Part shown: positions 1-64,000 of the stretch, piece after piece
How the letters are laid out: every line of letters starts with the position of its first letter
Position numbering within the stretch: the stretch's first letter is position 1
Assembly: GCA_029564595.1 (NCBI GenBank)
Contig: JAKQPS010000081.1
Span: 1-64,000, forward strand
From: a bacterium
Lineage (GTDB): Bacteria; UBP15; UBA6099
DNA: 64,000 nucleotides
Direction of reading: 5' to 3'
Made by a program: the position numbers and the translations under genes
The notes under the pieces: model-generated
Database searches by the model: none
The model's input: the letters and a program-made list of their open reading frames with translations, nothing else
What the model was told of the DNA's origin: nothing

Positions 1-1251
1 ACAAAACCCAATGCGCCGTCGTTCGTGAAGCCTAACGGAAAAAAGCGGCATAAGAAACCGGGCCGACCGCACGGACACAAGGGTTGCTCCCGAGAGAAAC
101 CTTCCGATGCGGATGAAGAAATGAATCTTGCGATTTCCCATTGCCCGGATTGTGGCGGCTCGCTTGCAGCCCCCTGCGATGTTCGCGAGCATGTGCAAGA
201 GGACATCGTTCCGGCAAAAAAGAAAGTGACAGTGTACCGCAGATACCGATACTGGTGTGCTTGCTGTAAAAGAATTGTTGAAGCTCCGCCTGCGGAAGGA
301 GAAATCCCCAACGCGCGCATCGGGCCGGCGGCTGTCGCGTGGAGCGTCATGCTCAAGCAGTCCCTCGGACTGCCGTTCGGAAAAACAGCCCGTCTTCTGG
401 AGGATTTGTGCGGCCTTAGGGTCAGCCCCGGAGCTCTGGCGCAGGCTGCCCAACGCGTCGCCGGCAGACTCTCTCCTGAAATTGATTACATCACAGAAGC
501 CGTTCGCGGCAGCCCGGCGGTCAACGTGGACGAAACCGGCTGGCGAGTCGGCGGGCGAAACCACTGGATGTGGGCTTTCGTCACCGACCGGCTCACGCTC
601 TACCGCATCGTTCCCAGCCGCGCCGGTAGAATAGCAGTGGAAGAACTCGGCAAAGATTTCGCAGGCGTGGTGGTGGCGGACTTCTTCAGCGCCTACAACA
701 AACTGTCCTGCGAACAACAGAAATGCACCGTACACCTTCTGCGCGAGTTGAGGGATTGCGCGAAGAAGAACAAAACCTCGGAATTCGCAGCGTTCCGCAA
801 GAGTCTCAAGCGCATCATCGCCGACGCAATGCGCCTTGTCGCAAAAAAAGACTTCGACCCGTCTTCGCACGAGAACTTGATATTACGACTGCATGACCGC
901 GTTTACTCGCTCGCTGTCGCAGATTACATAAATCCTGACTGTCGCCGCTTATCGAAGAGACTGTGGCAACACGGTGAAAATCTTTTCACGTTTCTTTCAT
1001 ATCCCGGCGTCGTTACCCCTGACAACAATCGCGCCGAGCGCGCCATACGCCCAGCGGTTGTTCTGAGAAAAATCTCCGGCGGCAGCCGCACCGCCAACGG
1101 CGCTAACGCATCTGCCGACCTGTTGAGCCTCTCACAGACATGCCGCCTCAACGGCGTCAGCTTCGTTCCGTTCCTCCTCAAAGCTCTCCGTCATCATCTA
1201 TGCAATTTTCAAGGTTCTGTGCTCTGTGATACACTTGTTTCACAAAGCTAA
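1..1251 (+). CDS. IS66-family transposase, 5' end cut by window
   Basis: Transposase of the IS66 family, a DDE recombinase acting on the ends of its own element. The frame is open from base 1 and an early GTG lies at 25; the first residues (TKPNAPSF) and the following KKPGRPHGHKG match the N-terminal part of IS66 TnpC, so the true start lies upstream. A zinc-finger-like CPDCGG and later CACC follow. Candidate catalytic acids are Asp in NVDETGW (codon at 529), Asp in VVADFFSAY (679) and Glu in NNRAERAIRP (1036). The C-terminal SADLLSLSQTCRLNGVS stretch is also typical of the family. No frameshift is seen in the visible part. The small IS66 accessory genes tnpA and tnpB would lie upstream, outside the window. 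Confidence 0.93.
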   Translation, partial: TKPNAPSFVKPNGKKRHKKPGRPHGHKGCSREKPSDADEEMNLAISHCPDCGGSLAAPCDVREHVQEDIVPAKKKVTVYRRYRYWCACCKRIVEAPPAEGEIPNARIGPAAVAWSVMLKQSLGLPFGKTARLLEDLCGLRVSPGALAQAAQRVAGRLSPEIDYITEAVRGSPAVNVDETGWRVGGRNHWMWAFVTDRLTLYRIVPSRAGRIAVEELGKDFAGVVVADFFSAYNKLSCEQQKCTVHLLRELRDCAKKNKTSEFAAFRKSLKRIIADAMRLVAKKDFDPSSHENLILRLHDRVYSLAVADYINPDCRRLSKRLWQHGENLFTFLSYPGVVTPDNNRAERAIRPAVVLRKISGGSRTANGANASADLLSLSQTCRLNGVSFVPFLLKALRHHLCNFQGSVLCDTLVSQS

Positions 1252-1252
1252 A

Positions 1253-1259
1253 TGCTTAC
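1253..1259 (+). repeat. Possible right terminal inverted repeat of the IS66 element
   Basis: TGCTTAC lies directly after the transposase stop codon. IS66-family elements commonly start with GTAAGC and end with its complement, so this is a plausible right tip. The left end lies outside the window and the 8-bp target duplication cannot be checked. Confidence 0.35.
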
Positions 1260-1534
1260 CAAGATTTAAACAAAGCAAAACTCCTTTTCAAAGCGACATC
1301 CGGCGAAATAGTTGATGTATGTTGCGCGAGCCGCGCAACTATGCGAGAATGTCTTCGCGTTATTTATTGAAAAGGCTGCCGGGACAAATGCTGTTGACAA
1401 TAGCCCCCGACCCAGCCTTGCAGGTCGCGAACGATTATGGAAAGGTTGCGTTGCGACAGCGGATTCGCAGCCTGACGGGGCGTCGCCGCCCCGAAGAGCT
1501 GCCGGGCTATGCCGCTCTCGCTCGTTCTGCCCCG
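1260..1534 (+). other. Spacer between IS66 element and first radical SAM gene, with two hairpins
   Basis: No convincing gene. The frame of the next gene is open back to 1319, but that extension is low-complexity, Arg-rich and unlike the family. Two perfect inverted repeats are present: GTTGCGCG/CGCGCAAC at 1321-1339 with a 3-nt loop, and CGGGGCG/CGCCCCG at 1476-1493 with a 4-nt loop. Neither is followed by a T tract. Confidence 0.4.
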
Positions 1535-2914
1535 ATGAAAGTCGCTCTGGTCTTCCCAAGAGAAACAAACATGGCGACGGTCCCCAACTTGGGCTTGGGA
1601 TATCTGTCGGCAGTCGTTTCGAGGGAAGGCTTCGAAAACAGAATATACCATTGCGCGAAAGAAAAGCTCGATCCCGACGGTTTGGCCGCTTCGCTCCTCG
1701 AATTCAAACCCGATGTCGTCGGACTGCAGTCTTATTCCTTTTTCCACAACAAAGCAAGACGCGCGGCGGCGGTCATTAAATCCAGTTTGCCCGATACGAA
1801 AATTGTCATCGGAGGCCCTCACGCCTCCGGGCTTCCCCGCTCAGTTCTTTCAGAAGAGCCGGCCTTCGATTTCGGGTTTTCCGGAGAAGCGGAAATTGGT
1901 TTCCCCGCGCTGTTGCGGCTGCTGGCCGGAGACAGAACCGACAAACGGACTATACCGGGATTGATATGGCGAGACGGCGGAACAATCAACGCAAACCCCC
2001 AGCAGTCGGTAAAAGACCTCGACTCGCTGCCTTTTCCTGCTTGGGACAAAATGGATGTCAAAAGATATCCTCACCATGCGCATGGAGTTTTCGCTCCCGG
2101 TTTCCCCGTTGTTCCGATGGCTTATTCAAGAGGATGCAATTACAACTGCTCCTATTGCGCGGCGAGAACAATCTCCGGACCCGGCGTCAGATATCGCTCC
2201 CCTGAAAATATGATTAAGGAAATTGAATACGTCTATTGCGAGCTTGGCGTCAAAGTCGCGTCGTTTGTCGATCAGAACCTGACCGCGAACAGAGAAGCGG
2301 CGATGCGATTGTGCGACGGCCTGATAAAATCGGGCTTCAATCTCAAGTGGTACTGTCCGAACGGCGTCTATCTAGATTCATTGGACGATGAGTTGCTGGA
2401 GAAAATGAGCGCGGCTGGGTGCGAGTCCATTGCGGTGGGAATCGAATCTGCTTCTTCCGGATCCCTGAAATCTCTAGGCAGAAAAGCTCCCGACTTGAAA
2501 GATGTTCGTGAAAAGCTTCTTTTGATAAAGAAACGCGGCATCGGCGTAACAGGAAATTTCATGTTAGGTTTACCGGGAGAAGATGAGAAGGATTTCAGAA
2601 ACACATTCTCCGCCGCCCTGAAGCTGCCGCTAGACAGGGCTCAATTCGCCTTCTTTGCGCCTTTCCCCGGCACTCGCTTTTTTTTAGAGCTTTTTCCGGA
2701 TTCAACTGCCGACTGGGACGATTTCAATGTGATCGCGCCGAATTTCATTGCTGCTCCCCTGCGAAACAAAGCGCGGCTGCTGATGATTGCGGCCTTTTTG
2801 TTTTTCTACGCCCGGCCCGCCGTCTTCTGGAGAAACCTAAGAGAAATCAGGTCGGCCAGACACGCGGCCTTCGTTCTTTCAAAAATAATCAACATCGCCA
2901 AGATATTAAAGTAA
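1535..2914 (+). CDS. B12-binding-type radical SAM protein
   Basis: Radical SAM enzyme of the class with an N-terminal cobalamin-binding-type domain; substrate unknown. The start at 1535 (MKVALVFPRETN) is chosen because such proteins usually open with a beta strand of this kind; an in-frame extension to 1319 looks non-coding. Residues 1 to about 140 form the B12-type Rossmann-like part with VIGGPHASGLP and an FSGEAE segment. The radical SAM core follows, with the 4Fe-4S motif C201-x3-C205-x2-C208 after SRG and an IGIES-like segment (VGIESASSGSLKSLGRK). The C-terminal tail is basic and hydrophobic. It resembles enzymes acting on lipids, bacteriochlorophyll or secondary metabolites, but no substrate can be inferred. 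It is followed by a related gene on the same strand. Confidence 0.88.
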   Translation: MKVALVFPRETNMATVPNLGLGYLSAVVSREGFENRIYHCAKEKLDPDGLAASLLEFKPDVVGLQSYSFFHNKARRAAAVIKSSLPDTKIVIGGPHASGLPRSVLSEEPAFDFGFSGEAEIGFPALLRLLAGDRTDKRTIPGLIWRDGGTINANPQQSVKDLDSLPFPAWDKMDVKRYPHHAHGVFAPGFPVVPMAYSRGCNYNCSYCAARTISGPGVRYRSPENMIKEIEYVYCELGVKVASFVDQNLTANREAAMRLCDGLIKSGFNLKWYCPNGVYLDSLDDELLEKMSAAGCESIAVGIESASSGSLKSLGRKAPDLKDVREKLLLIKKRGIGVTGNFMLGLPGEDEKDFRNTFSAALKLPLDRAQFAFFAPFPGTRFFLELFPDSTADWDDFNVIAPNFIAAPLRNKARLLMIAAFLFFYARPAVFWRNLREIRSARHAAFVLSKIINIAKILK

Positions 2915-3034
2915 TGATTGGTTGCCTTTTTTTTCTTGGCATGGATATGTGTTTTTGCATACCGCATGTTTTGAACAAACGGCAAATTGTTCGGACTAAA
3001 TCCAAATGACATACTATTATGATTAAATCAAACA

Positions 3035-3040
3035 TATAAT
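3035..3040 (+). promoter_or_regulatory. Possible -10 element before second radical SAM gene
   Basis: TATAAT in an AT-rich stretch 58 bp before the chosen ATG at 3098. No good -35 lies 16-18 bp upstream, so this is weak support. Confidence 0.22.
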
Positions 3041-3097
3041 ATGCGCAGGCGAGGCAATGCGCCTTATAATCGGCGTCTCAAGAGGTGTTCTGCGTTG

Positions 3098-4390
3098 ATG
3101 AACTACAAATTCAGAGTTTGTCTGATGTCTCATTCAAGCGGCGAAAAACTTTCGGCTTACGGATACGGCCCCGCTAAACTTTTAGCCGCAGCCAAAGAAA
3201 AGTTGCTGGAACCTGACGTAAGAATTTCTTTTTTTGATTTGAAAGAGAACTTCGGGGACACGCAACAAGACGTTGAGATTGTCAGAAATGAAAACCCTGA
3301 TATTCTTGGATTGTCTGTTTTTCTCTGGAATTTCGATAGGGTGGAAAATATTCTTTGCAATATAAGAGAAACCCTTCCTGACACTATTATCGTATTAGGC
3401 GGTCCAAACGCGCCGGGGTACGAATTATTATCGAAACAACCATGGCTTCCCGATTTTATTGTGACCGGTGAAGGGGAAGAAGCGTTCGTGTCCATTGTGA
3501 AAAAACTTGTCGACGGAAGTCTTAGGTCCTTGGACAGTATCTCCACAAAAACGGATATGCGAAAAAAGGGTCTCTTCAAACCGCAAATATTGTCGGGCTG
3601 CGCGCAGTCTCTTGAATCATCGCCTTCTCCGTATTTAACCAATGTTTATGTCCCCCCGGGTGAATTAGTTTACATGGAGACTAGCAGAGGCTGCCCCAAC
3701 CAATGCTCATTTTGTGTCAGCGGAAACGAACGGGCGAAAATCAGGTTCTTTAGCCTAGACATAATTCGAAGAGAAATCGCATGGGCATTTGAGAATTGTA
3801 AAAAAAACATCAATTTCTGCGACGCTGCGCTTAACTATAACAACAAGCGCCTTAAAGAAATCGCGCAAGCCGCGTTAGATGTCGACCCTTCTGGAAAACT
3901 GTCTTTCACTTTCGCTCTTCACGCGGATCATCTTTCCGCGGCGCAGATAGAAATTCTATCGAGACTTAATATCGCATGCGCCACCATGGGGCTTAACTCG
4001 ACGAACCCCGCCACATTCGACACGGTCAAAAGATCAATTGATCCGGAAAAGTTCAAAGAAAAAGTCTCGTTGCTGAAAAAACTGCCTAACTCCAATATCA
4101 CAATCATGATGGGCCTTCCCGGCGACACTGTGGATGGATTTAAAAGAACTTTGGAGTACTGCGCGTCTCTGGATGTTCAAATCAACTGCTATGAATTAAG
4201 AGTTTTCCCCGGAACGCTATTTTTCGACAACGCTTCGCGATTCGACCTCAAATATGATTTATCTGACGGCCTTAAAGCGCTTTCATGCTTCAGTTACAGC
4301 AATGACGATTTGAATTCGATGCGAGAGTTGTTCGAACAATACGCGGCGTCATCGAAAAGATTCGTCCGCGGCGACCAAACGCCGCTATAA
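3098..4390 (+). CDS. B12-binding-type radical SAM protein
   Basis: Second radical SAM enzyme with an N-terminal cobalamin-binding-type region. The ATG at 3098 (MNYKFRVCLMSHSSG) is preferred over an in-frame start at 3041 because AGAGGTG lies about 10 nt upstream and the family-like strand begins here. Residues 1-140 contain VLGGPNAPGYE and VTGEGEEAF, typical of the B12-type half. The cluster ligands are C199, C203 and C206 in SRGCPNQCSFC. A later TIMMGLPGDT segment is the usual glycine-rich loop of these enzymes. It lies 183 bp after the preceding radical SAM gene, same strand, possibly co-transcribed. Substrate unknown. Confidence 0.87.
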   Translation: MNYKFRVCLMSHSSGEKLSAYGYGPAKLLAAAKEKLLEPDVRISFFDLKENFGDTQQDVEIVRNENPDILGLSVFLWNFDRVENILCNIRETLPDTIIVLGGPNAPGYELLSKQPWLPDFIVTGEGEEAFVSIVKKLVDGSLRSLDSISTKTDMRKKGLFKPQILSGCAQSLESSPSPYLTNVYVPPGELVYMETSRGCPNQCSFCVSGNERAKIRFFSLDIIRREIAWAFENCKKNINFCDAALNYNNKRLKEIAQAALDVDPSGKLSFTFALHADHLSAAQIEILSRLNIACATMGLNSTNPATFDTVKRSIDPEKFKEKVSLLKKLPNSNITIMMGLPGDTVDGFKRTLEYCASLDVQINCYELRVFPGTLFFDNASRFDLKYDLSDGLKALSCFSYSNDDLNSMRELFEQYAASSKRFVRGDQTPL

Positions 4391-4567
4391 AAAGGGGAAC
4401 TCGGCGAAAACGCAATTAAGAATCGCGGGATTTTTGTTGTTGCTTGGCAAACGCCGTAATCGCCAAGACGGAGTTTCTGTTTTTGCCGCGCAAAAGCTGT
4501 TATCGCAAATCAATCGGTGGATTGCAAAACATCCCGACGCGCCTGATTTTTATACCGATCAAAAGAA

Positions 4568-7500
4568 TCACTGGCACGGGCAACACAACACTTTGAGCGT
4601 TGCGAACTGCGGAACGCCGCTGCCGAAATACAAAGAAGCGTTGTCGTGTCTTGCCGCGGCTTCCGTTTCGTTCGTTGAGCCGTTCACTGCGGCTATCGCG
4701 CAGAAGCCAGCCGCGCATGTTGTATCTTGAGCTGTGCCAGACAATGTTGTTGTCGTAGCCGAAAAAGCGCAGTTGGTGTGCGATTTATCAAGCGAAAGAT
4801 TATATGTCCTGTTGGCTGTCAGATCTTGTGTTTGAGATGTGGTGCTGTTAACGAGTATTCCATTGCTTGTGGCCAGCGTTATCGATCTGCCGGCATGAAC
4901 CGCATCGTCCGTCGAGTTCGGCGCTCCAATATTCTCCACTCTGAAGCCGCCCATGTTTAGGGACCCGTGGAAGTATGCCACATCGCTGTTATGCATCCAG
5001 TGCAAAACTTCCGTGTCCACCCCAGCGGTTCGCCTGTATATTGAAATTGCGTCTGTGGTTGTGCTGGAAGCTGGCGTTCCGTCTCCGTTGTAGATTATGC
5101 CGCCGCCATAAGTCGTGCTCTGCCCGACAAACACCCTTCCCGTTCCTTGGCTGGCTCCGTAAAGGCTTATCGTTGCTTCCTCGGCGTCAGCTCTGCTGAT
5201 GACGAGATTGCCCGTCATTGTGTCTCCGGCTTTAAGAACATAAAGGCCGTCTGTATAGGTCGTGTTTAGAGAAATAGTTCTATTGGCGGTTAGGTCTCCT
5301 CCGCCGGAAAGTCCGGTTCCGGCGGTGATTGTCCTATCCGCGCGCACGGCATGCCCCGTTCCGGTTGCTTGTGTTCCCAAGGTTAATAGTCCGGTCACAG
5401 TTCCTGTTCCGGATGCGTCAAGATTTACCGTGTACGCAGCGCTGTATCTGAGGGCGGAGGTTCCGAGGGTGTATGTATTGGTTACCGTCGGGTTAATCTG
5501 TCTGCCTTGCAATGTGCCCGTCATCGTGTCTCCGGCTTTAAGAACATAAAGGCCATCGGTATAAGTCGTGTTTAGCGATATCGTCCTGTCAGCGGTTAGA
5601 TTTCCTCCGCCGGAAAGTCCGGTTCCGGCGGTGATTGTCCTATCCGCGCGCACGGCGCTGGTCGTGGCAGTTCCGGCTTGGCTAAGAGTAACTGTCTGTA
5701 TATATGCGGTTCTGTATCTTAGTAATGTGGTGCCAAGATCGTATGTGTGATCCGTTGTGGGATTCAACTGCTGGCCTTGCAATGTGCCCGTCATCGTGTC
5801 GCCAGCCTTAAGAACGTAGAGTCCGTCGGTATAAGTCGTGTTTAGCGAGATTGTTCTGTTGGCGGTTAGGTCTCCTCCGCCGGAAAGTCCGGTTCCGGCA
5901 GTGATTGTTCGATCCGCGCGAACCGCGTGCCCCGTTCCCGTCGCTTGTGTTCCCAAGGTTAATAGTCCGGAAACGGTTCCCGTTCCTGATGCGTTAAGGT
6001 TTACCATGTACGCCGTGCTGTATCTGAGAGCGGAGGTTCCGAGGGTGTATGTATTGGTTACCGTCGGGTTTAACTGTCTGCCCTGCAAAGTTCCCGTCAT
6101 CGTGTCTCCGGCTTTCAAAACGTAGAAGGAGTCAGTGTAACTTTTATCCAGCGCAACCGACCTCGCGGTTGAGCCATCGTATGCGGTCAGTAATATCCCT
6201 GTGCCAGCCGTTAACTGAGCGTGCGTGTGGGTCGCCGCCGCAAAATCAGCAGCGTGATATCCGTCCAACATGTCCGCGTTCAGGTTTGTCACTAATGTTG
6301 TGGATGCCACCGTCAGGGGGGCTGTGCCAGTGACTATCGTGGATATAAACCTTGTTCCCGTAATTGTGTCTGACCCTGTTATAGTTCCCGTCACTCCCAG
6401 CGTTCCGCCTATCGTCGTGTTGCCTGATATGTTCGCCGTGCCAGACACGTTAAGCGCGTATGTTCCGGGGGCGACGCCTATCCCAAGCCTGCTGTTAGCG
6501 TTGTCCCAATAGAGATTTCCGGATGATATCGTGCTGGCCGTGTTCCAGTATGTCACCCTGTCCGCCGTGCCTGAACCTGTCACCATCCCGGTGTGCGTGT
6601 GGTCTCCCCTTGCCGCCTGATCTGTCCCAACCCCGAAATCCACAGCCCATGTCTGCGCAGCCGAACCGTCGTAGTTTGAACCGGTCAATCCTGTGCCACG
6701 CGTCAATGTCGCGTGCGAGTGCGTCGAAGCGGCGAAGTCAGAAGCGTGATATCCGTCCAGCAAGTCCGCGTTCAGGTTGGTCACTAATGTTGTGGATGCC
6801 ACCGTCAGAGGGGCTGTGCCAGTGACTATCGTGGATATAAGCCTTGTGCCCTGCACCGTGCTAGACCCCGTTATCGCTCCCGTCACTCCCAGCGTTCCAC
6901 CTATCGTCGTGTTGCCTGATATGTTCGCCGTGCCGGACACGTTAAGCGCATATGTTCCGGGAGCGACCGCCACGCCCAGCCTGCTGTTAGCGTTGTCCCA
7001 ATAGAGATTTCCGGATGATATTGTGCTTGCCGCGTTCCAGTATGTAACCCTGCCAGCCGTGCCTGAACCGGTCACCATCCCGGTGTGCGTGTGGTCTCCC
7101 CTTGCCGCCTGATCTGTCCCAATCCCGAAATCCACAGCCCATGTCTGCGCAGCCGAACCGTCGTAGTTTGAACCGGTCAATCCTGTGCCACGCGTCAATG
7201 TCGCATGCGAGTGCGCCGCCGCCGCAAAGTCAGACGCGTGATATCCGTCCACCATATCGGCATTAATCGCCATCGCATTTGCCGCCATTCGCTGTCTTGG
7301 CGAATATGTGGTTCCTGCCACCGTCACTTCAAGCCAGAATTCTCCTGTGTTGAAATCAAGCGTGTCTAAATCCGGAGTCCCGCCGCTGAGCAGCGCGCTG
7401 AATAATCCGTTGCTTACAACAACAGTGGTCGCGCCGGATGTCCATACAGCCGCTCCACCTGTGTCAACGGAATAAATTCTGAACGTCATGCTGTAGCTAT

Positions 7501-7636
7501 TGTCGGCTATCGGCATTCCATTTGAGTCAGTAAGCCGCCCTTGGTAGTTAAGCGTCTTGTCGAAATTGGCCATCGCCGACTGTGTGCCCATAGCGATAAT
7601 CGCGACTGAGACTAATAGGATAAACTTTTTTGACAT
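4568..7636 (-). CDS. Large secreted repeat protein, tail-fibre/adhesin-like
   Basis: Exported protein of 1022 residues with a clear signal peptide (MSKKFILLVSVAIIAMG, cleavage near TQSAMA). The first domain (LNYQGRLTDSNGMPI, then FRIYSVDTGGAAVWTSG) is an N-terminal type seen in secreted bacterial proteins that precede fibre repeats. Two 164-residue repeats follow, containing DGYHASDFA, ATLTRGTGLTG and GDHTHTGMV, then a third partial copy, then three units starting VRADRTITAGTGLSGGG and continuing GLYVLKAGDTMTG. The tail carries several cysteines and ends CCPCQ. This resembles phage tail-fibre and surface adhesin repeats, so a surface fibre is likely. GAGG lies about 8 nt before the ATG. It is opposite in strand to its radical SAM neighbours. 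Confidence 0.8.
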   Translation of the reverse strand: MSKKFILLVSVAIIAMGTQSAMANFDKTLNYQGRLTDSNGMPIADNSYSMTFRIYSVDTGGAAVWTSGATTVVVSNGLFSALLSGGTPDLDTLDFNTGEFWLEVTVAGTTYSPRQRMAANAMAINADMVDGYHASDFAAAAHSHATLTRGTGLTGSNYDGSAAQTWAVDFGIGTDQAARGDHTHTGMVTGSGTAGRVTYWNAASTISSGNLYWDNANSRLGVAVAPGTYALNVSGTANISGNTTIGGTLGVTGAITGSSTVQGTRLISTIVTGTAPLTVASTTLVTNLNADLLDGYHASDFAASTHSHATLTRGTGLTGSNYDGSAAQTWAVDFGVGTDQAARGDHTHTGMVTGSGTADRVTYWNTASTISSGNLYWDNANSRLGIGVAPGTYALNVSGTANISGNTTIGGTLGVTGTITGSDTITGTRFISTIVTGTAPLTVASTTLVTNLNADMLDGYHAADFAAATHTHAQLTAGTGILLTAYDGSTARSVALDKSYTDSFYVLKAGDTMTGTLQGRQLNPTVTNTYTLGTSALRYSTAYMVNLNASGTGTVSGLLTLGTQATGTGHAVRADRTITAGTGLSGGGDLTANRTISLNTTYTDGLYVLKAGDTMTGTLQGQQLNPTTDHTYDLGTTLLRYRTAYIQTVTLSQAGTATTSAVRADRTITAGTGLSGGGNLTADRTISLNTTYTDGLYVLKAGDTMTGTLQGRQINPTVTNTYTLGTSALRYSAAYTVNLDASGTGTVTGLLTLGTQATGTGHAVRADRTITAGTGLSGGGDLTANRTISLNTTYTDGLYVLKAGDTMTGNLVISRADAEEATISLYGASQGTGRVFVGQSTTYGGGIIYNGDGTPASSTTTDAISIYRRTAGVDTEVLHWMHNSDVAYFHGSLNMGGFRVENIGAPNSTDDAVHAGRSITLATSNGILVNSTTSQTQDLTANRTYNLSLDKSHTNCAFSATTTTLSGTAQDTTCAAGFCAIAAVNGSTNETEAAARHDNASLYFGSGVPQFATLKVLCCPCQ
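5220..6120 (-). repeat. Three in-frame repeat units within the fibre-like gene
   Basis: The DNA block around CCGCCGGAAAGTCCGG recurs at 5301, 5607 and 5877, spaced 306 and 270 bp, both multiples of three. Each unit encodes RADRTITAGTGLSGGG followed by TTYTDGLYVLKAGDTMTG. Unit edges are approximate. High DNA identity implies recent duplication or gene conversion. Confidence 0.8.
6246..7250 (-). repeat. 492-bp in-frame repeats within the fibre-like gene
   Basis: The anchor GCGTGATATCCGTCCA/C recurs at 6252, 6744 and 7236, exactly 492 bp (164 codons) apart. The two full copies encode almost the same protein segment (DGYHASDFA to LVTNLNAD); the copy starting at 6252 is divergent and partial. The repeat is protein-coding, not a CRISPR or intergenic element. 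Confidence 0.85.
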
Positions 7637-7729
7637 AATCCAACCTCACATTGTTTCTGAGCTAGTTATTACAATTTTTATGCCTAAAAATATATCGCGA
7701 TAAATAAAAAAAGACATACTGTCATTTTT

Positions 7730-7757
7730 ATTATACCATCAAAGAGTAAAATTCAAA
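7730..7757 (-). promoter_or_regulatory. Predicted sigma70-type promoter of the fibre-like gene
   Basis: Read on the minus strand: TTTGAA (-35, 7752-7757), a 16-bp spacer and a perfect TATAAT (-10, 7730-7735), leaving a leader of about 90 nt before the ATG at 7636. Confidence 0.5.
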
Positions 7758-8315
7758 CGGATTCACCAGAATTGGCCTTTTTACCCCCCGTTTTTCGAAA
7801 TTGTTGAAAAAATGGTTTTTGTATAATATTCCATGCGTCGGGTTCAAAAAAGTCTTGATTAGAAGGATTATTATGATTTACCTCCCAATTGTTATTCGTT
7901 TTCAAGCTGTTTTATAATTATTATTTAACACCTATAAATATCAGATTCATCAATCCCCAATGATGCCATAGCATAAATAGATTTTGTGCATGATAGTGCG
8001 TTAAACTGCATTTTTTTTCATGCGCTTTGGGTTATTACTAAAAACGCAAAACAGAATGAACACCGTTCGCTTACTTTCATAGACAACTCAAAGCTTTCAA
8101 GCGGCGCAAAAGACGTGGAATGGAACGCAAGAGAGCTATTTGCGGTTGCCTTGGATAGTTTTTTCTCATAAAAAACTCGATTAGTTTCCTATTGCATGGA
8201 AAACAAGTTGGAGACGCGCCGCGAAAAACCGCGCGGCTGGATAACATCTTCTACTGGTTTTTGAAGTTTTTTCTGAACCTCATTTATATTTTTAAGCTCA
8301 AACGATGAATCCGCA
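7758..8315 (+). other. AT-rich intergenic region, no supported gene
   Basis: This spacer between divergent genes holds no convincing gene. A 61-codon frame at 7986-8171 has no ribosome binding site and no recognised similarity. A plus-strand TATAAT at 7822-7827 has only a poor -35 and nothing recognisable downstream. An inverted repeat lies around 8219-8238 (GCCGCG/CGCGGC) without a T tract. Confidence 0.4.
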
Positions 8316-8344
8316 TTGAAAAAAAGGCCTGCAGATGTGATAAT
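8316..8344 (+). promoter_or_regulatory. Predicted extended -10 promoter for the radical SAM gene at 8416
   Basis: TTGAAA (8316-8321), a 17-bp spacer and GATAAT (8339-8344) preceded by an extended -10 TG at 8336-8337. The predicted leader is about 65 nt. Confidence 0.55.
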
Positions 8345-8415
8345 TTCTCAATCAACTAGTCTCGCAATGCCAGATGACACCGCTGACGGAGTTATTGTGA
8401 GAGCAAGAGGTTTCA

Positions 8416-9351
8416 ATGGAAATATTTGAAGAAAAAGCCGGAGAAAAGACAAAGGCGTTGCTGCGGCTCGGCTACACTTGCAACAACAACTGTTTCTTCT
8501 GTCACAGCTATAGAACCGGCGAGGAAAAAACCGACTTGGAGACAGAAGAATGCGAGAGAAGAATCGCTCTTGCCGCTAAAGCAGGAGCTGGAACTGTGGT
8601 TTTTTCAGGAGGAGAGCCAACAATACGCAAAGACATCCTCCATTTGTGCCGCTACGCAAAATCTATAGGGCTTAAATCAGGGATTATAACGAACGGAAGA
8701 ATGCTAGGTTACAAGGGTTTCTGCGAAAAACTACATCTGGCAGGTTTAAATTACGCGCTTGTGTCGCTTCACGGCGACAATGAAGAAACACACGATCTAC
8801 ATGTAGGGACATCGGCTTTCAGTCAAACGCTTGCCGGATTGACTGAGATAGCGCGCCTTCCGGTATCGCTTGTTGTGAACACTGTGCTGACGAAGCTGAA
8901 TTCGGACAGACTTGAAAATATGCTTGCTGTCATTTCAAAGTTCGCTCCATTGAGATGGAAGATATCGTTGCCCGAGCCGCGAGGAGCCATTCTCTCGCGC
9001 ATGAATCTGACATTAAACCCGAACGATGCGGCTAGCTCGGTCAGCAAGCTTCTATCTTCAAAAAAGCCTCCATCTGGAGTAAGTCTTGGGTTTGACGGCT
9101 TCACACCGTGCCTTCTTGAGGATTATTTTGCTCTTAACGATGATTTCTTCACTCACGGTTTTTCCATGGTTTGGTATGCGGACGAAGATAGATTTTATAC
9201 TCCTGACAGGGGAAATCGCAACCTGCGCCAGACTTGTCAGGAGTGCGCATATTATGACGTTTGCCCGGGGATTTATGCGGAGTATTTATTTCATTATCCA
9301 GACTTAAAGTTGATCCCTAAGGTAGATCATAATCGAATGTCCGATGAATAG
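8416..9351 (+). CDS. Radical SAM protein, MoaA/PqqE-like with CX2CX5C tail
   Basis: Radical SAM enzyme of 311 residues, substrate unknown. Cluster ligands are C22, C26 and C29 (TCNNNCFFC); the SAM-binding GGEP is at residues 65-68. It has the SLHG...ETHD...SAF..TLAGL signature shared with the radical SAM proteins at 16866, 17835 (C-terminal half), 26244 and 28608. The C-terminal CQECAYYDVC (CX2CX5C) resembles part of a twitch/SPASM auxiliary cluster site but lacks the full set of cysteines. AAGAGG lies about 6 nt before the ATG and a good promoter lies at 8316. It stands alone between the fibre-like gene and the cytochrome lipoprotein. Confidence 0.88.
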   Translation: MEIFEEKAGEKTKALLRLGYTCNNNCFFCHSYRTGEEKTDLETEECERRIALAAKAGAGTVVFSGGEPTIRKDILHLCRYAKSIGLKSGIITNGRMLGYKGFCEKLHLAGLNYALVSLHGDNEETHDLHVGTSAFSQTLAGLTEIARLPVSLVVNTVLTKLNSDRLENMLAVISKFAPLRWKISLPEPRGAILSRMNLTLNPNDAASSVSKLLSSKKPPSGVSLGFDGFTPCLLEDYFALNDDFFTHGFSMVWYADEDRFYTPDRGNRNLRQTCQECAYYDVCPGIYAEYLFHYPDLKLIPKVDHNRMSDE

Positions 9352-9427
9352 CATTTCTCATGTTTGCAATAGTGGGGACTTGCGAGCTTCTTTGTCGGGG
9401 CTGCTCATTTCAATAACATAAATTTAT

Positions 9428-9444
9428 ATGGTCGCATCGACCAT
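9428..9444. repeat. Perfect 7-bp inverted repeat upstream of cytochrome promoter
   Basis: ATGGTCG/CGACCAT separated by 3 nt, centred about 35 bp upstream of the predicted -35 of the next gene. The position suits an activator or repressor site, or a weak hairpin ending the preceding gene. There is no T tract. Confidence 0.3.
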
Positions 9445-9470
9445 TCCGGCAAATTCGATTAACTTCATGA

Positions 9471-9499
9471 TTCACATTTCTCAAAGCCGCGTATATAAT
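9471..9499 (+). promoter_or_regulatory. Predicted sigma70-type promoter of the cytochrome lipoprotein
   Basis: TTCACA (9471-9476), a 17-bp spacer and a perfect TATAAT (9494-9499). The expected leader to the ATG at 9548 is about 40 nt. Confidence 0.6.
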
Positions 9500-9547
9500 C
9501 AATTATGCTGTCATAATTCATGATAAAGGGAAGCGGGCCTTATATTG

Positions 9548-12500
9548 ATGAGCATATTAACTACGGTTGACAAATCGATCGCAAGAAGAGTTTTATTATT
9601 CGCGACATTGTTTGTTTTATCAGTCGTTCTTTCCGGTTGTTCCAATTTCGAGCGATGGAAAACGGAGGCTCTGTCGGGATCGGTTGAAAGCAATGACAAG
9701 TTGCCGGATCACGGAATGAGTTTCAGTCTGACGGGCGACCACACAATAATAGGCGTAGGGATGGGAGAAACAGCGGAAGAGCGAATAATGTGGCGCGGGG
9801 ATGTATCCATGAGCGGGCCGGCGCTGAAAAGAGGAGATATTGTCAAATTAACAGCGAATATCAAACTAGTGGATAAAGACATAAAGAGGATAATCAAAAA
9901 AAGCCGATCAGAAGAGATTTACATGATCGCGGTTGTCTCCCCTCTTTACAACGAGGACGGTCGGTTCCGTCAGTTCACGAATATCCAGATGTCGTGTCTG
10001 TTAACGCCATCGGGGCTTCCGATTGAGACGTTGCAGGAGAATCTCCCTGCGAAATATAAGAAGAATCACTTTTCAACGCCATGGGAAATTGTGGTCAAAG
10101 GACGGCCCTCAGAAATATTGAAGGGAAACAGGCTGGTGTTCGAAGCGGAGTCGAAAGTTCCTGAAGAATTGAGAGACGGGCATTATAGGATGGCGCTCGA
10201 GTTCGGGGCTAGGATTAAGGGACAACCTGTGAAACTTGAGCTTGTGCCTTATCTAGGCTCGATAATGTTGAACGAGTGGAAATCAAGAAAAGAGTTCCTG
10301 ACTGCAAACGCCACCGAAAAAACAAAGATTAGAATGCATCATTCTCCAGTCTTCAAAGTTGGAGACCCTGCCGCGCCCCGTATGCCGTGGACTCTTTTCG
10401 GACATGTCGTCACGCGAGGTCCAAGAGGCATTCTTGCAAATGAGGATAAAGGACATTTCGCAATCAACTACTCCGGACTCAGATACGACAAAGTCATAAT
10501 TCCCATGAAGGACCGCATGGGAGGAAAAGCTGTCTATAGAGTAGAGCCTGATTTCCCAACTCAGAACCAAAAACAGGAATTGTTCGAGAAAACGACTTTT
10601 TACGGATATTTGGACACGGTGCTGTCGCACATACAGCTCGACCCGGTGAAACTCGATTATTCTACAGGCTATCTGGAGGTCGCCGTGCGGGCTCCTTCCG
10701 GCGCGGAAAGAAGCACGGGGAAAGTTCCGTTCAAAGAGGCGTCCGACTATGGCGCCACGACAGGAGACGAACGGTTTAATTTCACCTTCAATGAATATGG
10801 CCATCACATCGTCGAAATGAGAGGCGAAATCGAGGATGTGAATGGAATAAAATACTCCGGCGGAGGCACATACGACGTATGGGTGGCAAACCCGCTAAGC
10901 ATGAGCACAAGCGCCAAACCGGGAATGCCTTATGTCGTTGGCGGGATGTACTCGCCTAGAGTCACAGTTCATCCCGGAGTCCCTGCGGATATGAAATTCT
11001 CGGCAGCTCTTTACAGAAACTCGTCTAAAGACGACGTGAAATTCTGGACGCACGAAGGAAAAGCCAACAAGTTCGGATATTACTTCCCTAGCGGCGACTT
11101 CGAGCCGATGAAATTCGACGCTCCGGGTGAATACATCGCTGAAGTAGTCGCCACATACGCCGAGCCGGACGGAACCCTCTGGATGGGAGCTCAGACCACC
11201 GCGGGCGTAGTCGCTCCGCCTGACAGCGATTTGTTCGTTCACGGAGACATCAGGGCAATTCAGTCACGACCATTCCATCTCGAAGCCCCTTTTGATTTCA
11301 GTCCCAGATTCGAGCTTAAAGCAGGAGGATATGCGGGGACGCCCGAAATCAACGACATGACCATGACTCAGGTCAGAATGGGCCTGCCGTACAATAAGGA
11401 AGACATGTTGTTTTATTCGCCCGCCTTGCTTTGGAACGTCGGGGAAGTCTTTCCATTGTTCTCATTTTCAACAACGGACAAAAGCGTAGAGCGTGAAGTC
11501 CTTGAAAGGTTTCCTCCTTTCGAATCATACATCAAAAAAACGCACGGGGAATCCTTAAAGGACTTCGAGGGCTGCTGGGGAAGAGTTTTCGCAGTTGACT
11601 CATGCGACTCCCAGCTTCTGGATATGATGGACGCGTCGCTGCATAAATCGGCGGACAATCTGACTGTGATGTCGCGGGGCAAAAACGGATATCATCCTCA
11701 CTCGTTTCAAGAGGATCCCGAAATTCTGAGTTATTACTATTCATCCGCAATCAAGCCCGGCCTGCTCGGCAGATACGCGGTGTCGGACTCCACCAACTCC
11801 ACTTCATACTGGATTGTGACGCCGAACTTTTTCGGAAGACAATTCGGCGCGGGCGAAGGCGGGGACATCAAGGGGGATATCTATAGATTCCTCGGCGGCG
11901 TGGTTTACCGAAACCTGAAAACAGGCGTCAACAAATACGGCATATATCACGGAGCCGGAGTAGTCGGCGACCCCAGAGACGAGAACAACAGAGTGGAAGA
12001 GCCTCTGAAATCGCCTCTGGTCAGGGTGGGCGGAAAAGACTATTACGTTTTCGCCGGGATGTCTCCCGAACAGGGAGCCATATACGAGACCGGAGACCGT
12101 ATAGTCGGCGGGGGGTTCATATTCCCTTCGATTGTCACGGATGTGGATTTCAAATTTGAGGCTCCAGACGGGACTGTCTTGGAAGAGGAGTGGAAAACAA
12201 ATCCTTTGGGCCTCTTCGGCCTTTTTAAAGAAAAACGCATCCTCGACAAGCCGGGCCGATACAGGGTGTTCGTGAACGTGAAAGCGAACGGCCATGAAGG
12301 CGGCACTCTCGGCAAGCCCGACTCGTGGTATGACATTTACGTCGTTGAAAAAGGAAGCCCTTATGAAATCGAGTTGAAGCTTCCGAAAGTCTCGACATTC
12401 GACATAACCGACGTCCTCGAAATCAAAGGCTCGCTTCCGGAAGAATGGGCGGAAGGAAAGCTCTACTACACCCTCGTCAGTCCGGGTGTTCAGATATCCG

Positions 12501-13531
12501 ATGGAGAGATTCATCTCGAAGGAAGGAACTTCGCCTATCGTTACAATCCTCTTCATGCCAATGTTTTTTATCCCAGTCTCGAAATTTATGACATCGTCAA
12601 CAATCGTCCGGGCGGGTTCGACACTATTCTGCTGTCGCTGTTCGCGGACGGAAAAACAAGGGACGGCAAGAGAATCACCGCTGCTACCGAGTTGATGACG
12701 AGGGGAAATCTGGTTGTGAACGAAAAAGGCTCGATTTTTCACGGCCCGCCGCCACCGATAAAAGCCGTCCCCATGTACAAACCTTTCGACATCGACACGA
12801 CGCCCTACGCATATTCCGTGGACGATATCCCGAAAGTCAAAGACCCTAAGGAGCTTATAGAGCGCAAATGCGGTTCCTGCCATTCGAAGATAGACGGAAG
12901 AAGAACTTTCAGAGAATGGAATAATATTGTCAACTGGCACATGGATAGAAACGACCTCTGGTTGAGGGACTATAACAGACGCGGTCTCGTGGAGGCTTTG
13001 AGCAAAACGCATCCGGCGGAAAAAAACAAGCAAGCGAAAGCCGATGCGGAAATAGTCAAGAAAGGCGAAAAACTTTTTAGGAAACGATGCCTGTGGTGCC
13101 ACCCCAAAGAGCCGACGCTGGACAGGTCTCGCTCTCTTAAGGGTTGGGAAAACATTGCCGCAAGACATGAATACTGGGAAGCGAAATGGAAGAAAGGCAA
13201 CAGGCTGATTGCCCGCAAGGGGAAAAAGGTTTTCGCGAGCGAAAAAGAAAAACAGGCTCTCGTCGAGTACTTGAACCTAGTGGCAGGCTCGGAAGCCGCC
13301 CTGCCCGACCGAGACCATTCTGACCCCAGATCAATGTTCCAGCGACTCTGCTTCGACTGCCACGCCACCACGCTCGGCGTTTACGACTGGAAAAAAGCTG
13401 ACAGAATATTTCTAGACGCTCACGCGGCCAACAAATTCAGCGGCGCGGAAAGGGCAACGGCGAAAAAAGTGATCGGCTGGCTTTGCGAAGGCAAATACGA
13501 AAAATCCAAACGAAATGGCTCCGGGCGTTGA
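9548..13531 (+). CDS. Large lipoprotein with C-terminal three-haem c-type cytochrome region
   Basis: Exported lipoprotein of about 1327 residues. It has a basic start, a hydrophobic stretch (VLLFATLFVLSVVLSGC) and a lipobox LSGC, so the mature N-terminal cysteine should be acylated. Residues up to about 1090 show no recognised domain and look rich in beta strands, with recurring segments such as APGEYIAEV and KPGRYRVFV that suggest repeated immunoglobulin-like modules. The last 220 residues hold three haem-binding motifs, CGSCH, CLWCH and CFDCH, near residues 1108, 1181 and 1268, each followed by a basic or Trp-rich stretch. A periplasmic or surface electron-transfer role is inferred. The TTG at 9545 is an alternative start. 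Its 3' end overlaps the next radical SAM gene by 17 bp, implying linked expression. Confidence 0.82.
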   Translation: MSILTTVDKSIARRVLLFATLFVLSVVLSGCSNFERWKTEALSGSVESNDKLPDHGMSFSLTGDHTIIGVGMGETAEERIMWRGDVSMSGPALKRGDIVKLTANIKLVDKDIKRIIKKSRSEEIYMIAVVSPLYNEDGRFRQFTNIQMSCLLTPSGLPIETLQENLPAKYKKNHFSTPWEIVVKGRPSEILKGNRLVFEAESKVPEELRDGHYRMALEFGARIKGQPVKLELVPYLGSIMLNEWKSRKEFLTANATEKTKIRMHHSPVFKVGDPAAPRMPWTLFGHVVTRGPRGILANEDKGHFAINYSGLRYDKVIIPMKDRMGGKAVYRVEPDFPTQNQKQELFEKTTFYGYLDTVLSHIQLDPVKLDYSTGYLEVAVRAPSGAERSTGKVPFKEASDYGATTGDERFNFTFNEYGHHIVEMRGEIEDVNGIKYSGGGTYDVWVANPLSMSTSAKPGMPYVVGGMYSPRVTVHPGVPADMKFSAALYRNSSKDDVKFWTHEGKANKFGYYFPSGDFEPMKFDAPGEYIAEVVATYAEPDGTLWMGAQTTAGVVAPPDSDLFVHGDIRAIQSRPFHLEAPFDFSPRFELKAGGYAGTPEINDMTMTQVRMGLPYNKEDMLFYSPALLWNVGEVFPLFSFSTTDKSVEREVLERFPPFESYIKKTHGESLKDFEGCWGRVFAVDSCDSQLLDMMDASLHKSADNLTVMSRGKNGYHPHSFQEDPEILSYYYSSAIKPGLLGRYAVSDSTNSTSYWIVTPNFFGRQFGAGEGGDIKGDIYRFLGGVVYRNLKTGVNKYGIYHGAGVVGDPRDENNRVEEPLKSPLVRVGGKDYYVFAGMSPEQGAIYETGDRIVGGGFIFPSIVTDVDFKFEAPDGTVLEEEWKTNPLGLFGLFKEKRILDKPGRYRVFVNVKANGHEGGTLGKPDSWYDIYVVEKGSPYEIELKLPKVSTFDITDVLEIKGSLPEEWAEGKLYYTLVSPGVQISDGEIHLEGRNFAYRYNPLHANVFYPSLEIYDIVNNRPGGFDTILLSLFADGKTRDGKRITAATELMTRGNLVVNEKGSIFHGPPPPIKAVPMYKPFDIDTTPYAYSVDDIPKVKDPKELIERKCGSCHSKIDGRRTFREWNNIVNWHMDRNDLWLRDYNRRGLVEALSKTHPAEKNKQAKADAEIVKKGEKLFRKRCLWCHPKEPTLDRSRSLKGWENIAARHEYWEAKWKKGNRLIARKGKKVFASEKEKQALVEYLNLVAGSEAALPDRDHSDPRSMFQRLCFDCHATTLGVYDWKKADRIFLDAHAANKFSGAERATAKKVIGWLCEGKYEKSKRNGSGR

Positions 13532-14573
13532 GCCTGAACGAGCGAGCTTCCACAAGATGCTCTCTTACGGACTTGCGAAAAACTCGCTGGCGGCTCTGCT
13601 TAGGGGCAGAGCCGGCGCGCCAGCTCCCATTCTCTGTAGTTTTTTAGCGACCTCGAAATGCAACTTGAAATGCGACGGTTGCTCGTTCATGGAAACGTTC
13701 GCAAAAAACGGTTCTCCCATGAACGGCGAGGGAGACATGAGTTCCGCCGAAGCTATGCGGCTAGTGACTGAACCGGCCATGAGAAAGCTGCCGGCTTTGA
13801 TATTCGCCGGCGGAGAGCCCCTCGAAAGAGAGGACATCTTCGATTTGGCCAGAGCCGCCCTGCCCCAGTTCATTATTCTGTTGACTAACGGAACTCTTAT
13901 AGACGATAGAATCGCCCGACAAATAGATTCCTCGTTCGACATGTGCGTGGTTTCCATAGACGGCGTTCGCGAAGACAATGACATAATCAGAGGAAGCGGA
14001 AGCTACGAAATGGCGACAAGAGGAGTGGCGGCGCTCGTTCAGGCTAGAAAAAGATCTAAGATTTCCGTCGCATGCGTGATTAACCGGCGTAATGTGGAAA
14101 GGTTGGCGGAGTTCGCCTGCGATATGCGCGAACTTGGCGCCGACTCCGTGAAGTTTCAGTTGAATTTCCTCGAAAGGCTGCAACCGTCGCCTGAACAAGC
14201 CCGGAAGGGCTTCGCCTTTCTGGCCGATTTCTGCGATAGGAACCCCGGCTTCGTAGCGGGAGGAAAATGGTTCCTATCAGACATCCTGAGCTTTATCAAC
14301 GGAGAAAGGCCGAAGAGGTGCATAGCCGCCACTGGGGCGCACGCTCTCATCTCGCCATCGGGAGTCTTTTCTCTTTGCTGCTATTTCCCAAGCGAACTCA
14401 AAGATGTCCGCTCGATGCGCGAGCTTATGGCGTCGAACCCGGATGAACTGCGCAGAACGGTCGCCGGCTGCGAAGGCTGCGTGAGGTACGACCAGAGTTC
14501 TCTGTTGCCTCTTTTATCAGACCCTCTATTAAATATAAAATGGAAAAGAGTTTTCGAAAGTTCTAATATTTAA
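13515..14573 (+). CDS. Radical SAM protein with SPASM-like C-terminus
   Basis: Radical SAM enzyme of the MoaA/NirJ/PqqE type. Cluster ligands are C49, C53 and C56 (KCNLKCDGC), followed by FAGGEPLERED and TNGTLIDD. The C-terminal region has SLCCYFPSELKDVRSMREL, then CEGCVRYDQSS, resembling a reduced SPASM/twitch auxiliary cluster domain. It overlaps the haem lipoprotein gene by 17 bp in another frame; the ATG at 13557 (MLSYGLAKN) is an alternative start that removes the overlap and lies close to where similarity begins. Family members include peptide maturases and haem d1/heme-pathway enzymes. Since the neighbour is a cytochrome, a haem or cytochrome-related modification is possible but unproven. 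Confidence 0.83.
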   Translation: MAPGVEPERASFHKMLSYGLAKNSLAALLRGRAGAPAPILCSFLATSKCNLKCDGCSFMETFAKNGSPMNGEGDMSSAEAMRLVTEPAMRKLPALIFAGGEPLEREDIFDLARAALPQFIILLTNGTLIDDRIARQIDSSFDMCVVSIDGVREDNDIIRGSGSYEMATRGVAALVQARKRSKISVACVINRRNVERLAEFACDMRELGADSVKFQLNFLERLQPSPEQARKGFAFLADFCDRNPGFVAGGKWFLSDILSFINGERPKRCIAATGAHALISPSGVFSLCCYFPSELKDVRSMRELMASNPDELRRTVAGCEGCVRYDQSSLLPLLSDPLLNIKWKRVFESSNI

Positions 14574-14617
14574 GCTTGTAGTCAAATCTGAAGAGTCCCG
14601 ATCGCGCCGCTGAAAAC

Positions 14618-16207
14618 ATGAGCGTTAAAAAAATCACTCTTATCTGCCCGCACGACACCAGTCTGCCGTTGCAGGTGACTTCCTATCGCGCTTTTATGCC
14701 CAGATACGGCTTGCTGGCGGTTTCCACCGCTCTTGCAAACGCGGGTTACGATGTAAGAACTTATTGTGAATTCTCAGGCAGCAAAGTCGATTGGAAAAGG
14801 GTCGGAGAATCAGACGCCGTATGTTTTTCACTTATGTCTTTCTCCTCGTTAAAAGGATACGCATACGCCGCCAAAGCAAGGAGAGAAAATCCTCGCGCGG
14901 CGATAATATTCGGCGGGTCTCACCCAAGCAGTCTTCCAGAAGACTGCCTTGAACACTGCGATTACGCGGTGCGGAACGAAGGCGAAGCCACAATTTTGGA
15001 ATTGATGGAAAAACTCTCTCAAGGGCTAGGAGCCGAAGGAGTGGACGGCGTTTCATTCAAAGACGAAAACGGTGTTCCCGTCCATAACAAATCCAGAGCT
15101 TTCATAGAGAAAATCGACTTGGTCGCTGATCCGGGTCTTGTCGAGGGATACACTGCGCGCTCGCTGCCGTTTTATTTATTTGACACTCTAAGAAACGGAA
15201 TTCCCCGCTTCAATATGGCCGTGGTTCAGTCTTCGAGAGGATGTCCGTTCGGATGTTCGTTTTGTTTCGTGAAACATGAATTGGGACAGAAGCACAGAAA
15301 AAAAGACCCTGCGCTTGTTATGAAAGAAATCGAGCTTTCTTTCAATAGGCTTCAGACCAGATACGTTTTTTTTGCGGACAACGACCTCACTTTGGATCGA
15401 GACCACGCTCTGGAGCTTTTTCGCCTCATGGAAAAACGCTTCGGCGGCAATGTGGATATGTTTTTCTTTTCCCGCATATTCATATCCAAAGACAACGAAT
15501 TAATGGAGGCTATCGAGCGGGCCGGACGCGCCTGCATAGGCGTCGGCGTGGAGTCGATCGATCCGAGAGCTCTGGATTTCTTCGATAAACGACAGAGCGT
15601 GATCGACATAGAAAACAGCCTTCGCCTGTTTTCAAAACACGACGTAAAACTTCAGTTGTTGTTTATATTCGGATCCGACAACGACACGCCTGAAACAGTT
15701 GAAAGAAGCTTGGAACTTGTCCTGAGGAACCGCGCGTACAACTGGGGTTTCTGCAGCATGTACGATTTTCCCACCAGAGGCAGCTCTCTGGGAATCCCGC
15801 AACTGATTCCCGACAATCGATTCATTCACAGGGATTGGCGCTTTTATTCCGGAAACTTCGTCGTTCACTATCCCGCAAAAATGCCTCCGAGCGCGCTTCT
15901 AAGAGCGATGTCGTCGGCATACAGGCGATTTTACAAAGAATCGAAACAAAGCTTTTATCAGTACCACCCGATTCAAGCAACTTACAGGAACTATGCGAAG
16001 TTTTTAGAACAAGCCGAAAAAGGACTGTACGACTCCGACGGCTCTCTTATAGAGGAGGCGCTGCCGGGGCCTTTCGCCTCGGCCCGCAGGCTGGACGTGA
16101 AAATCGACCGCGCCGCTCTTGCGGGAGAGATTGCGAGATTTTATCTGCATAATTTGACGAGGCTTCAATCTTGGCATTATCTGTTGTCTATCGGCAAAAT
16201 ACCTTGA
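14618..16207 (+). CDS. B12-binding-type radical SAM protein
   Basis: Radical SAM enzyme of 529 residues with an N-terminal cobalamin-binding-type domain (YGLLAVSTALANAGYDV, FGGSHPSSLPEDCLE, RNEGEATILEL). Cluster ligands are C209, C213 and C216 in SSRGCPFGCSFC. The core continues with FFADNDLTLDRD and IGVGVESIDPRALDF. The long C-terminal region after about residue 400 is rich in aromatic and basic residues (YRRFYKESKQSFYQYHP), typical of this class but not diagnostic. It lies 44 bp after the SPASM-like radical SAM gene on the same strand, so probably one transcript with the cytochrome. Convergent genes begin immediately downstream. Substrate unknown. Confidence 0.87.
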   Translation: MSVKKITLICPHDTSLPLQVTSYRAFMPRYGLLAVSTALANAGYDVRTYCEFSGSKVDWKRVGESDAVCFSLMSFSSLKGYAYAAKARRENPRAAIIFGGSHPSSLPEDCLEHCDYAVRNEGEATILELMEKLSQGLGAEGVDGVSFKDENGVPVHNKSRAFIEKIDLVADPGLVEGYTARSLPFYLFDTLRNGIPRFNMAVVQSSRGCPFGCSFCFVKHELGQKHRKKDPALVMKEIELSFNRLQTRYVFFADNDLTLDRDHALELFRLMEKRFGGNVDMFFFSRIFISKDNELMEAIERAGRACIGVGVESIDPRALDFFDKRQSVIDIENSLRLFSKHDVKLQLLFIFGSDNDTPETVERSLELVLRNRAYNWGFCSMYDFPTRGSSLGIPQLIPDNRFIHRDWRFYSGNFVVHYPAKMPPSALLRAMSSAYRRFYKESKQSFYQYHPIQATYRNYAKFLEQAEKGLYDSDGSLIEEALPGPFASARRLDVKIDRAALAGEIARFYLHNLTRLQSWHYLLSIGKIP

Positions 16208-16227
16208 GCGCGCTCCACCAACTCAAA

Positions 16228-16851
16228 TCAGGCTTTCTTGAATACTGCGATATAAAAATCAAACCTTTTTTTTCTGAAGCGCTCCGCGTCAGATATCTCG
16301 AAACCCGGAAATAAACCAGCCGTTTCCTCTAACGTCCTATGGCAATTTCCAGCCTCGAGCGCCGCGATAAAATTATGGGCGAAGGTCCTTTCGGGCGACG
16401 GCGGTTCCGGGTCAAGAAAAACCACTCTGCCCCCTTTCTTTAGAACTCTGTGCGACTCGGAAGCGGCGTTCTTTAGCGCGGCAGCATCGAGATGATGCCC
16501 GATTTTACACATCAAGACAGCCGAGAAAACGCTGTCTGCGAAAGGAAGCCTCTCTGCCTGCCCTTTGACGAATCTGCCTGAAACCCTTGCCGACGCTTTC
16601 CTTATCGCGCGTTCGTCTATCTCAAGCCCCACGAAATTATTTCTTTCGAAAAGCTTTAATGTTTCTCCGGTTCCAACTCCGATGTCGAGAAAAAGTCCTT
16701 CTTCAGCCGGGAGACGCCTTTTTATCAGGGCCATCTCCTGCTCGTAATCTCCCTCCACGAGACGCCTTGCCGCATCGACGATCGGCCCCGGAAGGATATG
16801 CGCCGCCTTTATCGCGCGCGGCTTCGGCTTCTTCGCTTCATTCTTGGTCAT
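16228..16851 (-). CDS. Class I SAM-dependent methyltransferase
   Basis: Small-molecule or lipid-type methyltransferase with the Rossmann SAM fold. Motif I is LFLDIGVGTGETLKLF, an acidic strand end follows (VGLEIDERAIRKA), and motif IV-like AVLMCKIGHHLD and the RVLKKGGRVVFLDPE post-loop are clear; this places it with the Methyltransf_11/UbiE-like group. The start at 16851 (MTKNEAKK) is preferred; an in-frame extension to 16944 would overlap the upstream radical SAM gene and is not family-like. It lies 14 nt after the stop of the radical SAM gene at 16866, so the two are likely co-translated and may act on the same product. Substrate unknown. Confidence 0.88.
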   Translation of the reverse strand: MTKNEAKKPKPRAIKAAHILPGPIVDAARRLVEGDYEQEMALIKRRLPAEEGLFLDIGVGTGETLKLFERNNFVGLEIDERAIRKASARVSGRFVKGQAERLPFADSVFSAVLMCKIGHHLDAAALKNAASESHRVLKKGGRVVFLDPEPPSPERTFAHNFIAALEAGNCHRTLEETAGLFPGFEISDAERFRKKRFDFYIAVFKKA

Positions 16852-16865
16852 AATCAAAACCGCCG

Positions 16866-17795
16866 TCAGCGGGAATCGCAGCAAATCGGATGAAACTCTT
16901 TTTCTCCAAAATGCTCCACGTATTCTATCCTCGGACCGGGACAACGGTCATTGAACGCGCATTGCGCGCAGGCCTCCACATGGCGGCCCGACTCGAATGG
17001 AGAGTCCTCCGCTTTGAACGCCCTTCCGTCTGGCATAACAATCATCAGCCCCAGCGAAGCCACGGCGTAGTACATTTCCGGCCTGTTGCCAAGCATGCAG
17101 GGCGGCACGTGGGTAGTCATCGCTTTCGCCCCAAAAACATCCGCCGCAGCCGCAGCTCCCGCCGCCGCAACTCCGGCTTCCGTCATTGTAGGAACCATCT
17201 TTTCGCCCCGCCCGCCCGCTCCGAATATCGAATACAGCCACATGTCGAATCTGCCTACCCCGACCTTGCAGAAGTCTTCAATCAATCCCGCCTCCATGCC
17301 GACCGAAACAGAACTCATCAAGAAATCTATTTTTACTTTCGCGCCGTAATGGAGGAGATGTTTGACGCCCATTTCAGTCATTTCGAAGGCCCCAGTCCGC
17401 CCTGCCATCCAGTCATGCGTCTGAGGGTCGCGCCCCCAGATTGAAACTGAAAAGGAATCCGCTCCCGCCGACACGCACGCCTTTGCGAATTCGGGATAGC
17501 AGAATCTTATTCCGTTTGTTTTCACCTCTACAGATGAAAAACCCGCCTCTCCCGCAGCCTCAATAATCGAAATAAAATCGGGATGGATCGAAGGCTCTCC
17601 GCCTCCGAGAATAACCTTTGAAACTCCGTTTTTTAAGTAATCCGACATAATCCTTTTTGCTGATTCCAATGTCATTTCGCCTGAGAAGCCCTGCCCGGAA
17701 ACGCAAAATCTGCAATGAGCGTTGCACTTGCTGAATATCGTCAATTCAATGCCGTTCAAGCCGGAATTCCTTTCTTTCGACTGTCCCTCGCGCAT
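16866..17795 (-). CDS. Radical SAM protein, MoaA/PqqE-like with CX2CX5C tail
   Basis: Radical SAM enzyme of 309 residues. Cluster ligands are C24, C28 and C31 (KCNAHCRFC), followed by ILGGGEPSIHPDF. It shares the SIWGRDPQTHDWMAGRTGAF segment, the counterpart of the SLHG/HD/GAF signature of its paralogues, and a C-terminal CAQCAFNDRC plus PGPRIEY. An alanine-rich insertion (AAAGAAAAADVFGAKA) sits before a TTHVPPCMLG stretch whose cysteine may be a further cluster ligand. It is the middle gene of a three-gene minus-strand set: fused double radical SAM, this gene, methyltransferase, with gaps of 39 and 14 nt. Substrate unknown. Confidence 0.87.
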   Translation of the reverse strand: MREGQSKERNSGLNGIELTIFSKCNAHCRFCVSGQGFSGEMTLESAKRIMSDYLKNGVSKVILGGGEPSIHPDFISIIEAAGEAGFSSVEVKTNGIRFCYPEFAKACVSAGADSFSVSIWGRDPQTHDWMAGRTGAFEMTEMGVKHLLHYGAKVKIDFLMSSVSVGMEAGLIEDFCKVGVGRFDMWLYSIFGAGGRGEKMVPTMTEAGVAAAGAAAAADVFGAKAMTTHVPPCMLGNRPEMYYAVASLGLMIVMPDGRAFKAEDSPFESGRHVEACAQCAFNDRCPGPRIEYVEHFGEKEFHPICCDSR

Positions 17796-17834
17796 GTTGC
17801 TTTTTCAGTCTCCGGCAGTTCGCGCGCATAATCT

Positions 17835-20081
17835 TTATCGGTCGCTTTTTTCTTTTCCAAAAACATAAAAACCAGCGCATGCCACCGCTGCCGGGCATGC
17901 CTCGCATTCAGTTTTTTTCTTCCTGCGCTGGTCAAGATATTTTCCCAAATTCATCGGCGGGCTGTCCGCAAAAACCATGTCTCTTGAGAACTTCCCGGTT
18001 TCCGGCTCCGTTTCTCCCAAAACATCCCGCGCGATACAATGCGCAAGGTTGATAACTCGAACTTTGAAACGTCCCTTGCGGGCAATGATCGGAGCCGCGA
18101 CGACTTCGGCAAGTTTCCGGGCGTCATATCTATCAAAACCCATCGCGTTTCCGTGCGGGGTTATAAACTGAGCGTTTACGGCCCCGACCCCCAGCGACTC
18201 GAAGAAGGCCAGCATCTCGTCGAAGAAAGGAGCGTTCCATTCGGTGATAGTGGTGTTTATTGAAAACTCCACTCTCTTCGGCTTCAGTTCGACTATGTGT
18301 TTTATTCCGGCCACTGTCTCGTCGAAACTGCCCGCCCTCCTAGTGTGGATTTCATGAAGCTCCGCAGTGTGGCCGTGAATGGAAACAAGAACGCTGGTCA
18401 GTCCGCTGAGAAGGAAGCGGGACGCGGCGCCTCTGTCCGCAAGCTTCCTAGCGTTGGTGGTGACATTGATGTTTTCATATCCAAGCTCGCTCGCCGCCGC
18501 CACAAGAGCCATGAAAGCCGGATGCGCCGTCGGCTCGCCGCCGTCGAAATCCACAGACCGCGCTCCTCGTCTTCGGTACTCCTTTAGATATTCCACAATC
18601 CTCGCCGTGTCGCCATGCGCCCTCTTTCTGTCTCCCACAGCGCAGAACACGCAGTCGTTCGAGCATTCGTATGTCAGGTTCACTATAAGCTTGTCTAGTT
18701 GCGTATCCGCGAGTCTTTTTCTGAAACAAAACATCATTTCCTTGAGTCGCTCCGCAGGGAACTCCGGCCTGTCGAACGAAGGCTCGCCAGTGAAATGGGA
18801 ATACAACAAGCCGGGATTGAAATCTGACAGCAATCCAAGCTCCTGCGCGCGAGCGTGCATCTCCGACCCCGGAACCGGAGTCGCATATTGAACCAGAGGA
18901 GCGGCCCCGTGCCGCTCCTTCATCGCCATCGCTCTCTCCAGAGTTAGATTAGCCTCTTGGGGAGTCTCAAAAGGAAATCCAATCACATAATGGACCTCCG
19001 ACGCGACGCCCTCCTCGGACATCATTTCAAGCGCTTTTTCCGAATCCCTCAGGGAAAGCCTTTTGCCTATCTTCTCAAGCGTTTTTTCGCATCCGCTTTC
19101 CTCGCTGATTTTTACCCTGCCCGCTATCTTTTTTAGAATTTTGAGATGTTCTCTGGTGACGCAGTCGGCCCTCAGGCCATTGGGAAAATCGCATTTCAGA
19201 TTCAGAGATTCCACGATCTCCAAAACTTTCTGGAACCTATCCTTGTCTAGGTTGGGGGCGCTTTCGAGAAACACGATTTTCTGCGCTCCGAAAGAGTCGG
19301 CATAAGCCTTGAGCGTCCTTTGAACATTCTCAGGGGAAGCGGCCCTCAAAACATGCTTTTTCTGTCCGGGGTTTGACGCGCAAAAAACGCACCCGAAAGG
19401 ACATCCTCTAGTTGTCGCCACAGGCAGAGAACGCAGATAAGGAACTCCCCCTCCTGAACTAAAAACCTTCTCGTAACGCTCTTGGAAAAGGTAATAATCC
19501 TCTAACGATACCAAGTCCCACGCAGGGATTGGAAGTTTGTCCGGAACGACATCGGCCGCGTCGCATTCGAGAGCTGCGCCCGAATTCCTGCGACATCCGG
19601 CCGCCACCCCCGCAATCATCGCTTCCGTCTCATATTTCACCACTGTGTCGATTTCAGGATAGCTGCGCATCAGATCTTTTCCGTCATATTCGATATAATG
19701 CATGCCAGAAAAATAACAGTCCGCAGCGATAAGACAGGCGTCGGGCCACGCGGCCCTCGCCGCCTCGAACACATACGCGCAATGCGCGTTCGCCACGTGC
19801 GGAGACAGAAAAGGCGACACTGCAACGACAACCGTCTCTGCGGCGAACTCCCCGAACCTCTCCGTCAAGTTTTCCATCGGCGCGCCGAGGCTCGCGAAAT
19901 CTTTCTCTTTCACCGCTACAGACGATTTCTCGCAGAATGCGTCCGCCACAGACACATCCATACCCGCCTCCCTTAAAACGGCGGCGTTCGAAACCGCGCC
20001 CAGCGTCAGGTATTGCGGGTAATCGATATAAACCGGCCCAAGCCGCAACGGAGGATTCATCATTATCAGCTTCTTCTTCAT
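17835..20081 (-). CDS. Fusion of B12-type radical SAM and second radical SAM domain
   Basis: Two complete radical SAM enzymes in one 748-residue chain. Residues 1-180 are the cobalamin-binding-type domain (TLGAVSNAAVLREAGMDV). The first radical SAM core carries C227, C231 and C234 (TTRGCPFGCVFC). The second core begins near residue 463 with C473, C477 and C480 (YECSNDCVFC), GGEP at 514-517 and SIHG...LHEI...GSFDETVAGI, matching the MoaA-like paralogues nearby. It ends with CEACPAAVACAG (CX2CX5C). No frameshift or stop separates the halves. The fusion implies two sequential radical reactions on one substrate or within one pathway; this is inference. It heads a minus-strand operon with a third radical SAM gene and a methyltransferase. 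Confidence 0.9.
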   Translation of the reverse strand: MKKKLIMMNPPLRLGPVYIDYPQYLTLGAVSNAAVLREAGMDVSVADAFCEKSSVAVKEKDFASLGAPMENLTERFGEFAAETVVVAVSPFLSPHVANAHCAYVFEAARAAWPDACLIAADCYFSGMHYIEYDGKDLMRSYPEIDTVVKYETEAMIAGVAAGCRRNSGAALECDAADVVPDKLPIPAWDLVSLEDYYLFQERYEKVFSSGGGVPYLRSLPVATTRGCPFGCVFCASNPGQKKHVLRAASPENVQRTLKAYADSFGAQKIVFLESAPNLDKDRFQKVLEIVESLNLKCDFPNGLRADCVTREHLKILKKIAGRVKISEESGCEKTLEKIGKRLSLRDSEKALEMMSEEGVASEVHYVIGFPFETPQEANLTLERAMAMKERHGAAPLVQYATPVPGSEMHARAQELGLLSDFNPGLLYSHFTGEPSFDRPEFPAERLKEMMFCFRKRLADTQLDKLIVNLTYECSNDCVFCAVGDRKRAHGDTARIVEYLKEYRRRGARSVDFDGGEPTAHPAFMALVAAASELGYENINVTTNARKLADRGAASRFLLSGLTSVLVSIHGHTAELHEIHTRRAGSFDETVAGIKHIVELKPKRVEFSINTTITEWNAPFFDEMLAFFESLGVGAVNAQFITPHGNAMGFDRYDARKLAEVVAAPIIARKGRFKVRVINLAHCIARDVLGETEPETGKFSRDMVFADSPPMNLGKYLDQRRKKKTECEACPAAVACAGFYVFGKEKSDR

Positions 20082-20117
20082 TATTTCGAAAACGCTCCCC
20101 CGCCGCTGGACTCACAT

Positions 20118-20126
20118 TGCTATAAT
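20118..20126 (+). promoter_or_regulatory. Possible extended -10 promoter for the radical SAM gene at 20204
   Basis: TGCTATAAT matches an extended -10 (TG-N-TATAAT). No good -35 is present, which extended -10 promoters tolerate. It lies in a 122-bp divergent spacer; the expected leader is about 70 nt. Confidence 0.4.
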
Positions 20127-20203
20127 CAATAATATTATGAGATGAAAATGGCAAAACAAAACAAAAATGTCACAAATACCATCTCCATCTGCCGGGGCTT
20201 GAC

Positions 20204-21694
20204 ATGAGTGGGCAAAAAAACCGTAGAACGGCATTGCTGTTGCAACCCGGCTTGGGTTACATGGATTCCTTGCGGTCCGCTCCATCCATGCCTCTGGGGT
20301 TGCTTCACGCCTCCTCCATGACGACTGATTCTTTCAGGATAATAATATTCGACCAGAGAACGTCGCGCGACTGGCGGCGGGATTTAGCTAACACAATCAA
20401 TAAAGAAAACCCCTTCGCAATAGGGGCCACAATGTTTATCGGCCCTCCGACGGCCAACGCTCTTAACATGCTTGGATTCGCTTCGAATATTTCCAACGCG
20501 CATAGATTCGTCGGAGGAGTGCTTCCTTCCATCGCCCCCGAAGCCTGTTTCAACGACGAAGAAAAAAGAATCGAATCTGTTATTTGCGGAGAGGGCGAAA
20601 GCTCTCTCGACGCGTTTCTTGAACGGGTCTCCGCTCGAGAATCGCTTGAAGGCGTTCCGGGAGTTTGTTTCGTGCGCGGCGGCGCAGTAGTCAAAAATCC
20701 TTTGCCGCCGCTCATAGATCTTGATTCGGCGCCCGAGATACCATACGAGTTGGTCCGCCCGGAAAAATATATGCCGGCATACGGCGGACGAAAAACTTTT
20801 TACATAGAAACATCGAGAGGTTGCCCCTTCAAGTGCGGCTATTGTTACAACTCCGTTTTCAATAGAGGCGCTTGGAGAGCGCAGTCGCCGCAGAGAGTCC
20901 GGGAAAGACTGATTAGAGCCAAAGACGAATTCGGCGCGAATTCTGTCTATTTCGTGGACGACAACTTTTTCGCCGACAAACAACGAGGCCTTGAAATTGC
21001 CTCTATGCTTATGGACTTGCGGATGGAATGGCAGCTTCAGGGCGTCGACATACAAAGCGTCAAAAAAATGACTTCTGAGGATCTGGCGCTGCTAAAAAAA
21101 AGCGGCCTTGTGAGAATTTCCATCGGAGTTGAATCAGGTTCCGACAGGGTGAGGCGTTTTCTCGGCAAGAGCTTTTCAAACAGCGACGTTTATGCGTCTA
21201 TCTCGAAGTTGAAGGAGTTCGGATTCATCGTCTTCTGCAGCTTCATGTGCGATATCCCGACGGAGACGGTTTCCGAACTGCGCGAATCAGTGACTATGGC
21301 TCTCAACGCCACTCGCCTGCACTCGAATCTCAGGGTGTCCCCGTTCTACAGACACGTTCCTTCGCCCGGAACAAGGATTTATCATGCGTCAGTCGAGGCC
21401 GGACGCCCGGCTCCTGAAAATATCGCTGACTGGGGATCTATTTCTTTCGACTGGGATGAAAACGCGAAGGATGATAAATTTTCCGGCGTGCCCTATCAAA
21501 GATTGCACATGGCGACGCTGTTCTGCGACCACAAAAGCAGAGAGTATTCCTCGTCAGCCGCTTTTCGTTTCTTGGCCGCGCTGTACAGGCCGATGGCAAG
21601 ATTCAGGCTCAAGAATATGTTCTTCGGCCTTATGCCGGAAGCAGTTGTTTTTGAGAGATTTCTTAAGCGCCGTTCCGCTTCTTCATCCCGTTGA
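20204..21694 (+). CDS. B12-binding-type radical SAM protein
   Basis: Radical SAM enzyme of 496 residues with an N-terminal cobalamin-binding-type region (MPLGLLHASSMTTDSFRI, FVGGVLPSIAPEACF, VICGEGESSLDAFL). The cluster ligands C207, C211 and C214 lie in ETSRGCPFKCGYC. The core has YFVDDNFFADKQRG and ISIGVESGSDRVRRFLGKS, all canonical. The C-terminus is basic (RFLKRRSASSSR). It is transcribed alone, divergent from the double radical SAM operon and convergent with the SGNH hydrolase operon whose stop lies 33 bp beyond. Substrate unknown. Confidence 0.87.
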   Translation: MSGQKNRRTALLLQPGLGYMDSLRSAPSMPLGLLHASSMTTDSFRIIIFDQRTSRDWRRDLANTINKENPFAIGATMFIGPPTANALNMLGFASNISNAHRFVGGVLPSIAPEACFNDEEKRIESVICGEGESSLDAFLERVSARESLEGVPGVCFVRGGAVVKNPLPPLIDLDSAPEIPYELVRPEKYMPAYGGRKTFYIETSRGCPFKCGYCYNSVFNRGAWRAQSPQRVRERLIRAKDEFGANSVYFVDDNFFADKQRGLEIASMLMDLRMEWQLQGVDIQSVKKMTSEDLALLKKSGLVRISIGVESGSDRVRRFLGKSFSNSDVYASISKLKEFGFIVFCSFMCDIPTETVSELRESVTMALNATRLHSNLRVSPFYRHVPSPGTRIYHASVEAGRPAPENIADWGSISFDWDENAKDDKFSGVPYQRLHMATLFCDHKSREYSSSAAFRFLAALYRPMARFRLKNMFFGLMPEAVVFERFLKRRSASSSR

Positions 21695-21727
21695 AACCGG
21701 CGCTTATTCTTCTGGCGAATATCCGGT

Positions 21728-23323
21728 CTAGGGTTTTTCTTTTTCCGCGTTGGGACAGAGGTCTTCCATTCTCTTCACAACCATCTTGGGAAACAAGTCG
21801 ACGTCAGCCGGATGCAGAAACAAGACCATTCCCTCAGAAAGCGTGATTCTGCTGAAATACGGCGCGTTGAAAGACGCCATGTCGATCATGGATTTCACGG
21901 CATTGGAGATGAAAAGCAGATACAAGCAAGGATTCTTATCGTCACAGCTATTTGATGAACGCCAGCCATCGTGGGCTAACATAATAGGTCTATCCGAATC
22001 CTGAGATGGAAGGGTTTTCAAAGCGGAATAAACCGAACTTGAATTAGTCGCGATCCTCGTTGCTCTCGGATACGTGTAAATCTCATCCCTCAAAACACTC
22101 GCTGATTCGCCGGACAGCGCCGGGTCCATCTCTACTGCTTTTTGACAAGTTTCGGTTGTTGAATAAGGGACTGGCTCTTTGTCCAATCCATCCCCGTAAT
22201 ATCCTTCTATGGGAAGTCTTGTGGCGATTGAAAGATGCTTCATCATCGCCTTGGCGGCTTTCCTGTGGGCGCGGACATTCGGATGTCTGTCTGCCGGAGT
22301 CGTCCACAATTCTTTCGCTTGCTCATCCAATATGTCCTCCGTCAAATCGAAACATTCCACTCCTGCTTTCGAAACCACATCCCGAATGTGTCTATGAGAT
22401 TTTTCAAGGGGATACTTATTCGAGTTTCCGATCAGCAGCGGAAACAATGCCACTTTGAATTCCACCCCGGCCTTTTCCGCCTCCTCTTTCATCTCCTGAA
22501 TCGCCTTGCCTAATTCCGCGACGCCTTTTTCGTTTTCAGGACTGTTGAGTTCCAGATACGCGGCAACTGCTTGCTTTGTCAGCCGGCGTCCGGTCAGAAT
22601 CATTTTCATAAGTTTGAGAACCGCCGGGCCTTCCGCTTTTATCTCCGGATTGTCGGCTGTTATCAAGTTGAAACGCTCCATGGAATTATGCTTGATTCCT
22701 TCGTATGGAGTGTCGTCGGGAACCCATGCGTATACTATGATATCGGGTTCCGACTCCATCGCCTTCTTGAACAGAAAATCCCGCGCCACGCTAATATCCG
22801 CTCCTACAACCCCGAAATTGAAGGCCCTCCATCCCTGCGGGTTTCCCAAAAGCCTGAGATAGTTGTTAATCGCGTCCGGGTACGCGAGGCCTGCCGGAAC
22901 TGATTTCCCATAGGTAAAAGAGTCGCCGATGAAAACAACATTCTTTTCCCCGCTCCCCTTGTCCGGAGTTATCGCCGTCATCCCGAAACTCCCATCGGGG
23001 TTGATATCATGTTTTACGCATCTCACAGGATTGACCGTGTCCATGTTCTCATGCCCTATATTGACGATTTTCATCATTTCGGGCGCTAGATCCTGAAAGA
23101 AAAAATCGAAATGATTATTCTCCCTCCATTCACTGCATGACAAATATTTCAGATCTCCGCTTTCCAGAACAGCCGCAAGCTCGTATCTCTTTTCTCCCGG
23201 AGATTTTTCATAAAGAAATCTTGAGGCGCGCAAATTGACGCCGTACAAAACGGATCCCGCCAAGAAAACTATAAACGCGACGTTTGAAGCAACTCTAAAA
23301 AATCTGTTATTAATCAGTTTCAT
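21728..23323 (-). CDS. Membrane-anchored SGNH/GDSL-type hydrolase
   Basis: Likely periplasmic esterase or acyl-transfer enzyme of the SGNH hydrolase superfamily. A hydrophobic N-terminal segment (VASNVAFIVFLAGSVLYGV) anchors or exports it. The nucleophile block FIGDSFTYG places Ser135; NFGVVGADI supplies the oxyanion Gly region; DRHPN at 345-349 supplies Asp345 and His347. The central layout resembles AlgX/AlgJ-type and other envelope-modifying SGNH proteins. The last 130 residues carry a PIMLAHDGWRSSNSC segment of unknown role. It overlaps the upstream GT-C-like gene by 4 bp (ATGA), so the two are translationally coupled and probably act on the same surface glycan or lipid. Confidence 0.78.
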   Translation of the reverse strand: MKLINNRFFRVASNVAFIVFLAGSVLYGVNLRASRFLYEKSPGEKRYELAAVLESGDLKYLSCSEWRENNHFDFFFQDLAPEMMKIVNIGHENMDTVNPVRCVKHDINPDGSFGMTAITPDKGSGEKNVVFIGDSFTYGKSVPAGLAYPDAINNYLRLLGNPQGWRAFNFGVVGADISVARDFLFKKAMESEPDIIVYAWVPDDTPYEGIKHNSMERFNLITADNPEIKAEGPAVLKLMKMILTGRRLTKQAVAAYLELNSPENEKGVAELGKAIQEMKEEAEKAGVEFKVALFPLLIGNSNKYPLEKSHRHIRDVVSKAGVECFDLTEDILDEQAKELWTTPADRHPNVRAHRKAAKAMMKHLSIATRLPIEGYYGDGLDKEPVPYSTTETCQKAVEMDPALSGESASVLRDEIYTYPRATRIATNSSSVYSALKTLPSQDSDRPIMLAHDGWRSSNSCDDKNPCLYLLFISNAVKSMIDMASFNAPYFSRITLSEGMVLFLHPADVDLFPKMVVKRMEDLCPNAEKEKP

Positions 23324-24918
23324 TTGTTACCAGCTTTCAGGGCGGTCTTTCTTGCTGTTTTGAACGCTTTCACATTATAGACGCCCAAATCAATCCCGCA
23401 CGGTTTCATCGGCTGAGAAACGTCTATAGGCTTAATCATTTCCAGATCAAACAAGCCGCAAACCTCGCCGGGAATCCCCTGCGCGGATATATCCACTATC
23501 ATATACACATTAGCCTCAGGCGGCATATCCCCGGCGAATGCCGCAGCCATGCCGGGCGTCATAATATTCATCCTCGTCGAGAACTGATAAGGCGCGGGGT
23601 CCTCCACTATAAGCGTTGAATTCTGCGGCAGTTCTTCGTTCATCCAGTCAATAAGACTTGTAATCTCTCTTCCATAAGCAAAGTAATCGTTGTCTGGAGA
23701 GGCATTGTCTATATGGTTGCCGTAAGACAACAAGACCGCCATAAGAATCCCGACAGCCATCGCAGGATTATTTAGTTTTGGCATACTGTCAACAACCGAC
23801 TTTACTCCAAGCCCCACTATCGCAATCAATAATATTTCCGTATTAATGAGCAGTCTTTCGACATAAGCGGGTTTGCCTGAAAAAATGCTTGCGACAACCA
23901 GATACGCCGCGCCCAATGCCAGAAAGTATAAAAACACTTTGCTATCCTTCTTCAAACCGGCCAACAATCCGATTGCGGCGAAGAGCAAAACAAAAAGAAA
24001 AAAACGCTCTCCCGACGCCGCAGATATGTAATCGGCAAGGTTGGCAACAGCCGATCCGGCTATTCCTGCCTTTGAAAAAGCCGACATCAAGTCCAAGCTC
24101 GCCGCCGCCGCTCTTGCAGAATAGGCCATCAGTCCGTTCACAATAGTTGGAAGCGTCAAAACAATCGGAAAAACAAAATTCTTCGCCACCATTCTCGGCA
24201 CAAAAAGCTCTCTCGAAAAGAGAAATATCGCTGCCGGAATCGCAACAAAAAGCAATAGGTTCTCTGCCGATATCTGAGAAGCAAACGAGGCCGCGTACAT
24301 CGAAAGAAATATCAATTCCACGTAGTGCAGCCTGAAAAACCAAAAGAGAGCCGCAATCGAGGCGACCATGAAAAAAGCAGCCGCAACATCTCCCGAACCG
24401 CAAGTCGACCAAAGCGAGTGCAGAGGGCTTAGCGCAAGAAAAAAAGCCGAAACCACCGCCGCCGACAGCCGCCCCGTCGCCCCGTATACAAGATAGAAAA
24501 CAACCACAACCGACAAGCATCCGATTATGGCGTTGGCGTAGAACATCGCGTATTGATCAATGCCGTTAACCCAGAATGACATCGACACTATCAACGGCCA
24601 TCCCGACGGAACATCGAATATGTTTATCGGGTTGAAAGCCGGGTCTATCATCCGCCGGGCGCTCTGGGCTAAATAGAAATCGTCGTTCAGCATCCCCGCG
24701 TGGTGAGGATATAGAAACACCCTAGCCACAGCCGCCGCAACTACGACTAATGCAAGCCAAGGGATGCTGTTTATAAAACCTCTTTTACTTTCTTTGCTTT
24801 TCAAGAAAGCCGCCTTTGCGGCGCAGTACACGCAAACAGCCAAGGTCAGCGCAGCAAACGGAACCTTCGCTGCGTCAGCGTAAACGTCTATAATCGATAC
24901 AAGCTCTTCGATTGCCAC
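23320..24918 (-). CDS. Polytopic membrane protein, GT-C-type glycosyltransferase-like
   Basis: Integral membrane protein with roughly eleven hydrophobic segments. The first periplasmic loop has LNDDFYLAQSARR, an acidic pair where GT-C enzymes (PMT/ArnT family) carry their catalytic Asp, and a following IFDVPSGWPLIVS typical of that fold. It would transfer a sugar from a polyprenyl phosphate donor to an acceptor on the outer side of the membrane; donor and acceptor unknown. The start is GTG at 24918, preceded by GGGAGGA at a spacing of about 9 nt. The stop overlaps the ATG of the SGNH hydrolase. The prepilin peptidase gene lies 28 bp upstream on the same strand. Confidence 0.7.
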   Translation of the reverse strand: MAIEELVSIIDVYADAAKVPFAALTLAVCVYCAAKAAFLKSKESKRGFINSIPWLALVVVAAAVARVFLYPHHAGMLNDDFYLAQSARRMIDPAFNPINIFDVPSGWPLIVSMSFWVNGIDQYAMFYANAIIGCLSVVVVFYLVYGATGRLSAAVVSAFFLALSPLHSLWSTCGSGDVAAAFFMVASIAALFWFFRLHYVELIFLSMYAASFASQISAENLLLFVAIPAAIFLFSRELFVPRMVAKNFVFPIVLTLPTIVNGLMAYSARAAAASLDLMSAFSKAGIAGSAVANLADYISAASGERFFLFVLLFAAIGLLAGLKKDSKVFLYFLALGAAYLVVASIFSGKPAYVERLLINTEILLIAIVGLGVKSVVDSMPKLNNPAMAVGILMAVLLSYGNHIDNASPDNDYFAYGREITSLIDWMNEELPQNSTLIVEDPAPYQFSTRMNIMTPGMAAAFAGDMPPEANVYMIVDISAQGIPGEVCGLFDLEMIKPIDVSQPMKPCGIDLGVYNVKAFKTARKTALKAGNK

Positions 24919-24946
24919 TTATTCGCGATCCTCCCGCCGGAATCTA

Positions 24947-26077
24947 TTATCTGAACGCCAGAAGCTTCAGATAATGCACCGAAGATATGCCGACTATCAC
25001 AGTGAATAGCGCTCCCGCAAAAATTATCGGAACAAAAGGAATCGGCTCGTAAACCACCGCCCTATCCCCGCCTTTGCCGACAACATCCCTTTTGATCGTT
25101 TCCGCTTCGGCGACGGTTATCCCTTCAGGCGCGACGCGCAGAGACGCCTTGGCGTCCGGCGAGAGCGAATTCAAAAATTCCCTCGTCGGCAGATCGCCTT
25201 CCTTTAGGCCTCCGATGTCGATAGCAATCGTCTGGGCTTTGTTTATGTAATAGTCCGACACAGACCTTATGGCCCCGTAGAAAACCATGAACTTGAGCGC
25301 GTTCAGCGACATATTCGCCAGCATCGCCACGGACTTGTCGAACGACCATCCGTTCATCAGAAAAACCGTCACTGCGAAAATCAAATACAAAATAAAATGA
25401 TTGAGGGCGCTCAAACGACTGTTCACAAATCCGCCCAAAGGCTTCATTATGAAAAACAGAGCCACGATGAACGCCTCCGGCGACAGTTTCTCCAACATCT
25501 GCGCCCTAGAGTTGATCTCTCCGGCAATCAGGTTCATTGTGAAAAACACTATCACATACGACGAAAACACTTTCAGATGCGAAGGCCATTCGGCGATCAG
25601 CTTTGCGGTTGATTTTTTCGCGTATGACACTGACCTCGTAAATGTCGCTGTAGGCAATGTCGATTTAATAAACACGACCGCAGATTTGCAAACGATATAT
25701 ATGATTCCAGCCATAAAGACATTGATAAGAAGCGTGAAGCCGGGAAAATAGCTGAAATATACATGGTTGTAGCATGAAAGCGGGATAAGCAGATTCGCCA
25801 CCACATAAGTCTTAGCGTCGCCTGCGGGCCAGACGCCCGCGCTCCTAACTAAAAATGAAACCACAAAGGCGATCGCTAAATTCAAACCCACTCTTTTCAT
25901 AACTACTAGAGTCGTCAAGTCCCCGGCCATAAGCCCCTTAGTCGCGAAAACGACATAGAAAACCAGCCCCAATGCCAAATAAACCACAATGTCTTTATTC
26001 CGGACTTTGCCTGTTTTTACGTCCGTAACGCTTGCAGTTATCAGAAATAAAAATAATAACAACAATTGAACCGTCAT
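24947..26077 (-). CDS. A24-type prepilin peptidase-like membrane protease
   Basis: Aspartyl membrane protease of family A24 (TadV/PilD/FlaK type), which cuts the leader of type IV prepilin-like proteins on the cytosolic face. The first catalytic region is TDVKTGKVRN (D19, N27) and the second is AGDAK (D87). The protein has 376 residues, longer than a minimal A24 core: an extra half with more membrane segments and a soluble loop (IDIGGLKEGDLPTREFL) before a last membrane helix. There is no N-terminal methylase zinc domain. GAGG lies about 12 nt before the ATG. No prepilin gene is visible nearby; its neighbours are glycan-type membrane enzymes and radical SAM genes. Confidence 0.72.
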   Translation of the reverse strand: MTVQLLLLFLFLITASVTDVKTGKVRNKDIVVYLALGLVFYVVFATKGLMAGDLTTLVVMKRVGLNLAIAFVVSFLVRSAGVWPAGDAKTYVVANLLIPLSCYNHVYFSYFPGFTLLINVFMAGIIYIVCKSAVVFIKSTLPTATFTRSVSYAKKSTAKLIAEWPSHLKVFSSYVIVFFTMNLIAGEINSRAQMLEKLSPEAFIVALFFIMKPLGGFVNSRLSALNHFILYLIFAVTVFLMNGWSFDKSVAMLANMSLNALKFMVFYGAIRSVSDYYINKAQTIAIDIGGLKEGDLPTREFLNSLSPDAKASLRVAPEGITVAEAETIKRDVVGKGGDRAVVYEPIPFVPIIFAGALFTVIVGISSVHYLKLLAFR

Positions 26078-26160
26078 CAGAGAATATCCTCATATCTCTC
26101 TTTGAAGCATTATACTTGTCCAATCCAAAAGGGTAAATAGTCAAACAATTGCATTTAAAA

Positions 26161-26180
26161 AGACGCTTCTTACAGCGTCT
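26161..26180. repeat. Hairpin in leader before radical SAM-methyltransferase gene
   Basis: AGACGC/GCGTCT with an 8-nt loop. On the minus strand it is followed by a short T run, giving a weak terminator shape; on the plus strand it sits in the presumed leader. Function uncertain. Confidence 0.3.
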
Positions 26181-26243
26181 CGGAAACTCATTTTTTTGAG
26201 ATTCTTCTCTTTGTGTGCCTTAGAGCCTTTAATAATTATAATT

Positions 26244-28067
26244 ATGGTGAGGCGGGAATGCGACCAGTCTGCGAGGTTGATCTTGATAACGGCTCTCCAT
26301 ATATGCAATTCATGCAACAATAAGTGCATTAAATGCGACAAGACTCGATACGACAACCAATGCTTTCTGCATAAGGCTGATGTTTTGAACAGGCTCCAGC
26401 AAATAAAGGAATCGGGAGTTTCAACCGTAGCTCTATGCGGCGGAGAGCCGACCATAAGCCCGTTTTTTTTCGAAATCGCCCGCGCGGTCGTCGAAAAAGG
26501 CTTGAAGATCGGATTGATGTCGAACGGCAGAATGTTCTCATATAAAAATTTCACTGACGAGTTCGCATGCCTAAACCCGGACTTCATCCACATTACTCTA
26601 CATTCCTCCGACATGGATGTTCATGACCGCATCGCCGGAGTGAAAGGAGCTTTCGCCCAGACCATGTCGGGCTTGCGCAACATCTCCCGGATAATGAAAA
26701 GAATTTGCATACGCACGCCCGTCAACGATTTTAATGTCGACTCTATTGATGATATCCCCAGAATAGCCAGAAGGCTCTGCGTGAACGCCGCTGTGACATT
26801 CTCCGTCGGAACATCCCGCCACATCGGGTGCGGCGGCTACCCTGCAGAGCCGCTCGACATAGCGGCGGCCGCCCGCGCTGTTGTTGACGCAATCAGGAAA
26901 ACAAACGATTCGAACGCGCGCGGCGTTTCAATCGCTATCGAAGGCTTCCCTTTATGTCAGCTTGAAGGATTCCATCATCTATGCGCAGAGCCGACGGATA
27001 AAGACATCGTATTCTCGTGGGAAATGGATGGCGGAGGTTTGAATCCCATGTTTTCAATTCCTGAAGAGCGCGGCAATTCTTCGGAGTGTCTCGTGTGCTC
27101 CAGACGCGCCGGATGTCGCTCGAATTTCAGAGAACTCCGGGTTCCATTCATAGAAAACACGCCGAACTCAGTTGGATATGAGTATTCGAGGACAATCGTT
27201 GCGAATCCGTCTTCAACATGTCCGATAGGAGATGCCGAACGATCGACAATCCATCCGCTTAGAGAAACAGCCCTTCTTAAAGGCGGCGACATCGAGGTGT
27301 ATTCGACTGGCGGAAATTGCGGCTCCGATTCGCTTTACGATATCAAGTTCGTCAAACAGCAACTCTATCTTAATGTGTCGGGGATGAGCAGAAACTTGGA
27401 TTTCAGAACCGCTTTCAGAAGGCTCAAGCTGAGGGATGAATGCGCGGAATGTTACCGCCGCGCATTCTGTTCGGGACTTTTTGAGGCTGTCGAAGGGAAC
27501 GCTTTCTCCGGAATAGAGAAAAAGGAGCTTGATTGGCTTTCTTCCATAAGAGGATCAGTCCTCGACATCGGATGCGGAACCCCTCTTTTTCCGGATGCAA
27601 TAAGACACAAGATATCTGCGGGGGAAATGACCTACCTCGGAGTTGACAAAAACCCCGGCCATTCTCCAGAATTAGAAATATCGGCGGTCGATTTCGAGGA
27701 TTTCGCGTGGGCTGGACCGCCTTTCGACCATGTTATGATGCTAAGAAGCTATAACCACTTCAAGGACCCTCGACTTATCGTCGAAAAAGCGGCCTCTCTG
27801 CTCCGCTCCGGAGGCATGCTCCATATCTTCGACAACTGCCTCTTCGGCGCGCTAAAAAGAAATGTGGTCGATAACCCGACGAACATCGACCGTCATCCTC
27901 ACCAGCATTACAGAAACCACGATTCCGAGGAAGCCGCGGCGCTGATTATGAAACTTGGCTGTTTTGAGATTCTCGATCATATCCCAGTCAGCCCGAGCGA
28001 GGCCAATCAGTGGTTCCTTACTTTGAAAAAATCAAGACCCGCTTATGCGGAGACCAAATCAATATGA
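26244..28067 (+). CDS. Radical SAM-methyltransferase fusion protein
   Basis: Two-enzyme chain of about 607 residues. The N-terminal radical SAM core has C24, C28 and C31 (CNNKCIKC), CGGEPTISPFFF, and TLHS...VHDRIAGVKGAFAQT, the signature of the local MoaA-like group. Two separate CX2CX5C motifs follow (CLVCSRRAGC and CAECYRRAFC), flanking a segment unlike known domains. The C-terminal quarter is a class I methyltransferase: VLDIGCGT at 439-446, YLGVDKNPG, and a late HIFDNCLFGALKRN. The ATG at 26244 is chosen; the frame is open to a TTG at 26196. A radical reaction followed by methylation of the same molecule is inferred. It is the first gene of a plus-strand set with the cysteine protein and the tandem radical SAM gene. 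Confidence 0.85.
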   Translation: MVRRECDQSARLILITALHICNSCNNKCIKCDKTRYDNQCFLHKADVLNRLQQIKESGVSTVALCGGEPTISPFFFEIARAVVEKGLKIGLMSNGRMFSYKNFTDEFACLNPDFIHITLHSSDMDVHDRIAGVKGAFAQTMSGLRNISRIMKRICIRTPVNDFNVDSIDDIPRIARRLCVNAAVTFSVGTSRHIGCGGYPAEPLDIAAAARAVVDAIRKTNDSNARGVSIAIEGFPLCQLEGFHHLCAEPTDKDIVFSWEMDGGGLNPMFSIPEERGNSSECLVCSRRAGCRSNFRELRVPFIENTPNSVGYEYSRTIVANPSSTCPIGDAERSTIHPLRETALLKGGDIEVYSTGGNCGSDSLYDIKFVKQQLYLNVSGMSRNLDFRTAFRRLKLRDECAECYRRAFCSGLFEAVEGNAFSGIEKKELDWLSSIRGSVLDIGCGTPLFPDAIRHKISAGEMTYLGVDKNPGHSPELEISAVDFEDFAWAGPPFDHVMMLRSYNHFKDPRLIVEKAASLLRSGGMLHIFDNCLFGALKRNVVDNPTNIDRHPHQHYRNHDSEEAAALIMKLGCFEILDHIPVSPSEANQWFLTLKKSRPAYAETKSI

Positions 28068-28077
28068 AAGGCGCGAA

Positions 28078-28611
28078 ATGAAAGAAATATTTGAAATCAT
28101 CGACGACTGGGTCGGCACCTTCTGGGTGGAAGTGTTTCCGGTTCTTAGAGGCCTCAGAAGCACAGGCATCGTGGAAATCCCCGACGAGAATGTGTCCCGC
28201 TTCAAGAGTTATCTCGAAGAGAACGACGTGGCTTATCAACTTATCACCGTCTCAGAGCTCAACGAAGAGAGAATAAAGCGAGGCAAAGATTTGTTTCTCG
28301 ACCAACAGCACGAGAACATCTTCTATATCGGAGACGAGGCTCGCAAAGTGAGAATGCTGGTGGAGGGCGACAGGGACAACGATTTCTTCTGCGTCGGCAT
28401 GATGCTGGGTTATCCCGACTGCTGCGTCGCGACTCTTTTCAAAACAGGCACTGAAAGCCTCGACATCAAAGCCCTCAAGAGCAATTTTTCTATGATAGCT
28501 CACATCCCCTGCTCATCCACATGCCCGAGGACAATAGAGTACGACTCCAAGTTAAAAGCAGACAAAGAAAGGTACTTAGAAAAAATCGCGAACGGCCGGA
28601 ACTGCCTGTGA
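28078..28611 (+). CDS. Small Cys-rich protein resembling the DUF483 family
   Basis: Protein of 177 residues with no certain function. The central VGMMLGYPDCC and the later HIPCSSTCPRTIE recall the DUF483 family, found mainly in archaea and in some bacteria. The paired cysteines CC and CxxxC could bind a metal or Fe-S cluster. The start at 28078 (MKEIFEIIDD) is preferred because AAAGG lies about 7 nt upstream; an ATG at 28045 is possible. It sits between two radical SAM genes, 10 nt after the first, and its TGA overlaps the GTG start of the second, so a partner or accessory role for these enzymes is likely. The family call is from memory of motifs only. Confidence 0.75.
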   Translation: MKEIFEIIDDWVGTFWVEVFPVLRGLRSTGIVEIPDENVSRFKSYLEENDVAYQLITVSELNEERIKRGKDLFLDQQHENIFYIGDEARKVRMLVEGDRDNDFFCVGMMLGYPDCCVATLFKTGTESLDIKALKSNFSMIAHIPCSSTCPRTIEYDSKLKADKERYLEKIANGRNCL

Positions 28612-30626
28612 AACAGAAGCGCGGCGCAGAAGCAAACGCTAACGAGAACGAGGAATATTTTTTCTCCCGAATTTGGCGACTAGACGATAAAAGCGCCCCG
28701 CTTCCTGTTTTCGTAGGCGGCTCCTGCAACCTGAACTGCGTCCATTGCCCGGATAAAAGTCTGAACTCGCCGGGCGAAGCTGATAGAAAAACTATTTTGG
28801 AGCAGTTAAGCGGCGCGGCGGCGCGGCATGTTCCAGCTATCAGTTTTGTCGGCGGAGAGCCTGCCATACACAAATCTTTTCCGGCTCTGATATCCATAGC
28901 TAAAGAACTCTCTATCCCTTTCATCGGCGCAAGAACAAACGCCATGACCCTGTCTTATCCCGGTCGCGCGGAGAAGCTCCGAGACATAGGACTTTGCTTC
29001 ATCCGCGTGTCAAACTTCTTGTCCGACCCCGTCGCTTTCGACGCTTTGACACGAACTCCCGGCTCCCATGAAAAAGTCCGATCCGGAATACTGAACTCTC
29101 TCGCCGCGGGACTGGAGGTTTCCATTTCAATTCCAGTCTTCAACCAGACCATTTCAAAAATCGATAAAGACATCGCCAGCATATTGGACCATTTTGCAGG
29201 CATAAAAGCCATCGATTTAAGCTTTGTATGCGGCGGCGGACGCGCGCCCTCTATTTCTGAAGCCGAAAGGATTCTTCCTGCTTTAGTTGAAAGGTCTTTC
29301 GGCTTGGGGATACCTTTGACTTTCGCCCCTTTCGAAGGAATTCCTCCTTGTCTTTTTTCGGCTCCTGAAACCCTGATCCGCGTTTTTAGATATCCTGCCG
29401 CGTCGTATTTTCCAAGACGCGCGTTCAAGAAAACCCCTTCTTGCGCGGAATGCCCTCTGGATTCTTTGTGCAACGGCGCAAGGGAGGAATATGAGAGCCT
29501 GCTATCAAGGCCCGGTTTCAAAACGCCCGGCCCGCATTTCTCCGCCGCTCTCGCAAGAAGTTCTGTTCTGACAACACAGGGAACCACAAGGGATTCTCTC
29601 AGAGAAAAATTGCCCGCGGAGGGAAATGCCGTCACCATATCCTTCAGAAGCGTGGGAAACGCGGATCCGATAGTCAACGATTGCGTGGTGAGGACAAACT
29701 TCAGATGCAATCAGGATTGTCTATTCTGCTTCGTCGACACGCGCGCCGCCGATCCGCCGGACTTGATTTTTGAAAACACTGCCCGCGAACTTAAAGATTC
29801 TAAAAAAACGATCAGCATAGTTTCTTTCAGCGGCGGCGAACCGGCAATGAACCCGCGTCTTGCCGATTTCGTTTCGATGTTCAGAGAAACAGGAGCGCTT
29901 GAGATTTGCGTTCAGACAAACGCGTCCCTTATTAGCGGCGAGTTGGCGCGCGCGCTGGCAGAGAGCGGAGTCGATAGCGCATTCGTGTCTTTGCACTCAT
30001 GCGACCCGGCGGTCTCCGACATGATAACCGGCCTGCGCGGCGCGTTTCGAAAAACTTTAACAGGAATAGAAAACTTGTCGGCCAACGGCATTTTCGTGTA
30101 CATCAGCCATGTGATCAATTCGTTCAACTTCTCCTCGCTTCCCGCGTTCGCCTCATTCGTCGCCGAAAAGCTGGGCCGCGCGCCGATTGTGTTCTCTTTC
30201 GCCGCGCCCCACACAAATGAAATGATGTTCGCCGGTTCCATACCGTCATTGTCCGTAGTCAGAGGCCCCTTGAGGGAATCTCTGGAAATATGCCTTTCGG
30301 AGAAAATTCCGTTTTCGGGTCTTCCCGGGATGTGCGGCCTGCCCCTGTGCGTTCTCGGCCCGGATCTGAGATACTACCCGGACATTCATAGAGTGAGCCA
30401 AGAATCCTTGCAGGGGACAATGCGCAAACATTCCGGATGCGCCGAATGCGCGATGAACGATTGGTGCTATGGATTAAGAGAGTTTTACGCGGATAAGAGA
30501 GGCATGGGAGAACTGACCCCTCTAAAAAACGCCGCTTTCTCTCCCAAACCTCGCGACATCCTGAACAGACTTGAATTCTTTCGGTCCTTCTATGATGAAG
30601 AACGCAATGCGAATGTCGCGTCGTAA
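28608..30626 (+). CDS. Tandem radical SAM protein with two catalytic halves
   Basis: Single 672-residue chain with two radical SAM domains. The first carries C40, C44 and C47 (SCNLNCVHC), FVGGEPAIHKSFP and a closing CAECPLDSLC. The second carries C367, C371 and C374 (RCNQDCLFC), SFSGGEPAMNPRL, SLHSCDPAVSDMITGLRGAF and a closing CAECAMNDWC. Both halves belong to the local MoaA-like group with a CX2CX5C tail, so the gene probably arose by duplication and fusion. The first half lacks the SLHG-type segment, having RVSNFLSDP there, so the halves may differ in substrate or one may be structural. GTG at 28608 overlaps the preceding TGA (GTGA), a typical coupled start; the frame is open to 28521 without family similarity. 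Confidence 0.88.
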   Translation: MKQKRGAEANANENEEYFFSRIWRLDDKSAPLPVFVGGSCNLNCVHCPDKSLNSPGEADRKTILEQLSGAAARHVPAISFVGGEPAIHKSFPALISIAKELSIPFIGARTNAMTLSYPGRAEKLRDIGLCFIRVSNFLSDPVAFDALTRTPGSHEKVRSGILNSLAAGLEVSISIPVFNQTISKIDKDIASILDHFAGIKAIDLSFVCGGGRAPSISEAERILPALVERSFGLGIPLTFAPFEGIPPCLFSAPETLIRVFRYPAASYFPRRAFKKTPSCAECPLDSLCNGAREEYESLLSRPGFKTPGPHFSAALARSSVLTTQGTTRDSLREKLPAEGNAVTISFRSVGNADPIVNDCVVRTNFRCNQDCLFCFVDTRAADPPDLIFENTARELKDSKKTISIVSFSGGEPAMNPRLADFVSMFRETGALEICVQTNASLISGELARALAESGVDSAFVSLHSCDPAVSDMITGLRGAFRKTLTGIENLSANGIFVYISHVINSFNFSSLPAFASFVAEKLGRAPIVFSFAAPHTNEMMFAGSIPSLSVVRGPLRESLEICLSEKIPFSGLPGMCGLPLCVLGPDLRYYPDIHRVSQESLQGTMRKHSGCAECAMNDWCYGLREFYADKRGMGELTPLKNAAFSPKPRDILNRLEFFRSFYDEERNANVAS

Positions 30627-30680
30627 TATAACTATTCCGCAGCAAGCGTCATCCGCTGAAAACGCGAGGCCTCTCCATCG

Positions 30681-32585
30681 TCAATATCCCTCCTGAGCCT
30701 CCGCTTCCTTTGCGGCCCAAACGTTCTGAAAAACAAACCTGCATATGCTAAGCTCTTCCGCCGACCCATATGATTTGTCGCAGTAATCAATTCGTTTTTC
30801 CACCGCCGCGCAATACGCGTCCGCATAAACACAAAGAGAATTGGCGCTCTTGTGACAATCCTGAGGACCGTCGCCATCGGCTCCCTGTCTGATCCGCTGC
30901 CTCGTCTTTTCGATTAACCCGCTGAATTCGGGCTTTTCAGGCAGACAACTTATAGATATTGCCGGGCTTACATCAGAACTGATAGATGCTAGAATAATCG
31001 CCTTCCTCTCGACATACCCCAGAAAACAATCGTCCATAAGGGGTTTATGCACGTTGAAACAAGCGAGAATGCTATCCGACCAACCGCCGATACTGGCTGC
31101 CATTAGTTCCGCCTTCTCTTTTCCTAACGCCTCTGCCGCTCGCGCGTCCAGAGAAAATCCTCCGCCGGAAGCGTCCGCCGACCAGCCCCAAAGGCACTCG
31201 TCCGCCTTTTCCTTCGAGTCGAATCTGCCGCACATTGTTTTCGCTTTTTCCGCGTACTCTCCGGTGTCGCCGTTAAAACCCGCGTAATTGCCGAAAGAAC
31301 GCCCGAACCTCCAATAGCAATAAGACATTTCTTCATCGGAGACAAGCTTGTCCATCGCGCGCGACACTGAGAAATTATAATTTTCAGCGTGCTTTCCGAT
31401 TAAAAGAAATGCCATCAGCCCCGCTGAAAAAACCAGCTTTGCGATTGAAACCGCCAATGCTCCGGCAAACAACTTGTCGATTAAAAAAGAAATTGACACA
31501 GCTCCGGCTAGAAACATAACCGGCATCAGATATGTGTAATACGTGGTGAACTGACCGCCTGAAAACACGACCACCGCCGCCATTGTCGACACCGGAAACA
31601 CGACGGCTACCGCGCACAGCAACTTTTTCGATTCAGGAACACCTGCTTTGCGCGCGTTTTTCCAAACCGCCCAAGCCATCGCCGCAATAAAAACAAATAA
31701 AACCGCAAGCCCTGCTCTTCCGTCAAACTGAAACAAAAACTGTTCCGCCGCTGATTTCGCGTACGCCCCCCAATCTTCCACGCCAAAAGACCTTCTCTTC
31801 ACAACTCCCGCCAGAAACGTTGCGTTCATCGCCCCTGTCTTTTTAATGAAAATAAAAAACGGCAAAGCCCCGATTAGAAAAAACGCTGCGCCAAAGAGCT
31901 TTTCCTTAGCCGCCAGCCGCGGCCCGCGCTCCTGTTCTGCCGCTCTGGACATAAGACAAACGACTACACATAGCCCCGCATATAGCAAGCTGCCCATGTG
32001 CGCGAAAAGACCGAATCCAGATATGAACATCAGAGCATAATAACTTTTCCTGCTTCCCGTCAGTCGCGCATCATAAAAGAATCTTAGAATCAAAGCTCCG
32101 ATAAAAACCCCTATCACGTGATTGCCCACGCTGTCCATCGTGTTGTACGCGAAAACGCCGGAAACAAAAAAATACGAAACGACGAAATACCATATCCCGC
32201 TTCGATAGCCGGCCTTCTTCAGAAGCGATATGAATATCATTAACGTCGCGAACGAAAGAACGAACGGCGCAATCTCCACTGAAAGCCTGCTCAAGCCCAA
32301 TAACGAAACCGGAGCCAGAGAAAGCAAAGCTCCCGCGATTATTGAATTCTCATAATACTCAGGCGTGTACTGCTCGATTGGAAACTGAAATCCGTTCTTG
32401 AGCATCTCCCTTGCGACCGCGCCCGTGTGGCATTCTTCCATGCCGACAGGATTGATTACGTCGATATATAAAACAAAAGACCTGAGAAAAAACAACAAAA
32501 ATATGGCCGCCGCGAAAGCAATCTCTGCCGCCGCCGCTTTCGCGTTTGCGATAAGAATTTTAAATTCCCGTTTATCGCTCTTCAT
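30681..32585 (-). CDS. Polytopic membrane protein with Cys-rich soluble tail, GT-C-like (paralogue 1)
   Basis: Membrane protein of 634 residues: about eleven hydrophobic segments in the first 400, then a soluble domain of about 220. The first loop contains NPVGMEECHTGAVAREML and QYTPEYYENSIIAG, an acidic loop placed as in GT-C glycosyltransferases. The soluble part is rich in paired cysteines and aromatics (YCYWRFGRSFGN, CGRFDSKEKADECLWGWS, ACFNVHKPLMDDCFLG, YCAAVEKRIDYC), suggesting disulfides outside the membrane. It is closely related over its whole length to the protein encoded just upstream (32690-34600). A role in surface glycan or lipid modification is inferred; no known family was recognised with certainty. 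No strong ribosome binding site is seen. Confidence 0.68.
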   Translation of the reverse strand: MKSDKREFKILIANAKAAAAEIAFAAAIFLLFFLRSFVLYIDVINPVGMEECHTGAVAREMLKNGFQFPIEQYTPEYYENSIIAGALLSLAPVSLLGLSRLSVEIAPFVLSFATLMIFISLLKKAGYRSGIWYFVVSYFFVSGVFAYNTMDSVGNHVIGVFIGALILRFFYDARLTGSRKSYYALMFISGFGLFAHMGSLLYAGLCVVVCLMSRAAEQERGPRLAAKEKLFGAAFFLIGALPFFIFIKKTGAMNATFLAGVVKRRSFGVEDWGAYAKSAAEQFLFQFDGRAGLAVLFVFIAAMAWAVWKNARKAGVPESKKLLCAVAVVFPVSTMAAVVVFSGGQFTTYYTYLMPVMFLAGAVSISFLIDKLFAGALAVSIAKLVFSAGLMAFLLIGKHAENYNFSVSRAMDKLVSDEEMSYCYWRFGRSFGNYAGFNGDTGEYAEKAKTMCGRFDSKEKADECLWGWSADASGGGFSLDARAAEALGKEKAELMAASIGGWSDSILACFNVHKPLMDDCFLGYVERKAIILASISSDVSPAISISCLPEKPEFSGLIEKTRQRIRQGADGDGPQDCHKSANSLCVYADAYCAAVEKRIDYCDKSYGSAEELSICRFVFQNVWAAKEAEAQEGY

Positions 32586-32689
32586 ATGCTTTTCACGAAA
32601 ACAATTTTCTTGGCGCGAGTCTCTTCCACTGTTATCTGGCTGTGTCCGCGCTCGAATGCCCGGATATGAAGCATATTAGTCGTGCCTCG

Positions 32690-34600
32690 TCACAACCCCT
32701 TATGGTCATCCTTTTCAGAAGAGTAAAAATTCTTTTTCGCGTTTTCGGAAATTAATGTGTGCTCATATATGAAAGAACAAAGTTCGGCGTTTTCGATGTC
32801 GTCGTATCCCTTCGAGCAGAAATCCGGCATTCTATCCTTCGCCGCGCAATACGCGTCCGCCACGACGCATAACATGTTGAAAGAATCAGGACATTCCTGA
32901 GGCGCGCCTCCGGTCGGCTCCCGCAGTTTTTGTCTGTATTTTTCAACTAGTCCTGAAAACTCCATTTCTTCAGACATACAGGGTATTCTAATGTAAGGAT
33001 CGCCCGCTCTTTTCACCGAATAGATTTTCATAGCTTTTCGCTCTGCGATCCCAAAAAAACAATCAGCTACAAACGCCTCGTGAACCTCAAAGCACTTAAG
33101 AAGGCTCGAAGCCCATCCGCCTTTGCTTCTTGCTATCAGAGAGGCTCGTTTGGGTCCGAGCGCGCGCGCTGCTTTTTCATCTAGCCTAAATCCGCCGCGC
33201 GTCGCCTCGGCGGACCAACCCCATAGACATTCGTTTTTTTTCTGTTCCGTATCGAATCTACCGCACGCCGCAGCCATGTCTCCGGCGTAAACCCCTGTGT
33301 CTCCTCTGAATTCTGTATGGTTGCCGAAAGCGCGGCCGAATCTCCAGTAACAAAACGCTTCCTCTTCGTCCGTGGTCAGAATATTTACAGCGCGCTCGAT
33401 CGAAATATTTAGATTCTTAAAATGCTCCCCTGTCAGAAATACGGCGACTAAAGCCAACGAAAACACGAGCTGCGCCAACTTCGATGCGGCAGGTTTTTTG
33501 AATACGCTGTCAATCGCGATGGAAACCATCGCTGCTCCGGCCATGAAAAGAAGAGGAAGCAGATATATGTGATACGTCGTTAAATCTCCGCCGGAGAAAA
33601 CAACCACCGCCGCAAACACCGGAGCAGGAAAGAAACAGATTAAATAGAGCAGCAACCTCTTGCTCTCTGAAATTCTCTTGCCCCAGCCCGCCTGCCAGCC
33701 GACCCACAACAACAACACGGGGGCAAAGAATATCGCCGCCAACCAAGGTTTTCCGTCGAACTGATACAGCATATATTCGAAGGTGTTTTTTACAAACAAA
33801 CCCCAATCGCCGAAGCTTGAGCTTCTTCTGCCGAAAACTCCGAACAAATACGCGGCGCTCATCATTTTTGTTTTTATCATGAAAACCGCAAAAGGCGCCG
33901 CCCCTATCAGGAGCGCCGCCATCCCCTTGATTAACGTCGGCATGCTCGCGCGCGGTTTTTTGCCTGAGACAGGCTTGTAAAACACATATGCTAAAATGCA
34001 AAGCGCTGCGAACATCAGACTCGCCATGTTCAAGAAAAGCCCCAGCCCGATCGAAAACATCATCAAGTAGAAGTTGATGTTTTTTCTCGACACTCGCGAC
34101 TCATGGAACTGCCACACAATTAGCGACCCCATGAAAATCCCGAGAATGTGGCTCCCGACGCTGTCCATCGTATGAACCACAAACGAAATGGAGCCGAAAT
34201 AATATGAGACAATGAAAAACCATATTCCGCTTCCGAACCCGGCTCTGCGAAGAAGCTCGCAGAATATCATAAACGCGGCGAAAGACAGAATGAACGGCGT
34301 CATTTCCACAGACAATCGGCTCAATCCCATAATCCAGACAGGGACAACGGTTATAATGCCAGCCGCGATTATTGAGTTCTCATAATACTCCGGCGTGTAT
34401 TGCTCTATAGGCATCTTGAATCCGTTGGACAACACTTCGCGGGCAATCGCCCCAGTATGGCACTCTTCCAGCCCGACCGGGTTTATTATGTCCACATAAA
34501 GCGCGAAAGACCTGAAAAAATACAACGCAAAAAGCGAGGCCACGATCACAATCTTAAAAAAACGCGAAAATGCGCGATTATTTTCTTGGTTGTCTTCCAT
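32690..34600 (-). CDS. Polytopic membrane protein with Cys-rich soluble tail, GT-C-like (paralogue 2)
   Basis: Full-length paralogue of the preceding entry in tandem, 89 bp larger spacer aside, on the same strand. Shared landmarks are NPVGLEECHTGAIAREVL, QYTPEYYENSIIAAG, MDSVGSHILGIFMGS, YCYWRFGRAFGNHTEF and CLWGWSAEATRGGF. The two proteins differ most in the loops and C-terminal tail. The ATG at 34600 (MEDNQENN) is chosen; a GTG at 34609 is in frame. The conserved cysteines in both copies argue for a functional extracytoplasmic domain, not a degenerate tail. Tandem copies may modify different acceptors or form a heteromer; this is inference. Confidence 0.68.
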   Translation of the reverse strand: MEDNQENNRAFSRFFKIVIVASLFALYFFRSFALYVDIINPVGLEECHTGAIAREVLSNGFKMPIEQYTPEYYENSIIAAGIITVVPVWIMGLSRLSVEMTPFILSFAAFMIFCELLRRAGFGSGIWFFIVSYYFGSISFVVHTMDSVGSHILGIFMGSLIVWQFHESRVSRKNINFYLMMFSIGLGLFLNMASLMFAALCILAYVFYKPVSGKKPRASMPTLIKGMAALLIGAAPFAVFMIKTKMMSAAYLFGVFGRRSSSFGDWGLFVKNTFEYMLYQFDGKPWLAAIFFAPVLLLWVGWQAGWGKRISESKRLLLYLICFFPAPVFAAVVVFSGGDLTTYHIYLLPLLFMAGAAMVSIAIDSVFKKPAASKLAQLVFSLALVAVFLTGEHFKNLNISIERAVNILTTDEEEAFCYWRFGRAFGNHTEFRGDTGVYAGDMAAACGRFDTEQKKNECLWGWSAEATRGGFRLDEKAARALGPKRASLIARSKGGWASSLLKCFEVHEAFVADCFFGIAERKAMKIYSVKRAGDPYIRIPCMSEEMEFSGLVEKYRQKLREPTGGAPQECPDSFNMLCVVADAYCAAKDRMPDFCSKGYDDIENAELCSFIYEHTLISENAKKNFYSSEKDDHKGL

Positions 34601-34833
34601 ATCACTCACAATAACTCATTACATGACGATTTTCAATGAGCCTGTCGTCGCTAACCGCGCTTCACGTTCTTGCCTCGCCCGCCTTTTCTTTTCTTCTCGC
34701 TTTTTCAATAATCTCAACTTAATAACAAAAATACTCTAAATTTGATATTTCAGACCGTATTTTTTTTGTCGGCATTGCTTTCAACCCTTTGAACTGCCGC
34801 TTCGCAATCAATTCGCAATAGCGCGAATGCCGC

Positions 34834-37044
34834 TTAAAATCTTCTCGTCGCCGAATCGCATATCGTTATGCGCCTATATGTGGCGCGTCCGAACTTCTCG
34901 AAAGTAAACAAAAAATGGTTCAGCCCGGGTTTCCTTTCGACATTGTAAACGGGTTTGTTCCTGTCGTCGTTTCCCGGAAGATATGATATTTTGCTTTCAT
35001 TCTCTTGGAGAACCAGTTTGGCGCTGTCTTCCGTTTGTTCGAGTTCGAACGCAATGCGAGCTTCGCCTATTTGCGGCGCAACAAAAAACAACAGATTCAT
35101 TTGTTCGGTTATATGACGGGAATCGCTTGCCACCCTGACATCAGGTTCGGCTCCTCTCACGAAATAATAGTCGTTTTCGCCTGCCGTTATGTCGAAGCAT
35201 CCGTCATCTTTAAATTCCACCGGCTCCGGCTTCATCGCATAAAGGCTAACCGTAACACCGTCGAACCGCTTGGTTTCAAGCAGAAGGCCTCTTTTCAACG
35301 CGTTTCTGATATCCTTTTCGTACTTTCCGGAAAAATCTGGAAAAGCTCCAAGAAACCTAGTGTCGGTGTCGAAATGCCAAACCCGGCCGATGTAGTTGCT
35401 CTTCAACAATGCTTCGTGCGATATTATTGATAGAGGCGCGATATTCATCATAATCACATTCGGCTCTTTCCCGCCGACTATTCTAAGGGCTGCCCATTGA
35501 TTGTAATTCCTAACAAACGCCTCCTCTCTGCTATCTCCGCCGAGATAAACAAGAGAGGCTTGAAAGGGCTGTCCCTTTTGCGACAGAAAATGAGTGTGAT
35601 ATTCATTTTGGAAATATATGTTTCCGGGAATAATGCCGTCGTATTCGCGGACATTCCCGTAAACATACCGCATCGCCGATGTCATGTCCGGCGACCTAAG
35701 CCTGCCGAAAAAACCGGGAAGATTGGCCGCGAAAACAATCATGGCAATAAAACAAAAGACCGAGCGAGAAAACCCTTTTCCCGCCGAGAACAAGCGGCCT
35801 ATGGCATCGAGCGCGAAAAATGCGTTATAGACGAAGAAAAAACTCATCATCTGCAGATGTCTGTACGACATCGGATAGCCATCGAACCGGCTGTGGTTCA
35901 AAGCATTGGTAATAGTCAAAACGGAGCACGCCGCCACCCCCAATAAAACAAACATCGCTCCGTTTGAGCCGCGCGCAATTAGTCCGACCGCCCCGATTGC
36001 ACAAAGAACTCCGATAACCACCGCAGAGACGGCGTTATCCGACACGAACGACATGAATAGATTCGGCATCACTTTCAAACAGTATGACAGAAACTCGGCG
36101 TTCCCCCCCGGGAACAATTGATAAACTCCCAACCTTGCCGTCGAAGGGGCTGAAATCAAGTCGATTTCCGTCCTGAATACGACAAGATGCGAAAGATTGA
36201 AGAGACAAGACCCAGCCGCCGCCGCCGCGACTGCGAAAAACAACCAGCCCGCACCCTTCAGATTCCTTGCCGTCTTGCGCGCGTCCAGCGCAGCCGCCGC
36301 AAAAAACGCCGCTATCCCATAAAATGTCAGAACATGAAAAAACGGCAGCAGAAAAATCGAAGCGACCATTGCCGACGCGCTCTTTTTCGATCCGGTTTCG
36401 CAGAATACAACATATGAATACACAAGCGCTATGAATAAAAACGCGACAATCCAATAAGGCGAAAACCTGTAAACGCTATACGCCGACATCGGCGACATGA
36501 CAAAAGCCGCCGTCCCAAACATAGCCGAATAACGGTTTACATTTCTTGAGAGAAGCTTAAACGCCAGAGGAGCCGAGGCTGTCATCGCAGCTAGGTTGAT
36601 AATTATGTATGCGTCTCGCGAGCCGCCGAGCAATTCTCTTATCAACCAGCTTATCAACATATAGCCCGGCCTGTGAATATTCGACAGGTATGCCCGGTTC
36701 GCAAAAAAATCGGTTAGCTCGGTGAACTCTCCTTCATAATAATACGCGAAATCCATATACTCATAAGAGACCATCCCGCGAACCAGAAATAACAACAACG
36801 AGAAAACGGCGGCAAATGAAAAAACATATCTCGCTCCCAAGATATCATGTCTTGAAGCATTCTGTCCTCGGATGTCCGCAGGCTTTGACTTCGCGATAAT
36901 CGCGACGGCTATCGCCAACGCGAACAAACTCGCCGCAAACGATGCCGCGCCCAGAACTTCAAAAAGACGGCCTCTCTCAGTCGCGGCGAAAAGCTCGTAC
37001 AGGTAGCCCTGCGCGTCCATTATGTAATTAATTTTTTCGTACAA
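34834..37044 (-). CDS. Polytopic membrane protein with soluble C-terminal domain, GT-C-like
   Basis: Protein of about 736 residues with some eleven hydrophobic segments up to residue 430 and a soluble C-terminal part. The first large loop (SYEYMDFAYYYEGEFTEL, then RAYLSNIHRPGYMLISW) is acidic and ends in RPG, a layout seen in GT-C-type membrane glycosyltransferases. The tail (LFFVAPQIGEARIAFEL, FLFTFEKFGRATYRRI) looks like a beta-sandwich. The TTG at 37044 has GAGG about 6 nt upstream and is used; the ATG at 37020 is an alternative without a binding site. It follows the small gene at 37063 by 18 nt and belongs to the long minus-strand series 30.7-44.3 kb. Substrate unknown. Confidence 0.65.
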   Translation of the reverse strand: MYEKINYIMDAQGYLYELFAATERGRLFEVLGAASFAASLFALAIAVAIIAKSKPADIRGQNASRHDILGARYVFSFAAVFSLLLFLVRGMVSYEYMDFAYYYEGEFTELTDFFANRAYLSNIHRPGYMLISWLIRELLGGSRDAYIIINLAAMTASAPLAFKLLSRNVNRYSAMFGTAAFVMSPMSAYSVYRFSPYWIVAFLFIALVYSYVVFCETGSKKSASAMVASIFLLPFFHVLTFYGIAAFFAAAALDARKTARNLKGAGWLFFAVAAAAAGSCLFNLSHLVVFRTEIDLISAPSTARLGVYQLFPGGNAEFLSYCLKVMPNLFMSFVSDNAVSAVVIGVLCAIGAVGLIARGSNGAMFVLLGVAACSVLTITNALNHSRFDGYPMSYRHLQMMSFFFVYNAFFALDAIGRLFSAGKGFSRSVFCFIAMIVFAANLPGFFGRLRSPDMTSAMRYVYGNVREYDGIIPGNIYFQNEYHTHFLSQKGQPFQASLVYLGGDSREEAFVRNYNQWAALRIVGGKEPNVIMMNIAPLSIISHEALLKSNYIGRVWHFDTDTRFLGAFPDFSGKYEKDIRNALKRGLLLETKRFDGVTVSLYAMKPEPVEFKDDGCFDITAGENDYYFVRGAEPDVRVASDSRHITEQMNLLFFVAPQIGEARIAFELEQTEDSAKLVLQENESKISYLPGNDDRNKPVYNVERKPGLNHFLFTFEKFGRATYRRITICDSATRRF

Positions 37045-37062
37045 CCGAGCCTCAAATCCTTC

Positions 37063-37284
37063 TCATCGAAAATAACCATCGACCCCGAAGGTCTCATTAA
37101 CGGATTCAAAACCCCTCGCGCGACAATTGCCCGCGCCTGCCAAGTTCCGGGACTCCGTCTCGGCGATATGCAAAGCGAGCTTGCCAATCATTAGAACGTT
37201 CATCGTCGTGATAGCCCCGGACGGATTCGGCCAATCGTCAAAATGCCCGTTAGCGTTGATAGAAACTATTTTCGGTTGTTTCAT
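37063..37284 (-). CDS. Small protein of unknown function, coupled to U32-methyltransferase gene
   Basis: Predicted 73-residue product (MKQPKIVSINANGHFDDWP...). Its ATG overlaps the TGA of the upstream U32-methyltransferase gene in an ATGA, and its stop lies 18 nt before the next gene, so it fits the operon spacing exactly. The sequence matches no family I recognise and lacks a leader/core layout typical of a modified peptide, though NAN, GAGN and the glycine-rich end are noted. It may be a small partner protein or the remnant of a longer gene. Confidence 0.4.
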   Translation of the reverse strand: MKQPKIVSINANGHFDDWPNPSGAITTMNVLMIGKLALHIAETESRNLAGAGNCRARGFESVNETFGVDGYFR

Positions 37285-38660
37285 TTTCTCTTCATTGCCG
37301 CGAACATCATGCTCAATCGCGTGCGTCTCTCCGTTTTATTTTCCTCGCAATGGAACAACCCTTCAGCGGCTTTCTCAATATCGCCGACGGAAACCGACCA
37401 TTCGGGAATCTGTCCTTCGACATATAAAGCCGGAAGCGGGGACTCCTTTCCCGTCCACGCGCATATAATCAAAATTCCTCCCGGCTTGATAATCCTTCCC
37501 GCCGCCTCGAAATATTCCCTTCTTCGCCAAGGAGGGATGGAATGGAAACACCCGTAATCGACCGCCATGTCGAAGAATCGGTCATATCCGTCGAGATTAA
37601 GAATGTCGCCGCAAATAAAAGTTCCCGCATTTTTTTTATCGGCCCTCTCCAACGCCTTCGGGGCTATGTCAATACCATAATAGTTTAAGCCTGCGAACAA
37701 CTCGGCGTGTCTTCCTTCTCCGCATCCAATATCTAACGCGTCGCGAATTCCGCCCGCCGCCGACTTAACGGCTCTCGCAACCATTCCGGCGAGCGTTTCA
37801 TCAGGCTCTTCGCCCCACAACTCCCTCTGTTCTTTGACCTCGAACAGCCTGTTCCAATCAAGGAACAGCGGCTCGCCGCGCGTGAAGTTGTGATTCGGAA
37901 ACACAGGCATATACACCAGCCTGTCTATCAAGCCGTCGGGCGAGCCGACGGTCATCCGGTCGTTTGTGTAGTATTGCGCGTTGCCTTGCATGAATATTTC
38001 CGCCCCTAGGTTGTGAATCGCGATGTTCTCTCCAGAGCAACTGACAGGACAATAGTCTATAGTCCTGAACTTGAAATTGCCCTCCGCCATATTTGCGAAG
38101 TGGCATTTTCTCGTCGCCGCGCAACACACATGCGGATAATACAACGAGTATTTCATTTTGAAATCGCGGTCGAGACGCAATCCCTGAAAAACGTTGTCCA
38201 ACTCCGACCTTCCCGCTCCCAGAGCTGAAAGCAATTCAAGATATTCACTCTGAAGATTGTTTTCCGTGAAATAGTCGGAGAACGGCTCTCCTTTGAAGCC
38301 GAGCCTAGGATCTTTTTTCGCCTTGCATAGCAACCTTCCATGAACAGGGGTTTTACCGGCTGCTCTGATCGCTTGCAACAAGCCCCAGTCGTTAAACACA
38401 ACCTCGGCGCTTCCGGGGAGCGCTTCTATCAGGCGTTCGCATTTTTCAATGCATCTCTCGGAACATGGAGGGGTCACAAGCGTGAATCCCGCTCCGGCTC
38501 TTCCGGCAAACTCAAGCGTATTCTCAAGCTGCTTTTCTGTCGGAAGCAGAAACTCGCAGAACTCGTTGCCGAAATAAATCCTATCGAATCTGGAATTGTG
38601 AAAATACTTCAAGTCGGCGGGATCGGAAATATAAAAGGCGTGCTCCATCCGGGTTGTCAT
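37281..38660 (-). CDS. U32-like (UbiV-type) protein fused to methyltransferase
   Basis: Residues 1 to about 270 look like a peptidase-U32-family TIM barrel of the UbiV type: IYFGNEFCEFLLP (C35), LVTPPC, NDWGLL, then C179/C180, C186, C204 and C208 (HVCCAATRKC, YCPVSCSG), the expected Fe-S ligands. In E. coli, UbiV carries four cysteines in a comparable order and works with UbiU in oxygen-independent hydroxylation. Residues 300-459 form a class I methyltransferase (ALDIGCGEGRHAELF, YYGIDIAPKALERA, DMAVDYGCFHSIP, IIKPGGILIICAW). It overlaps the UbiU-like gene by 4 bp at its start and the small gene by 4 bp at its end. Hydroxylation followed by O-methylation of one substrate is inferred. Confidence 0.76.
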   Translation of the reverse strand: MTTRMEHAFYISDPADLKYFHNSRFDRIYFGNEFCEFLLPTEKQLENTLEFAGRAGAGFTLVTPPCSERCIEKCERLIEALPGSAEVVFNDWGLLQAIRAAGKTPVHGRLLCKAKKDPRLGFKGEPFSDYFTENNLQSEYLELLSALGAGRSELDNVFQGLRLDRDFKMKYSLYYPHVCCAATRKCHFANMAEGNFKFRTIDYCPVSCSGENIAIHNLGAEIFMQGNAQYYTNDRMTVGSPDGLIDRLVYMPVFPNHNFTRGEPLFLDWNRLFEVKEQRELWGEEPDETLAGMVARAVKSAAGGIRDALDIGCGEGRHAELFAGLNYYGIDIAPKALERADKKNAGTFICGDILNLDGYDRFFDMAVDYGCFHSIPPWRRREYFEAAGRIIKPGGILIICAWTGKESPLPALYVEGQIPEWSVSVGDIEKAAEGLFHCEENKTERRTRLSMMFAAMKRK

Positions 38661-39682
38661 CGATTGCCGCCGCCTTCCCCTGAAACATCTTCCGACAAGC
38701 TGTCATAAGACAGCGAAGATGTCCATTTGACCACTCCCTGAACCATCTGCGGTCGCGCAGGCTCTCCGGTGACATTTGAGTCAGGCTTTCGCCCGACGCT
38801 GTAATAACACTTCCTTCCGCATCGCTCTCCGAACACTTCCTTGTGCAACTCGGCGCATTTCCTCCCGTATTCCTCCTCGGTTTCGCTGATATCAATGAAT
38901 CCAACCGCTCCTTTTAGAAAACTCACATCCTTTAATATCATGTCCCCTGCGAGACCTCTGCCCGCTATCTTCAATACTAGGTCTTCTCTATTTCTTAACG
39001 AAAAAAGCGCGCACACTCCGCATGAATCAAGCGAATACCCGAATCCGGCCGGCAAATGATTGTACAATATCGCTTGCCTGCACATATTCGGCGATTCCTC
39101 TCCGGGGAAATGGCAATACGAGCATACTCCTTCCAAATAGGGGCATTCTTCATTAATCACTATCAACTCATGGCCACAGTCCTTCTGGCTGCTTGCGATT
39201 TTCGCGATTTCACCCGGCAAAAGCTGTCTGGGAAGAACTATCCTGTCCGCGCCCAGACCTCTGTAAAATGCCGCCGATTTGGCGTTCATAACATGGGCGG
39301 TCGAGCTTAGAACGATAAAAAGCCCGCTGTCAGCTTTTTTTAGTTTGATCATTAGGTTTATATCGGAGACTATGAAGCCGGAAACCCCGCCTGCCGACAA
39401 CTTCACAACATCGTCAATAAGAGCGTCGTGCCAATTTTCCGGATAGAAAAGCTCGTTTATCGCCACAAAAGACTTGGCGCCGAGTTTCACTGTTTTCTCG
39501 CAAACCGCCAGAACTGACTCGATAGAATCAAAATTGGTCAATTCTCCGAATCGGCGACTAAATAAATCTTCGTTGGAAATATCAGTGTTCCTATAACCCA
39601 TATAAAACTCGTCTGCGCCCGCTTCCGCAAAATCATCCAGCAACCCAACCGTTTTTTGATTCAATGGACAATGTATTATCAT
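38657..39682 (-). CDS. U32-family (UbiU/YhbU-like) Fe-S protein
   Basis: Protein of 341 residues in the peptidase U32 family. It opens with the barrel strands IIHCPLNQKTV and ADEFYMGYR, followed by GVSGFIVSDINLMIKLK and LGADRIVLPRQLLPGEI, the RxxxxxEI segment characteristic of U32. Candidate 4Fe-4S ligands are C180, C187 and C201 (EECPYLEGVC, NMCRQ), with C221 or C224 completing the set. Known relatives are UbiU (ubiquinone hydroxylation), RlhA and TrhP (RNA hydroxylation) and true proteases; the intact cysteines favour the Fe-S hydroxylation group. The stop overlaps the ATG of the UbiV-like fusion gene (ATGA), so the pair is translationally coupled, as UbiU/UbiV pairs commonly are. Confidence 0.8.
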   Translation of the reverse strand: MIIHCPLNQKTVGLLDDFAEAGADEFYMGYRNTDISNEDLFSRRFGELTNFDSIESVLAVCEKTVKLGAKSFVAINELFYPENWHDALIDDVVKLSAGGVSGFIVSDINLMIKLKKADSGLFIVLSSTAHVMNAKSAAFYRGLGADRIVLPRQLLPGEIAKIASSQKDCGHELIVINEECPYLEGVCSYCHFPGEESPNMCRQAILYNHLPAGFGYSLDSCGVCALFSLRNREDLVLKIAGRGLAGDMILKDVSFLKGAVGFIDISETEEEYGRKCAELHKEVFGERCGRKCYYSVGRKPDSNVTGEPARPQMVQGVVKWTSSLSYDSLSEDVSGEGGGNR

Positions 39683-39806
39683 CTCTATCCGTCACCCTCT
39701 ACCGCTGGAAAAAACTCCGACTGAGATCCGGCCATTAATCCGTCCTTCAAAGTTCATTTTATCAGAAGCGCAATTTGAATGAAATAAAAGCCCGGCTCAA
39801 TCCCCA

Positions 39807-41189
39807 TCAGTCTTCGAGTCGCGCCGCCTTTCGGCGGGCTCTGCCTCGACTGCTTACGGGCATAAACAGAAAAGAACGGACAGCTTCTGCGAAGGAAACA
39901 AGACTTCGTTTAAGGCTTAAGTTCCTCGCCAGATAAAAAACTTTTCGCGGCCTGAGATAGAACAAGGCGTAAGCAAACCTTGTGACAAGCCTTGTGGTCA
40001 AAGAGACATCCCCGACCGCATGATCGATTTCGCAGAGCTTTGATCCCGGTCTTGGGTCGAACACATTAAAAGAAGCGTAGCCGGGATCGAGTCTGACCGC
40101 CGCAACCGCGGTTAAAAACGCGCTTTTTGCGCTTTCTCCGGGCAACCCCAGTATAAAATGAGACCCCGGAATTATCCCTTTTTTTCTCATCAAATTGAAT
40201 GCTTCCCGCGCCCGTTCAATGTCCACTTCTTTGCCCATGCTTCTGCCTATATCCTTGTCGGAAGTTTCGATGCCTATCTGGAGCAACCGGCATCCTGATT
40301 CCGAGTACATCTCTATCCTCCGCTCGTCAAGCAAATCCAGTCTAGTGTAAGCGTGCCATGTAATGCTTGTTGCCTCGTTGGCGAGCGCGCGGCACAGCCT
40401 CTCAACCCGCGCGGAATCAACTCCAAAAGTCATGTCCTTGAAAAAAATATGACGAGCGCCCCGCGAATACAGACTTGCGATTTCTTCCATCATATTTTCA
40501 TGATTCCTGAAAGAAAAACCCGGCGATAATGCCCCGCTATTGCAAAACGCGCAGAAATACGGACACCCGAACGACGCCAAAACAGTGTTGAACGACTCGG
40601 GTACCAAGGGCATGTTGTAATTCTTTTTTTCAAACGCCTCGTGATCCGGAACAGGGTATTCGAATTCCTTCATCTTGCGGGTCCGAACAACCTCGATTTT
40701 TCCATTTCTTCTGAACGCCGACGAATCCGCGCTTTCGAAATCGCCTGTCGCCAACCGGACAATATCGCTTGAAGTAAAATCAAAAAGAATCGCGTCTATG
40801 AAATCGCGCTTATCGAGGAATTCCTCTGGGTTTTCCAGACATGCGTCGCCGGAAACGACTATTGTCGCTCCGGTTTTTTCCTTGATCTCTTTAAGAATAA
40901 TTGCGTCGGTTTCAATTGAGAGAGATCCCACAAGACAGAAAACCGCGGTCGGCAAATAATCAGTTGCTGTTCTGACGACTGATTTATGCGACGCCCTTTG
41001 CGCCACCGCGTCCAGAACCGCCACTGTGCCGCTCTTGCCCAGAATTCCACTTTGAACGAGAAGGTCTATCGGATGCCAAAGATATCCTGCCTTGGAGACA
41101 GTGCAACAGTAATAATCTCTTAGTATCTTTCGATAATAAGGAGGGTTCAGAAGAAAAAAACGATCCCTCGCGCTGCGAACAATCTCCAT
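39807..41189 (-). CDS. B12-binding-type radical SAM protein
   Basis: Radical SAM enzyme of 460 residues. The N-terminal half is a cobalamin-binding-type region (LLNPPYYRKILRDYY, ATIVVSGDACLENPEEFL); the core holds C209, C213 and C216 (FGCPYFCAFC), IFFKDMTFGVDSARV, LLQIGIETSDKDIGRSMGKE and GSHFILGLPGES. The tail is very basic (SSRGRARRKAARLED). A strong GGAGG lies about 5 nt before the ATG. It lies 124 bp upstream of the U32 pair on the same strand, so hydroxylation and radical methylation of a common product is conceivable. Substrate unknown. Confidence 0.87.
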   Translation of the reverse strand: MEIVRSARDRFFLLNPPYYRKILRDYYCCTVSKAGYLWHPIDLLVQSGILGKSGTVAVLDAVAQRASHKSVVRTATDYLPTAVFCLVGSLSIETDAIILKEIKEKTGATIVVSGDACLENPEEFLDKRDFIDAILFDFTSSDIVRLATGDFESADSSAFRRNGKIEVVRTRKMKEFEYPVPDHEAFEKKNYNMPLVPESFNTVLASFGCPYFCAFCNSGALSPGFSFRNHENMMEEIASLYSRGARHIFFKDMTFGVDSARVERLCRALANEATSITWHAYTRLDLLDERRIEMYSESGCRLLQIGIETSDKDIGRSMGKEVDIERAREAFNLMRKKGIIPGSHFILGLPGESAKSAFLTAVAAVRLDPGYASFNVFDPRPGSKLCEIDHAVGDVSLTTRLVTRFAYALFYLRPRKVFYLARNLSLKRSLVSFAEAVRSFLFMPVSSRGRARRKAARLED

Positions 41190-41300
41190 AAACCTCCGCT
41201 TGCGAGATCATGCTAAACAAAACGCCGAATACCGCGGCTATAGCCGGCAACCGCAGTGTTATTCGGATATCAAGCCCTATGAAATACCGCAAAGCGCGCG

Positions 41301-42776
41301 TCAGAAAAACAATTCCATCCTTGTGGCTCCGAAATACGGCTCTTCAGGCAACCCCGGCCTCGTCCTTCTCTTTCCTGTCGCTTCGCAGAAAAGTCCGTCT
41401 TCAAGAAAAAACAAATCTTCGAGCGGAACGCTTCCCTCGATAAACCTGCCTCCTACGGCAAATTTATAATAAGTGTGAACATCCGATTTCTCCTTGCCGT
41501 CTTTATCTTTTGCGCAAACACGAATGGCGGAAGCCGCGCTGGTAAAGTCATTGCTTATGATGTTTATCAAGTTGTCGCAATTGTGATCATCCTCGTCGCC
41601 ATAGAACAATAGACGGAACTCTCCTCTTGGCACGCCTAAGCGGGGCGGTTCCACGGAAAGCGGAATCCTCATTAACATATTCAAATCAACCCGCCAGTAT
41701 AAAAACTGGGAATCCCTCGCGAAAAAAACTGCGGTTATGCCATCCTCCTCCGGACTAACCGGAGATCTCCGGTAACAAGGCGATATTCCAACCCAATCAT
41801 CGAGACGTCCGTCAGTCTCTATCACAGCTTTATGAACCGTGCATTTCTTGATTGCTCTTTCAGACAACGCCCATTTTCCATTCTTCTTGTTCAGAACGTT
41901 GATTGATATCCAACTTGAGTTGACATACCGTTCCTCGTCGTTCGGCTCTCCCATCGCTATTGTTTCGTAAGCCGTCGCCTCGGCTCTGTCTTTCTCCACC
42001 GTTATCGAAGCGATTTTCACTTGAAGCTTTATATTGCCGAAAAGCTTGTGAAGCTCGTTAATTTCTCGAACTACATCGTCGACTTCATTTAGCGTCGCGT
42101 TGCCTATGGATATCTTAGCCGGCTTGAAAATCATCTCTCTGATTTTCGCTCCGTCATTGGCGTTAAACGCCTTGATGAAGTCTTCCATTGCTGTTTTCGC
42201 TTCCTCTGTAATGCCAACGCTATCTCCGGGAGAGCCGTATGTCGCCGTTAGGTCCGTCAAAGCAATATTGAAATCCGGGACATCAATCATGTAATCCATC
42301 GCGCCGACCGCGGTTGCGCCTTCCGGATAACCTATCCCGTCCGCCAAAGCCCGCAACTCCTTCGTCATGAATTCGAACTCCGCTGACGTGTAATTCGCGG
42401 GATCAGCGGATATAATCTTCCATGTCAACGCTTCCGTTACCGGGTCAATATCGTTCGTCTTCCCGAAAAGAATCGTCCTAATCGGCCCTCCGTCCGTCTC
42501 CGCGCTTAATATTCGCGTTTGTTTTCCCTCTGGTAATTCAATCTTATACACGCCTTTGTCGTCTGTTTTGCCCTCGGCCAGCGACGCCCCTTCGATTGAC
42601 ACAGCTTTCACTACAACCCCGGACGCCGGCTTCAGCGCCACTTTTTCAGAAGCTTTATCATCTTTTTTCGCCGGAACCGTCCACACCGTTCCTGAAATCT
42701 CCATTCCCGACAGCGTACCGGCAAAAATAACCGCGTAAGTGAATAGAATCGACAGAATAAAAAACGTCTTTTTCAT
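41301..42776 (-). CDS. Secreted protein with carboxypeptidase-regulatory-like and CBM9-like parts
   Basis: Exported protein of 491 residues with signal peptide MKKTFFILSILFTYAVIFAG. Residues 28-110 look like a carboxypeptidase-regulatory-type beta domain (GVVVKAVSIEGASLAEGKT, DDKGVYKIELPEG). The middle (AMEDFIKAFNANDGAKIREM, then KIASITVEKDRAEATAYET, WALSERAIKKC) fits an NTF2/SnoaL-like fold. The end (IETDGRLDDWVGISPCYR, FLYWRVDLN) resembles a CBM9-like domain that binds sugar or acts as a sensor. GAGAGG lies just before the ATG. A promoter with a flanking inverted repeat lies at 42816-42868. Role unknown; possibly an envelope glycan-binding protein. Confidence 0.72.
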   Translation of the reverse strand: MKKTFFILSILFTYAVIFAGTLSGMEISGTVWTVPAKKDDKASEKVALKPASGVVVKAVSIEGASLAEGKTDDKGVYKIELPEGKQTRILSAETDGGPIRTILFGKTNDIDPVTEALTWKIISADPANYTSAEFEFMTKELRALADGIGYPEGATAVGAMDYMIDVPDFNIALTDLTATYGSPGDSVGITEEAKTAMEDFIKAFNANDGAKIREMIFKPAKISIGNATLNEVDDVVREINELHKLFGNIKLQVKIASITVEKDRAEATAYETIAMGEPNDEERYVNSSWISINVLNKKNGKWALSERAIKKCTVHKAVIETDGRLDDWVGISPCYRRSPVSPEEDGITAVFFARDSQFLYWRVDLNMLMRIPLSVEPPRLGVPRGEFRLLFYGDEDDHNCDNLINIISNDFTSAASAIRVCAKDKDGKEKSDVHTYYKFAVGGRFIEGSVPLEDLFFLEDGLFCEATGKRRTRPGLPEEPYFGATRMELFF

Positions 42777-42815
42777 GCCTCTCGCTCCTCAAAAATGCAA
42801 CTCACAACCTTACGC

Positions 42816-42868
42816 ATATCACATGTTTTGTATATTATAACACTCCCAGACGGCAATACATGTGATAT
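42816..42868 (-). promoter_or_regulatory. Extended -10 promoter bracketed by an 11-bp inverted repeat
   Basis: ATATCACATGT (42816-42826) and its exact complement ACATGTGATAT (42858-42868) flank 31 bp that contain TG-T-TATAAT on the minus strand (-10 at 42834-42839). The layout suits a repressor or looping regulator of the secreted protein gene at 41301-42776. Confidence 0.5.
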
Positions 42869-42972
42869 TTGCACATTTCTAATTGAGTATCGGATATTGC
42901 CGAGCAGGAAGCTAGGCGAAGCCCAGCATGGCTCCGGTCTATGCTAAGGAAGACGCATTACGCTCCGTCGAA

Positions 42973-44289
42973 TCACTCCGCGCCGGACCTCAAGAGGTTT
43001 CGCGGTTTCGAAGTGAATATCAACTGTTTGATTGTCTTGCTTAACTCAAAAAACTTCAGCGCATCGGCAAACTTAATCCCGAACTCCACTCCTGAGGAAG
43101 AAAAACTAATAAAACCTCTATCTATCAGCATCTCGAAATTTTCCCTTGCAAATCGTTCGGCGTCGCAGCCAAAAACCGATTCGAAGTATTGAAAAGGCAA
43201 GCAGGCTCCATCTCTTAAATGCAAAAGAAGCATATCCAGCGCTTCTTCAAAAATGTCTTTCCGATATCCGACATACTCTCGAGCCGCAAAACCTTGCGCG
43301 GCGCCGGAGCGGCCCAGATTTTTATAAAAAACCTTTCCGAACAAGTTCGAGCATGAGTTCCGCCCAAGTCCTAACACCGCAACGGGTCTCCTGCTGTGAA
43401 GCTCGTACCTATTGTCTTCGTTATAAAGATTATTGGAATTCCCTGCTATCAGACACGTCGTCAGCTTAGACGATTCCTTCAAAATTTCGAGGCTAGATCC
43501 CGCCAATCCTGATGTAAAGATTTCCTTTATCCTGTCCCAATCTCCAAGAGATTCTCCACTCATAGCCATCTCGCTGGGCGAATACTGTTGTCCCAGATTC
43601 TGAAGACAGTACAAAGTAACAGTGTCAGAGCCTAATCCCGACGCCTTCTCAACCGTCTCTAAGAACGTCTTATCGGTCTCTCCGGGTAGAGGCGCCAATA
43701 GGTCGATATTCACCACGCTCGCGCCGCATTCTTTTGCGAAAGCAATAAGTTCCGCCGTGCGCATCAGGTCGGCTTCTTTCCTTCCCGCAACCTCCAATAC
43801 CTTTGGCGTCAGAGACTGAACCCCTAAACTAATCCGTTTAATGCCATGCTCAACCACGGTCTTTATTTTTCCTGAAGTCGCCGAGTTCGGATTCATCTCG
43901 CATGTCGAAACAGCTCTTCCTGATAGTTTGAAACAGCTTCGAACCTCAGACACCACATCGTAGAAATCGTCCTCTTCGTAAATAGTCGGCGTTCCCCCTC
44001 CGAAATATAAGCCATCAAACTCAAGCCCTTCGACAGCTTCGGCAGTCTCGAGCGCCTCGTTAAGCAAGAATTTCTTTTCCTCGGTCAAGGCCCCTTCTTT
44101 CAGAAGCGGCTCCGATTCGTACATACAGAATTTACACTTGCTTGAGCAATATGGAGTATGAACATATACGTAACTTCTTACATGCTTTTTGTCCGGGAAT
44201 TCCTCCCGACAAAATTCTTTCCACATGCCTAGGATTTCGTTCTTTTGCAATGGATCGAACCGCAATGCCACGCTCCTTATCGAAATCAT
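42973..44289 (-). CDS. HemN-like radical SAM protein
   Basis: Radical SAM enzyme of 438 residues in the coproporphyrinogen dehydrogenase-like (HemN/HemW/ChuW) group. Landmarks are YVHTPYCSSKCKFC (C48, C52, C55), LYFGGGTPTIYEEDDF, CEMNPNSAT (counterpart of the E-x-N-P segment), ISLGVQSLTPKVLEVAGR, and NIDLLAPLPGETDKTFLE. The C-terminal third (FEEALDMLLLHLRDG, MLIDRGFISFS) resembles the HemN-C helical domain. Unlike HemN the cluster motif lacks the extra cysteine after CxxxCxxC. Members of the group decarboxylate, methylate or open porphyrins; with the c-type cytochrome in the cluster, haem chemistry is possible, but the substrate is not shown by sequence. It is the first gene of the minus-strand series. 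Confidence 0.85.
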   Translation of the reverse strand: MISIRSVALRFDPLQKNEILGMWKEFCREEFPDKKHVRSYVYVHTPYCSSKCKFCMYESEPLLKEGALTEEKKFLLNEALETAEAVEGLEFDGLYFGGGTPTIYEEDDFYDVVSEVRSCFKLSGRAVSTCEMNPNSATSGKIKTVVEHGIKRISLGVQSLTPKVLEVAGRKEADLMRTAELIAFAKECGASVVNIDLLAPLPGETDKTFLETVEKASGLGSDTVTLYCLQNLGQQYSPSEMAMSGESLGDWDRIKEIFTSGLAGSSLEILKESSKLTTCLIAGNSNNLYNEDNRYELHSRRPVAVLGLGRNSCSNLFGKVFYKNLGRSGAAQGFAAREYVGYRKDIFEEALDMLLLHLRDGACLPFQYFESVFGCDAERFARENFEMLIDRGFISFSSSGVEFGIKFADALKFFELSKTIKQLIFTSKPRNLLRSGAE

Positions 44290-44560
44290 CTATGCAATAA
44301 ATTGATTCGCCTCAATCAGACAAAATCAACAGCTTATGCGCGCTAAATCGGCGTTTATTACAGCCACGATTTAGACCTTTCAACAAAATTTCATCTCAAC
44401 GCATTTTTTGTTCCACTATATAGATTTCGTACGCCTATTTTATATGGATATCTTATTATAAGCAACCAAACACTCGAAAATATTCTCGCGAAATCTATTT
44501 ATTCATATAATCTGCCATTAGGTTAGGGATAGATTGCGCAGTGTGGACGAACTTTAAAAA
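44290..44560. other. AT-rich divergent intergenic region
   Basis: This stretch between the HemN-like gene and the ModE-like gene is AT-rich with no open frame of note. A minus-strand TATAAT at 44455-44460 could serve the HemN-like gene but has no clear -35. Confidence 0.35.
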
Positions 44561-44671
44561 GCAAGGCGAGTTTTACAGCGAATACAGCATATGGCTCATG
44601 AACATAATAAACGCCTGCGACTAAGCAGTTCGCTGCTATGAAAATCGCCAATGTTCGCCGATTCTATCGGC
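44561..44671 (+). repeat. Interspersed intergenic repeat, copy A
   Basis: Most divergent of three copies. The 26-bp core ending in GCTATGAAAATCGCC lies at 44624-44649 and is preceded by GCAAGGCGAGTTTTACAGCG. The other copies are at 55231 and 61498. Boundaries are approximate. It lies about 200 bp upstream of the first ModE-like gene. Confidence 0.6.
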
Positions 44672-44804
44672 AGATCAGGGATGCTGGATGCCTGATCCCG
44701 AATTAGATGGCGGCTCCTTTGCAATTAATTTACGCAAGACATATAAGAGAAATTAAAATGACGGCATGCATTTTCATCTGAGTTATTCTGATTTCGCTCT
44801 TCTT

Positions 44805-44821
44805 ATTAATTCGTGTATAAC
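44805..44821 (+). promoter_or_regulatory. Possible promoter of ModE-like gene, copy 1
   Basis: TTAATTCGTGTATAAC; the -10-like TATAAC is at 44816-44821. The same TTAATTC-x-TGTATAA arrangement precedes the second copy at 54745, so the control region was duplicated with the gene. No strong -35. Confidence 0.4.
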
Positions 44822-44865
44822 ATCCCGGGTGTAGAATTTGAACTTGATCGACTTCAGGGGAAAAC

Positions 44866-45255
44866 ATGTCAGGCAATCTAAAAATTGACACTCGAACACG
44901 AATTGTGGATGAAAATGGGGCAATAGTATTCGGAGAAGGTCTACATCAGATTCTGCTCGAAGTGGACGAACTGGGGTCTCTAGCCGAAGTCGCCCGTCAT
45001 CTCGGTATGAGCTACCGGGCGGTATGGGGCAAGATAAACGCCACAGAAGAACGACTCGGCGTAAAGCTTGTCGTGCGAAACAGCGGACGCTCCAAATCCA
45101 GTAACACTACGCTTACTCCGGCAGCCCGTTATCTGATTGAGAAATTTGCAAAACTGGACGCCGCGACACGCGCTTTTTGCGAAGATGCGGCGGACGAAGT
45201 TCTTAATTTTCATTTTAATGAAAACGGCGAAGCGGCCGGCAAAGCGCCCGAGTGA
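44866..45255 (+). CDS. ModE N-terminal-like DNA-binding protein, copy 1
   Basis: Protein of 129 residues with the winged helix-turn-helix of the ModE/LysR type: LLEVDELGSLAEVARHLGMSY, then RAVWGKINATEERLG and LTPAARYLIEKFAKLD. It lacks the molybdate-binding TOBE domains of full ModE, so it is a stand-alone DNA-binding module whose ligand, if any, is unknown. An AGGGGAAA stretch precedes the ATG. A nearly identical gene in the same orientation lies at 54805-55194; the pair brackets the A2M-pbpC-mltG operon, whose transcription it may control. Differences cluster in the linker around LEVDELG and in the last ten residues. Confidence 0.82.
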   Translation: MSGNLKIDTRTRIVDENGAIVFGEGLHQILLEVDELGSLAEVARHLGMSYRAVWGKINATEERLGVKLVVRNSGRSKSSNTTLTPAARYLIEKFAKLDAATRAFCEDAADEVLNFHFNENGEAAGKAPE

Positions 45256-45353
45256 CATCCTCATTTTAGATCGCACAACATAATCAACACCCCACAACAA
45301 CCAGATAGTCCGCAATAAAGCATTATTACGAGTAGTATTTTTCACCATTAACC

Positions 45354-45390
45354 GTGTCAGATTTGACACACCAGTGGTCGTTTTGACACA
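45354..45390 (+). promoter_or_regulatory. Operator-like inverted and direct repeats before A2M operon
   Basis: GTGTCA-GATT-TGACAC is a perfect inverted repeat at 45354-45369. The half-site TTTGACACA recurs at 45362-45370 and 45382-45390, 20 bp apart (about two helical turns). This lies between the ModE-like gene and the A2M gene and could be the site of the neighbouring regulator. Confidence 0.4.
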
Positions 45391-45693
45391 ATAAATGACC
45401 TCATTCCAACCTCTTTAATAATCAATTTGACGGAAAAGAGAATGATTCTAGAGATAAAACTCTTTCTCCTGCGGCCTGATTCATATTGGCAAACATTTTG
45501 CATGTTATTGAATGGTTCATCAAAACAAAACGTTGCGAAACAACTAAAGAATGCGGTTGGAGATGAGCCGAATTTACTAAGAGCATTGATTTCAGAAGCA
45601 ACTATCTGCTTGCAGAGAAGCAGAAACATAAGAACCGGGCGGACGCCGGATGAATGCCGATGCCGATCCGGAACAAAAACGGGGGGAATAACG
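45391..45693 (+). other. Leader region of the A2M operon
   Basis: The A2M frame is open through this stretch from 45427, but the extra residues do not look like an A2M N-terminus and no binding site precedes them, so it is treated as untranslated leader. No confident promoter is seen; TTGACG at 45427-45432 lacks a good -10. Confidence 0.4.
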
Positions 45694-48600
45694 ATGGACA
45701 ATGGCGGAGAAACGCGCGATCAAGCCGTAAGAAAAGAAAGCGGCCCCAATCAGAAACAGAAAAGAATCAAGCTTGGCAAAAGAGAAGCGCGAATAGTCGC
45801 ATACGTAGTTTCCGCAATAGGATTCATGCTGTTGTTCGTCTTAATATCCGAGCGCGGCTTGCTCGGCAAAATGCCGGTCACTATCACATCTGTTTCCCCG
45901 ACCGGCGAAATACCCGGAACGCAGAACATCACCATCGAATTCAATTACAACATGGTCGGAGAAAATGAGTTGGACGCGATGCACGACAATAAAAATGTTG
46001 CTATCGTGCCGGAACTGGCCGGAGAATTCAAATGGGTTACGCAACATCTGCTGAGATTTTATCCTAAAGTTGAAATGCTACCTCACACCGAATATAGAAT
46101 CGAGGTGTCTCCTGACATCTGTGCCGGAAAAGACATCTATTTAAGAGGAAAAAGAACTTTCAAATTCAATACCGAACCGCTGAAAGTGATAAATTCTTCC
46201 GCTGAGTTTGTGTACGAGCAACGCGAACAGATTGAAACCCGCGCCGAGTGGAAGATTGAGTTCAACGGACGGGTAGAAGCCTCAAAGCTCACAGAAAGCG
46301 CAAAGATTTTCGATGAATCAAACGCCGCCAAATCAATTCCGTTCACACTTAAGCCGGATTCCGGAGAGTCTAACAAGTTTACTTTGACCAGCGAAGTGAT
46401 TGAAAAGAAGACAATCGGGCCGGATCAGAGGAAAAAGATAAAGCTGGCCATAGAAAAGGGATTGAACGGAGTCGGCGGCCCTCTCGGCCTCACCCACACG
46501 TTTACTGCGTCAATGCAGTTGGAAACCGACCTCAAAGTTTATAGTCTTACGCCGAGGCAGTCGGAAGGCAATCCGTACATCGTCATCGAATTCTCCGGGC
46601 CGGTGGATCCGAGACTTGCCGGAGAGCATATCCGCGTCGAGCCTGAAACGGAATACTATATTGAGTCAGAATACAGGAACATTTATCTCAAGGGCGATTT
46701 CAAACCGGAGAGCTCATATAAAATATCGGTGTCAAAAGGACTAATCTCCTCGGACGGCTCGTCTTTGGCCGAAGACTTTTTCGGGGTTGTAGTAGCCGAA
46801 GACCTCGAACCCTCTGTTTCTTTTAAAAACAAAGGCATATATCTGCCGTTGAAAGGCGCAAGAAAGATTTCCGTCGAAAGCGTAAATCTCAAAGAGATTC
46901 ACGTGGAAATCGAAAAGATTTATTTGAATAATATCGTCACAATGCTTAAGCAATACGATCCTGATTACTACTATGACTATTACTATGACGGAGACAGCTA
47001 CGGCAGGTCTGTTTACTCCGGCAAAGTAAGTGTTGCCGCCGAGAAAAACAAAAGAGTCGAAACGATTATAGATATCGGGAAGTTCTGGGAAGACGGGAAA
47101 AAAGGCATATTCAAGGCGATAGTCCGGGAAAAAGAACATTACTGGAACTCGGACTCGTTGCTCGTGGTCGTCACCGACATGGGAATAACCGCGGCGATGT
47201 CCGAAGACGATTTGTTCGTGATGGTCAATTCTCTCGACGCGCTGACGCCCGCGTCCGGTGTTCAGATAAAGCTCTGGAGTAAAAACAACCAGCTAATTGC
47301 TTCGGCCCGAACAAACAGCGAGGGTGTCGCGACCATAGAGAATTTGAAGCAAAAAATGGCTGACGAGAAATATGAGCCGTTCGCGATAACGGCGGCAAAA
47401 GGCGAAGACACCGCAATGTTGCTGTTCCGGGATTGCCGGCTGCCTGTCACATCTTTCGATGTCGGCGGAAGCAAATTCATAACATCGGGCTACGAGGCAT
47501 TTATATACACCGACAGAGGAATATACCGTCCCGGCGACGCTGCGCGCGTGGCTGCCGTGGCTCGAGGAGCCGATGTCTCAACGCCCGCCTCTTTTCCGGT
47601 CAAGCTGAGGACTCTGGACCCGGCGGGGAAACTGTTCGACGAGACTGTGCGGAATCTTGACGCGGGCGGGTTCGTGGAATTCTCAATTCCTGTGCCGGAT
47701 TACGCGAGAACGGGCGGCTACACCGCTCAGCTGCTTGCCGCCGACGAAGAGATCGGCAGAACGCATTTCTTCGTCGAGGATTTCATTCCCGACAAGATTA
47801 AGGCGGTTGTTTCCACCGATAGAAGCAATTACGAAGCAAATGACGAAATGACTATCAAGGCTTCGGCCCAATCGCTGTTCGGCCCTCCTGCGGCGGGCAG
47901 AAAGGTCAAAGCGGAAGTGACCATAAAGTCGTTTTCCTTCAGTCCCGCGAAATGGAAGGAATATTCGTTCAGCGATCCAGACAGGTCTCTCGAAGAAGTC
48001 AGGCTGTCGGAACTTACAGGCGTTCTGGACGACAACGGAAATATCGAGTTCAAGACAAAAATACCCGAAGGGATGAAACCTCCCTCAAGCTTGAAAGGAG
48101 TGGTGTCAGCCACCGTGACCGAACATGGGGGCAGAGCCGTAAGCGCGTACACCGACGTGGCCATCCACCCTTACCCGTTTTACATAGGGATGAAACCGGC
48201 GAAGGACGGATACGCCGAGCCGGGAAAGAAATATGTGGTGAAATTCGTCGCGGTTGACAAGAATGGAAAACAGATCGAGCCGGAGCTTCTGAAAGCGGAA
48301 TTGTTCCGGGTCGTGTATCACTCAGTGCTTCGACGAGACAAGGAAGGAAATTATCGCTACGTTTCAGAACGAGACTTAAGGCGTGTGCAAGCCTTCGATG
48401 TCGACTCCCAAAAAACGGACAGCATAACTGTCACGCCGGACGACTACGGAAGCTATCGGCTTGTGGTAAAATCCCCGGAACAGAACGGGATGAGAGCGGC
48501 GATAATGTTTTATTCATCGGGATGGGGATATTCTCCGTGGTCGATGGAAAATCCGGACAGGATAGAGATAGAACTGGACAAAAAGTCCTATAAAGTCGGA

Positions 48601-51180
48601 GAGACCGCCAAGGCTCTGATAAAAGCTCCTTTCCCCGGAAAGCTGCTCCTTACAATAGAGCGTGAAAAAACGCTTTCATACCGAACCCTGACGATGACCG
48701 ACAATACCGCGACGATAAATCTGCCCGTCACGGCAGCGCATAGACCGAACGTTTATGTAACCGCCGCTGTTGTGAAGTCTTTGAAGGATTACGACGGGGT
48801 GTCTCCGGCAAGAGCGTTCGGAGTCGCTCCTCTGATGGTGGACAATGCGGACAGGAAGCTGAAGGTAAAACTCAGCGCCCCCGATGCGATAAAACCGAAA
48901 AAATCTCTTGAAATAGACATAAAGGTGGAAGGAAGCTCCGGGGCGTCGTATGTAACCGTCGCGGCGGTGGACGAAGGCATTCTTCAGCTTGTGGACTTCC
49001 GCACGCCCGACCCGTTCGGCTTCTTCTACGGTAAGAAGCGACTTGACGTCGACAACTACGATGTCTTTTCTTTCATACTGCCGGAGGTGAGAGGAAAAGC
49101 CGGAATTCCCGCCGGGGATTATCTTGAAAGCATAAGGAAAAAACATCTTTCGCCAGTCGGAGTCAGAAGAGTGGAGCCGGTTTCGCTGTGGTCCGGCGTG
49201 GTTAAAACAAACAGTTCAGGTCGCGCTAAGGTCAAGTTCGACATCCCTCAGTTTCAAGGCAGAGTTCGAGTAATGGCGGTTGCGGCAAACAGCGCGAGGT
49301 TCGGTTCCGGGAGAACCGACGTGTATGTGAGAGACAAAATTTCTCTTTCCCCCGTGTTTCCGAGATTCCTGTCTTCTGGGGATGAGTTCTCAGTTCCGGT
49401 CGCTGTGTACAACGGAACCGGCTCCGACGGTGAAATCACAGTATCGCTGGATGTCTCCGGGCCTGCCGCAATCTCGGGCGAAAAAGTTAAAAAAGTCAAA
49501 GTCTCCAAGAACAGCGAGCGTATTATCGCTTTTGAAGCGAAAGCCGGTTCCGGCATAGGAAAAGCCGTTTTTACGGTCAAGGCGCGCGGGCTTGGAGAGA
49601 ACACGGTCGATGTAACAAACGTCCCTGTAAGGCCGGCTTCTCCCGTTGTGACGACCACCGGAAGCGAGACTGTTAAAAGCGGCAAAACTGTCGCGATAGA
49701 GATACAAGGCGGGATGTTGGATGGAACACAGAACGCGAGACTGGTTTTGTCTTCGTTTCCTTCCGTTAAATTTCTTAAGGGATTGAGATATCTTCTGCAA
49801 TATCCGCATGGATGCGTTGAACAGACGACTTCTAAAGTTTTCCCTCTGCTGTATTTCGACAATCTGGCAAAAATAGCGGAGCCGGAGTTGTTTGCCGAAG
49901 GCGGGGCCGCCTATTTCGTCAAAGAAGGAATCAACAAGCTTGTTTCCATGCAAAAGGAGGATGGAAGCTTCTCGTACTGGCCGGGGGGAAACGCAGTGAA
50001 TGATTGGGCAAGCATATACGCGGCGCATTTTCTTGTGGAAGCGAGGAAAGCCGGATACGGCATTCCGGACGTGGCGTATAAAAAAATGCTAGACCGCCTG
50101 AGATCGATTGCCAGAAGCAGATTGGATTTTAACAGCGACATGGAAGAGGTTCAAAACATCGTTTATGCGTGCTATGTGTTGTCGCTTGCCGGGGATCCTC
50201 CCAAATCGTCAATAAGCCACATAAAAGACGCTCGTCTGAACACTTTGCAAACATCGTCCCGCTATCAGTTGGCGCTGGCGTTCGCAAAAGCGGGCGACAT
50301 GAAAACGGCGAAATCTCTTATGCCGACGGAGGTTCAAGCCGCGCGCGTCGAAAGGCAAACCGGCGGGAACTTCAACTCCTCCGTAAGAGAGAACGCGATT
50401 ATGCTGAACGTGCTAGCGGAGATATTCCCGGAAAGCCCGGGAATACCCATTCTTATCGGAGAATTGTCCAAATCGGCCGACTCCGGAGGATGGCACACGA
50501 CTCAGGACAACGCTTTTGCTTTCCTCGCCATAGGAAAAGTCCTGCAGCGAGAAAAAAACGCGAAATTCAAAGGCGAAGTCGAGATCGACGGCAAAGTCGT
50601 AAAGAAGTTCGACGAGAAGGGCGCCGAGTTGGAATCTCCTTCATACTCCGGCAAGAAAGTAAAAATCAGCATAAAGGGAACCGGAAACTGCTACGTGTAC
50701 TGGCAGTCATGGGGAGTTCCGTCGAAACCGGTTTTCAAGGAATATGACAAAGGCATTAGAGTGACAAGAGATTATCTTGACATAAATGGCAATCCGATCG
50801 CTCGAAACGGTTTCCGGCAAGGAGAGCTTGTGGTGGCACGAATAAAGGTTATGGCCTTAGACAAGAATCTGGACAATGTGGTAATTGACGACATGCTGCC
50901 AGCCGGACTTGAGATAGAAAACCCGAGACTCGAATCGAGGGAGAAAATCCCATGGATACAAAAAAAGGAATACAGCCACGACTACATGGATATGCGAGAT
51001 GACAGGATGCTTATGTACGTTAACCTCCCCGCAAGGGAAGAGTTGGTGTTTCACTACGGATTGCGAGCCGTGACTAAAGGCTCGTTCACTCTGCCGCCAG
51101 TGTCAGCGGAATGTATGTACGATCCTAGCTACACAAGCATTCAGTCTTCTGGAAGCATCGCTGTGCTGGAAGCAAAGTAG
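45694..51180 (+). CDS. Bacterial alpha-2-macroglobulin with thioester motif
   Basis: Envelope protease trap of 1828 residues. An N-terminal membrane anchor (IVAYVVSAIGFMLLFVLIS) follows a short basic cytoplasmic part. An MG/Ig-like domain series follows, with the bait region expected in the middle and macroglobulin motifs such as YTDRGIYRPGD and KPKKSLEIDIKVEG. The thioester motif CVEQ (in YPHGCVEQTTSKVFPLLYF) has its cysteine at residue 1374, so it should trap proteases covalently; many bacterial A2Ms of the other type lack it. The C-terminal DMLPAGLEIENPR segment is typical. Start 45694 has GGGGGGA about 7 nt upstream. It is followed 33 bp later by pbpC, the standard partner gene for such A2Ms. 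Confidence 0.95.
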   Translation: MDNGGETRDQAVRKESGPNQKQKRIKLGKREARIVAYVVSAIGFMLLFVLISERGLLGKMPVTITSVSPTGEIPGTQNITIEFNYNMVGENELDAMHDNKNVAIVPELAGEFKWVTQHLLRFYPKVEMLPHTEYRIEVSPDICAGKDIYLRGKRTFKFNTEPLKVINSSAEFVYEQREQIETRAEWKIEFNGRVEASKLTESAKIFDESNAAKSIPFTLKPDSGESNKFTLTSEVIEKKTIGPDQRKKIKLAIEKGLNGVGGPLGLTHTFTASMQLETDLKVYSLTPRQSEGNPYIVIEFSGPVDPRLAGEHIRVEPETEYYIESEYRNIYLKGDFKPESSYKISVSKGLISSDGSSLAEDFFGVVVAEDLEPSVSFKNKGIYLPLKGARKISVESVNLKEIHVEIEKIYLNNIVTMLKQYDPDYYYDYYYDGDSYGRSVYSGKVSVAAEKNKRVETIIDIGKFWEDGKKGIFKAIVREKEHYWNSDSLLVVVTDMGITAAMSEDDLFVMVNSLDALTPASGVQIKLWSKNNQLIASARTNSEGVATIENLKQKMADEKYEPFAITAAKGEDTAMLLFRDCRLPVTSFDVGGSKFITSGYEAFIYTDRGIYRPGDAARVAAVARGADVSTPASFPVKLRTLDPAGKLFDETVRNLDAGGFVEFSIPVPDYARTGGYTAQLLAADEEIGRTHFFVEDFIPDKIKAVVSTDRSNYEANDEMTIKASAQSLFGPPAAGRKVKAEVTIKSFSFSPAKWKEYSFSDPDRSLEEVRLSELTGVLDDNGNIEFKTKIPEGMKPPSSLKGVVSATVTEHGGRAVSAYTDVAIHPYPFYIGMKPAKDGYAEPGKKYVVKFVAVDKNGKQIEPELLKAELFRVVYHSVLRRDKEGNYRYVSERDLRRVQAFDVDSQKTDSITVTPDDYGSYRLVVKSPEQNGMRAAIMFYSSGWGYSPWSMENPDRIEIELDKKSYKVGETAKALIKAPFPGKLLLTIEREKTLSYRTLTMTDNTATINLPVTAAHRPNVYVTAAVVKSLKDYDGVSPARAFGVAPLMVDNADRKLKVKLSAPDAIKPKKSLEIDIKVEGSSGASYVTVAAVDEGILQLVDFRTPDPFGFFYGKKRLDVDNYDVFSFILPEVRGKAGIPAGDYLESIRKKHLSPVGVRRVEPVSLWSGVVKTNSSGRAKVKFDIPQFQGRVRVMAVAANSARFGSGRTDVYVRDKISLSPVFPRFLSSGDEFSVPVAVYNGTGSDGEITVSLDVSGPAAISGEKVKKVKVSKNSERIIAFEAKAGSGIGKAVFTVKARGLGENTVDVTNVPVRPASPVVTTTGSETVKSGKTVAIEIQGGMLDGTQNARLVLSSFPSVKFLKGLRYLLQYPHGCVEQTTSKVFPLLYFDNLAKIAEPELFAEGGAAYFVKEGINKLVSMQKEDGSFSYWPGGNAVNDWASIYAAHFLVEARKAGYGIPDVAYKKMLDRLRSIARSRLDFNSDMEEVQNIVYACYVLSLAGDPPKSSISHIKDARLNTLQTSSRYQLALAFAKAGDMKTAKSLMPTEVQAARVERQTGGNFNSSVRENAIMLNVLAEIFPESPGIPILIGELSKSADSGGWHTTQDNAFAFLAIGKVLQREKNAKFKGEVEIDGKVVKKFDEKGAELESPSYSGKKVKISIKGTGNCYVYWQSWGVPSKPVFKEYDKGIRVTRDYLDINGNPIARNGFRQGELVVARIKVMALDKNLDNVVIDDMLPAGLEIENPRLESREKIPWIQKKEYSHDYMDMRDDRMLMYVNLPAREELVFHYGLRAVTKGSFTLPPVSAECMYDPSYTSIQSSGSIAVLEAK

Positions 51181-51213
51181 AATCGCTGTAGGGAGAACAG
51201 GAGCCGCGCGGAC

Positions 51214-53538
51214 ATGAGACGGGCAATGAGACTATTCGCAAAAGAGCGATACAAGGCCGCGCTATGCGCCGCGGCGGCTCCCGCCTTTGTGTTCTTCGTT
51301 CTTTGCGTGGTGTTTCCTATTCCGCGCCAGAAGCTTCAACGGCTGCCTTCAACAGCCGTCTATTCAAAAGACGGGGAATTGATGAAGGCGTTTTTGTCGC
51401 AAGACGACTTCTGGAGGATACGGGCGGAGCTTGACGATGTGTCGCCGTTCTTGCGACAAGCCGTTCTGGCGTTCGAGGATAAATGGTTCTATTATCACCC
51501 GGGAGTGAATCCGGTGTCGCTTGTCCGCGCGGCTGCCGCGAACGCAAAAAGCCGCGAGGTGGTTCGCGGCGGCTCCACGATAACTATGCAAGTGGCAAGA
51601 ATGATGGAGCCTAAACGGAGGAATTATCTCTCGAAGCTGATCGAGGTTTTTCGCGCGCTGCAGTTGGAACTTTTCTTCTCTAAGAATGAGATTTTAGAAA
51701 TGTACTTCAATATGGCTCCTTACGGAGGGAACATCGAAGGGGCGGCCGCGGCGGCGCATTTCTATTTCGGGAAATCACCCGCCTCTTTAAGCAAAAGCGA
51801 AGCGATCTCGCTTGTTGCTATCCCCAACTCGCCGACTAAATTGAGGCCTGACAGGGATTTCGAGGCTTTCAAGCGAAGAAAAGAACATGTCGCCTACAGA
51901 CTGCTTAAAGCCGGGCTTATTGATGAAAACGAGTTCGAGGAGGCGAAGAGCGACGAGAAACCAAGAAGTAGAATGACTCTTCCTTCGACGGCTCCTCATT
52001 TTTCTCTTCTCGCAAAAACAAGGCTGCCGTCAGAAGCGAACATCGTCTCCGGCATAGACATGAGAACGCAGGCGCTGTGCGAAAGGACGCTGGCAAGACA
52101 TCTGTCGCCTTTGCTCCCGCTCGGCATAACAAACGGGGCGGTCGTGGTTATTGAAAACAAGACCCGGATGATACGGGGGATGGTCGGATCGCGGGATTTT
52201 GACGACTTGCTGAACCAAGGCCAAGTTAACGGGGCTATCGCCCCTCGCTCGCCCGGATCCGCTCTCAAACCGTTCGTCTACGCGCTCGCGTTGGATGAAG
52301 GAATCATATCGCCAAAATTGATGGTGGCCGACGTTCCGGTAAGATACGGCTCTTATTCGCCAGCGAACTTTGATCGCAAATACAGAGGCGGAATTCCGGC
52401 AGAAGAGGCTCTGAAACTGTCCCTTAACGTGCCCGCCGTCAATCTAACCTCGCGATTAAAAGGAAAATTCTATTCGTTTCTGAAAAAAGGCGGCATCACA
52501 ACACTAAACCGCCCTAGCGAGCATTACGGACTTCCAATCGTTCTAGGGGCGTGCGAGGTTTCCCTGCTTGAGCTGACGAACCTTTACAGTTCAATTTCTA
52601 ATGGAGGAGTCTATCGCAAATACCGGATATCAGACGGCGACCCTGAGTCCGCCCCGGCTCAAATCATGAGCGAGGGAGCGGCGTTTATAATAACCGATAT
52701 CCTTGCCGATGTTCGCCGTCCCGACCTGCCGAACTGCTGGGAATTTTCTGTAAACATGCCGAAAGTCGCATGGAAAACCGGCACTTCGTACGGACAACGA
52801 GACGCTTGGAGCGTCGGGTATAACAAAGATTTCACAGTGGGCGTATGGCTAGGCAACTTTTCAGGAAAAGAAGCTGATATGCTGGTTGGGGCGGAGGTCG
52901 CCGCTCCCTTGCTGTTCGATGTTTTCAACGCGCTAAGCGGAGGCGACGAATGGTTTGCAAAACCGGATTCGGTCGGGATTCGAAAAGTGTGCCCCTTAAG
53001 CGGAATGCCAGTTTCCGAGAACTGTCCGGACGCGGTCGATGAAATGTATATTTACGGGATTTCGCCCGCGGGAAAATGCGACATGCATCACAAATACTAC
53101 ATCGACGCGAACAGCGGGAAGCGCGTGCCAAAAGAATGCGCGCATGGTCGGAATGTCGAGGAGAAAACGTTCGAGGTGTGGCCGCCCGGCATCGCCACTT
53201 GGATGCAAAGAGAAGGGTATCCCATCGCGACAGTGCCGGAGGCCGATGAAAGCTGTTCTTTAAAAACAGGCGGACCTGCTCCCGTTATTCTCTCTCCACA
53301 AAGCAAAACCGCGTATATTCTAAACCCCGGCGTTCCTCTCGAATATCAGAAAATTCTTCTCGAAGCGTCGGTGTCGAACACCGTGTCCAAGGTGTTCTGG
53401 TTCGTAAACGGAGAGCTAGTGGCATCAGGGTCTCCGCAAGAAAGACGATTCATTACTCCCGTTGCGGGAAAACACAAAATCGTTTGCGAGGACGACTCAG
53501 GAGGTTCTTCATCCGTCTCAATAAATGTCGTTTATTAA
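51214..53538 (+). CDS. pbpC: Penicillin-binding protein 1C
   Basis: Bifunctional class A penicillin-binding protein of the PBP1C type, acting in peptidoglycan synthesis or repair. After a membrane segment (LCAAAAPAFVFFVLCVV) comes the GT51 glycosyltransferase with FEDKWFYYHPG (Glu88) and GGSTITMQVARM. The transpeptidase has SALK (Ser349, Lys352), SLN at 403-405 and KTGTS starting at Lys521. The cysteine-rich BiPBP-C-like tail (CPLSGMPVSENCPD) is characteristic of PBP1C. PBP1C is commonly encoded beside alpha-2-macroglobulin and is proposed to repair the wall after protease attack. The gene follows A2M by 33 bp and overlaps mltG by 14 bp. Confidence 0.95.
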   Translation: MRRAMRLFAKERYKAALCAAAAPAFVFFVLCVVFPIPRQKLQRLPSTAVYSKDGELMKAFLSQDDFWRIRAELDDVSPFLRQAVLAFEDKWFYYHPGVNPVSLVRAAAANAKSREVVRGGSTITMQVARMMEPKRRNYLSKLIEVFRALQLELFFSKNEILEMYFNMAPYGGNIEGAAAAAHFYFGKSPASLSKSEAISLVAIPNSPTKLRPDRDFEAFKRRKEHVAYRLLKAGLIDENEFEEAKSDEKPRSRMTLPSTAPHFSLLAKTRLPSEANIVSGIDMRTQALCERTLARHLSPLLPLGITNGAVVVIENKTRMIRGMVGSRDFDDLLNQGQVNGAIAPRSPGSALKPFVYALALDEGIISPKLMVADVPVRYGSYSPANFDRKYRGGIPAEEALKLSLNVPAVNLTSRLKGKFYSFLKKGGITTLNRPSEHYGLPIVLGACEVSLLELTNLYSSISNGGVYRKYRISDGDPESAPAQIMSEGAAFIITDILADVRRPDLPNCWEFSVNMPKVAWKTGTSYGQRDAWSVGYNKDFTVGVWLGNFSGKEADMLVGAEVAAPLLFDVFNALSGGDEWFAKPDSVGIRKVCPLSGMPVSENCPDAVDEMYIYGISPAGKCDMHHKYYIDANSGKRVPKECAHGRNVEEKTFEVWPPGIATWMQREGYPIATVPEADESCSLKTGGPAPVILSPQSKTAYILNPGVPLEYQKILLEASVSNTVSKVFWFVNGELVASGSPQERRFITPVAGKHKIVCEDDSGGSSSVSINVVY

Positions 53539-54541
53539 AATGAAGCTTAGAAAAACCGTTGCCATTGCCACTGTCTTTGCGGCGCTTCCCGCGCTTTGCG
53601 CCGCTTTTCTTGTTCTCGTGCCCCCAAGTCTCGTAAACCGAGAAAAAGTAGTCTTCGGCGTTTCAGGCGGAATGACTCTCGCCCAAGTCGCAGAAAAACT
53701 CGACCGGGAATCCGCCGTTCGCAGCAGGGCAGCGTTCGCGCTGTTTGCGAAAATTTCGGGAGAAGAAAAAAACATCCTTGCCGGCGACTTTGAAATTTCC
53801 CGGACTATGAACGTTCCCGCCGTATTAAAAGCGCTAACCGGCGGCAAAGCCATGAAAAGCTGTTTCACAGTTCCCGAAGGGTTTACTATCGACATGATAG
53901 CCGCGCTTATCGAGAAGAAAGGATTCGGGAACGCTGAGAGGTTCTCTATAGCCGCCCGCGATCCCGCTTTCGCGGCCTCTCTTGGCATACTCTCTGATTC
54001 TTTTGAAGGGTATCTCTTTCCTGAAACCTACTGCGCGAGCAAGGGTTCAAACGAAAAAGACATCATTGCCCTTATGATAAAAGAATACCGCAAAGTTTTC
54101 GACAAAGACGCCGCTGCACGAGCGCAATCCCTAGGCTTGTCCGAGCACAGCGTAGTCATTCTAGCTTCTATCATCGAAAAGGAAACTTCCTCGCCTAAAG
54201 ATATGAGACTTGTCTCATCCGTTTTCCATAATAGACTGAAATCAGGCATGCCTCTGCAAAGCTGCCCCACCGTCATCTACGCGCTGGGCGACAACTATGA
54301 CGGGAATTTGACTGCTGAAGATATCCAAACGAACTCGCCATATAATACTTATGCAAGAAGCGGTCTGCCGACGGGACCAATCTGCAACCCCGGAGCCGCA
54401 GCGCTTTCCGCGGCTCTTTATCCAGCCGAATCCGAATACCTATATTTCATCTCTGCGGGAAACGGAAGAACAATATTCTCCACTACTTTAGCTGAACACA
54501 ATCGAGCCGCCGCAGAACACATCGCCGCCCGCGCACGCTAG
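53525..54541 (+). CDS. mltG: Endolytic murein transglycosylase MltG
   Basis: MltG/YceG-family lytic transglycosylase, an inner membrane enzyme that cuts nascent glycan strands and sets their length. An N-terminal membrane segment (VAIATVFAALPALCAAFLVLV) precedes a LysM-like region (GMTLAQVAEKL) and the catalytic domain with SFEGYLFPETY, ILASIIEKETSS (catalytic Glu, codon at 54176) and NTYARSGLPTGPICNPG. Length of 338 residues is normal. The ATG at 53525 overlaps pbpC by 14 bp; ATG at 53540 would follow its stop. In most bacteria mltG sits with tmk or pabC, so its place here after pbpC is uncommon and fits a dedicated wall-remodelling module. Confidence 0.95.
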   Translation: MSFIKMKLRKTVAIATVFAALPALCAAFLVLVPPSLVNREKVVFGVSGGMTLAQVAEKLDRESAVRSRAAFALFAKISGEEKNILAGDFEISRTMNVPAVLKALTGGKAMKSCFTVPEGFTIDMIAALIEKKGFGNAERFSIAARDPAFAASLGILSDSFEGYLFPETYCASKGSNEKDIIALMIKEYRKVFDKDAAARAQSLGLSEHSVVILASIIEKETSSPKDMRLVSSVFHNRLKSGMPLQSCPTVIYALGDNYDGNLTAEDIQTNSPYNTYARSGLPTGPICNPGAAALSAALYPAESEYLYFISAGNGRTIFSTTLAEHNRAAAEHIAARAR

Positions 54542-54550
54542 ATAGATTAG

Positions 54551-54573
54551 CCCGCTTATCTTGCCAAAGCGGG
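54551..54573 (+). terminator. Weak hairpin after mltG
   Basis: CCCGCTT/AAGCGGG with a 9-nt loop, ten bases after the mltG stop. It is not followed by a T tract, so intrinsic termination is uncertain. Confidence 0.3.
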
Positions 54574-54744
54574 ATAAAACAATTGAGATGAAAAACGCCG
54601 CTAAAAGGTTTGTCCGCCGCTTGAAAAACACCGCAATTCCGCGCATCGATGCCAAAGAGCAGGAACTGAGCTACAAAAACCAAAGGCCATCTCGCCTAAG
54701 CTCAATAGCGACAGGCATTAACCCGGTTTTTCACCAATGCGAGC

Positions 54745-54759
54745 TAATTCATGTATAAT
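54745..54759 (+). promoter_or_regulatory. Predicted promoter of ModE-like gene, copy 2
   Basis: CTAATTCATGTATAAT with a perfect TATAAT at 54754-54759; TTCACC at 54730-54735 is a possible -35 with an 18-bp spacer. It matches the segment before copy 1. Confidence 0.5.
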
Positions 54760-54804
54760 ACGAACGTTAAATTTGGCATCTGACCGGGAATTCAGGGAGA
54801 CGAT

Positions 54805-55194
54805 ATGTCAGGCAATCTAAAAATTGACACACGAACACGAATTGTGGATGAAAATGGAGCGATAGTATTCGGAGAAGGCCGGCATCAGATTCTGCTCGCA
54901 GTGGACAAACTGGGTTCTCTGGCCGAAGTTGCGCGGCATCTCGGCATGAGTTATCGAGCGGTTTGGGGCAAAATCAACGCCACTGAAGAAAGACTAGGCG
55001 TAAAGCTTGTCATCCGAAACAGCGGCCGCTCCAAATCTAATAATACGACGCTCACTCCGGCAGCCCGCTATCTGATTGAGAAATTTGCAAAGCTGGACGC
55101 CGCAACGCGCGCTTTTTGCGAAAACGCGGCGGATGATGTTCTGAAATTCCATTTTAATGAAGACGGCCAAGCGTCTGACATTGCCCCCTATTGA
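54805..55194 (+). CDS. ModE N-terminal-like DNA-binding protein, copy 2
   Basis: Near-identical duplicate of the gene at 44866-45255 (129 residues, same orientation), with the winged helix LAEVARHLGMSYRAVWGKIN unchanged. Substitutions include GLHQILLEVDEL to GRHQILLAVDKL and the tail GQASDIAPY. DNA identity is also high, including the start region, so duplication was recent or is kept uniform by conversion. GGGAGA lies about 5 nt before the ATG. It stands alone after mltG, with its own promoter. No TOBE domain. The two copies, if co-expressed, could form mixed dimers. Confidence 0.82.
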   Translation: MSGNLKIDTRTRIVDENGAIVFGEGRHQILLAVDKLGSLAEVARHLGMSYRAVWGKINATEERLGVKLVIRNSGRSKSNNTTLTPAARYLIEKFAKLDAATRAFCENAADDVLKFHFNEDGQASDIAPY

Positions 55195-55230
55195 GAATCT
55201 CTTTTAAGCAGAATTTTTCTTTAGGCTTTG

Positions 55231-55411
55231 AGAGCGAATGTTCAGAACGGATGAAACGCGGAACTCACAGCGCATTTTTGCATTAAATAAAACTTATGGT
55301 TCACGACAAAAGGGGTGGCGCCCCCAAGCGCACCTTGTGGGCGAGAAGCAGTTTGCCGCTATGAAAATCGCCCCGGTTCGTTAGCTCTATCGGCGAATCC
55401 GTGTCGAGGTT
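55231..55411 (+). repeat. Interspersed intergenic repeat, copy B
   Basis: Shares with copy C the opening GTTCAGA-x-CGGATGAAACGCG, a central GC-rich inverted region, the 26-bp core (55347-55372) and a closing stem (TTCG/CGAA). It lies just after the second ModE-like gene. No protein frame is conserved, so it is non-coding. Confidence 0.65.
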
Positions 55412-55455
55412 GAATCAATATAAAACTAGGAAATGGGCGTTATGATTTCTGCTTA

Positions 55456-55528
55456 TGGGCCCGGAGGGGCTCGAACCCCCGACCAATGGATTATGAGTCC
55501 ACTGCTCTACCGACTGAGCTACAGGCCC
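55456..55528 (-). tRNA. tRNA with anticodon CAU (Met or Ile2)
   Basis: Cloverleaf on the minus strand: acceptor GGGCCTG/CGGGCCC, D arm GCTC...GAGC, anticodon stem GTGGA/TCCAT with loop CTCATAA (anticodon CAU), T arm GGGGG-TTCGAGC-CCCTC, discriminator A. CCA is not encoded. CAU with loop CTCATAA occurs in elongator tRNA-Met and in tRNA-Ile2 whose C34 becomes lysidine; the variable region TGGTC resembles Ile2, but sequence alone does not decide. It is not an initiator tRNA by its acceptor pair (a G-C pair at position 1-72). Confidence 0.93.
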
Positions 55529-55572
55529 TTGCTTCTTGCGAACCGACGGAGATTGATTCGGTTCGGCTTATA

Positions 55573-55601
55573 ATTCTGGCGCTTACTTCGTTTTTTTTCA
55601 A
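55573..55601 (-). promoter_or_regulatory. Possible tRNA promoter
   Basis: Minus strand TTGAAA (55596-55601), 17-bp spacer, CAGAAT (55573-55578), 45 bp before the tRNA 5' end. The -10 is only a partial match. Confidence 0.3.
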
Positions 55602-55725
55602 CCCGCCCGGCATGTTCTTTGTCCGAACCGCCGCGCGGCGCGCGATTTATGATTTTAGTTTTTCCCGCCGCCGTGTCAACTGCCGGGCAGCTTTTTGCGA
55701 CTGCCGTTCAGCTCCCCGCGCGACA

Positions 55726-57063
55726 TTATTTCACAACCACTTTTATCGGGTTGTCCAAGATGTCGAGATATGTCTTCTCGCCGCCGTAGCCGGGCTTGAA
55801 GTCGGGCGCGTTGTACATGTGAGATGTCAGTTTCCAGACGCCTTTCGTTAGGGTTTCCATGTATCTGACGTCGTAGCCTATCGCGCCTATCATTCCACGC
55901 TCCGACTCCGGAGGGTCGGGCTTGGAGGCGTCGTCCATGTAAAACAGATACGGTTTCGCTTTGATGCCTTCTTCAAAGAAGAGCCGGTTTATCCAGCCGC
56001 CGCGCGCGCCATGGGCGGCTCCTCCTATGAACATCCATTCGTAAGGAGAAAGGTCGAGTTTCTTTTCGGCGGCGGACATCTCTCCGTCTATTTTCGTCGA
56101 CTCCGGGTTCTTCGTGTTGAGAAATATTTTTCCTTTCGCGTTTTTGTTGTGGTCGGTGTACACGCGGAAGTTGAACTCTTCGAGGAGCGACCCGATGTCG
56201 AACGGGACATCCACTTCGGTGGGATATATGAATGAGTCTGCGTAGTAAACGTTGTCAATGACTGAGCCGGGGGTGGGTATCTTCCAGAAGAGAATCATCT
56301 TGTTGTTGGTTCTTCGGATAACGCGAACGGGGCCGTCTATCCACGCGAGGATTTCGGAAGTGAAGCTGCTTTCGTTTTTGTTCATTTTCGCTCCGACGAC
56401 GCGGAGTTTAGCGGTCGCCCGAACTTTCAGCCTGTCCATGTAGTTTGCGCCGTTTCCTCCGCCTTTTTCGGAGAGAGAGAGACGGCAAAACCCTATCGGG
56501 GCGTCCTTGCAGAAAGATGTCGAATAATTTCTTGCTGTTATGCGGAGACCGTCGGAGGACATGGAGACGTGGTCCACATCGGAGCGCGGAGGCGCGGCGT
56601 CGAATGCGAAGACATAGACCCATGCGGCTCCGCCGTCAACGGGGTCGCGGAGGGCGATTTCGTGCGATCGCGACGCGCCCTGCAGAGGAGAAATCTTAGC
56701 GACGCGCGCTCCCGCGTCCCTCGCCATGAATATCAATTCATCGTTGGCGTCGAACGACGGATCGGAGTCTTTGTTTTTTTTTGGACCGAAAGGAAACACA
56801 AGTCCGCCGGATGAGTCTCGCTCGTCTATCTGAAAAGGAATCGGGGAGAGAGCGCCGGACGTGTCGGCGGCGAACGCGCCTATCCTGTCTATCGGCATGC
56901 CCAACAACGAAGGAAGGTCCGCTCCGCTGATTATCACCGGGTCAGTTATTCGTTTCAGAGTTCTGGGGGAAGCAGGCGCGGAAACCGCCGAACCGGCGAT
57001 AATTCCAGCCGCCAGAAACAGGGCCGCCGCGCCCCTCGCTTTTTTTGCCGCCGCTTTCATCAT
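55726..57063 (-). CDS. Exported protein of unknown function
   Basis: Protein of 445 residues with a signal peptide (KKARGAAALFLAAGIIAGSAVSA, cleavage near ASA/SPR). The mature part has LIFMARDAGARVAKISPLQ, EILAWIDGPVRVIRRTNN, VDVPFDIGSLLEEFNFRVY and EWMFIGGAAHGARGGW; no family was recognised. The layout of beta-rich segments with a late glycine-rich loop suggests a periplasmic binding or enzyme-like fold. Two adjacent ATGs (57063, 57060) are possible starts and no strong binding site is seen. It follows the tRNA downstream and is on the minus strand like the YkgJ gene, 76 bp beyond. Confidence 0.6.
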   Translation of the reverse strand: MMKAAAKKARGAAALFLAAGIIAGSAVSAPASPRTLKRITDPVIISGADLPSLLGMPIDRIGAFAADTSGALSPIPFQIDERDSSGGLVFPFGPKKNKDSDPSFDANDELIFMARDAGARVAKISPLQGASRSHEIALRDPVDGGAAWVYVFAFDAAPPRSDVDHVSMSSDGLRITARNYSTSFCKDAPIGFCRLSLSEKGGGNGANYMDRLKVRATAKLRVVGAKMNKNESSFTSEILAWIDGPVRVIRRTNNKMILFWKIPTPGSVIDNVYYADSFIYPTEVDVPFDIGSLLEEFNFRVYTDHNKNAKGKIFLNTKNPESTKIDGEMSAAEKKLDLSPYEWMFIGGAAHGARGGWINRLFFEEGIKAKPYLFYMDDASKPDPPESERGMIGAIGYDVRYMETLTKGVWKLTSHMYNAPDFKPGYGGEKTYLDILDNPIKVVVK

Positions 57064-57139
57064 CGTTTTATTGTAACGGGTTTCCCGCCGGGTAAAAGGG
57101 GGCGGTCAAAATCGCGCCTATGGAAGTCGAAGCCGCGCG

Positions 57140-57967
57140 TTACGGAAGGCGTCCGCCGCAACTTTCTATTAGGCTGTCGAGCAAGGGCGATTTCCCGGTC
57201 ATCTGGAATTCGAGGGCGACCGCTATGCGGGTTTCGTCATATTTGTCGGGAGCGACTTTCTTGAGGGCGACGTGTCCGGGGAAGTGCAGGTGGAAATTAA
57301 GGGAGCGGAACTCTTCAGGCCTGATGAACGCCCGGTGCATCATGGCAATCTCGGTCTCGATGGAGTTCACAAGAGGCTCAGTTACCGGGCGAGAGCCGGG
57401 AGGAACGGAGATGTGTTTGCATTTCGGCAACACGAGTTCCGCGGGCGGGGCGGCCATCTTGACGCCATGGGCGGCAAAATAGTCGCGTTGTTTTTCGAGG
57501 CTCTCGCGGGCGCGGGCGGCCCGCCGCTCGTACCACGCGTCGTCCTCCAGCCCCCACACCCGGCAGTTGAACGGCCTGACCGAATATGCGGCGCACCTGC
57601 CGTCAAACAAGAACGGGCAGTAGACATCCCGTTGGACGAGCGACAGAAACGCCCAGCGGAACGCGCGCGCCGTTATCTCGGCCTCAAGCGCGGGGTCCGC
57701 CAACTCATGCCTGACGTGTCTCCAAACGTTGAGATATTCAACGAAGTAGAAATCGGGAGTGGCGCGGCAGCACACGTCCCCGCAGTCGCCGCAGGTCGCT
57801 TCCGGTATCGGCGAGTATAGCTTTTCTAGCCGCGCGAAAACGCGCTCGTTCTTCAACCGACGTGAAAGCTTGTCCGGGTCGTACTCGATAAGCGCGGGAG
57901 GCTGCTTTAGAAAATAGTCGGGGCCAAGCTCGCAAAGTCTTCTGGAGATGTCGTCGTCGCGTTCCAT
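57140..57967 (-). CDS. YkgJ-type cysteine-cluster protein
   Basis: Protein of 275 residues with the YkgJ-family motif of cysteines that likely bind zinc or an Fe-S cluster: CGDCGDVCCR near residue 60, then CPFLFDGRCAAYSVRPFNC. Family members occur widely and their function is not established; some act in metal-dependent modification. The rest is helical (RRLKNERVFARLEKLYSP, RHVRHELADPALEAEIT). It is longer than a minimal YkgJ domain. It lies between the exported protein and lysS on the minus strand, with gaps that give no clear operon. Confidence 0.82.
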   Translation of the reverse strand: MERDDDISRRLCELGPDYFLKQPPALIEYDPDKLSRRLKNERVFARLEKLYSPIPEATCGDCGDVCCRATPDFYFVEYLNVWRHVRHELADPALEAEITARAFRWAFLSLVQRDVYCPFLFDGRCAAYSVRPFNCRVWGLEDDAWYERRAARARESLEKQRDYFAAHGVKMAAPPAELVLPKCKHISVPPGSRPVTEPLVNSIETEIAMMHRAFIRPEEFRSLNFHLHFPGHVALKKVAPDKYDETRIAVALEFQMTGKSPLLDSLIESCGGRLP

Positions 57968-58070
57968 AAACTGAATAGCCGGCTCCTATACGGTTGAAGG
58001 CCGCATTTATGGAAAATGCGGATTTAGTCTATGGGAATATCATAATGTAAAACGCGGTTCGGCGGAACAG

Positions 58071-59582
58071 TTACTCGGCGGGCGATTCCGACGGGTCCGA
58101 TTCCGTTGCGGCGGCCCCTGCGACAGCCGGCCTCAGAAGCGGGAAAAGGATGACGTCCCTTATCGACGCGGAGTCGGTGAGAATCATTACGAGACGGTCG
58201 ATGCCGATGCCAAGCCCGCCAGTCGGCGGCATCCCGAACTGGAGCGCGCGGACAAAATCGCGGTCGATGGAGTGAGCTTCGGCGTCGCCCGCGTCCCTGA
58301 GCGCTTGTTGTTTCTCGAACCTTCGCATCTGTTCCATCGGGTCGGCAAGCTCGGAGAACGCGTTCGCGATCTCGAAGTTGCAGATGAAAAGCTCGAAACG
58401 TTCGGTCAGTTCCGGGTCGTCGTCGCGCTGCATGGCGAGCGGAGAAATTTCCGTCGGGTAATCGTAAACGAAAGTGGGTTGAACAAGGCGAGGCTCGACC
58501 AGTTCGCCGAAAAGTTTGTCCATGAGCGCGCCGCTGTTCGAATCGGGATCGACGTCGATTCCGCGCCGTTTGCACACGGCGGCGAGTTCGTCGCGGGACA
58601 TTCCGGGGACGATGTCTTCGCCCGCGAACTCTTTGAACGCCTCCGTCCAGCGAATGCGCTTCCACGGCGTGGCGAGATTGATTTCGGCCCCTTGGTATGT
58701 GAGCGTGGTCGAGCCGAGGGCGGCTAGCGCCGCGTCGGATATGACCGCTTCGGTGATTTCCATCATGTCGTTGAAATCAGCGTACGCCTGATAAAGCTCA
58801 AGCATGGTGAACTCGGGATTGTGCCGGGTGGAAATGCCCTCGTTGCGGAAGTTCCGGTTTATCTCGAAGACGCGTTCGAAGCCGCCGACGATGAGCCGCT
58901 TAAGGTACAGTTCCGGAGCGACGCGCAGATAGAGGTCGATATCGAGCGCGTTGTGATGAGTTTTGAACGGCCGGGCGGACGCTCCGCCGGGCAGAGACTG
59001 CATCATGGGCGTCTCCACCTCGATGAAACCGCGCTCCTGCAGAAACTCCCGTATCCGGCGGATTATCTTTATTCGGGTCTCGAACACTTGCTTCACTTCC
59101 GGGTTCGAGATGAGATCGACGTATCTCTGCCTGTATCTGATTTCGACGTCGGTCAGGCCGTGCCATTTTTCGGGCAGCGGATGGAGACATTTGGCAAGCA
59201 GTTGAATGGTTTCGGCGATAATGGTTATTTCGCCCGTGCGGGTTTTGAAGACCTTGCCGGAAACGCCGACCATGTCGCCGAGGTCGAGCAGTTTGAACAT
59301 TTCGTAGCCGCTCTCGCCGAGGTTGTCGATTTTTATATAGACTTGGATTCTGCCGTCGCCGTCCCAGAGGTCGGCGAAGGAAGCTTTGCCCATTTTGCGG
59401 GCGGTTTTCATGCGGCCCGCCGCGAACACGACCGCGCCGGAGGATTCGAGCGCGTCGAAATCCCGAATTATATCTGCGGAAGTGTGAGTGCGGGGAAATT
59501 TTTTGGCGTAACCGCGGCCGCCCAGAGCTTCGACGGCGGCAATGCTTTCAAGTCTCTGCTTGAACTGTTCTTCCTGTTCCAT
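58071..59582 (-). CDS. lysS: Lysyl-tRNA synthetase, class II
   Basis: Cytosolic enzyme charging tRNA-Lys. N-terminal OB-fold tRNA-binding domain (residues 40-150: VVFAAGRMKTARKMGKASF, IQVYIKIDNLG), then class II core with motif 1 region (RGFIEVETPMM), motif 2 (FRNEGISTRHNPEFTMLE) and motif 3 (GLGIGIDRLVMILTD). The length of 503 residues is normal. The ATG at 59582 (MEQEEQ) is preferred over an in-frame GTG at 59591. The C-terminal tail (AGAAATESDPSESPAE) is a short low-complexity extension. It lies 81 bp after greA, an arrangement seen in other bacteria. Confidence 0.97.
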   Translation of the reverse strand: MEQEEQFKQRLESIAAVEALGGRGYAKKFPRTHTSADIIRDFDALESSGAVVFAAGRMKTARKMGKASFADLWDGDGRIQVYIKIDNLGESGYEMFKLLDLGDMVGVSGKVFKTRTGEITIIAETIQLLAKCLHPLPEKWHGLTDVEIRYRQRYVDLISNPEVKQVFETRIKIIRRIREFLQERGFIEVETPMMQSLPGGASARPFKTHHNALDIDLYLRVAPELYLKRLIVGGFERVFEINRNFRNEGISTRHNPEFTMLELYQAYADFNDMMEITEAVISDAALAALGSTTLTYQGAEINLATPWKRIRWTEAFKEFAGEDIVPGMSRDELAAVCKRRGIDVDPDSNSGALMDKLFGELVEPRLVQPTFVYDYPTEISPLAMQRDDDPELTERFELFICNFEIANAFSELADPMEQMRRFEKQQALRDAGDAEAHSIDRDFVRALQFGMPPTGGLGIGIDRLVMILTDSASIRDVILFPLLRPAVAGAAATESDPSESPAE

Positions 59583-59663
59583 GGATATCACGCGCGGCGG
59601 CGCGGAAAACCCGAAACCGCGCCGGGTGTTTCCGACAAGCTGGAGCCGCCGTCCCGGCTTATT

Positions 59664-60149
59664 TTATTTCTTTATGTCCGCGATAAGGTATCTTACTCGG
59701 CCTTTCGGGGTCTCCGCGTAAACGATGTCGCCCTTTTTGGCCTTCATGAGAGCGCGCCCCACCGGGCACGCGTCGGATATCTTGTTCTCCAGCGGGTTCG
59801 CTTCCATCGACGACAGGATGGTGAACTCTTCGGCTTCTTTCGTCTTGAGGTTTTTCACCTTGACGCGGGAGCCGATGCCCACTTTGTCCGTCGATATCTC
59901 TTTGGCGGAGAGGACCTTGCTCTTTTTGAGTATCGATTCGAGGTGCGCGATGCGGCTTTCGAGCATCTGCTGGTCTCTTTTGATTTCATCGAGTTCGGGG
60001 TCTTCGGAAAGGACGTTGCTTTTCTGGGCGTTGGACATACGCTCGCGGATTTCGTCCCTGTGCTCGCCTTTGAGGTGCTCGAGGATTTCGAGCATCTTCT
60101 TATGGCCGTCCGGCGTCAGAACTATCAGGTCATCGCTCATTTGAGACAT
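59664..60149 (-). CDS. greA: Transcript cleavage factor GreA
   Basis: GreA rescues stalled RNA polymerase by stimulating RNA cleavage. N-terminal coiled coil (MLEILEHLKGEHRDEIRERM to about residue 80) and C-terminal domain (VGIGSRVKVKNLKTKEAEEF, NKISDACPVGRALMKAKKGD). Length 161 is normal. The coiled-coil tip reads LSEDPELDEIKRDQQ, where most GreA proteins read ENAEY, but acidic residues are kept. A strong GGAGG lies about 10 nt before the ATG. Confidence 0.95.
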   Translation of the reverse strand: MSQMSDDLIVLTPDGHKKMLEILEHLKGEHRDEIRERMSNAQKSNVLSEDPELDEIKRDQQMLESRIAHLESILKKSKVLSAKEISTDKVGIGSRVKVKNLKTKEAEEFTILSSMEANPLENKISDACPVGRALMKAKKGDIVYAETPKGRVRYLIADIKK

Positions 60150-60192
60150 AAAAAAACTCCTCCCGGGCCGCTAAAACCCAGATTTCAGCGTA

Positions 60193-61350
60193 TCAATTGT
60201 AGCGGGGGCCGCCGGGGATGTCAACGCGCAGGGCCTCCGCGGCTGCCCGCGCTACTTCCTCCACGGATATTGCGTCCATACAGTTTGGTTTGAAACCGCA
60301 TACTCTTTTATAGCAAGGCGCGCAATCGACTCTCGAAACCACCTTTGCGCCTCCCGAAAACATGTCTATCTCCGCCGGGCACGTGGGGCCGAACAAGGCC
60401 GCCGCCGGGACTCCCACAGCGGACGCTATATGCAGCGCCAGCGTGTCCCCGCATACAATTGCGTCCATCGCGGCGAGCGCCGAGGCGAAAACTCTCAGAT
60501 CGGGCGTCGGCGGAACCATAGCCGAGTTCCCGACTATTGCGTTCAGCGCGGCTCTCATTTTCTTCTCGTCTCCGGGGCCGCCGAGAATCATGAGAAAAAC
60601 GCCGGGAACGGCTTTCTTTATAGCGCTGGCAATCTCCGCCCATTTCTCCGGCGAGGGAGTCTTGTTTGCGAACGCGTCTCCAGCCCCTACGACCAGCCCT
60701 AAAACGCGCGCTCCCGACGGCGCGCCCGCGCCGCGCGCAAGCTCACGCCCAACTCTTTTCTCATCTTCCGTCAGCGCCATCTGCGGCGGCTCCGGAGACG
60801 CCCCTTCCAGCCCGCACATCTCAAGCAACATTTCCGCGTGCGTCCTCTTATTCGTCTTGAATTTCAGTTCATCGGAAAGCCCCAGAGAAAAATAATACTC
60901 AGCCTCTGGATTAAAGGGATAAATCGCCCCGAGGGGGGCAATCCCCATGCCGCGTTTTTCCCGCGCCTGCAAGGCGGTCGCCAGAGCGCATTCGGCGGGA
61001 GATTTGTCCAGCGATAGGATAATGTCGAACGCGGCGGGAAAAACGCCTGACGCCGCCGCCGAACCGATGGCGGCAAGCTCGTCTATGTTCGGATTGCCTT
61101 TCAGCAATGGCCGCGCGGCGGGCGAAGTCAGCCACGTCACGCGGGCCGACGGCCGGGCGCGGCGTAGCGCGGGCAGTATGGAAGTTGTCCTCAGCACGTC
61201 GCCCAGCGCGGCTGTCTTGATTATCAGGACGCGCCCCCCTCCCCGTTCCGCTTTCTCAACCGGAGAGTATTCGGGGCATCCGTCGCAGAGCCTAGCAAAC
61301 GCGCAGGGCTTTTCGCCCCTATAGTGAACGCAGTCTAGATTAATCTTCAT
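60193..61350 (-). CDS. Family 9 glycosyltransferase (heptosyltransferase-like)
   Basis: GT9-family enzyme, likely adding heptose or a related sugar to the lipopolysaccharide core on the cytosolic face of the inner membrane. Landmarks are VLIIKTAALGDVLRTTSILP at the start of the N-terminal Rossmann fold, VLGLVVGAGDAFANKTP, VFLMILGGPGDEKK, and the C-terminal donor-binding MDAIVCGDTLALHIASAVGVP with ALFGPTCP. An N-terminal cysteine stretch (CVHYRGEKPCAFARLCDGC) precedes the fold and is odd for the family; it may bind metal. The start at 61350 (MKINLDC) is chosen because GGAGAG lies about 4 nt upstream; an ATG at 61365 is possible. It points to a Gram-negative envelope. Confidence 0.86.
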   Translation of the reverse strand: MKINLDCVHYRGEKPCAFARLCDGCPEYSPVEKAERGGGRVLIIKTAALGDVLRTTSILPALRRARPSARVTWLTSPAARPLLKGNPNIDELAAIGSAAASGVFPAAFDIILSLDKSPAECALATALQAREKRGMGIAPLGAIYPFNPEAEYYFSLGLSDELKFKTNKRTHAEMLLEMCGLEGASPEPPQMALTEDEKRVGRELARGAGAPSGARVLGLVVGAGDAFANKTPSPEKWAEIASAIKKAVPGVFLMILGGPGDEKKMRAALNAIVGNSAMVPPTPDLRVFASALAAMDAIVCGDTLALHIASAVGVPAAALFGPTCPAEIDMFSGGAKVVSRVDCAPCYKRVCGFKPNCMDAISVEEVARAAAEALRVDIPGGPRYN

Positions 61351-61497
61351 ATCGCTCTCCGGCATTCATTTTAGCCCGAAACCGCGCGCCGCGCGCGGTC
61401 TGCTCAAAAAATCGCCCTTCTCTCTCAGCCGCGCCTCCAAATTTTACATTAAAAATCCTTTCTGCTATCATTCATCCCGAATCCGTCGTTAAGATTC

Positions 61498-61670
61498 GGG
61501 AGCGATTGTTCAGAGCGGATGAAACGCGGAACGCAAGGCGTATTTTGGCAGTGAATAGAACATAGGGTTCTTTAAAAAAGGGTGCCACCCCCAAACTTGT
61601 TTGGGGGTGAGAAGCAGTTCGCCGCTATGAAAATCGCCCCGGATTCGTCGGTTTCATCGACGAATCCGGG
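61498..61670 (+). repeat. Interspersed intergenic repeat, copy C, with two strong hairpins
   Basis: Best-preserved copy. CACCCCCAAA/TTTGGGGGTG (61586-61609, 4-nt loop) and CCGGATTCGTCG/CGACGAATCCGG (61639-61669, 7-nt loop) are perfect inverted repeats, on either side of the 26-bp core (61613-61638). It fills most of the divergent spacer 61351-61701. The stems suggest a structured RNA or a MITE-like element. Confidence 0.65.
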
Positions 61671-61701
61671 TTCATCGGAACCGACAGCGGGGAGAAACAG
61701 G

Positions 61702-63144
61702 ATGCGCCATTTCACCAAACCCGACGATGAAGACATAAGGTTTTTTCGCGATATCGCGGGCGACAAAAACGTCATCAGCGGCGGCGACGACATTGAGCCT
61801 TACTCTCATGACGAGACGGAGGATTACAGGTTCGCGCCGGATGTCGTGGTGAAGCCGTCTGACACCGCGCAAGTCTGCGCTGTGATGAAGCGGTGTTTCG
61901 AGCGCGGCATAGCGGTCACCCCGCGAGGCGGCGGCACGGGACTGAGCGGAGGCGCGCTCTGCGTCTTCGGCGGCGTCTGCCTCTCCTTCGAACGCATGAA
62001 CAAAATTCTAGACATCGACACGAAGAATTTTATGGCTACGGTCCAGCCGGGCGTGGTGGTGGAAACCCTGCACAACGAGGTTGAGGCGCTCGGCCTGTTC
62101 TATCCTCCTGACCCGGCGAGCAAGGGAAGCTGCACGCTCGGAGGCAACATAGCCGAGTGCGCGGGCGGCGCGCGCGCGATGAAATACGGCACGACCAAGG
62201 ACTACGTCCTTGCGGTTGAAGCCGTCCTGCCGGACGGGCGGCCTTTCCGCGCGGGAGCCAAGACTCTCAAGAACGCCACTGGCTACAACTTAGTCCAGTT
62301 GCTAATCGGCTCAGAGGGCACTCTGGCGGCGGTGACGGAGGCGACGGTGAAGCTGATACCCGCTCCGCTGGTCAGGCGCACCCTGCTGGCCCCGTTCGAC
62401 TCGCTGGAGACAGCCGCAGCCGCGCTCAACGAACTATTCCTGAAGCGCGTTTCCCCATGCGCCGTCGAATTCATGGAAAAAGAAGCGATTAAGAGCGCCG
62501 AAAGAATGCTAGAACGCTCGTTTCCGTACAGCGACTCCGAGGCGCTGCTGCTTATTGAGTTGGACGGCTCGGACGCGGACGCCGTCAACGCTGATGTCGA
62601 GAAAGCCGGCGGAATATTGCTCGAAGAGGGCGCTCTGGACGCGCTAGTCGCTGAAGCGGGCCACAGGCAGAACGAAATGTGGGACATGCGCCGCGCGGTC
62701 GGCGAGGCGGTGAAAAAAATCTCCGTCTACAAGGAAGAAGACACCGTCGTCCCCCGCGCCGCTCTCCCCGCCCTCATGCGCTCCATCAAATCCATCGCCG
62801 ACCGTCACGGCTTCACCGCCATCTGCTACGGCCACGCGGGCGACGGCAACATCCACGCGAACATCATCAAGGGCGACATGGACGAACTGCGCTGGCGGCG
62901 CGACCTTCCCGCCCTCATAGCCGACATACACCGCGCCGTCGTCGGCCTCGACGGAACCATCTCCGGCGAACATGGCATCGGCTTCTCTCAAAAAGAATTC
63001 ATGCCTATCGCCGTTTCGCAAACCGCTCTCGAAATAATGATTTCGGTGAAGAGAGCTTTCGACCCGAAAGGGATTCTCAATCCCGGAAAAATATTCCCCG
63101 ACGCTCCCGGCGAGGGGACATCTCACTCAGGAGGCGGACAATGA
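61702..63144 (+). CDS. FAD-linked oxidase, GlcD/D-lactate dehydrogenase type
   Basis: Flavoprotein oxidising a 2-hydroxy acid such as glycolate or D-lactate. The FAD_binding_4 (PCMH) domain has VTPRGGGTGLSGGA, YPPDPASKGSCTLGGN, KYGTTKDYVLAVEAVLPDG and NLVQLLIGSEGTLA. The C-terminal FAD-oxidase domain has CYGHAGDGNIHAN and DGTISGEHGIG, followed by AFDPKGILNPGKIF. The start at 61702 (MRHFTKPDDED) has GGGGAG about 8 nt upstream; the frame open to 61582 runs through the repeat and is not family-like. Its partners GlcE/GlcF or LldE-type Fe-S subunits are not visible. The stop overlaps the ATG of the HIT gene (ATGA). Confidence 0.93.
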   Translation: MRHFTKPDDEDIRFFRDIAGDKNVISGGDDIEPYSHDETEDYRFAPDVVVKPSDTAQVCAVMKRCFERGIAVTPRGGGTGLSGGALCVFGGVCLSFERMNKILDIDTKNFMATVQPGVVVETLHNEVEALGLFYPPDPASKGSCTLGGNIAECAGGARAMKYGTTKDYVLAVEAVLPDGRPFRAGAKTLKNATGYNLVQLLIGSEGTLAAVTEATVKLIPAPLVRRTLLAPFDSLETAAAALNELFLKRVSPCAVEFMEKEAIKSAERMLERSFPYSDSEALLLIELDGSDADAVNADVEKAGGILLEEGALDALVAEAGHRQNEMWDMRRAVGEAVKKISVYKEEDTVVPRAALPALMRSIKSIADRHGFTAICYGHAGDGNIHANIIKGDMDELRWRRDLPALIADIHRAVVGLDGTISGEHGIGFSQKEFMPIAVSQTALEIMISVKRAFDPKGILNPGKIFPDAPGEGTSHSGGGQ

Positions 63145-63668
63145 AGGAAATCTGGGCCCCATGGCGCGGGCAGTACATACTCGGCATTAAAGACGAGCGC
63201 AAGGCGGCCTCCGCCGACCTCGACCCTTGCGTCCTCTGCTCGAAACACAAGGACAAACCTGAAAACGACCGCGACAACCTCGTCCTGTTCCGGGGCGACC
63301 GCTGCTTCATCATGATGAACCTTTACCCGTACAACGCGGGACACCTGATGATTGTCCCCTACATGCACACCGGGGACTTTGAGAAACTTCCTTACGAAAC
63401 TGTCTGCGAACTGATGTCGCTCACGCAGAAACTTATCGGGGTTTTCAACCGGGCAATGTCTCCGCACGGTTTCAATTACGGGATGAATCTTGGCCGCGTC
63501 GCCGGCGCGGGCATCATCGACCACGTCCACGCCCACATCGTCCCCCGCTGGAATGGCGACACTAATTTCATGCCCGTCCTCGCGGACACCAAAGTCATCA
63601 GCGAACATATAGAAACCACCTACGACCGACTCCGCGCCGCTATGGCGGAAGAAGGCATGCTGCCTTGA
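63141..63668 (+). CDS. HIT-family nucleotide-binding hydrolase
   Basis: Histidine-triad protein of 175 residues, probably hydrolysing or transferring nucleotidyl groups (Ap4A-type or adenylylated substrates). The triad HVHAHIVPRW has His128, His130 and His132. An N-terminal CVLCSKHKDKPEN is the zinc-type CxxC seen in this branch, with HLMIVPYMHTGDFEKL following. GGAGG lies about 6 nt before the ATG at 63141, which overlaps the oxidase stop by 4 bp; the frame is open far upstream but those residues are in the shadow of the oxidase gene. Confidence 0.93.
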   Translation: MKEIWAPWRGQYILGIKDERKAASADLDPCVLCSKHKDKPENDRDNLVLFRGDRCFIMMNLYPYNAGHLMIVPYMHTGDFEKLPYETVCELMSLTQKLIGVFNRAMSPHGFNYGMNLGRVAGAGIIDHVHAHIVPRWNGDTNFMPVLADTKVISEHIETTYDRLRAAMAEEGMLP

Positions 63669-63673
63669 AAAAC

Positions 63674-63719
63674 GGCCTCCGGCGGCCAAAGAGAAACTTT
63701 TGAAAAAGTTTCTCTTTGG
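63674..63719 (+). terminator. Palindromic hairpins after the HIT gene
   Basis: GGCC-TCCGGC-GGCC is followed by a perfect 14-bp stem, CCAAAGAGAAACTT (63686-63699) with AAGTTTCTCTTTGG (63706-63719). The second stem has no T tract, so this may be a bidirectional transcription stop or a repeat element. Confidence 0.45.
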
Positions 63720-64000
63720 AATCTCTTCAAAACGTTTCAATGGGCGTCGGGAGTGAATCGCTGACGCGCTTCTCTCCCGACGCCCCATGTAAAATCATTT
63801 CTGAAAAAATGGCAATGAACCATCCTATCCGGGCGACCCGACGGGTCGCCCCTACAATTCTTTTCTTGTCAAAATCATTCCTGAGTCCCCCTGAAACTCA
63901 GATATTTATCGCGGCGAGCGGGACTTTGGAGTGCGGCGATTCATCGCCGCTTTTCCCAGCGATGTGAACCATCCCGGAGCCGGGAATTAATTCCCGGCTC
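63720..64000 (+). other. Intergenic region with small palindromes
   Basis: No supported gene. Short perfect stems occur: GGGCGACCC/GGGTCGCCC around 63831-63851 and a GCGGCGATTCATCGCCGC palindrome near 63934. They look like small dispersed palindromic elements. The frame at 63716-63967 has no binding site. Confidence 0.4.

Follow-up and report, generated by a model that had tools for sequence, protein, structure and literature searches.

The stretch of DNA analysed here (64,000 nucleotides, termed the window) encodes 12 radical SAM proteins with 14 domains in 43 kb, as a sequence-only reading had claimed. All 12 match Pfam Radical_SAM above cut-off, the CxxxCxxC motifs described in that reading are present in 14 of 14 cases, and the two proteins it had called double (17835-20081 and 28521-30626) each contain two stretches matched by Radical_SAM. 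In the 4.40-Mb genome as a whole there are 91 Radical_SAM matches, and the 14 domains seen in 43 kb compare with 0.9 expected, ~16 times the genome average (Poisson P ~1e-12, a value somewhat overstated because the same genome holds several other radical SAM clusters). The starts proposed earlier at 1535, 3098, 26244 and 28608 (GTG) look preferable to the longest-ORF starts, the GTG giving a 4-nt overlap between rS10 and the DUF483 gene. The methyltransferases, SGNH hydrolase, haem lipoprotein and membrane GT-C-like enzymes (four multi-pass proteins) of the earlier reading are likewise present, and of its U32 proteins, given in the plural, Pfam supports only one. A number of the matches described below are to models of the His-Xaa-Ser (Hxs) system, the genes of which were named from sequence more than 10 years ago; to our knowledge neither its function nor its chemistry has been demonstrated, the literature found consisting of naming and passing mentions.

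In the left part of the window, rS1 (1319-2914, plus strand, likely start 1535) and rS2 (3041-4390, plus, likely start 3098) combine B12-binding and radical SAM domains (Pfam). Copies of rS1 that are 95% identical occur in the congeners G001 and G003, and an rS2 orthologue lies beside HxsD in G005, from another family of the order (L131:5552-6889; 38% over 434 amino acids, tree support 100/100). A fibre-like exported protein with repeats (4568-7636, minus) shows a weak NCBIfam match to the mosaic adhesive trimer N-domain, and its relatives adjoin His-repeat/HxsA4 genes at five loci (L063, L070, L071, L132 and L137). It is followed by rS3 (8416-9351, plus), an HxsC4/HxsC-like radical SAM protein with HxsC4 as best NCBIfam model (110.7 bits, cut-off 500), and by the haem lipoprotein (9545-13531, plus), an exported protein with three CxxCH motifs in its sequence and a 58% homologue in G005 (L065) that is placed away from radical SAM genes and has no Hxs link there. 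The radical SAM protein rS4 (13515-14573, plus; Pfam/NCBIfam) precedes rS5 (14618-16207, plus; Pfam B12-binding and radical SAM), two G005 homologues of which (68% and 59%) adjoin an rS4 homologue (L066). The minus strand then carries MT1, a class I SAM methyltransferase (16228-16944; Methyltransf_11, 8.8e-17), the radical SAM protein rS6 (16866-17795), which groups in the tree with the HxsC-like HrS2, and the double protein rS7 (17835-20081), composed of a B12-type-like N-terminal half and an HxsC4-like C-terminal half. The B12-type radical SAM protein rS8 (20204-21694, plus; Pfam) forms with rS7 a pair kept in G005 (L067).

The right part opens with three minus-strand membrane-associated proteins: an SGNH/GDSL-like hydrolase with an N-terminal membrane segment (21728-23323; Lipase_GDSL_2 1e-6, below cut-off), the multi-pass GT-C-like GTC0 (23320-24918; weak PMT and DUF6056 matches, 10 hydrophobic segments) and an A24 prepilin-peptidase-like protein (24947-26077; Peptidase_A24 1.3e-5, its 26.1 bits being just below the cut-off of 26.5). 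Checked for the two catalytic Asp residues of A24 peptidases, this protein and its homologues retain the TD..T.KV.N and GD motifs; one homologue (hhalign E 6e-13) comes from G005, where it sits in a compact locus with HxsA4 and HxsB. An equivalence of GTC0 with the GT-C protein of that compact locus gave a weak match (probability 25%) and is set aside as evidence. On the plus strand, rS9 (26196-28067, likely start 26244) is an HxsC-like radical SAM protein (best NCBIfam model HxsC, 86.6 bits, cut-off 267.9) fused to a C-terminal methyltransferase (Methyltransf_23). The adjoining DUF483-like protein (28045-28611, plus; Pfam match just below cut-off) has ~24% identity to the Hxs-core DUF483 protein, and LGYPxCC and HIPCxxxC motifs are common to both; the E-value of the profile comparison between them is inflated because the two alignments have rows in common. 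A structure prediction for the DUF483 protein from two sequences gave a mean pLDDT of 41 and pTM of 0.36, and a sequence search found no solved structure for the DUF483, SGNH, A24 and GTC0 proteins. The double HxsC4-like rS10 (28521-30626, plus, likely start GTG 28608) is fused to DUF483 in G005, and a search of genome contigs with rS10 matched the congener and, weakly, one Clostridia sequence, but nothing else. The remaining genes lie on the minus strand: the multi-pass GTC1, with a Cys-rich C-terminal part (30681-32585), its paralogue GTC2 (32690-34609), multi-pass GTC3 (34834-37044; 43% homologue adjoining the G005 Hxs core, L068), the methyltransferase MT2 with an extra N-terminal domain (37281-38660; Methyltransf_25 1.3e-15), the UbiU-like U32-family protein (38657-39682; Peptidase_U32 3.8e-17, NCBIfam UbiU 55.4 bits against a cut-off of 440), rS11 of the B12-type radical SAM group (39807-41189; 48% orthologue likewise adjoining the G005 Hxs core), a bMG3/SnoaL-like exported protein (41301-42776), paralogous to the first Hxs-core gene on contig C99, and the HemN-like radical SAM protein rS12 (42973-44289), related to HemN-like genes of the G003 and G031 Hxs clusters.

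The left edge of the window is a contig edge and cuts through an IS66-family element, the 3' part of which occupies 1-1259 (plus strand; transposase ORF 25-1251, right inverted repeat ending at 1259). The transposase matches Pfam DDE_Tnp_IS66 (4.2e-43) and zf-IS66. C99:1-141 holds the 5' end of this element, with the transposase N-terminus on the C99 minus strand. The two halves have GCTAAATGCTTAC ends in common and an identical 8-bp target duplication (CAAGATTT / AAATCTTG), and the uninterrupted empty-site sequence is continuous in G003 and G001. The window is therefore contiguous with C99, on the basis of the split transposase, matching inverted repeats, duplication and empty site, and the Hxs core on C99 most likely adjoined the window directly until IS66 landed between rS1 and the core.

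This core encodes HxsB (TIGR03978, 475.8 bits against a cut-off of 370) together with an HxsD-like protein, a DUF483 protein, four HxsC-like enzymes and, in tandem, three His-repeat proteins. The HxsD-like protein falls below threshold (TIGR03976, 30.4 bits, cut-off 50, E 3.6e-7), covers nearly the full model and has the expected gene position. The best models for the four HxsC-like enzymes are HxsC (TIGR03977) or HxsC4 (NF038332), as they are for rS3, rS7, rS9 and rS10 of the window, with scores of 79-131 bits throughout that are well under the equivalog cut-offs (267.9 for HxsC, 500 for HxsC4). In the tree, the radical SAM domains of the window and C99 halves are intermixed. No HxsB or HxsD match was obtained among the window proteins scanned with NCBIfam, both being located beyond the contig edge.

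The three tandem C99 proteins are each ~270 amino acids long with 24-25 His-Xaa-Ser/Asn/Thr motifs. Across eleven such proteins, Ser or Asn occupies position +2 for 90% of 314 repeat histidines, compared with a background of 29%. The family has an invariant His ladder, an invariant C-terminal Trp and a conserved leader, LP..D.L.YF..EEAKI[ST], homologous to the leader of a compact HxsA4-type (HGS)n protein of the same order (E 1.2e-7); the HxsA4-type protein of G004 scores 71.5 against the HxsA4 cut-off of 55. The HxsA models gave no match to the C99 His-repeat protein scanned. Judged from sequence, the three proteins are likely substrates of the system. The earlier statement that no precursor is visible holds inside the window, where a six-frame search for His-repeat ORFs and a leader-motif search found none, but fails across the contig edge, which had hidden the candidates adjoining on C99. 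The case shows how a cluster's substrate can be concealed when a contig breaks at an insertion element.

Comparison of neighbourhoods supports the view that the set is no accident of gene exchange: congeners and a second family of the order have blocks of it in the same gene order, and its gene kinds also recur outside the order. Gene order is kept over most of the window in G001, and window blocks are kept at 32-68% identity in G005. On one G005 contig (C37), orthologues of window genes sit on both sides of the Hxs core, rS2 on one and rS11, bMG3-like, GTC1/2 and GTC3 on the other, and a second contig (C205) carries the compact HxsB-HxsA4-HrS1-HrS2 locus containing the A24 homologue; other parts of the set are on contigs away from Hxs (C6, C10, C139, C146 and C63). 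Outside the order, G031 has HxsB (395.9 bits), an HxsD-like gene, two YPxCC proteins and HemN-like and B12-type genes together. HxsB exceeds its cut-off in only 7 of 386 genomes, and the four with a PF04467 match, three of them close relatives, all belong to these seven; DUF483 also turns up in genomes lacking Hxs, such as that of Methanocaldococcus jannaschii. In G003 (92% complete) the Hxs core is accompanied by rS1 and rS2, with the DUF483-rS10 and rS11-rS12 blocks missing, G002 similarly has only some window blocks, the compact Hxs locus of G004 is without the same two blocks, and G034 offers a minimal comparison with an HxsB-HxsC pair and no accessory genes. The contents of G003, G004 and G034 show that the accessory genes are dispensable for Hxs as such. 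The proposal of one multistep modification system thus stands as far as the recurring blocks go, but not as an indivisible pathway, given the partial sets in G003 and G002 and the spread over several contigs in G005.

The window cluster probably serves as accessory arm to an Hxs-type protein-modification system in expanded form, best read as modular rather than as one fixed pathway. The envelope lipid or glycan suggested earlier as target is not borne out, with candidate protein substrates next door on C99 in an Hxs-type neighbourhood. A related account, in which a separate envelope glycan or lipid pathway merely adjoins Hxs and a lipid-linked glycan is the substrate of the GT-C, SGNH, U32 and B12 enzymes, draws on the four GT-C-like proteins, the SGNH protein, the low-score likeness of B12-type enzymes to lipid-modifying families such as HpnJ, and the blocks apart from Hxs in G005. 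It is nevertheless unlikely, as orthologues flank Hxs genes or share operons with them in other genomes, the radical SAM domains of both halves intermix in the tree, and DUF483, bMG3-like and HemN-like families are common to both halves. None of the cut-offs of the ladderane/hopanoid lipid radical SAM models (TIGR04072, TIGR03471 and TIGR04367) was reached, the best score being 115.9 bits for HpnJ against 577.6.

A hot spot gathering unrelated enzymes by exchange would fit a genome this rich in radical SAM matches and clusters, the patchy presence between congeners, and the IS66 and dispersed repeats nearby; the conserved order in G001 and in the G005 blocks, and the recurrence of Hxs linkage in separate families and outside the order, make it very improbable. 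Hardly credible is a haem or tetrapyrrole pathway, with the short radical SAM enzymes acting as AhbC/AhbD/NirJ and rS12 as HemN to serve the trihaem lipoprotein. The three CxxCH motifs of that protein and sub-threshold AhbD, NirJ and HemZ/HemW matches speak for it, but the scores are far under cut-offs (rS3 to AhbD 97.9 against 500), HxsC4/HxsC are the best matches for four proteins, and the haem gene is apart from radical SAM genes in G005.

For the preferred Hxs-type system, the gene content, contiguity, conserved neighbourhoods, family relationships and motif statistics are observed, and every enzymatic step and the step order are inferred. In the cytoplasm, the conserved leader of each His-repeat protein would recruit HxsB along with the HxsC-like enzymes, and these would act on the H-x-[Ser/Asn] units, most likely by joining His to the second residue after it; His-X-(Ser/Asn) crosslink chemistry is the favoured, if tentative, guess. 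The B12-dependent radical SAM enzymes and ordinary methyltransferases may add further groups, the A24-like peptidase may, as export proceeds, cleave the leader at the hydrophobic stretch, and the GT-C and SGNH proteins may decorate the product or trim it once outside, possibly on the fibre encoded nearby. A bolder and distinctly doubtful extension envisages a surface fibre clad in the three heavily crosslinked His-repeat proteins, with >70 modified His-X-Ser/Asn units, A24-type cleavage and glycosylation on export, the regular His stripes of which bind metal or haem and cooperate with the trihaem lipoprotein; if true, this would amount to an extracellular polymer of a new kind, built post-translationally.

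Among known systems, SynChlorMet (ScmE/ScmF) and other multi-maturase cassettes similarly have several related radical SAM/SPASM-like enzymes per cassette, but ScmE/ScmF matches here are sub-threshold, missing the 400-bit cut-off. The triceptide pathways (PMC11002830 and references there) use the radical SAM/SPASM enzymes XncB, OscB, MscB and HaaB, which form three-residue cyclophanes by connecting residue i to residue i+2; Ser and Asn are among the residues known at the second position, and a title cited there reports His-containing motifs. An i to i+2 linkage with a Ser/Asn partner would be the point of likeness, and the C99 HxsB is only sub-threshold to triceptide enzyme models. Triceptide precursors are short, with one or few motifs each. 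In content the locus resembles Hxs itself (HxsA/B/C/D, in particular the HxsA4/HxsC4 models of NCBIfam), with a bona fide HxsB, an HxsD-like protein, HxsC-like enzymes and candidate His-Xaa-Ser-type repeat substrates having a shared leader. The present locus differs in having ~21 radical SAM domains over ~60 kb rather than two enzymes, three tandem ~270-amino acid candidate substrates in which H-x-[SN] recurs every 6 or 9 residues rather than a short (HGS)n tail, and added DUF483, HemN-like, B12-type, methyltransferase, A24, GT-C, SGNH and U32 proteins. The locus thereby expands Hxs, otherwise a set of a few genes, to an assembly of ~60 kb, names DUF483, HemN-like, B12-type and A24 as accessory families travelling with it, and supplies unusually clear candidate substrates that make Hxs function testable.

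The left edge of the window contig falls inside an IS66 transposase gene (25-1251), and the missing start of that gene (MDSDEARKPTYEELEQRVIYLE) is encoded on the minus strand of contig C99 from the same genome, within bases 1-141. The sequence GCTAAATGCTTAC is present at both ends of the element, on the window and on C99, and an 8-bp target duplication is seen next to it: CAAGATTT follows GCTAAATGCTTAC on the window side, with AAATCTTG, its reverse complement, at the C99 end. The flanks joined without IS66 form an unbroken alignment with congeners G003 (81%) and G001 (79%), and independently of this joining G003 is continuous from window 1260 into C99 135. The two contigs are taken as probable neighbors in the genome.

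C99 carries a His-Xaa-Ser (Hxs) core at 515 to 16170 (L004), which lists an exported protein related to that at window 41301-42776, an HxsD-like protein, HxsB (475.8 bits compared with a cut-off of 370), three His-repeat proteins of ~270 amino acids each, then two HxsC-like enzymes, a DUF483-like protein (344 amino acids), then two further HxsC-like enzymes, a HemN-like gene, and a B12-type enzyme. The HemN-like gene is broken into two frames (L004:13648-14537), with an intact counterpart of 472 amino acids in G003, and the break may reflect either gene decay or a misassembly. Together the core and the window hold 21 radical SAM domains in ~60 kb.

All twelve radical SAM proteins (rS1 to rS12, left to right) and fourteen motif-bearing domains counted in the sequence-only reading are present in the window. 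Across its 4.40 Mb the genome gives 91 Radical_SAM matches, so fourteen in 43 kb is ~16 times the average density. Several further radical SAM clusters, many of the B12-binding kind, occur elsewhere in this genome (L005 to L013; C24, C57, C86, C104, C112, C131, C139, and C199). None of the twelve reaches the cut-off of a named NCBIfam family. The short enzymes most closely resemble HxsC4 and HxsC, the best models (below cut-off) being HxsC4 for rS3, the C-terminal half of rS7, and rS10, and HxsC for rS9. The long enzymes rS1, rS2, rS5, and rS8 are of the B12-binding kind, as less clearly are the N-terminal half of rS7 and rS11, and rS12 is HemN-like. In a phylogeny of 68 radical SAM domains, which includes short proteins sampled from the genome and has moderate support in places, the short window enzymes are scattered among those of the Hxs cores; the second domain of rS10 groups with the core enzyme HrS1 (support 98/83), and most other sampled short proteins fall in a different group.

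The His-repeat proteins are likely substrates of the Hxs-type enzymes. Full-length alignment of eleven from three genomes shows a leader whose final hydrophobic stretch contains two invariant glycines, an invariant His ladder spaced mostly by 6 and 9 residues, a QGKHxA motif in the center, and an invariant Trp at the C terminus. Ser or Asn occupies the +2 position of 284 of 314 histidines (90%) in the repeat part compared with a 29% background. In G004 and on contig C205 of G005, both of the same order, a leader of this type precedes a plain (HGS)n tail with a terminal Trp; the two kinds of leader are homologous (E 1.2e-7), and the protein from G004 scores above the cut-off of the NCBIfam HxsA4 model. 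The shared leader, the (HGS)n tail, and the HxsA4 match identify the His-repeat proteins as probable expanded relatives of HxsA4. They occur in 6 of 386 genomes searched, all of this order and including G004 by a weak match to its short form; none was found in G006 of the same order. Three-gene arrays also lie directly behind a fiber gene in G003 (L071, C6:96000-109812), close to a LepA-like gene, and in G002 (L070, C13:32000-51000), with no radical SAM genes within either stretch.

Window genes adjoin Hxs genes elsewhere. In G003 (L063) the Hxs core is directly adjoined by rS1, rS2, and a fiber gene, and G001 shows the same junction. In G005, from another family, contig C37 (L068, L131) has a central Hxs core flanked on one side by an rS2 orthologue; the opposite flank carries GTC1-like, GTC3-like, two bMG3-like, GTC2-like, and rS11-like genes. 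G005 C205 encodes a fiber protein, HxsB, an HxsA4-type protein, two HxsC-like enzymes, and an A24 homologue matching the window A24 protein over its full length (E 6e-13). The central window block (SGNH-GTC0-A24 and rS9-DUF483-rS10) is kept on G005 C6, where DUF483 and rS10 are fused. Outside the order, a single gene run in G031 encodes HxsB, an HxsD-like protein, two YPxCC proteins, HrS2-like, HemN-like, and B12-type enzymes, a methyltransferase, and a 58-amino acid candidate HxsA-like precursor (L128:16880-17053) with a His-rich C terminus ending in HQSHASSSKHSSNTNH, for which an NCBIfam scan gave no match. G034, also outside the order, has a bare HxsB-HxsC pair, and the accessory set is therefore an elaboration absent from some Hxs systems.

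The gene set is modular. The central and right window blocks are absent from G003, in G002 (67% complete) the right block is present together with His-repeat genes but no HxsB was found, and in G005 parts of the set sit on separate contigs. Between rS12 and a ModE-like regulator the window carries alpha-2-macroglobulin-like, PbpC-like, and MltG-like genes (45427-54541); in G002 (L062) the regulator directly follows rS12, which points to insertion of this block in the window or its loss in G002. A dispersed non-coding repeat of ~175 nucleotides (44509-44684), the consensus of which folds strongly, occurs at least 40 times in this genome and many times in each of a set of three congeners, at 69-80% identity to the window copy; an Rfam search with it gave no match.

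The sequences show gene content, contiguity, homology, and a regular motif pattern; beyond this, we infer that the leader would guide HxsB and the HxsC-like enzymes to modify H-x-[SN] units. In triceptides, as described in PMC11002830 and references therein, radical SAM enzymes join residues i and i+2, including Phe-Ser and Trp-Asn, and His-containing motifs are on record. By analogy, i to i+2 chemistry of this type on the H-x-[SN] units is a tentative possibility. Methyl groups may be added by the B12-type enzymes and methyltransferases. Cleavage of the leader at its hydrophobic stretch would fall to the A24-like protein, because A24 peptidases cleave after a Gly or Ala directly before such a stretch. 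The GT-C and SGNH proteins would work extracellularly, and the fiber gene repeatedly adjoining the substrate genes suggests surface display of the product.

Systems of the Hxs kind are already known, being named in passing mentions only in the literature searched, and within that literature the expanded form encoded by the window and C99 appears to be undescribed.

Follow-up and report, generated by a model that had tools for sequence, protein, structure and literature searches.

Analysis of a 64,000-nucleotide stretch of bacterial DNA (the window) together with related genomes confirmed an enzyme that carries two different radical SAM active sites in a single chain, a B12-type core followed by an HxsC-like core, and that is conserved in three bacterial phyla. 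On balance, we consider it probable that this two-core protein, with its two independent radical SAM sites, serves as an accessory maturase in an enlarged version of the His-Xaa-Ser (HxsABCD-type) peptide-modification system. An earlier note on this DNA had correctly recognized that a single chain unites two whole radical SAM cores belonging to different classes; it missed the link to the His-Xaa-Ser genes, which supplies the likely substrate, and its reading is supported in part.

The two-core gene is read from position 20081 to 17835, starts with ATG and contains no internal stop; its coordinates had been given exactly before, with the minus strand omitted. The probability that 748 codons of such base composition remain open is ~6e-16, and the uninterrupted frame claimed earlier recurs in a 96%-identical copy from a separate assembly (L014, JAKQBV) as well as in remoter full-length copies. 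Pfam assigns two Radical_SAM domains (PF04055), each with its own CX3CX2C motif, and the cysteines C227/C231/C234 and C473/C477/C480, the GGEP motif (residues 514-517) and the C726-X2-C729-X5-C735 tail were all found where the earlier note had placed them. A fourth conserved auxiliary cysteine, C682, had been overlooked, and these four cysteines are predicted to bind one additional Fe-S cluster. Of 33 aligned proteins, 31 retain both CX3CX2C motifs and 32 retain GGEP. Comparison of the window gene with L014 gave dN/dS values of 0.18 (Rossmann part), 0.16 (first core) and 0.14 (second core), indicating that all parts of the protein are maintained and that purifying selection acts on both halves.

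Features of the two-core gene and of its neighbours (positions in the window)
Feature	Position	Strand	Remarks
Two-core radical SAM gene	17835..20081	-	748 aa, stop codon counted in
Rossmann domain of cobalamin-binding type, residues 1-200	19482..20081	-	weak PF02310 match; fold matches MgmA/OxsB/TsrM/AprD4
First radical SAM core, B12-type class, residues 201-440	18762..19481	-	PF04055 stretch; AprD4/MgmA match
Second radical SAM core, HxsC/HxsC4/MoaA-like, with C-terminal auxiliary-cluster region, residues 441-748	17838..18761	-	PF04055 at 467-601; NF038332; SkfB/SuiB/viperin fold
First CX3CX2C, C227/C231/C234	19380..19403	-	kept in 33/33 aligned relatives
Second CX3CX2C, C473/C477/C480	18642..18665	-	kept in 31/33 aligned relatives
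Auxiliary cysteines C682, C726, C729, C735	17877..18038	-	nearly invariant; retained even with the second core dead
Single-core radical SAM protein, 309 aa	16866..17795	-	co-directional, 40 bp downstream of the two-core gene
Class I SAM-dependent methyltransferase, 238 aa	16228..16944	-	PF08241; third gene of the same-strand run
HxsC-like radical SAM fused to methyltransferase	26196..28067	+	TIGR03977 E=1.3e-24, below cut-off
Two B12-type radical SAM genes	1319-2914, 3041-4390 (1319..4390)	+	orthologues in L039 (same genus) adjoin hxsD-hxsB-hxsA
Secreted repeat/surface-type protein	4568-7636	-	one of the left-end genes

Structure prediction of the full chain and a search for the same two-domain order, both of which the earlier note had proposed as checks, were run here; the model shows both cores, and the search found the same architecture in other genomes. 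The AlphaFold2 model, built from a 12-row alignment, is confident (pLDDT 87.4, pTM 0.85) and shows two barrels, with a Rossmann domain at residues ~1-180, the first barrel at ~210-440 and the second barrel plus a C-terminal extension at ~460-740. Residues 1-460 match AprD4 (Z 26.7 over 412 residues, 3.8 A), MgmA (Z 25.5) and CysS, OxsB and TsrM (Z 22-24), and the cobalamin-type Rossmann domain precedes the first radical SAM core, as in the class B architecture. The cobalamin-type domain of the earlier note is supported by its fold (Z 22-27) and by weak sequence matches to the Pfam B12-binding family (PF02310; E=0.093 for the window protein, 1e-4 for the best relative, weak in 6 of 12 relatives). 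The position of the usual GGxHxT is occupied by SGMHYIEY, D121 is present in 32 of 33 aligned relatives and His128 in most. Based on the model, the N-terminal domain likely binds cobalamin; the fold does not decide on methylase activity, because its closest match, AprD4, is a non-methylase.

The second part of the model matches SkfB (Z 22.3, 242 residues, 2.7 A), and further fold matches were SuiB, viperin and ChlB. By sequence, the C half scored best with the HxsC4 model NF038332 (E=3e-36), at 125.2 bits against a cut-off of 500, and the HxsC model TIGR03977 gave 64.5 bits against 267.9. The seven-cysteine SPASM motif with two auxiliary clusters is absent, and only C682 and the CX2CX5C tail are conserved. 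No protein-specific family name was found for the chain, which partially matches 55 NCBIfam models; the best 25 lie far below their cut-offs, and the CofG/CofH families are absent among these 25. No PDB chain was found to match both cores by sequence, and none of the structure matches listed for the model clearly spans both barrels.

The same two-domain order was found in the window's lineage, in Elusimicrobiota and in Myxococcota. In the window's lineage, relatives occur in three genera, in one of them only as contig-edge fragments of both ends, and the full-length relatives in the window's order are 96, 50 and 35% identical. The gene is present in 4 of 294 Elusimicrobiota genomes (two copies are 58-61% identical to a third, and one is distant) and matches 64 of 282 Myxococcota genomes at E<=1e-35, with ~45 of these copies being full length and mostly 34-41% identical. 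A profile search of 386 mostly unrelated genomes returned nothing outside the window's lineage at E<=1e-60. Searching for related loci with peptide patterns yielded just six, because both patterns were narrow, and the Myxococcota majority came from the whole-genome search. The term "uncommon" used in the earlier note hence applies to the architecture in general, but not to the two-core family, which is conserved in about one fifth of the sampled Myxococcota. The tree of the N half agrees with that of the C half (Mantel r 0.95), the two sharing 11 strong splits against a single conflicting pair, as expected for one old fusion that was inherited as a unit. A TGA inside the L012 match was considered as selenocysteine and rejected, as it is the terminal stop of a closed reading frame.

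Some genomes, several Myxococcota among them, have exchanged or lost one of the modules. G356 and G362 encode the N half on its own, their C half being joined to the single-core radical SAM protein that elsewhere follows the two-core gene; G548 and G418 instead combine the N half with a methyltransferase in one chain. In one G405 gene the first core is intact and the second, having lost its cysteines, is dead, and in another gene of this genome the first core is dead and the second intact. G061 encodes one protein in which the first core is intact but the second dead, and, separately, another whose second core is intact. As judged from the sequences, these swaps and reciprocal losses suggest separate active sites that serve one process. 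The coupled chemistry envisaged in the earlier note is plausible and gains support from them; the reaction of each core and the use of cobalamin are inferred. Beside a distant two-core homologue in G145, another gene (L054, 8321-10705, minus strand) combines B12-type and HxsC-like cores with motifs at 226 and 507, and is perhaps an independent fusion of the same kind.

The genomic setting is the chief result and accounts for the protein better than its fused architecture. The literature discusses HxsB and HxsC as putative enzymes for the maturation of His-Xaa-Ser peptides (PMC9062424). In the Elusimicrobiota loci L016, L052 and L053, the gene order is hxsD, hxsB, hxsA4, a radical SAM-methyltransferase gene, the two-core gene and the 309-aa radical SAM gene. 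HxsB of L016 scores 525 bits with TIGR03978 (cut-off 370), HxsA4 (NF038313) is above cut-off in L016, L052, L053, L042 and L148, and the tail of the L016 HxsA4 consists of successive HGS repeats with a final W. HxsD is above cut-off in L016 and reaches 30-45 bits against a cut-off of 50 in the window's lineage. Among the 282 Myxococcota genomes, 64 carry the two-core gene and 96 carry hxsB, with an overlap of 61; that is, hxsB is found in 61 of 64 carriers versus 35 of 218 non-carriers (odds ratio 106; Fisher p 9e-33, a value that is too optimistic because genomes within a phylum are related and not independent). Nine Myxococcota genomes have both genes on one contig, 1.6-25.3 kb apart, where ~0.65 would be expected. 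In the window's lineage, all four genomes with the two-core gene or fragments of it have hxsB over the cut-off, and G006 has neither.

The window's own genome encodes an HxsB of 476 bits on contig C99, together with hxsD and three H-rich HxsA-like genes, whose products end in ..SHGSW or ..SHASW; the two that were scanned match no HxsA model. In G003, of the same genus, the left-end genes of the window (the two B12-type genes and the secreted-type protein) directly adjoin hxsD-hxsB-hxsA x3, from which it follows that contigs C147 and C99 are probably neighbours, with the two-core gene roughly 20 kb from hxsB. At the contig edge, the window carries an IS66 transposase (25-1251, plus strand; NF033517, 283 bits), a usual cause of such breaks and probably also that of the one before the hxsDBA locus. 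Homologues of the window genes 30681, 39807 and 41301 flank an hxsDBA cluster in G005. Three tandem HxsA-like genes with 28-31 His each and tails of the kind ..SHGSW or ..SHASW occur in L038 (4430-7078), L039 (9425-11942) and L041 (8016-10894), and these H-rich genes probably form a new HxsA subfamily, judging by sequence. The two-core gene is absent from 35 of 96 Myxococcota and 71 of 74 Elusimicrobiota genomes with hxsB, and from G003, indicating that it is optional. G145, which has the distant two-core relative, gave no hxsB match at E<=1e-90.

An orthologue of the 309-aa radical SAM protein follows the two-core gene in six of six loci with room for it in the window's lineage and Elusimicrobiota, leaving out the near-identical L014. 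In Myxococcota, a gene of this type follows in L097, L121, L122, L124, L128, L131, L142 and L149, and the two-core gene lacks a downstream single-core partner in L123, L125, L126, L129, L130 and L146. A methyltransferase, whose orthology to that of the window is not certain, lies in the same place in L121, L122, L124 and L131, and in Elusimicrobiota a radical SAM-methyltransferase gene of the same kind as the fused HxsC-like gene of the window lies directly upstream of the two-core gene.

The surrounding region is unusually dense in radical SAM genes, with 14 cores in 12 genes over 43 kb (1319-44289), and also holds a U32-like protein (38657-39682) and several large membrane proteins. It includes a second two-core gene (28521-30626, plus strand; 701 aa) with two tandem HxsC-like cores (CNLNCVHC at 69, CNQDCLFC at 396), of which L016 has a similar tandem protein (17791-19686). 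A membrane protein resembling A24 type IV prepilin peptidases recurs in the window (24947-26077, minus strand), L016 (16574-17803), L019 (3970-5148), L040 (7820-9046) and L118 (17410-18001), and EE[AG]K before a hydrophobic segment, common to HxsA proteins, might be a cleavage site for an A24-like enzyme. Secreted-type proteins ending in CCPC, CCPK, CCPY or CCSK edge many hxs clusters in two phyla, with or without the two-core gene (window 4568-7636; L039 3-1613; L040 3-2117; L042 5777-8560; L016 21792-22598; L115, L116 and L118).

The hxs linkage and the HxsC-like C half point to HxsA, which contains long His-rich repeats of the (HGS)n or H-x-N/S type, as the putative substrate on which both cores would act. 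Based on its fold, the N-terminal B12-type core is probably a C-methylating or related alkyl-transfer site, and by comparison with its relatives the C-terminal HxsC-like core, together with one auxiliary Fe-S cluster, is probably a cross-linking or oxidizing site. The enzyme would act together with HxsB and HxsD as well as with the methyltransferase and the single-core radical SAM protein encoded next to it. Radical SAM enzymes join C2 of His to Cbeta of residue i+2, as HaaB does, and also C4 of Phe to Cbeta of Ser (PMC11002830). By analogy with these triceptide enzymes, the cross-link could run from His(i) to Ser(i+2), a cyclophane that would fit the His-x-Ser spacing. A tentative proposal goes further: one chain would perform C-methylation with its B12-type core and His-Ser type cross-linking or oxidation with its HxsC-like core, both on one set of His-Xaa-Ser repeats, travelling along HxsA as a two-headed maturase in complex with the partners named above. 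We regard this as possible but rather unlikely in its full form.

The main doubt about a role in HxsA maturation arises because most hxs clusters do without the two-core gene, which would thus either add an optional modification or act on another substrate in the same neighbourhood. The latter, i.e. that the protein shares hxs neighbourhoods and modifies the adjacent secreted proteins with Cys-rich tails, a lipid or a small molecule, would agree with the CCPC/CCPK/CCPY-ending proteins at the edge of several clusters (window, L039, L040, L042, L016 and L052) and with the resemblance of the N half to BchE, HpnJ and AprD4, all of which are small-molecule enzymes. However, CC-ending proteins also lie beside hxs clusters without the two-core gene (L115, L116, L118), the Elusimicrobiota gene is enclosed by hxsA4 and additional HxsC-like genes, and the C half, whose nearest family is HxsC4, has the fold of peptide maturases such as SkfB and SuiB, so that we judge another substrate unlikely.

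We find it quite improbable that a single core is catalytic and the other a structural or peptide-binding remnant. AprD4-like enzymes can bear a B12-type domain without using cobalamin, and L055 and L132 have lost the second CX3CX2C yet keep the auxiliary cysteines, as a remnant might; but both genomes in which a second core is dead also encode an intact one in another protein, which in G405 has a dead first core, and the retention of both motifs and of GGEP in nearly all aligned proteins, along with a dN/dS of the second core as low as that of the first, argues for two working sites. An assembly or frame artefact that joined two adjacent genes has a negligible probability: although the halves are separate genes in a few Myxococcota, more than 30 independent genomes, spread over three phyla, share the same uninterrupted frame, and the half trees match. 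A fusion by sequencing join or frameshift was rejected on these grounds, and the stop or frameshift between the halves that the earlier note had allowed for, which would make two genes, is ruled out by the identical frame in independent assemblies.

To our knowledge, the HxsABCD system was found by bioinformatics and its chemistry has not been reported. In the open papers searched, which covered few subscription journals, we found neither a paper on HxsA biochemistry nor any account of a fusion between a B12-type and an HxsC-type core or of such an enzyme in an Hxs system. A conserved two-core enzyme in hxs clusters provides a defined set of maturases with a likely substrate, the HGS repeats, and the natural split versions and reciprocally dead copies show which halves can be assayed apart. 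If both cores indeed act on one peptide, this would be rare two-class radical chemistry in one chain on a peptide natural product.

Among known proteins, those nearest to the two-core protein include HxsB/HxsC (TIGR03978, TIGR03977) and HxsC4 (NF038332), the best family for its C half, and the genes of its relatives lie in hxsD-hxsB-hxsA clusters; it differs from HxsC4 in scoring far below the cut-off (125 of 500 bits) and in its extra B12-type radical SAM module. Residues 1-460 share the fold of MgmA, TsrM, OxsB, CysS and AprD4, which are described with one radical SAM core per chain. Residues ~460-740 resemble the SPASM/Twitch proteins SkfB, SuiB, ChlB and PqqE in fold (Z 18-22) and in having auxiliary cysteines, but there are only four of these, without a seven-cysteine SPASM motif, and the domain is fused behind another core. 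Two radical SAM domains that generate two 5'-deoxyadenosyl radicals in one chain are found in FbiC, the CofG-CofH fusion that acts as F0 synthase (PMC11917521). While FbiC uses its two cores for small molecules, the two-core protein combines a B12-type core with an HxsC-like core that has an auxiliary cluster.

Follow-up and report, generated by a model that had tools for sequence, protein, structure and literature searches.

A U32-type protein pair related to UbiU and UbiV, with a methyltransferase fused to the V-like partner, in a UBP15 bacterium

Introduction

Two described systems are closest to the locus reported here. In Escherichia coli, adjacent U32-type genes, U then V, encode UbiU and UbiV, an O2-independent ubiquinone hydroxylase for which C169, C176, C193 and C232 of UbiU and C39, C180, C193 and C197 of UbiV are given as the established cluster ligands (PMC6747719). 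According to 18O2 labelling, UbiUV does not use O2 (PMC10470549). In Bacillus subtilis, trhP1, trhP2 and trmR form one operon that serves the hydroxylation of tRNA U34 and its subsequent O-methylation, TrmR being catechol-O-methyltransferase-like; the same source describes a TrhO-TrmR fusion in Phytophthora and a diatom, where TrhO is an O2-using protein of the rhodanese family (PMC6599085).

We analysed a 64,000-nucleotide stretch of DNA (the window) from a little-studied anaerobic bacterium of candidate phylum UBP15. It carries a U32-type pair in the same U-then-V order as in E. coli, with a class I methyltransferase fused to the V-like partner. As in B. subtilis, a U32 pair and a methyltransferase occur together, and in the window too hydroxylation would be followed by O-methylation. 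The sequence-only reading had taken this for a plausible new combination, a claim that the B. subtilis operon, as described in PMC6599085, overturns. What is unusual here is the covalent fusion and the subfamily. The B. subtilis methyltransferase is a separate protein and its substrate is tRNA, whereas TrhO-TrmR does join a hydroxylating protein to a methyltransferase, but TrhO is not a U32 protein. A keyword search of open-licence PMC papers returned none that describes a U32-methyltransferase fusion or places U32 proteins within peptide clusters.

Gene pair and U subunit

The two neighbouring reading frames were present at the coordinates first described, both on the minus strand, with the 341-aa U subunit at 38657..39682 and the 459-aa fused V-methyltransferase gene at 37281..38660. 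The U stop and the V start overlapped in ATGA (38657..38660). Because many relatives start at the residue aligned with M5 of the fused protein, the real V start may lie four codons downstream, in which case there would be no ATGA overlap.

Gene 1 matched PF01136 in the Pfam scan (E 3.8e-17, 62.8 bits, cut-off 22.4), and on this score it is a genuine U32 protein. The best solved match to its predicted fold, a TIM barrel, was 5d88, the U32 protein Mk0906. A phmmer sequence search of solved structures found no U32 relative, a profile search with the U family gave a weak match to 5d88, and sequence searches of the PDB copy found no UbiU structure. Against the NCBIfam quinone_UbiU model gene 1 reached 55.4 bits, below the cut-off of 440 bits. 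The same model was matched by 20 of 20 U-family members at E ≤ 0.1, and the U-family and UbiU profiles matched each other with E 2.5e-38. UbiU and TrhP were about equally close to the family of gene 1, and TrhP1 nearly so.

All five U cysteines listed beforehand (C180, C187, C201, C221 and C224) were found. C180, C187 and C201 (codons within 39080..39145, minus strand) aligned with C169, C176 and C193 of E. coli UbiU and were kept in 82, 82 and 74 of 82 U proteins, so that three of the four U cluster cysteines are common to the two families. The fourth UbiU ligand, C232, had no matching cysteine at that place in gene 1; C221 or C224 may stand in for it. These two form an extra C-x2-C pair (39011..39022, minus strand; each in 75/82 U proteins). 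Gene 1 also has C276, C288 and C292, all absent from the first list, and the last two make up a widely conserved C-terminal C-x3-C pair (38807..38821, minus strand; each in 74/82) that is missing from the UbiU rows of the alignment. With the exception of one protein, C221/C224 and C288/C292 were all present or all absent. Unlike UbiU, the U subunit of this family conserves four or five cysteines beyond the canonical ones, and because they are gained or lost together they suggest an additional Fe-S cluster.

V domain

The V-like domain (residues 1–256; 37893..38660, minus strand) was delimited by family alignments. It had no match at E 0.1 in Pfam or NCBIfam, including the NCBIfam UbiV model, and its U32-type label therefore needed the family alignment and the cysteine register. 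In three alignment methods C35, C186, C204 and C208, all as first listed, shared columns with C39, C180, C193 and C197 of UbiV, an identical register for the whole ligand set. C35 (codon 38556..38558, minus strand) was present in 99/99 V proteins, and C186, C204 and C208 (codons within 38037..38105, minus strand) in 98, 98 and 97 of the 99. Four further invariant residues also shared columns between V and UbiV. The fold matches listed for gene 2 cover the methyltransferase half.

The overall similarity to UbiV was low. Our own UbiV profile gave 4.1 bits for the window V and 14.5 bits for the best of the 99 V proteins, none of them significant; the profile-profile match was modest (E 1.2e-4, probability 55%), and the branch from the V family to UbiV had a length of 2.98. 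The proposal of a UbiU/UbiV-like pair stands for the U32 type and the Fe-S ligands. Membership in UbiU or UbiV proper was rejected on profile scores, as the pair fails the curated models, U by its cut-off and V by the lack of any UbiV match. The pair belongs instead to a separate, large and apparently undescribed sister family. A lack of conserved Fe-S ligands, which would have counted against a hydroxylase, was not observed.

Methyltransferase domain and fusion

The second gene carries a complete class I SAM methyltransferase, as had been proposed (residues ~277–459; 37281..37832, minus strand). Five Pfam class I models scored above their cut-offs, among them Methyltransf_25 and Methyltransf_11 with 58.3 and 57.3 bits. 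The domain contains motif I of class I methyltransferases as LDIGCGEG. Structure matches spanned residues 276–459, and the predicted structure aligned with 5ufm_A over 175 residues (Z 19.2, rmsd 3.0).

The fusion was in frame in three of the four genomes of one UBP15 genus, with 91% orthologues in G002 and G001, the G001 copy ending at a contig edge; the fourth genome, 92% complete, is without the genes. A chance fusion or assembly artefact was rejected because three separate assemblies share the fusion in frame, and the fusion is real. Between the window and G002, dN/dS was 0.10 for V, 0.34 for the methyltransferase and 0.15 for U residues 1–297. Purifying selection acts on all parts, and the methyltransferase is constrained less than V.

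Distribution of the family

Family members were found in UBP15, Omnitrophota, Elusimicrobiota, other bacteria and, rarely, archaea. We counted 88 V genes in 86 loci, with a same-strand U gene within two genes for 69 of the 88. Five of seven UBP15 genomes had V, each with exactly one U32 gene, the partner of V, and the other two (G003 and G006) had neither. The pair and its cysteines are not due to chance, as they recur together in relatives. A phage collection gave one unannotated partial match to V (34.9%).

The suggested search for other U32-methyltransferase fusions yielded, besides the window's genus, two proteins of one Woesearchaeota genome. Like the window protein, both join a V-like domain to a class I methyltransferase and have a U gene near. 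Unlike it, the 1237-aa protein (L041), with V followed by the methyltransferase, bears B12-radical SAM and glycosyltransferase domains ahead of these two, and the 520-aa protein (L138) has the reverse order, methyltransferase first. Fused V genes made up only 3/88 of the family sample. Some relatives encode the methyltransferase, U and V as separate genes of an operon, and separate methyltransferases lay beside U or V at five loci (L037, L038, L053, L145 and L146). There was no methyltransferase enrichment within two genes of U or V (5/341 vs 7/440, p 1.0), and for directly adjacent genes only, p was 0.07. An HMM check of 15 long V frames from Elusimicrobiota and the phylum of G061 found no methyltransferase in the V frame. 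Methyltransferases are thus a minority feature across the whole family.

In a quick tree the window V grouped with that of L041 (support 70). A topology joining the window with L037/L038 was equally allowed (AU p 0.51), one joining the window, L041 and L138 was not rejected (p 0.29), and adding L145 to the latter gave p 0.08. The methyltransferase tree lacked the resolution to show whether the window and Woesearchaeota proteins descend from a single fusion.

Gene neighbourhood

Upstream in the same block, all on the minus strand, lie a B12-binding-like radical SAM protein (39807..41189, conserved in L034 and L035), a 491-aa protein with a hydrophobic N-terminus and weak bMG3 and SnoaL-like matches (41301..42776) and a HemN/HutW-like radical SAM protein (42973..44289), the latter two also conserved in the block. 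Downstream is a 736-aa, probably membrane protein with no family match (34834..37044, minus strand; conserved in L034). A 35% relative of the first radical SAM protein lies two genes from the V gene in L141. Across the family, radical SAM genes accounted for 95/465 genes within three genes of U or V vs 21/282 farther off (p 1.2e-6).

The remark that no ubi genes are nearby holds for the seven block proteins scanned, which included neither an SCP2 (UbiT-type) gene nor another ubi gene. In contrast, of ten UbiV loci retrieved from plasmids, eight show an SCP2 annotation next to UbiU/UbiV and the other two are unannotated. The fused methyltransferase and the radical SAM setting likewise set the window pair apart from UbiU-UbiV. 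A similarity search found no PqqD-type proteins near the window pair.

Proposed function and alternatives

We infer that U and V act as an O2-independent oxidase that hydroxylates a specialised metabolite, and that the V-fused methyltransferase, as part of this complex, caps the new hydroxyl, a reading to which we give slightly less than an even chance. U and V would form a heterodimer of UbiU-UbiV-related U32-type proteins. V would bind one [4Fe-4S] cluster via C35/C186/C204/C208, and U the canonical cluster via C180/C187/C201 and one more ligand, with a second cluster probably made of its extra cysteines. The dimer would hydroxylate without O2, and the oxygen might come from prephenate, the donor proposed for other U32 oxidases. 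Prephenate dehydratase was found in 7/7 UBP15 genomes, and therefore prephenate should be made. The radical SAM enzymes encoded nearby would make or modify the substrate, a specialised metabolite, and methylation of its new hydroxyl would give a methoxy product.

The methyltransferase could instead modify the substrate elsewhere, on N, S, C or a carboxyl group, with the fusion merely co-localising two tailoring steps, which we regard as unlikely but the most serious of the alternatives. The nearest solved structures belong to enzymes with varied target atoms: they are the echinomycin S-methyltransferase, phosphatidylethanolamine N-methyltransferase, Rv0560c and toxoflavin N-methyltransferase, and the structural neighbours as a whole mix N-, S-, C- and O-methyltransferases. 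Unfused pairs are also the rule in the family. However, in the UbiUV pathway UbiG methylates the new hydroxyl, and fusions in both orders fit a direct hand-over. The new hydroxyl is likewise the methylated atom in the TrhP1/TrhP2/TrmR system (PMC6599085).

It is improbable, in our judgement, that U-V is an Fe-S redox enzyme of other chemistry, such as dehydroxylation, desaturation or electron supply to the radical SAM neighbours. The extra U cysteines are suggestive of an additional cluster like those of electron relays, the radical SAM neighbourhood is strong, and the V branch places the family far from tested members. On the other hand, the characterised Fe-S U32 proteins described in PMC6747719, PMC10470549, PMC6599085 and PMC11574389 all take part in hydroxylation.

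Hydroxylation of tRNA or rRNA followed by RNA methylation has a direct precedent in the B. subtilis operon of a U32 pair and an O-methyltransferase (PMC6599085), and the closeness of TrhP and TrhP1 to the family of gene 1 also speaks for it, but we judge it quite improbable. TrhP2-like proteins, so labelled here from protein size and gene order, lack the V ligand set, with two cysteines in the Listeria-type and one in the Enterococcus-type protein; the V profile gave them 13.7 and 1.4 bits (E 0.14 and 790 at a search size of 1e5). TrmR is catechol-O-methyltransferase-like (PMC6599085), whereas the window domain matches Methyltransf_11/25. Moreover, absence from a 92% complete congener and radical SAM surroundings are unlike a housekeeping RNA enzyme.

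An anaerobic hydroxylase-methylase of ubiquinone or a similar quinone is very improbable: the relation to UbiU/UbiV and a single UbiA-family gene in 6/7 UBP15 genomes, this one included (elsewhere in the genome), would favour it, but G003 and G006, the two genomes without U and V, carry UbiA-family genes as well, no ubi gene was among the scanned block proteins, and the pair misses both quinone models.

Significance

The reading of U-V as an oxidase of specialised metabolites may extend to the family, though more doubtfully. O2-independent U32 oxidases with an additional Fe-S cluster on U, and hence three clusters per U-V complex, might tailor specialised metabolites, with a methyltransferase wired in more than once, in UBP15 and in Woesearchaeota. 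As part of this tentative reading, the substrates might include ribosomal peptides in Omnitrophota clusters, where genes for PqqD, HPr-kinase-like, nucleotidyltransferase and SPASM radical SAM proteins accompany U-V.

The family bears on how Fe-S U32 proteins form C–O bonds without O2, and the attached methylation step offers a built-in readout, the methoxy product. The radical SAM neighbours, and elsewhere PqqD, point to anaerobic natural-product tailoring beyond quinones and RNA. If this is true, the UBP15 and Woesearchaeota pairs with a methyltransferase would be single-complex anaerobic methoxylating enzymes.

Gene pair and relation to known U32 systems

Two adjacent U32-type genes overlapping by ATGA, as the sequence-only reading had described, were located on the minus strand, in a window that originates from a 4.4-Mb genome. 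U (38657-39682, 341 aa) matched PF01136 in Pfam (E 3.8e-17). The first ~260 residues of V-methyltransferase (37281-38660, 459 aa) had no Pfam or NCBIfam match at E 0.1, whereas the remainder was assigned as a class I methyltransferase (Pfam/NCBIfam), which confirmed the predicted fusion to the V-like partner. The U model formed a TIM barrel (mean pLDDT 77.6), and among solved structures it best matched 5d88, a U32 protein (Foldseek E 4.5e-9; Z 16.2, rmsd 3.8, 209 aligned), with unrelated TIM barrels following within Z 1. For the fused-protein model (mean pLDDT 75.2), only the methyltransferase half was represented among the matches listed.

The interpretation of the pair as UbiU- and UbiV-like was partly supported. 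The four established UbiV cluster cysteines shared single columns with V in all three alignment modes (99 V and 11 UbiV proteins), as did four other invariant residues. U scored 55 bits against the NCBIfam UbiU model, far under its cut-off of 440. The U profile matched UbiU with E 2.5e-38 (TrhP and TrhP1 scored about equally to UbiU). No UbiV profile score on V was significant. V was far more distant from UbiV than U from UbiU; the V-UbiV profile-profile comparison gave E 1.2e-4 with a probability of 55%, and in the tree 2.98 changes per site lay between 75 V proteins and five UbiV, a branch so long that it carries a warning about placement.

Additional cysteines of U

C180 and C187 were invariant in all 82 non-redundant U proteins, and C201 was conserved in 74/82. 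C221, C224, C288 and C292 were all present in 74 proteins, all absent from 7 and partially present in 1, a tally that also counts in three UbiU rows, which lack the four. C28 or C276 accompanied the complete set in 71/74 proteins. The all-or-none loss of C221/C224/C288/C292 suggests that these residues form a single further metal site, for which a second [4Fe-4S] cluster on U would be the simplest candidate.

Distribution of V and of the fused form

Scanning a single genome for each species gave 25 loci: two UBP15 copies, one Woesearchaeota relative that aligned over the full length of V-methyltransferase, and 22 that aligned to the V part, with L042 extending furthest, to query residue 282. 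In profile searches with thresholds that differed between phyla, V was found in 5/7 UBP15 genomes (1e-3), in 4/371 genomes of the phylum of the Woesearchaeota genome (1e-10) and, at 1e-15, in 28/384, 35/294 and 37/395 genomes of the phyla of an Omnitrophica genome, an Elusimicrobiales genome and G061 (labelled Proteobacteria), respectively. A same-strand U lay within two genes of 69 of the 88 V genes in 86 loci, a count that leaves out L034, L035 and the duplicate L148 and includes loci ending short of where the partner would lie. In seven loci (L208, L209, L210, L211, L214, L215, L219), the V-like domain was C-terminal in reading frames of 545-815 aa.

The proposed search for other U32-methyltransferase fusions recovered L041 and L138, two loci of one archaeal genome, besides copies in the congeners G002 and G001 (each 91% identity; the G001 copy is cut by a contig end). 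The fusion was absent from G003, a genome of the same genus that is 92% complete. Within what was searched, the fused form is narrow: one UBP15 genus and one archaeon. L034, the G002 counterpart of the window block, keeps the HemN-like radical SAM gene (42973-44289 in the window, at one end of the block), the 491-aa gene, the B12-type radical SAM gene (39807-41189), U, V-methyltransferase and the 736-aa gene, and L035 keeps the same block as far as its contig end. Between the window and G002, V had a dN/dS of 0.10, U residues 1-297 one of 0.15 and the methyltransferase domain one of 0.34. In the same comparison, dS jumped from 0.06 in the U tail to 0.64 in U residues 1-297, and was about 0.21 in both V and the methyltransferase; at the protein level, V-methyltransferase and the 736-aa protein were 91-92% identical to their L034 counterparts, and the B12 radical SAM protein 71%. 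The dS jump and the identity shift look like a recombination breakpoint near the U end.

Methyltransferase coupling

Three of the 88 V genes were fused: those of the window, L041 and L138. At L041 (1268-6845) there are two giant fusions, a radical SAM-SPASM-glycosyltransferase and a 1237-aa protein with B12-binding, radical SAM, glycosyltransferase, V and methyltransferase domains; in L138 the methyltransferase precedes V. A separate methyltransferase gene directly adjoined U or V in L037, L038, L053, L145 and L146, and its order and family in L037 and L038 were as in the window. Methyltransferases showed no enrichment among genes up to two positions from U/V (5/341 vs 7/440, p 1.0), and direct adjacency gave p 0.07. 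Since fusions and neighbours recur without enrichment, the methyltransferase link is recurrent but minor in the family. We also observed a 623-aa window protein (26196-28067) joining radical SAM and methyltransferase domains, and, in Acetoanaerobium (L230:3306-5233), a methyltransferase gene directly before a U32 gene; we take these two Acetoanaerobium genes to be TrmR-like and TrhP1-like, respectively, and the adjoining gene to be MltG-like.

Radical SAM neighbourhood

Radical SAM domains occurred in ten window proteins (Pfam). Radical SAM genes were present in 45/86 loci and were enriched within three genes of U/V (95/465 vs 21/282, p 1.2e-6), as detected with an HMM built from the window domains and with related loci not being independent. 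In L223 (Elusimicrobiota), U and V lie beside a relative (43% over 745 aa) of the window gene 17835-20081, together with a relative (38%) of 16866-17795, an arrangement that ties the window radical SAM genes, 17-20 kb off, to U-V pairs. The product of 17835-20081 is a 748-aa double radical SAM protein, and its relative (L223:5415-7661) is identical in length.

Some Omnitrophota U-V loci resemble peptide-tailoring clusters. PqqD was found in L053 and L145 (Pfam) and in L146, L149 and L156 (similarity); HPr-kinase-like proteins in L053, L144-L147, L152 and L154 (similarity, L053 also with a weak Pfam match); and NTP_transf_5 in L145 and L053 (Pfam) and L144 (similarity). In L145, L053 and L146, the U-V pair lies inside such a cluster, with PqqD, SPASM radical SAM, HPr-kinase-like and NTP_transf_5 genes in a set that is not complete at every locus. 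Near the window pair, no PqqD, HPr-kinase-like or NTP_transf_5 gene was found. On an Acidiphilium plasmid, the UbiTUV genes (L180:4834-5870) are close to annotated pdxS/pdxT (pyridoxal phosphate synthase), and the archaeal U-V locus L138:2978-4451 is likewise close to genes that we take to encode this enzyme.

Proposed function

The simplest reading is that U-V is an O2-independent oxidase pair that would place a hydroxyl group on a putative substrate, and that the methyltransferase fused to V would then cap the new hydroxyl. All seven UBP15 genomes encode prephenate dehydratase. 18O2 labelling showed that hydroxylation by UbiUV proceeds without O2 (PMC10470549), and a 2024 review names the group "U32 oxidases" and gives prephenate as the oxygen source in anaerobic ubiquinone synthesis (PMC11574389). 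Prephenate is also required by TrhP and, in B. subtilis, one operon couples TrhP1/TrhP2 with the O-methyltransferase TrmR (PMC6599085); there, a U32 pair and the O-methyltransferase share an operon, whereas in the window the methyltransferase is fused to V. The more interesting outcome is the wider family, with the extra U cysteines and the radical SAM context, rather than the fused form.
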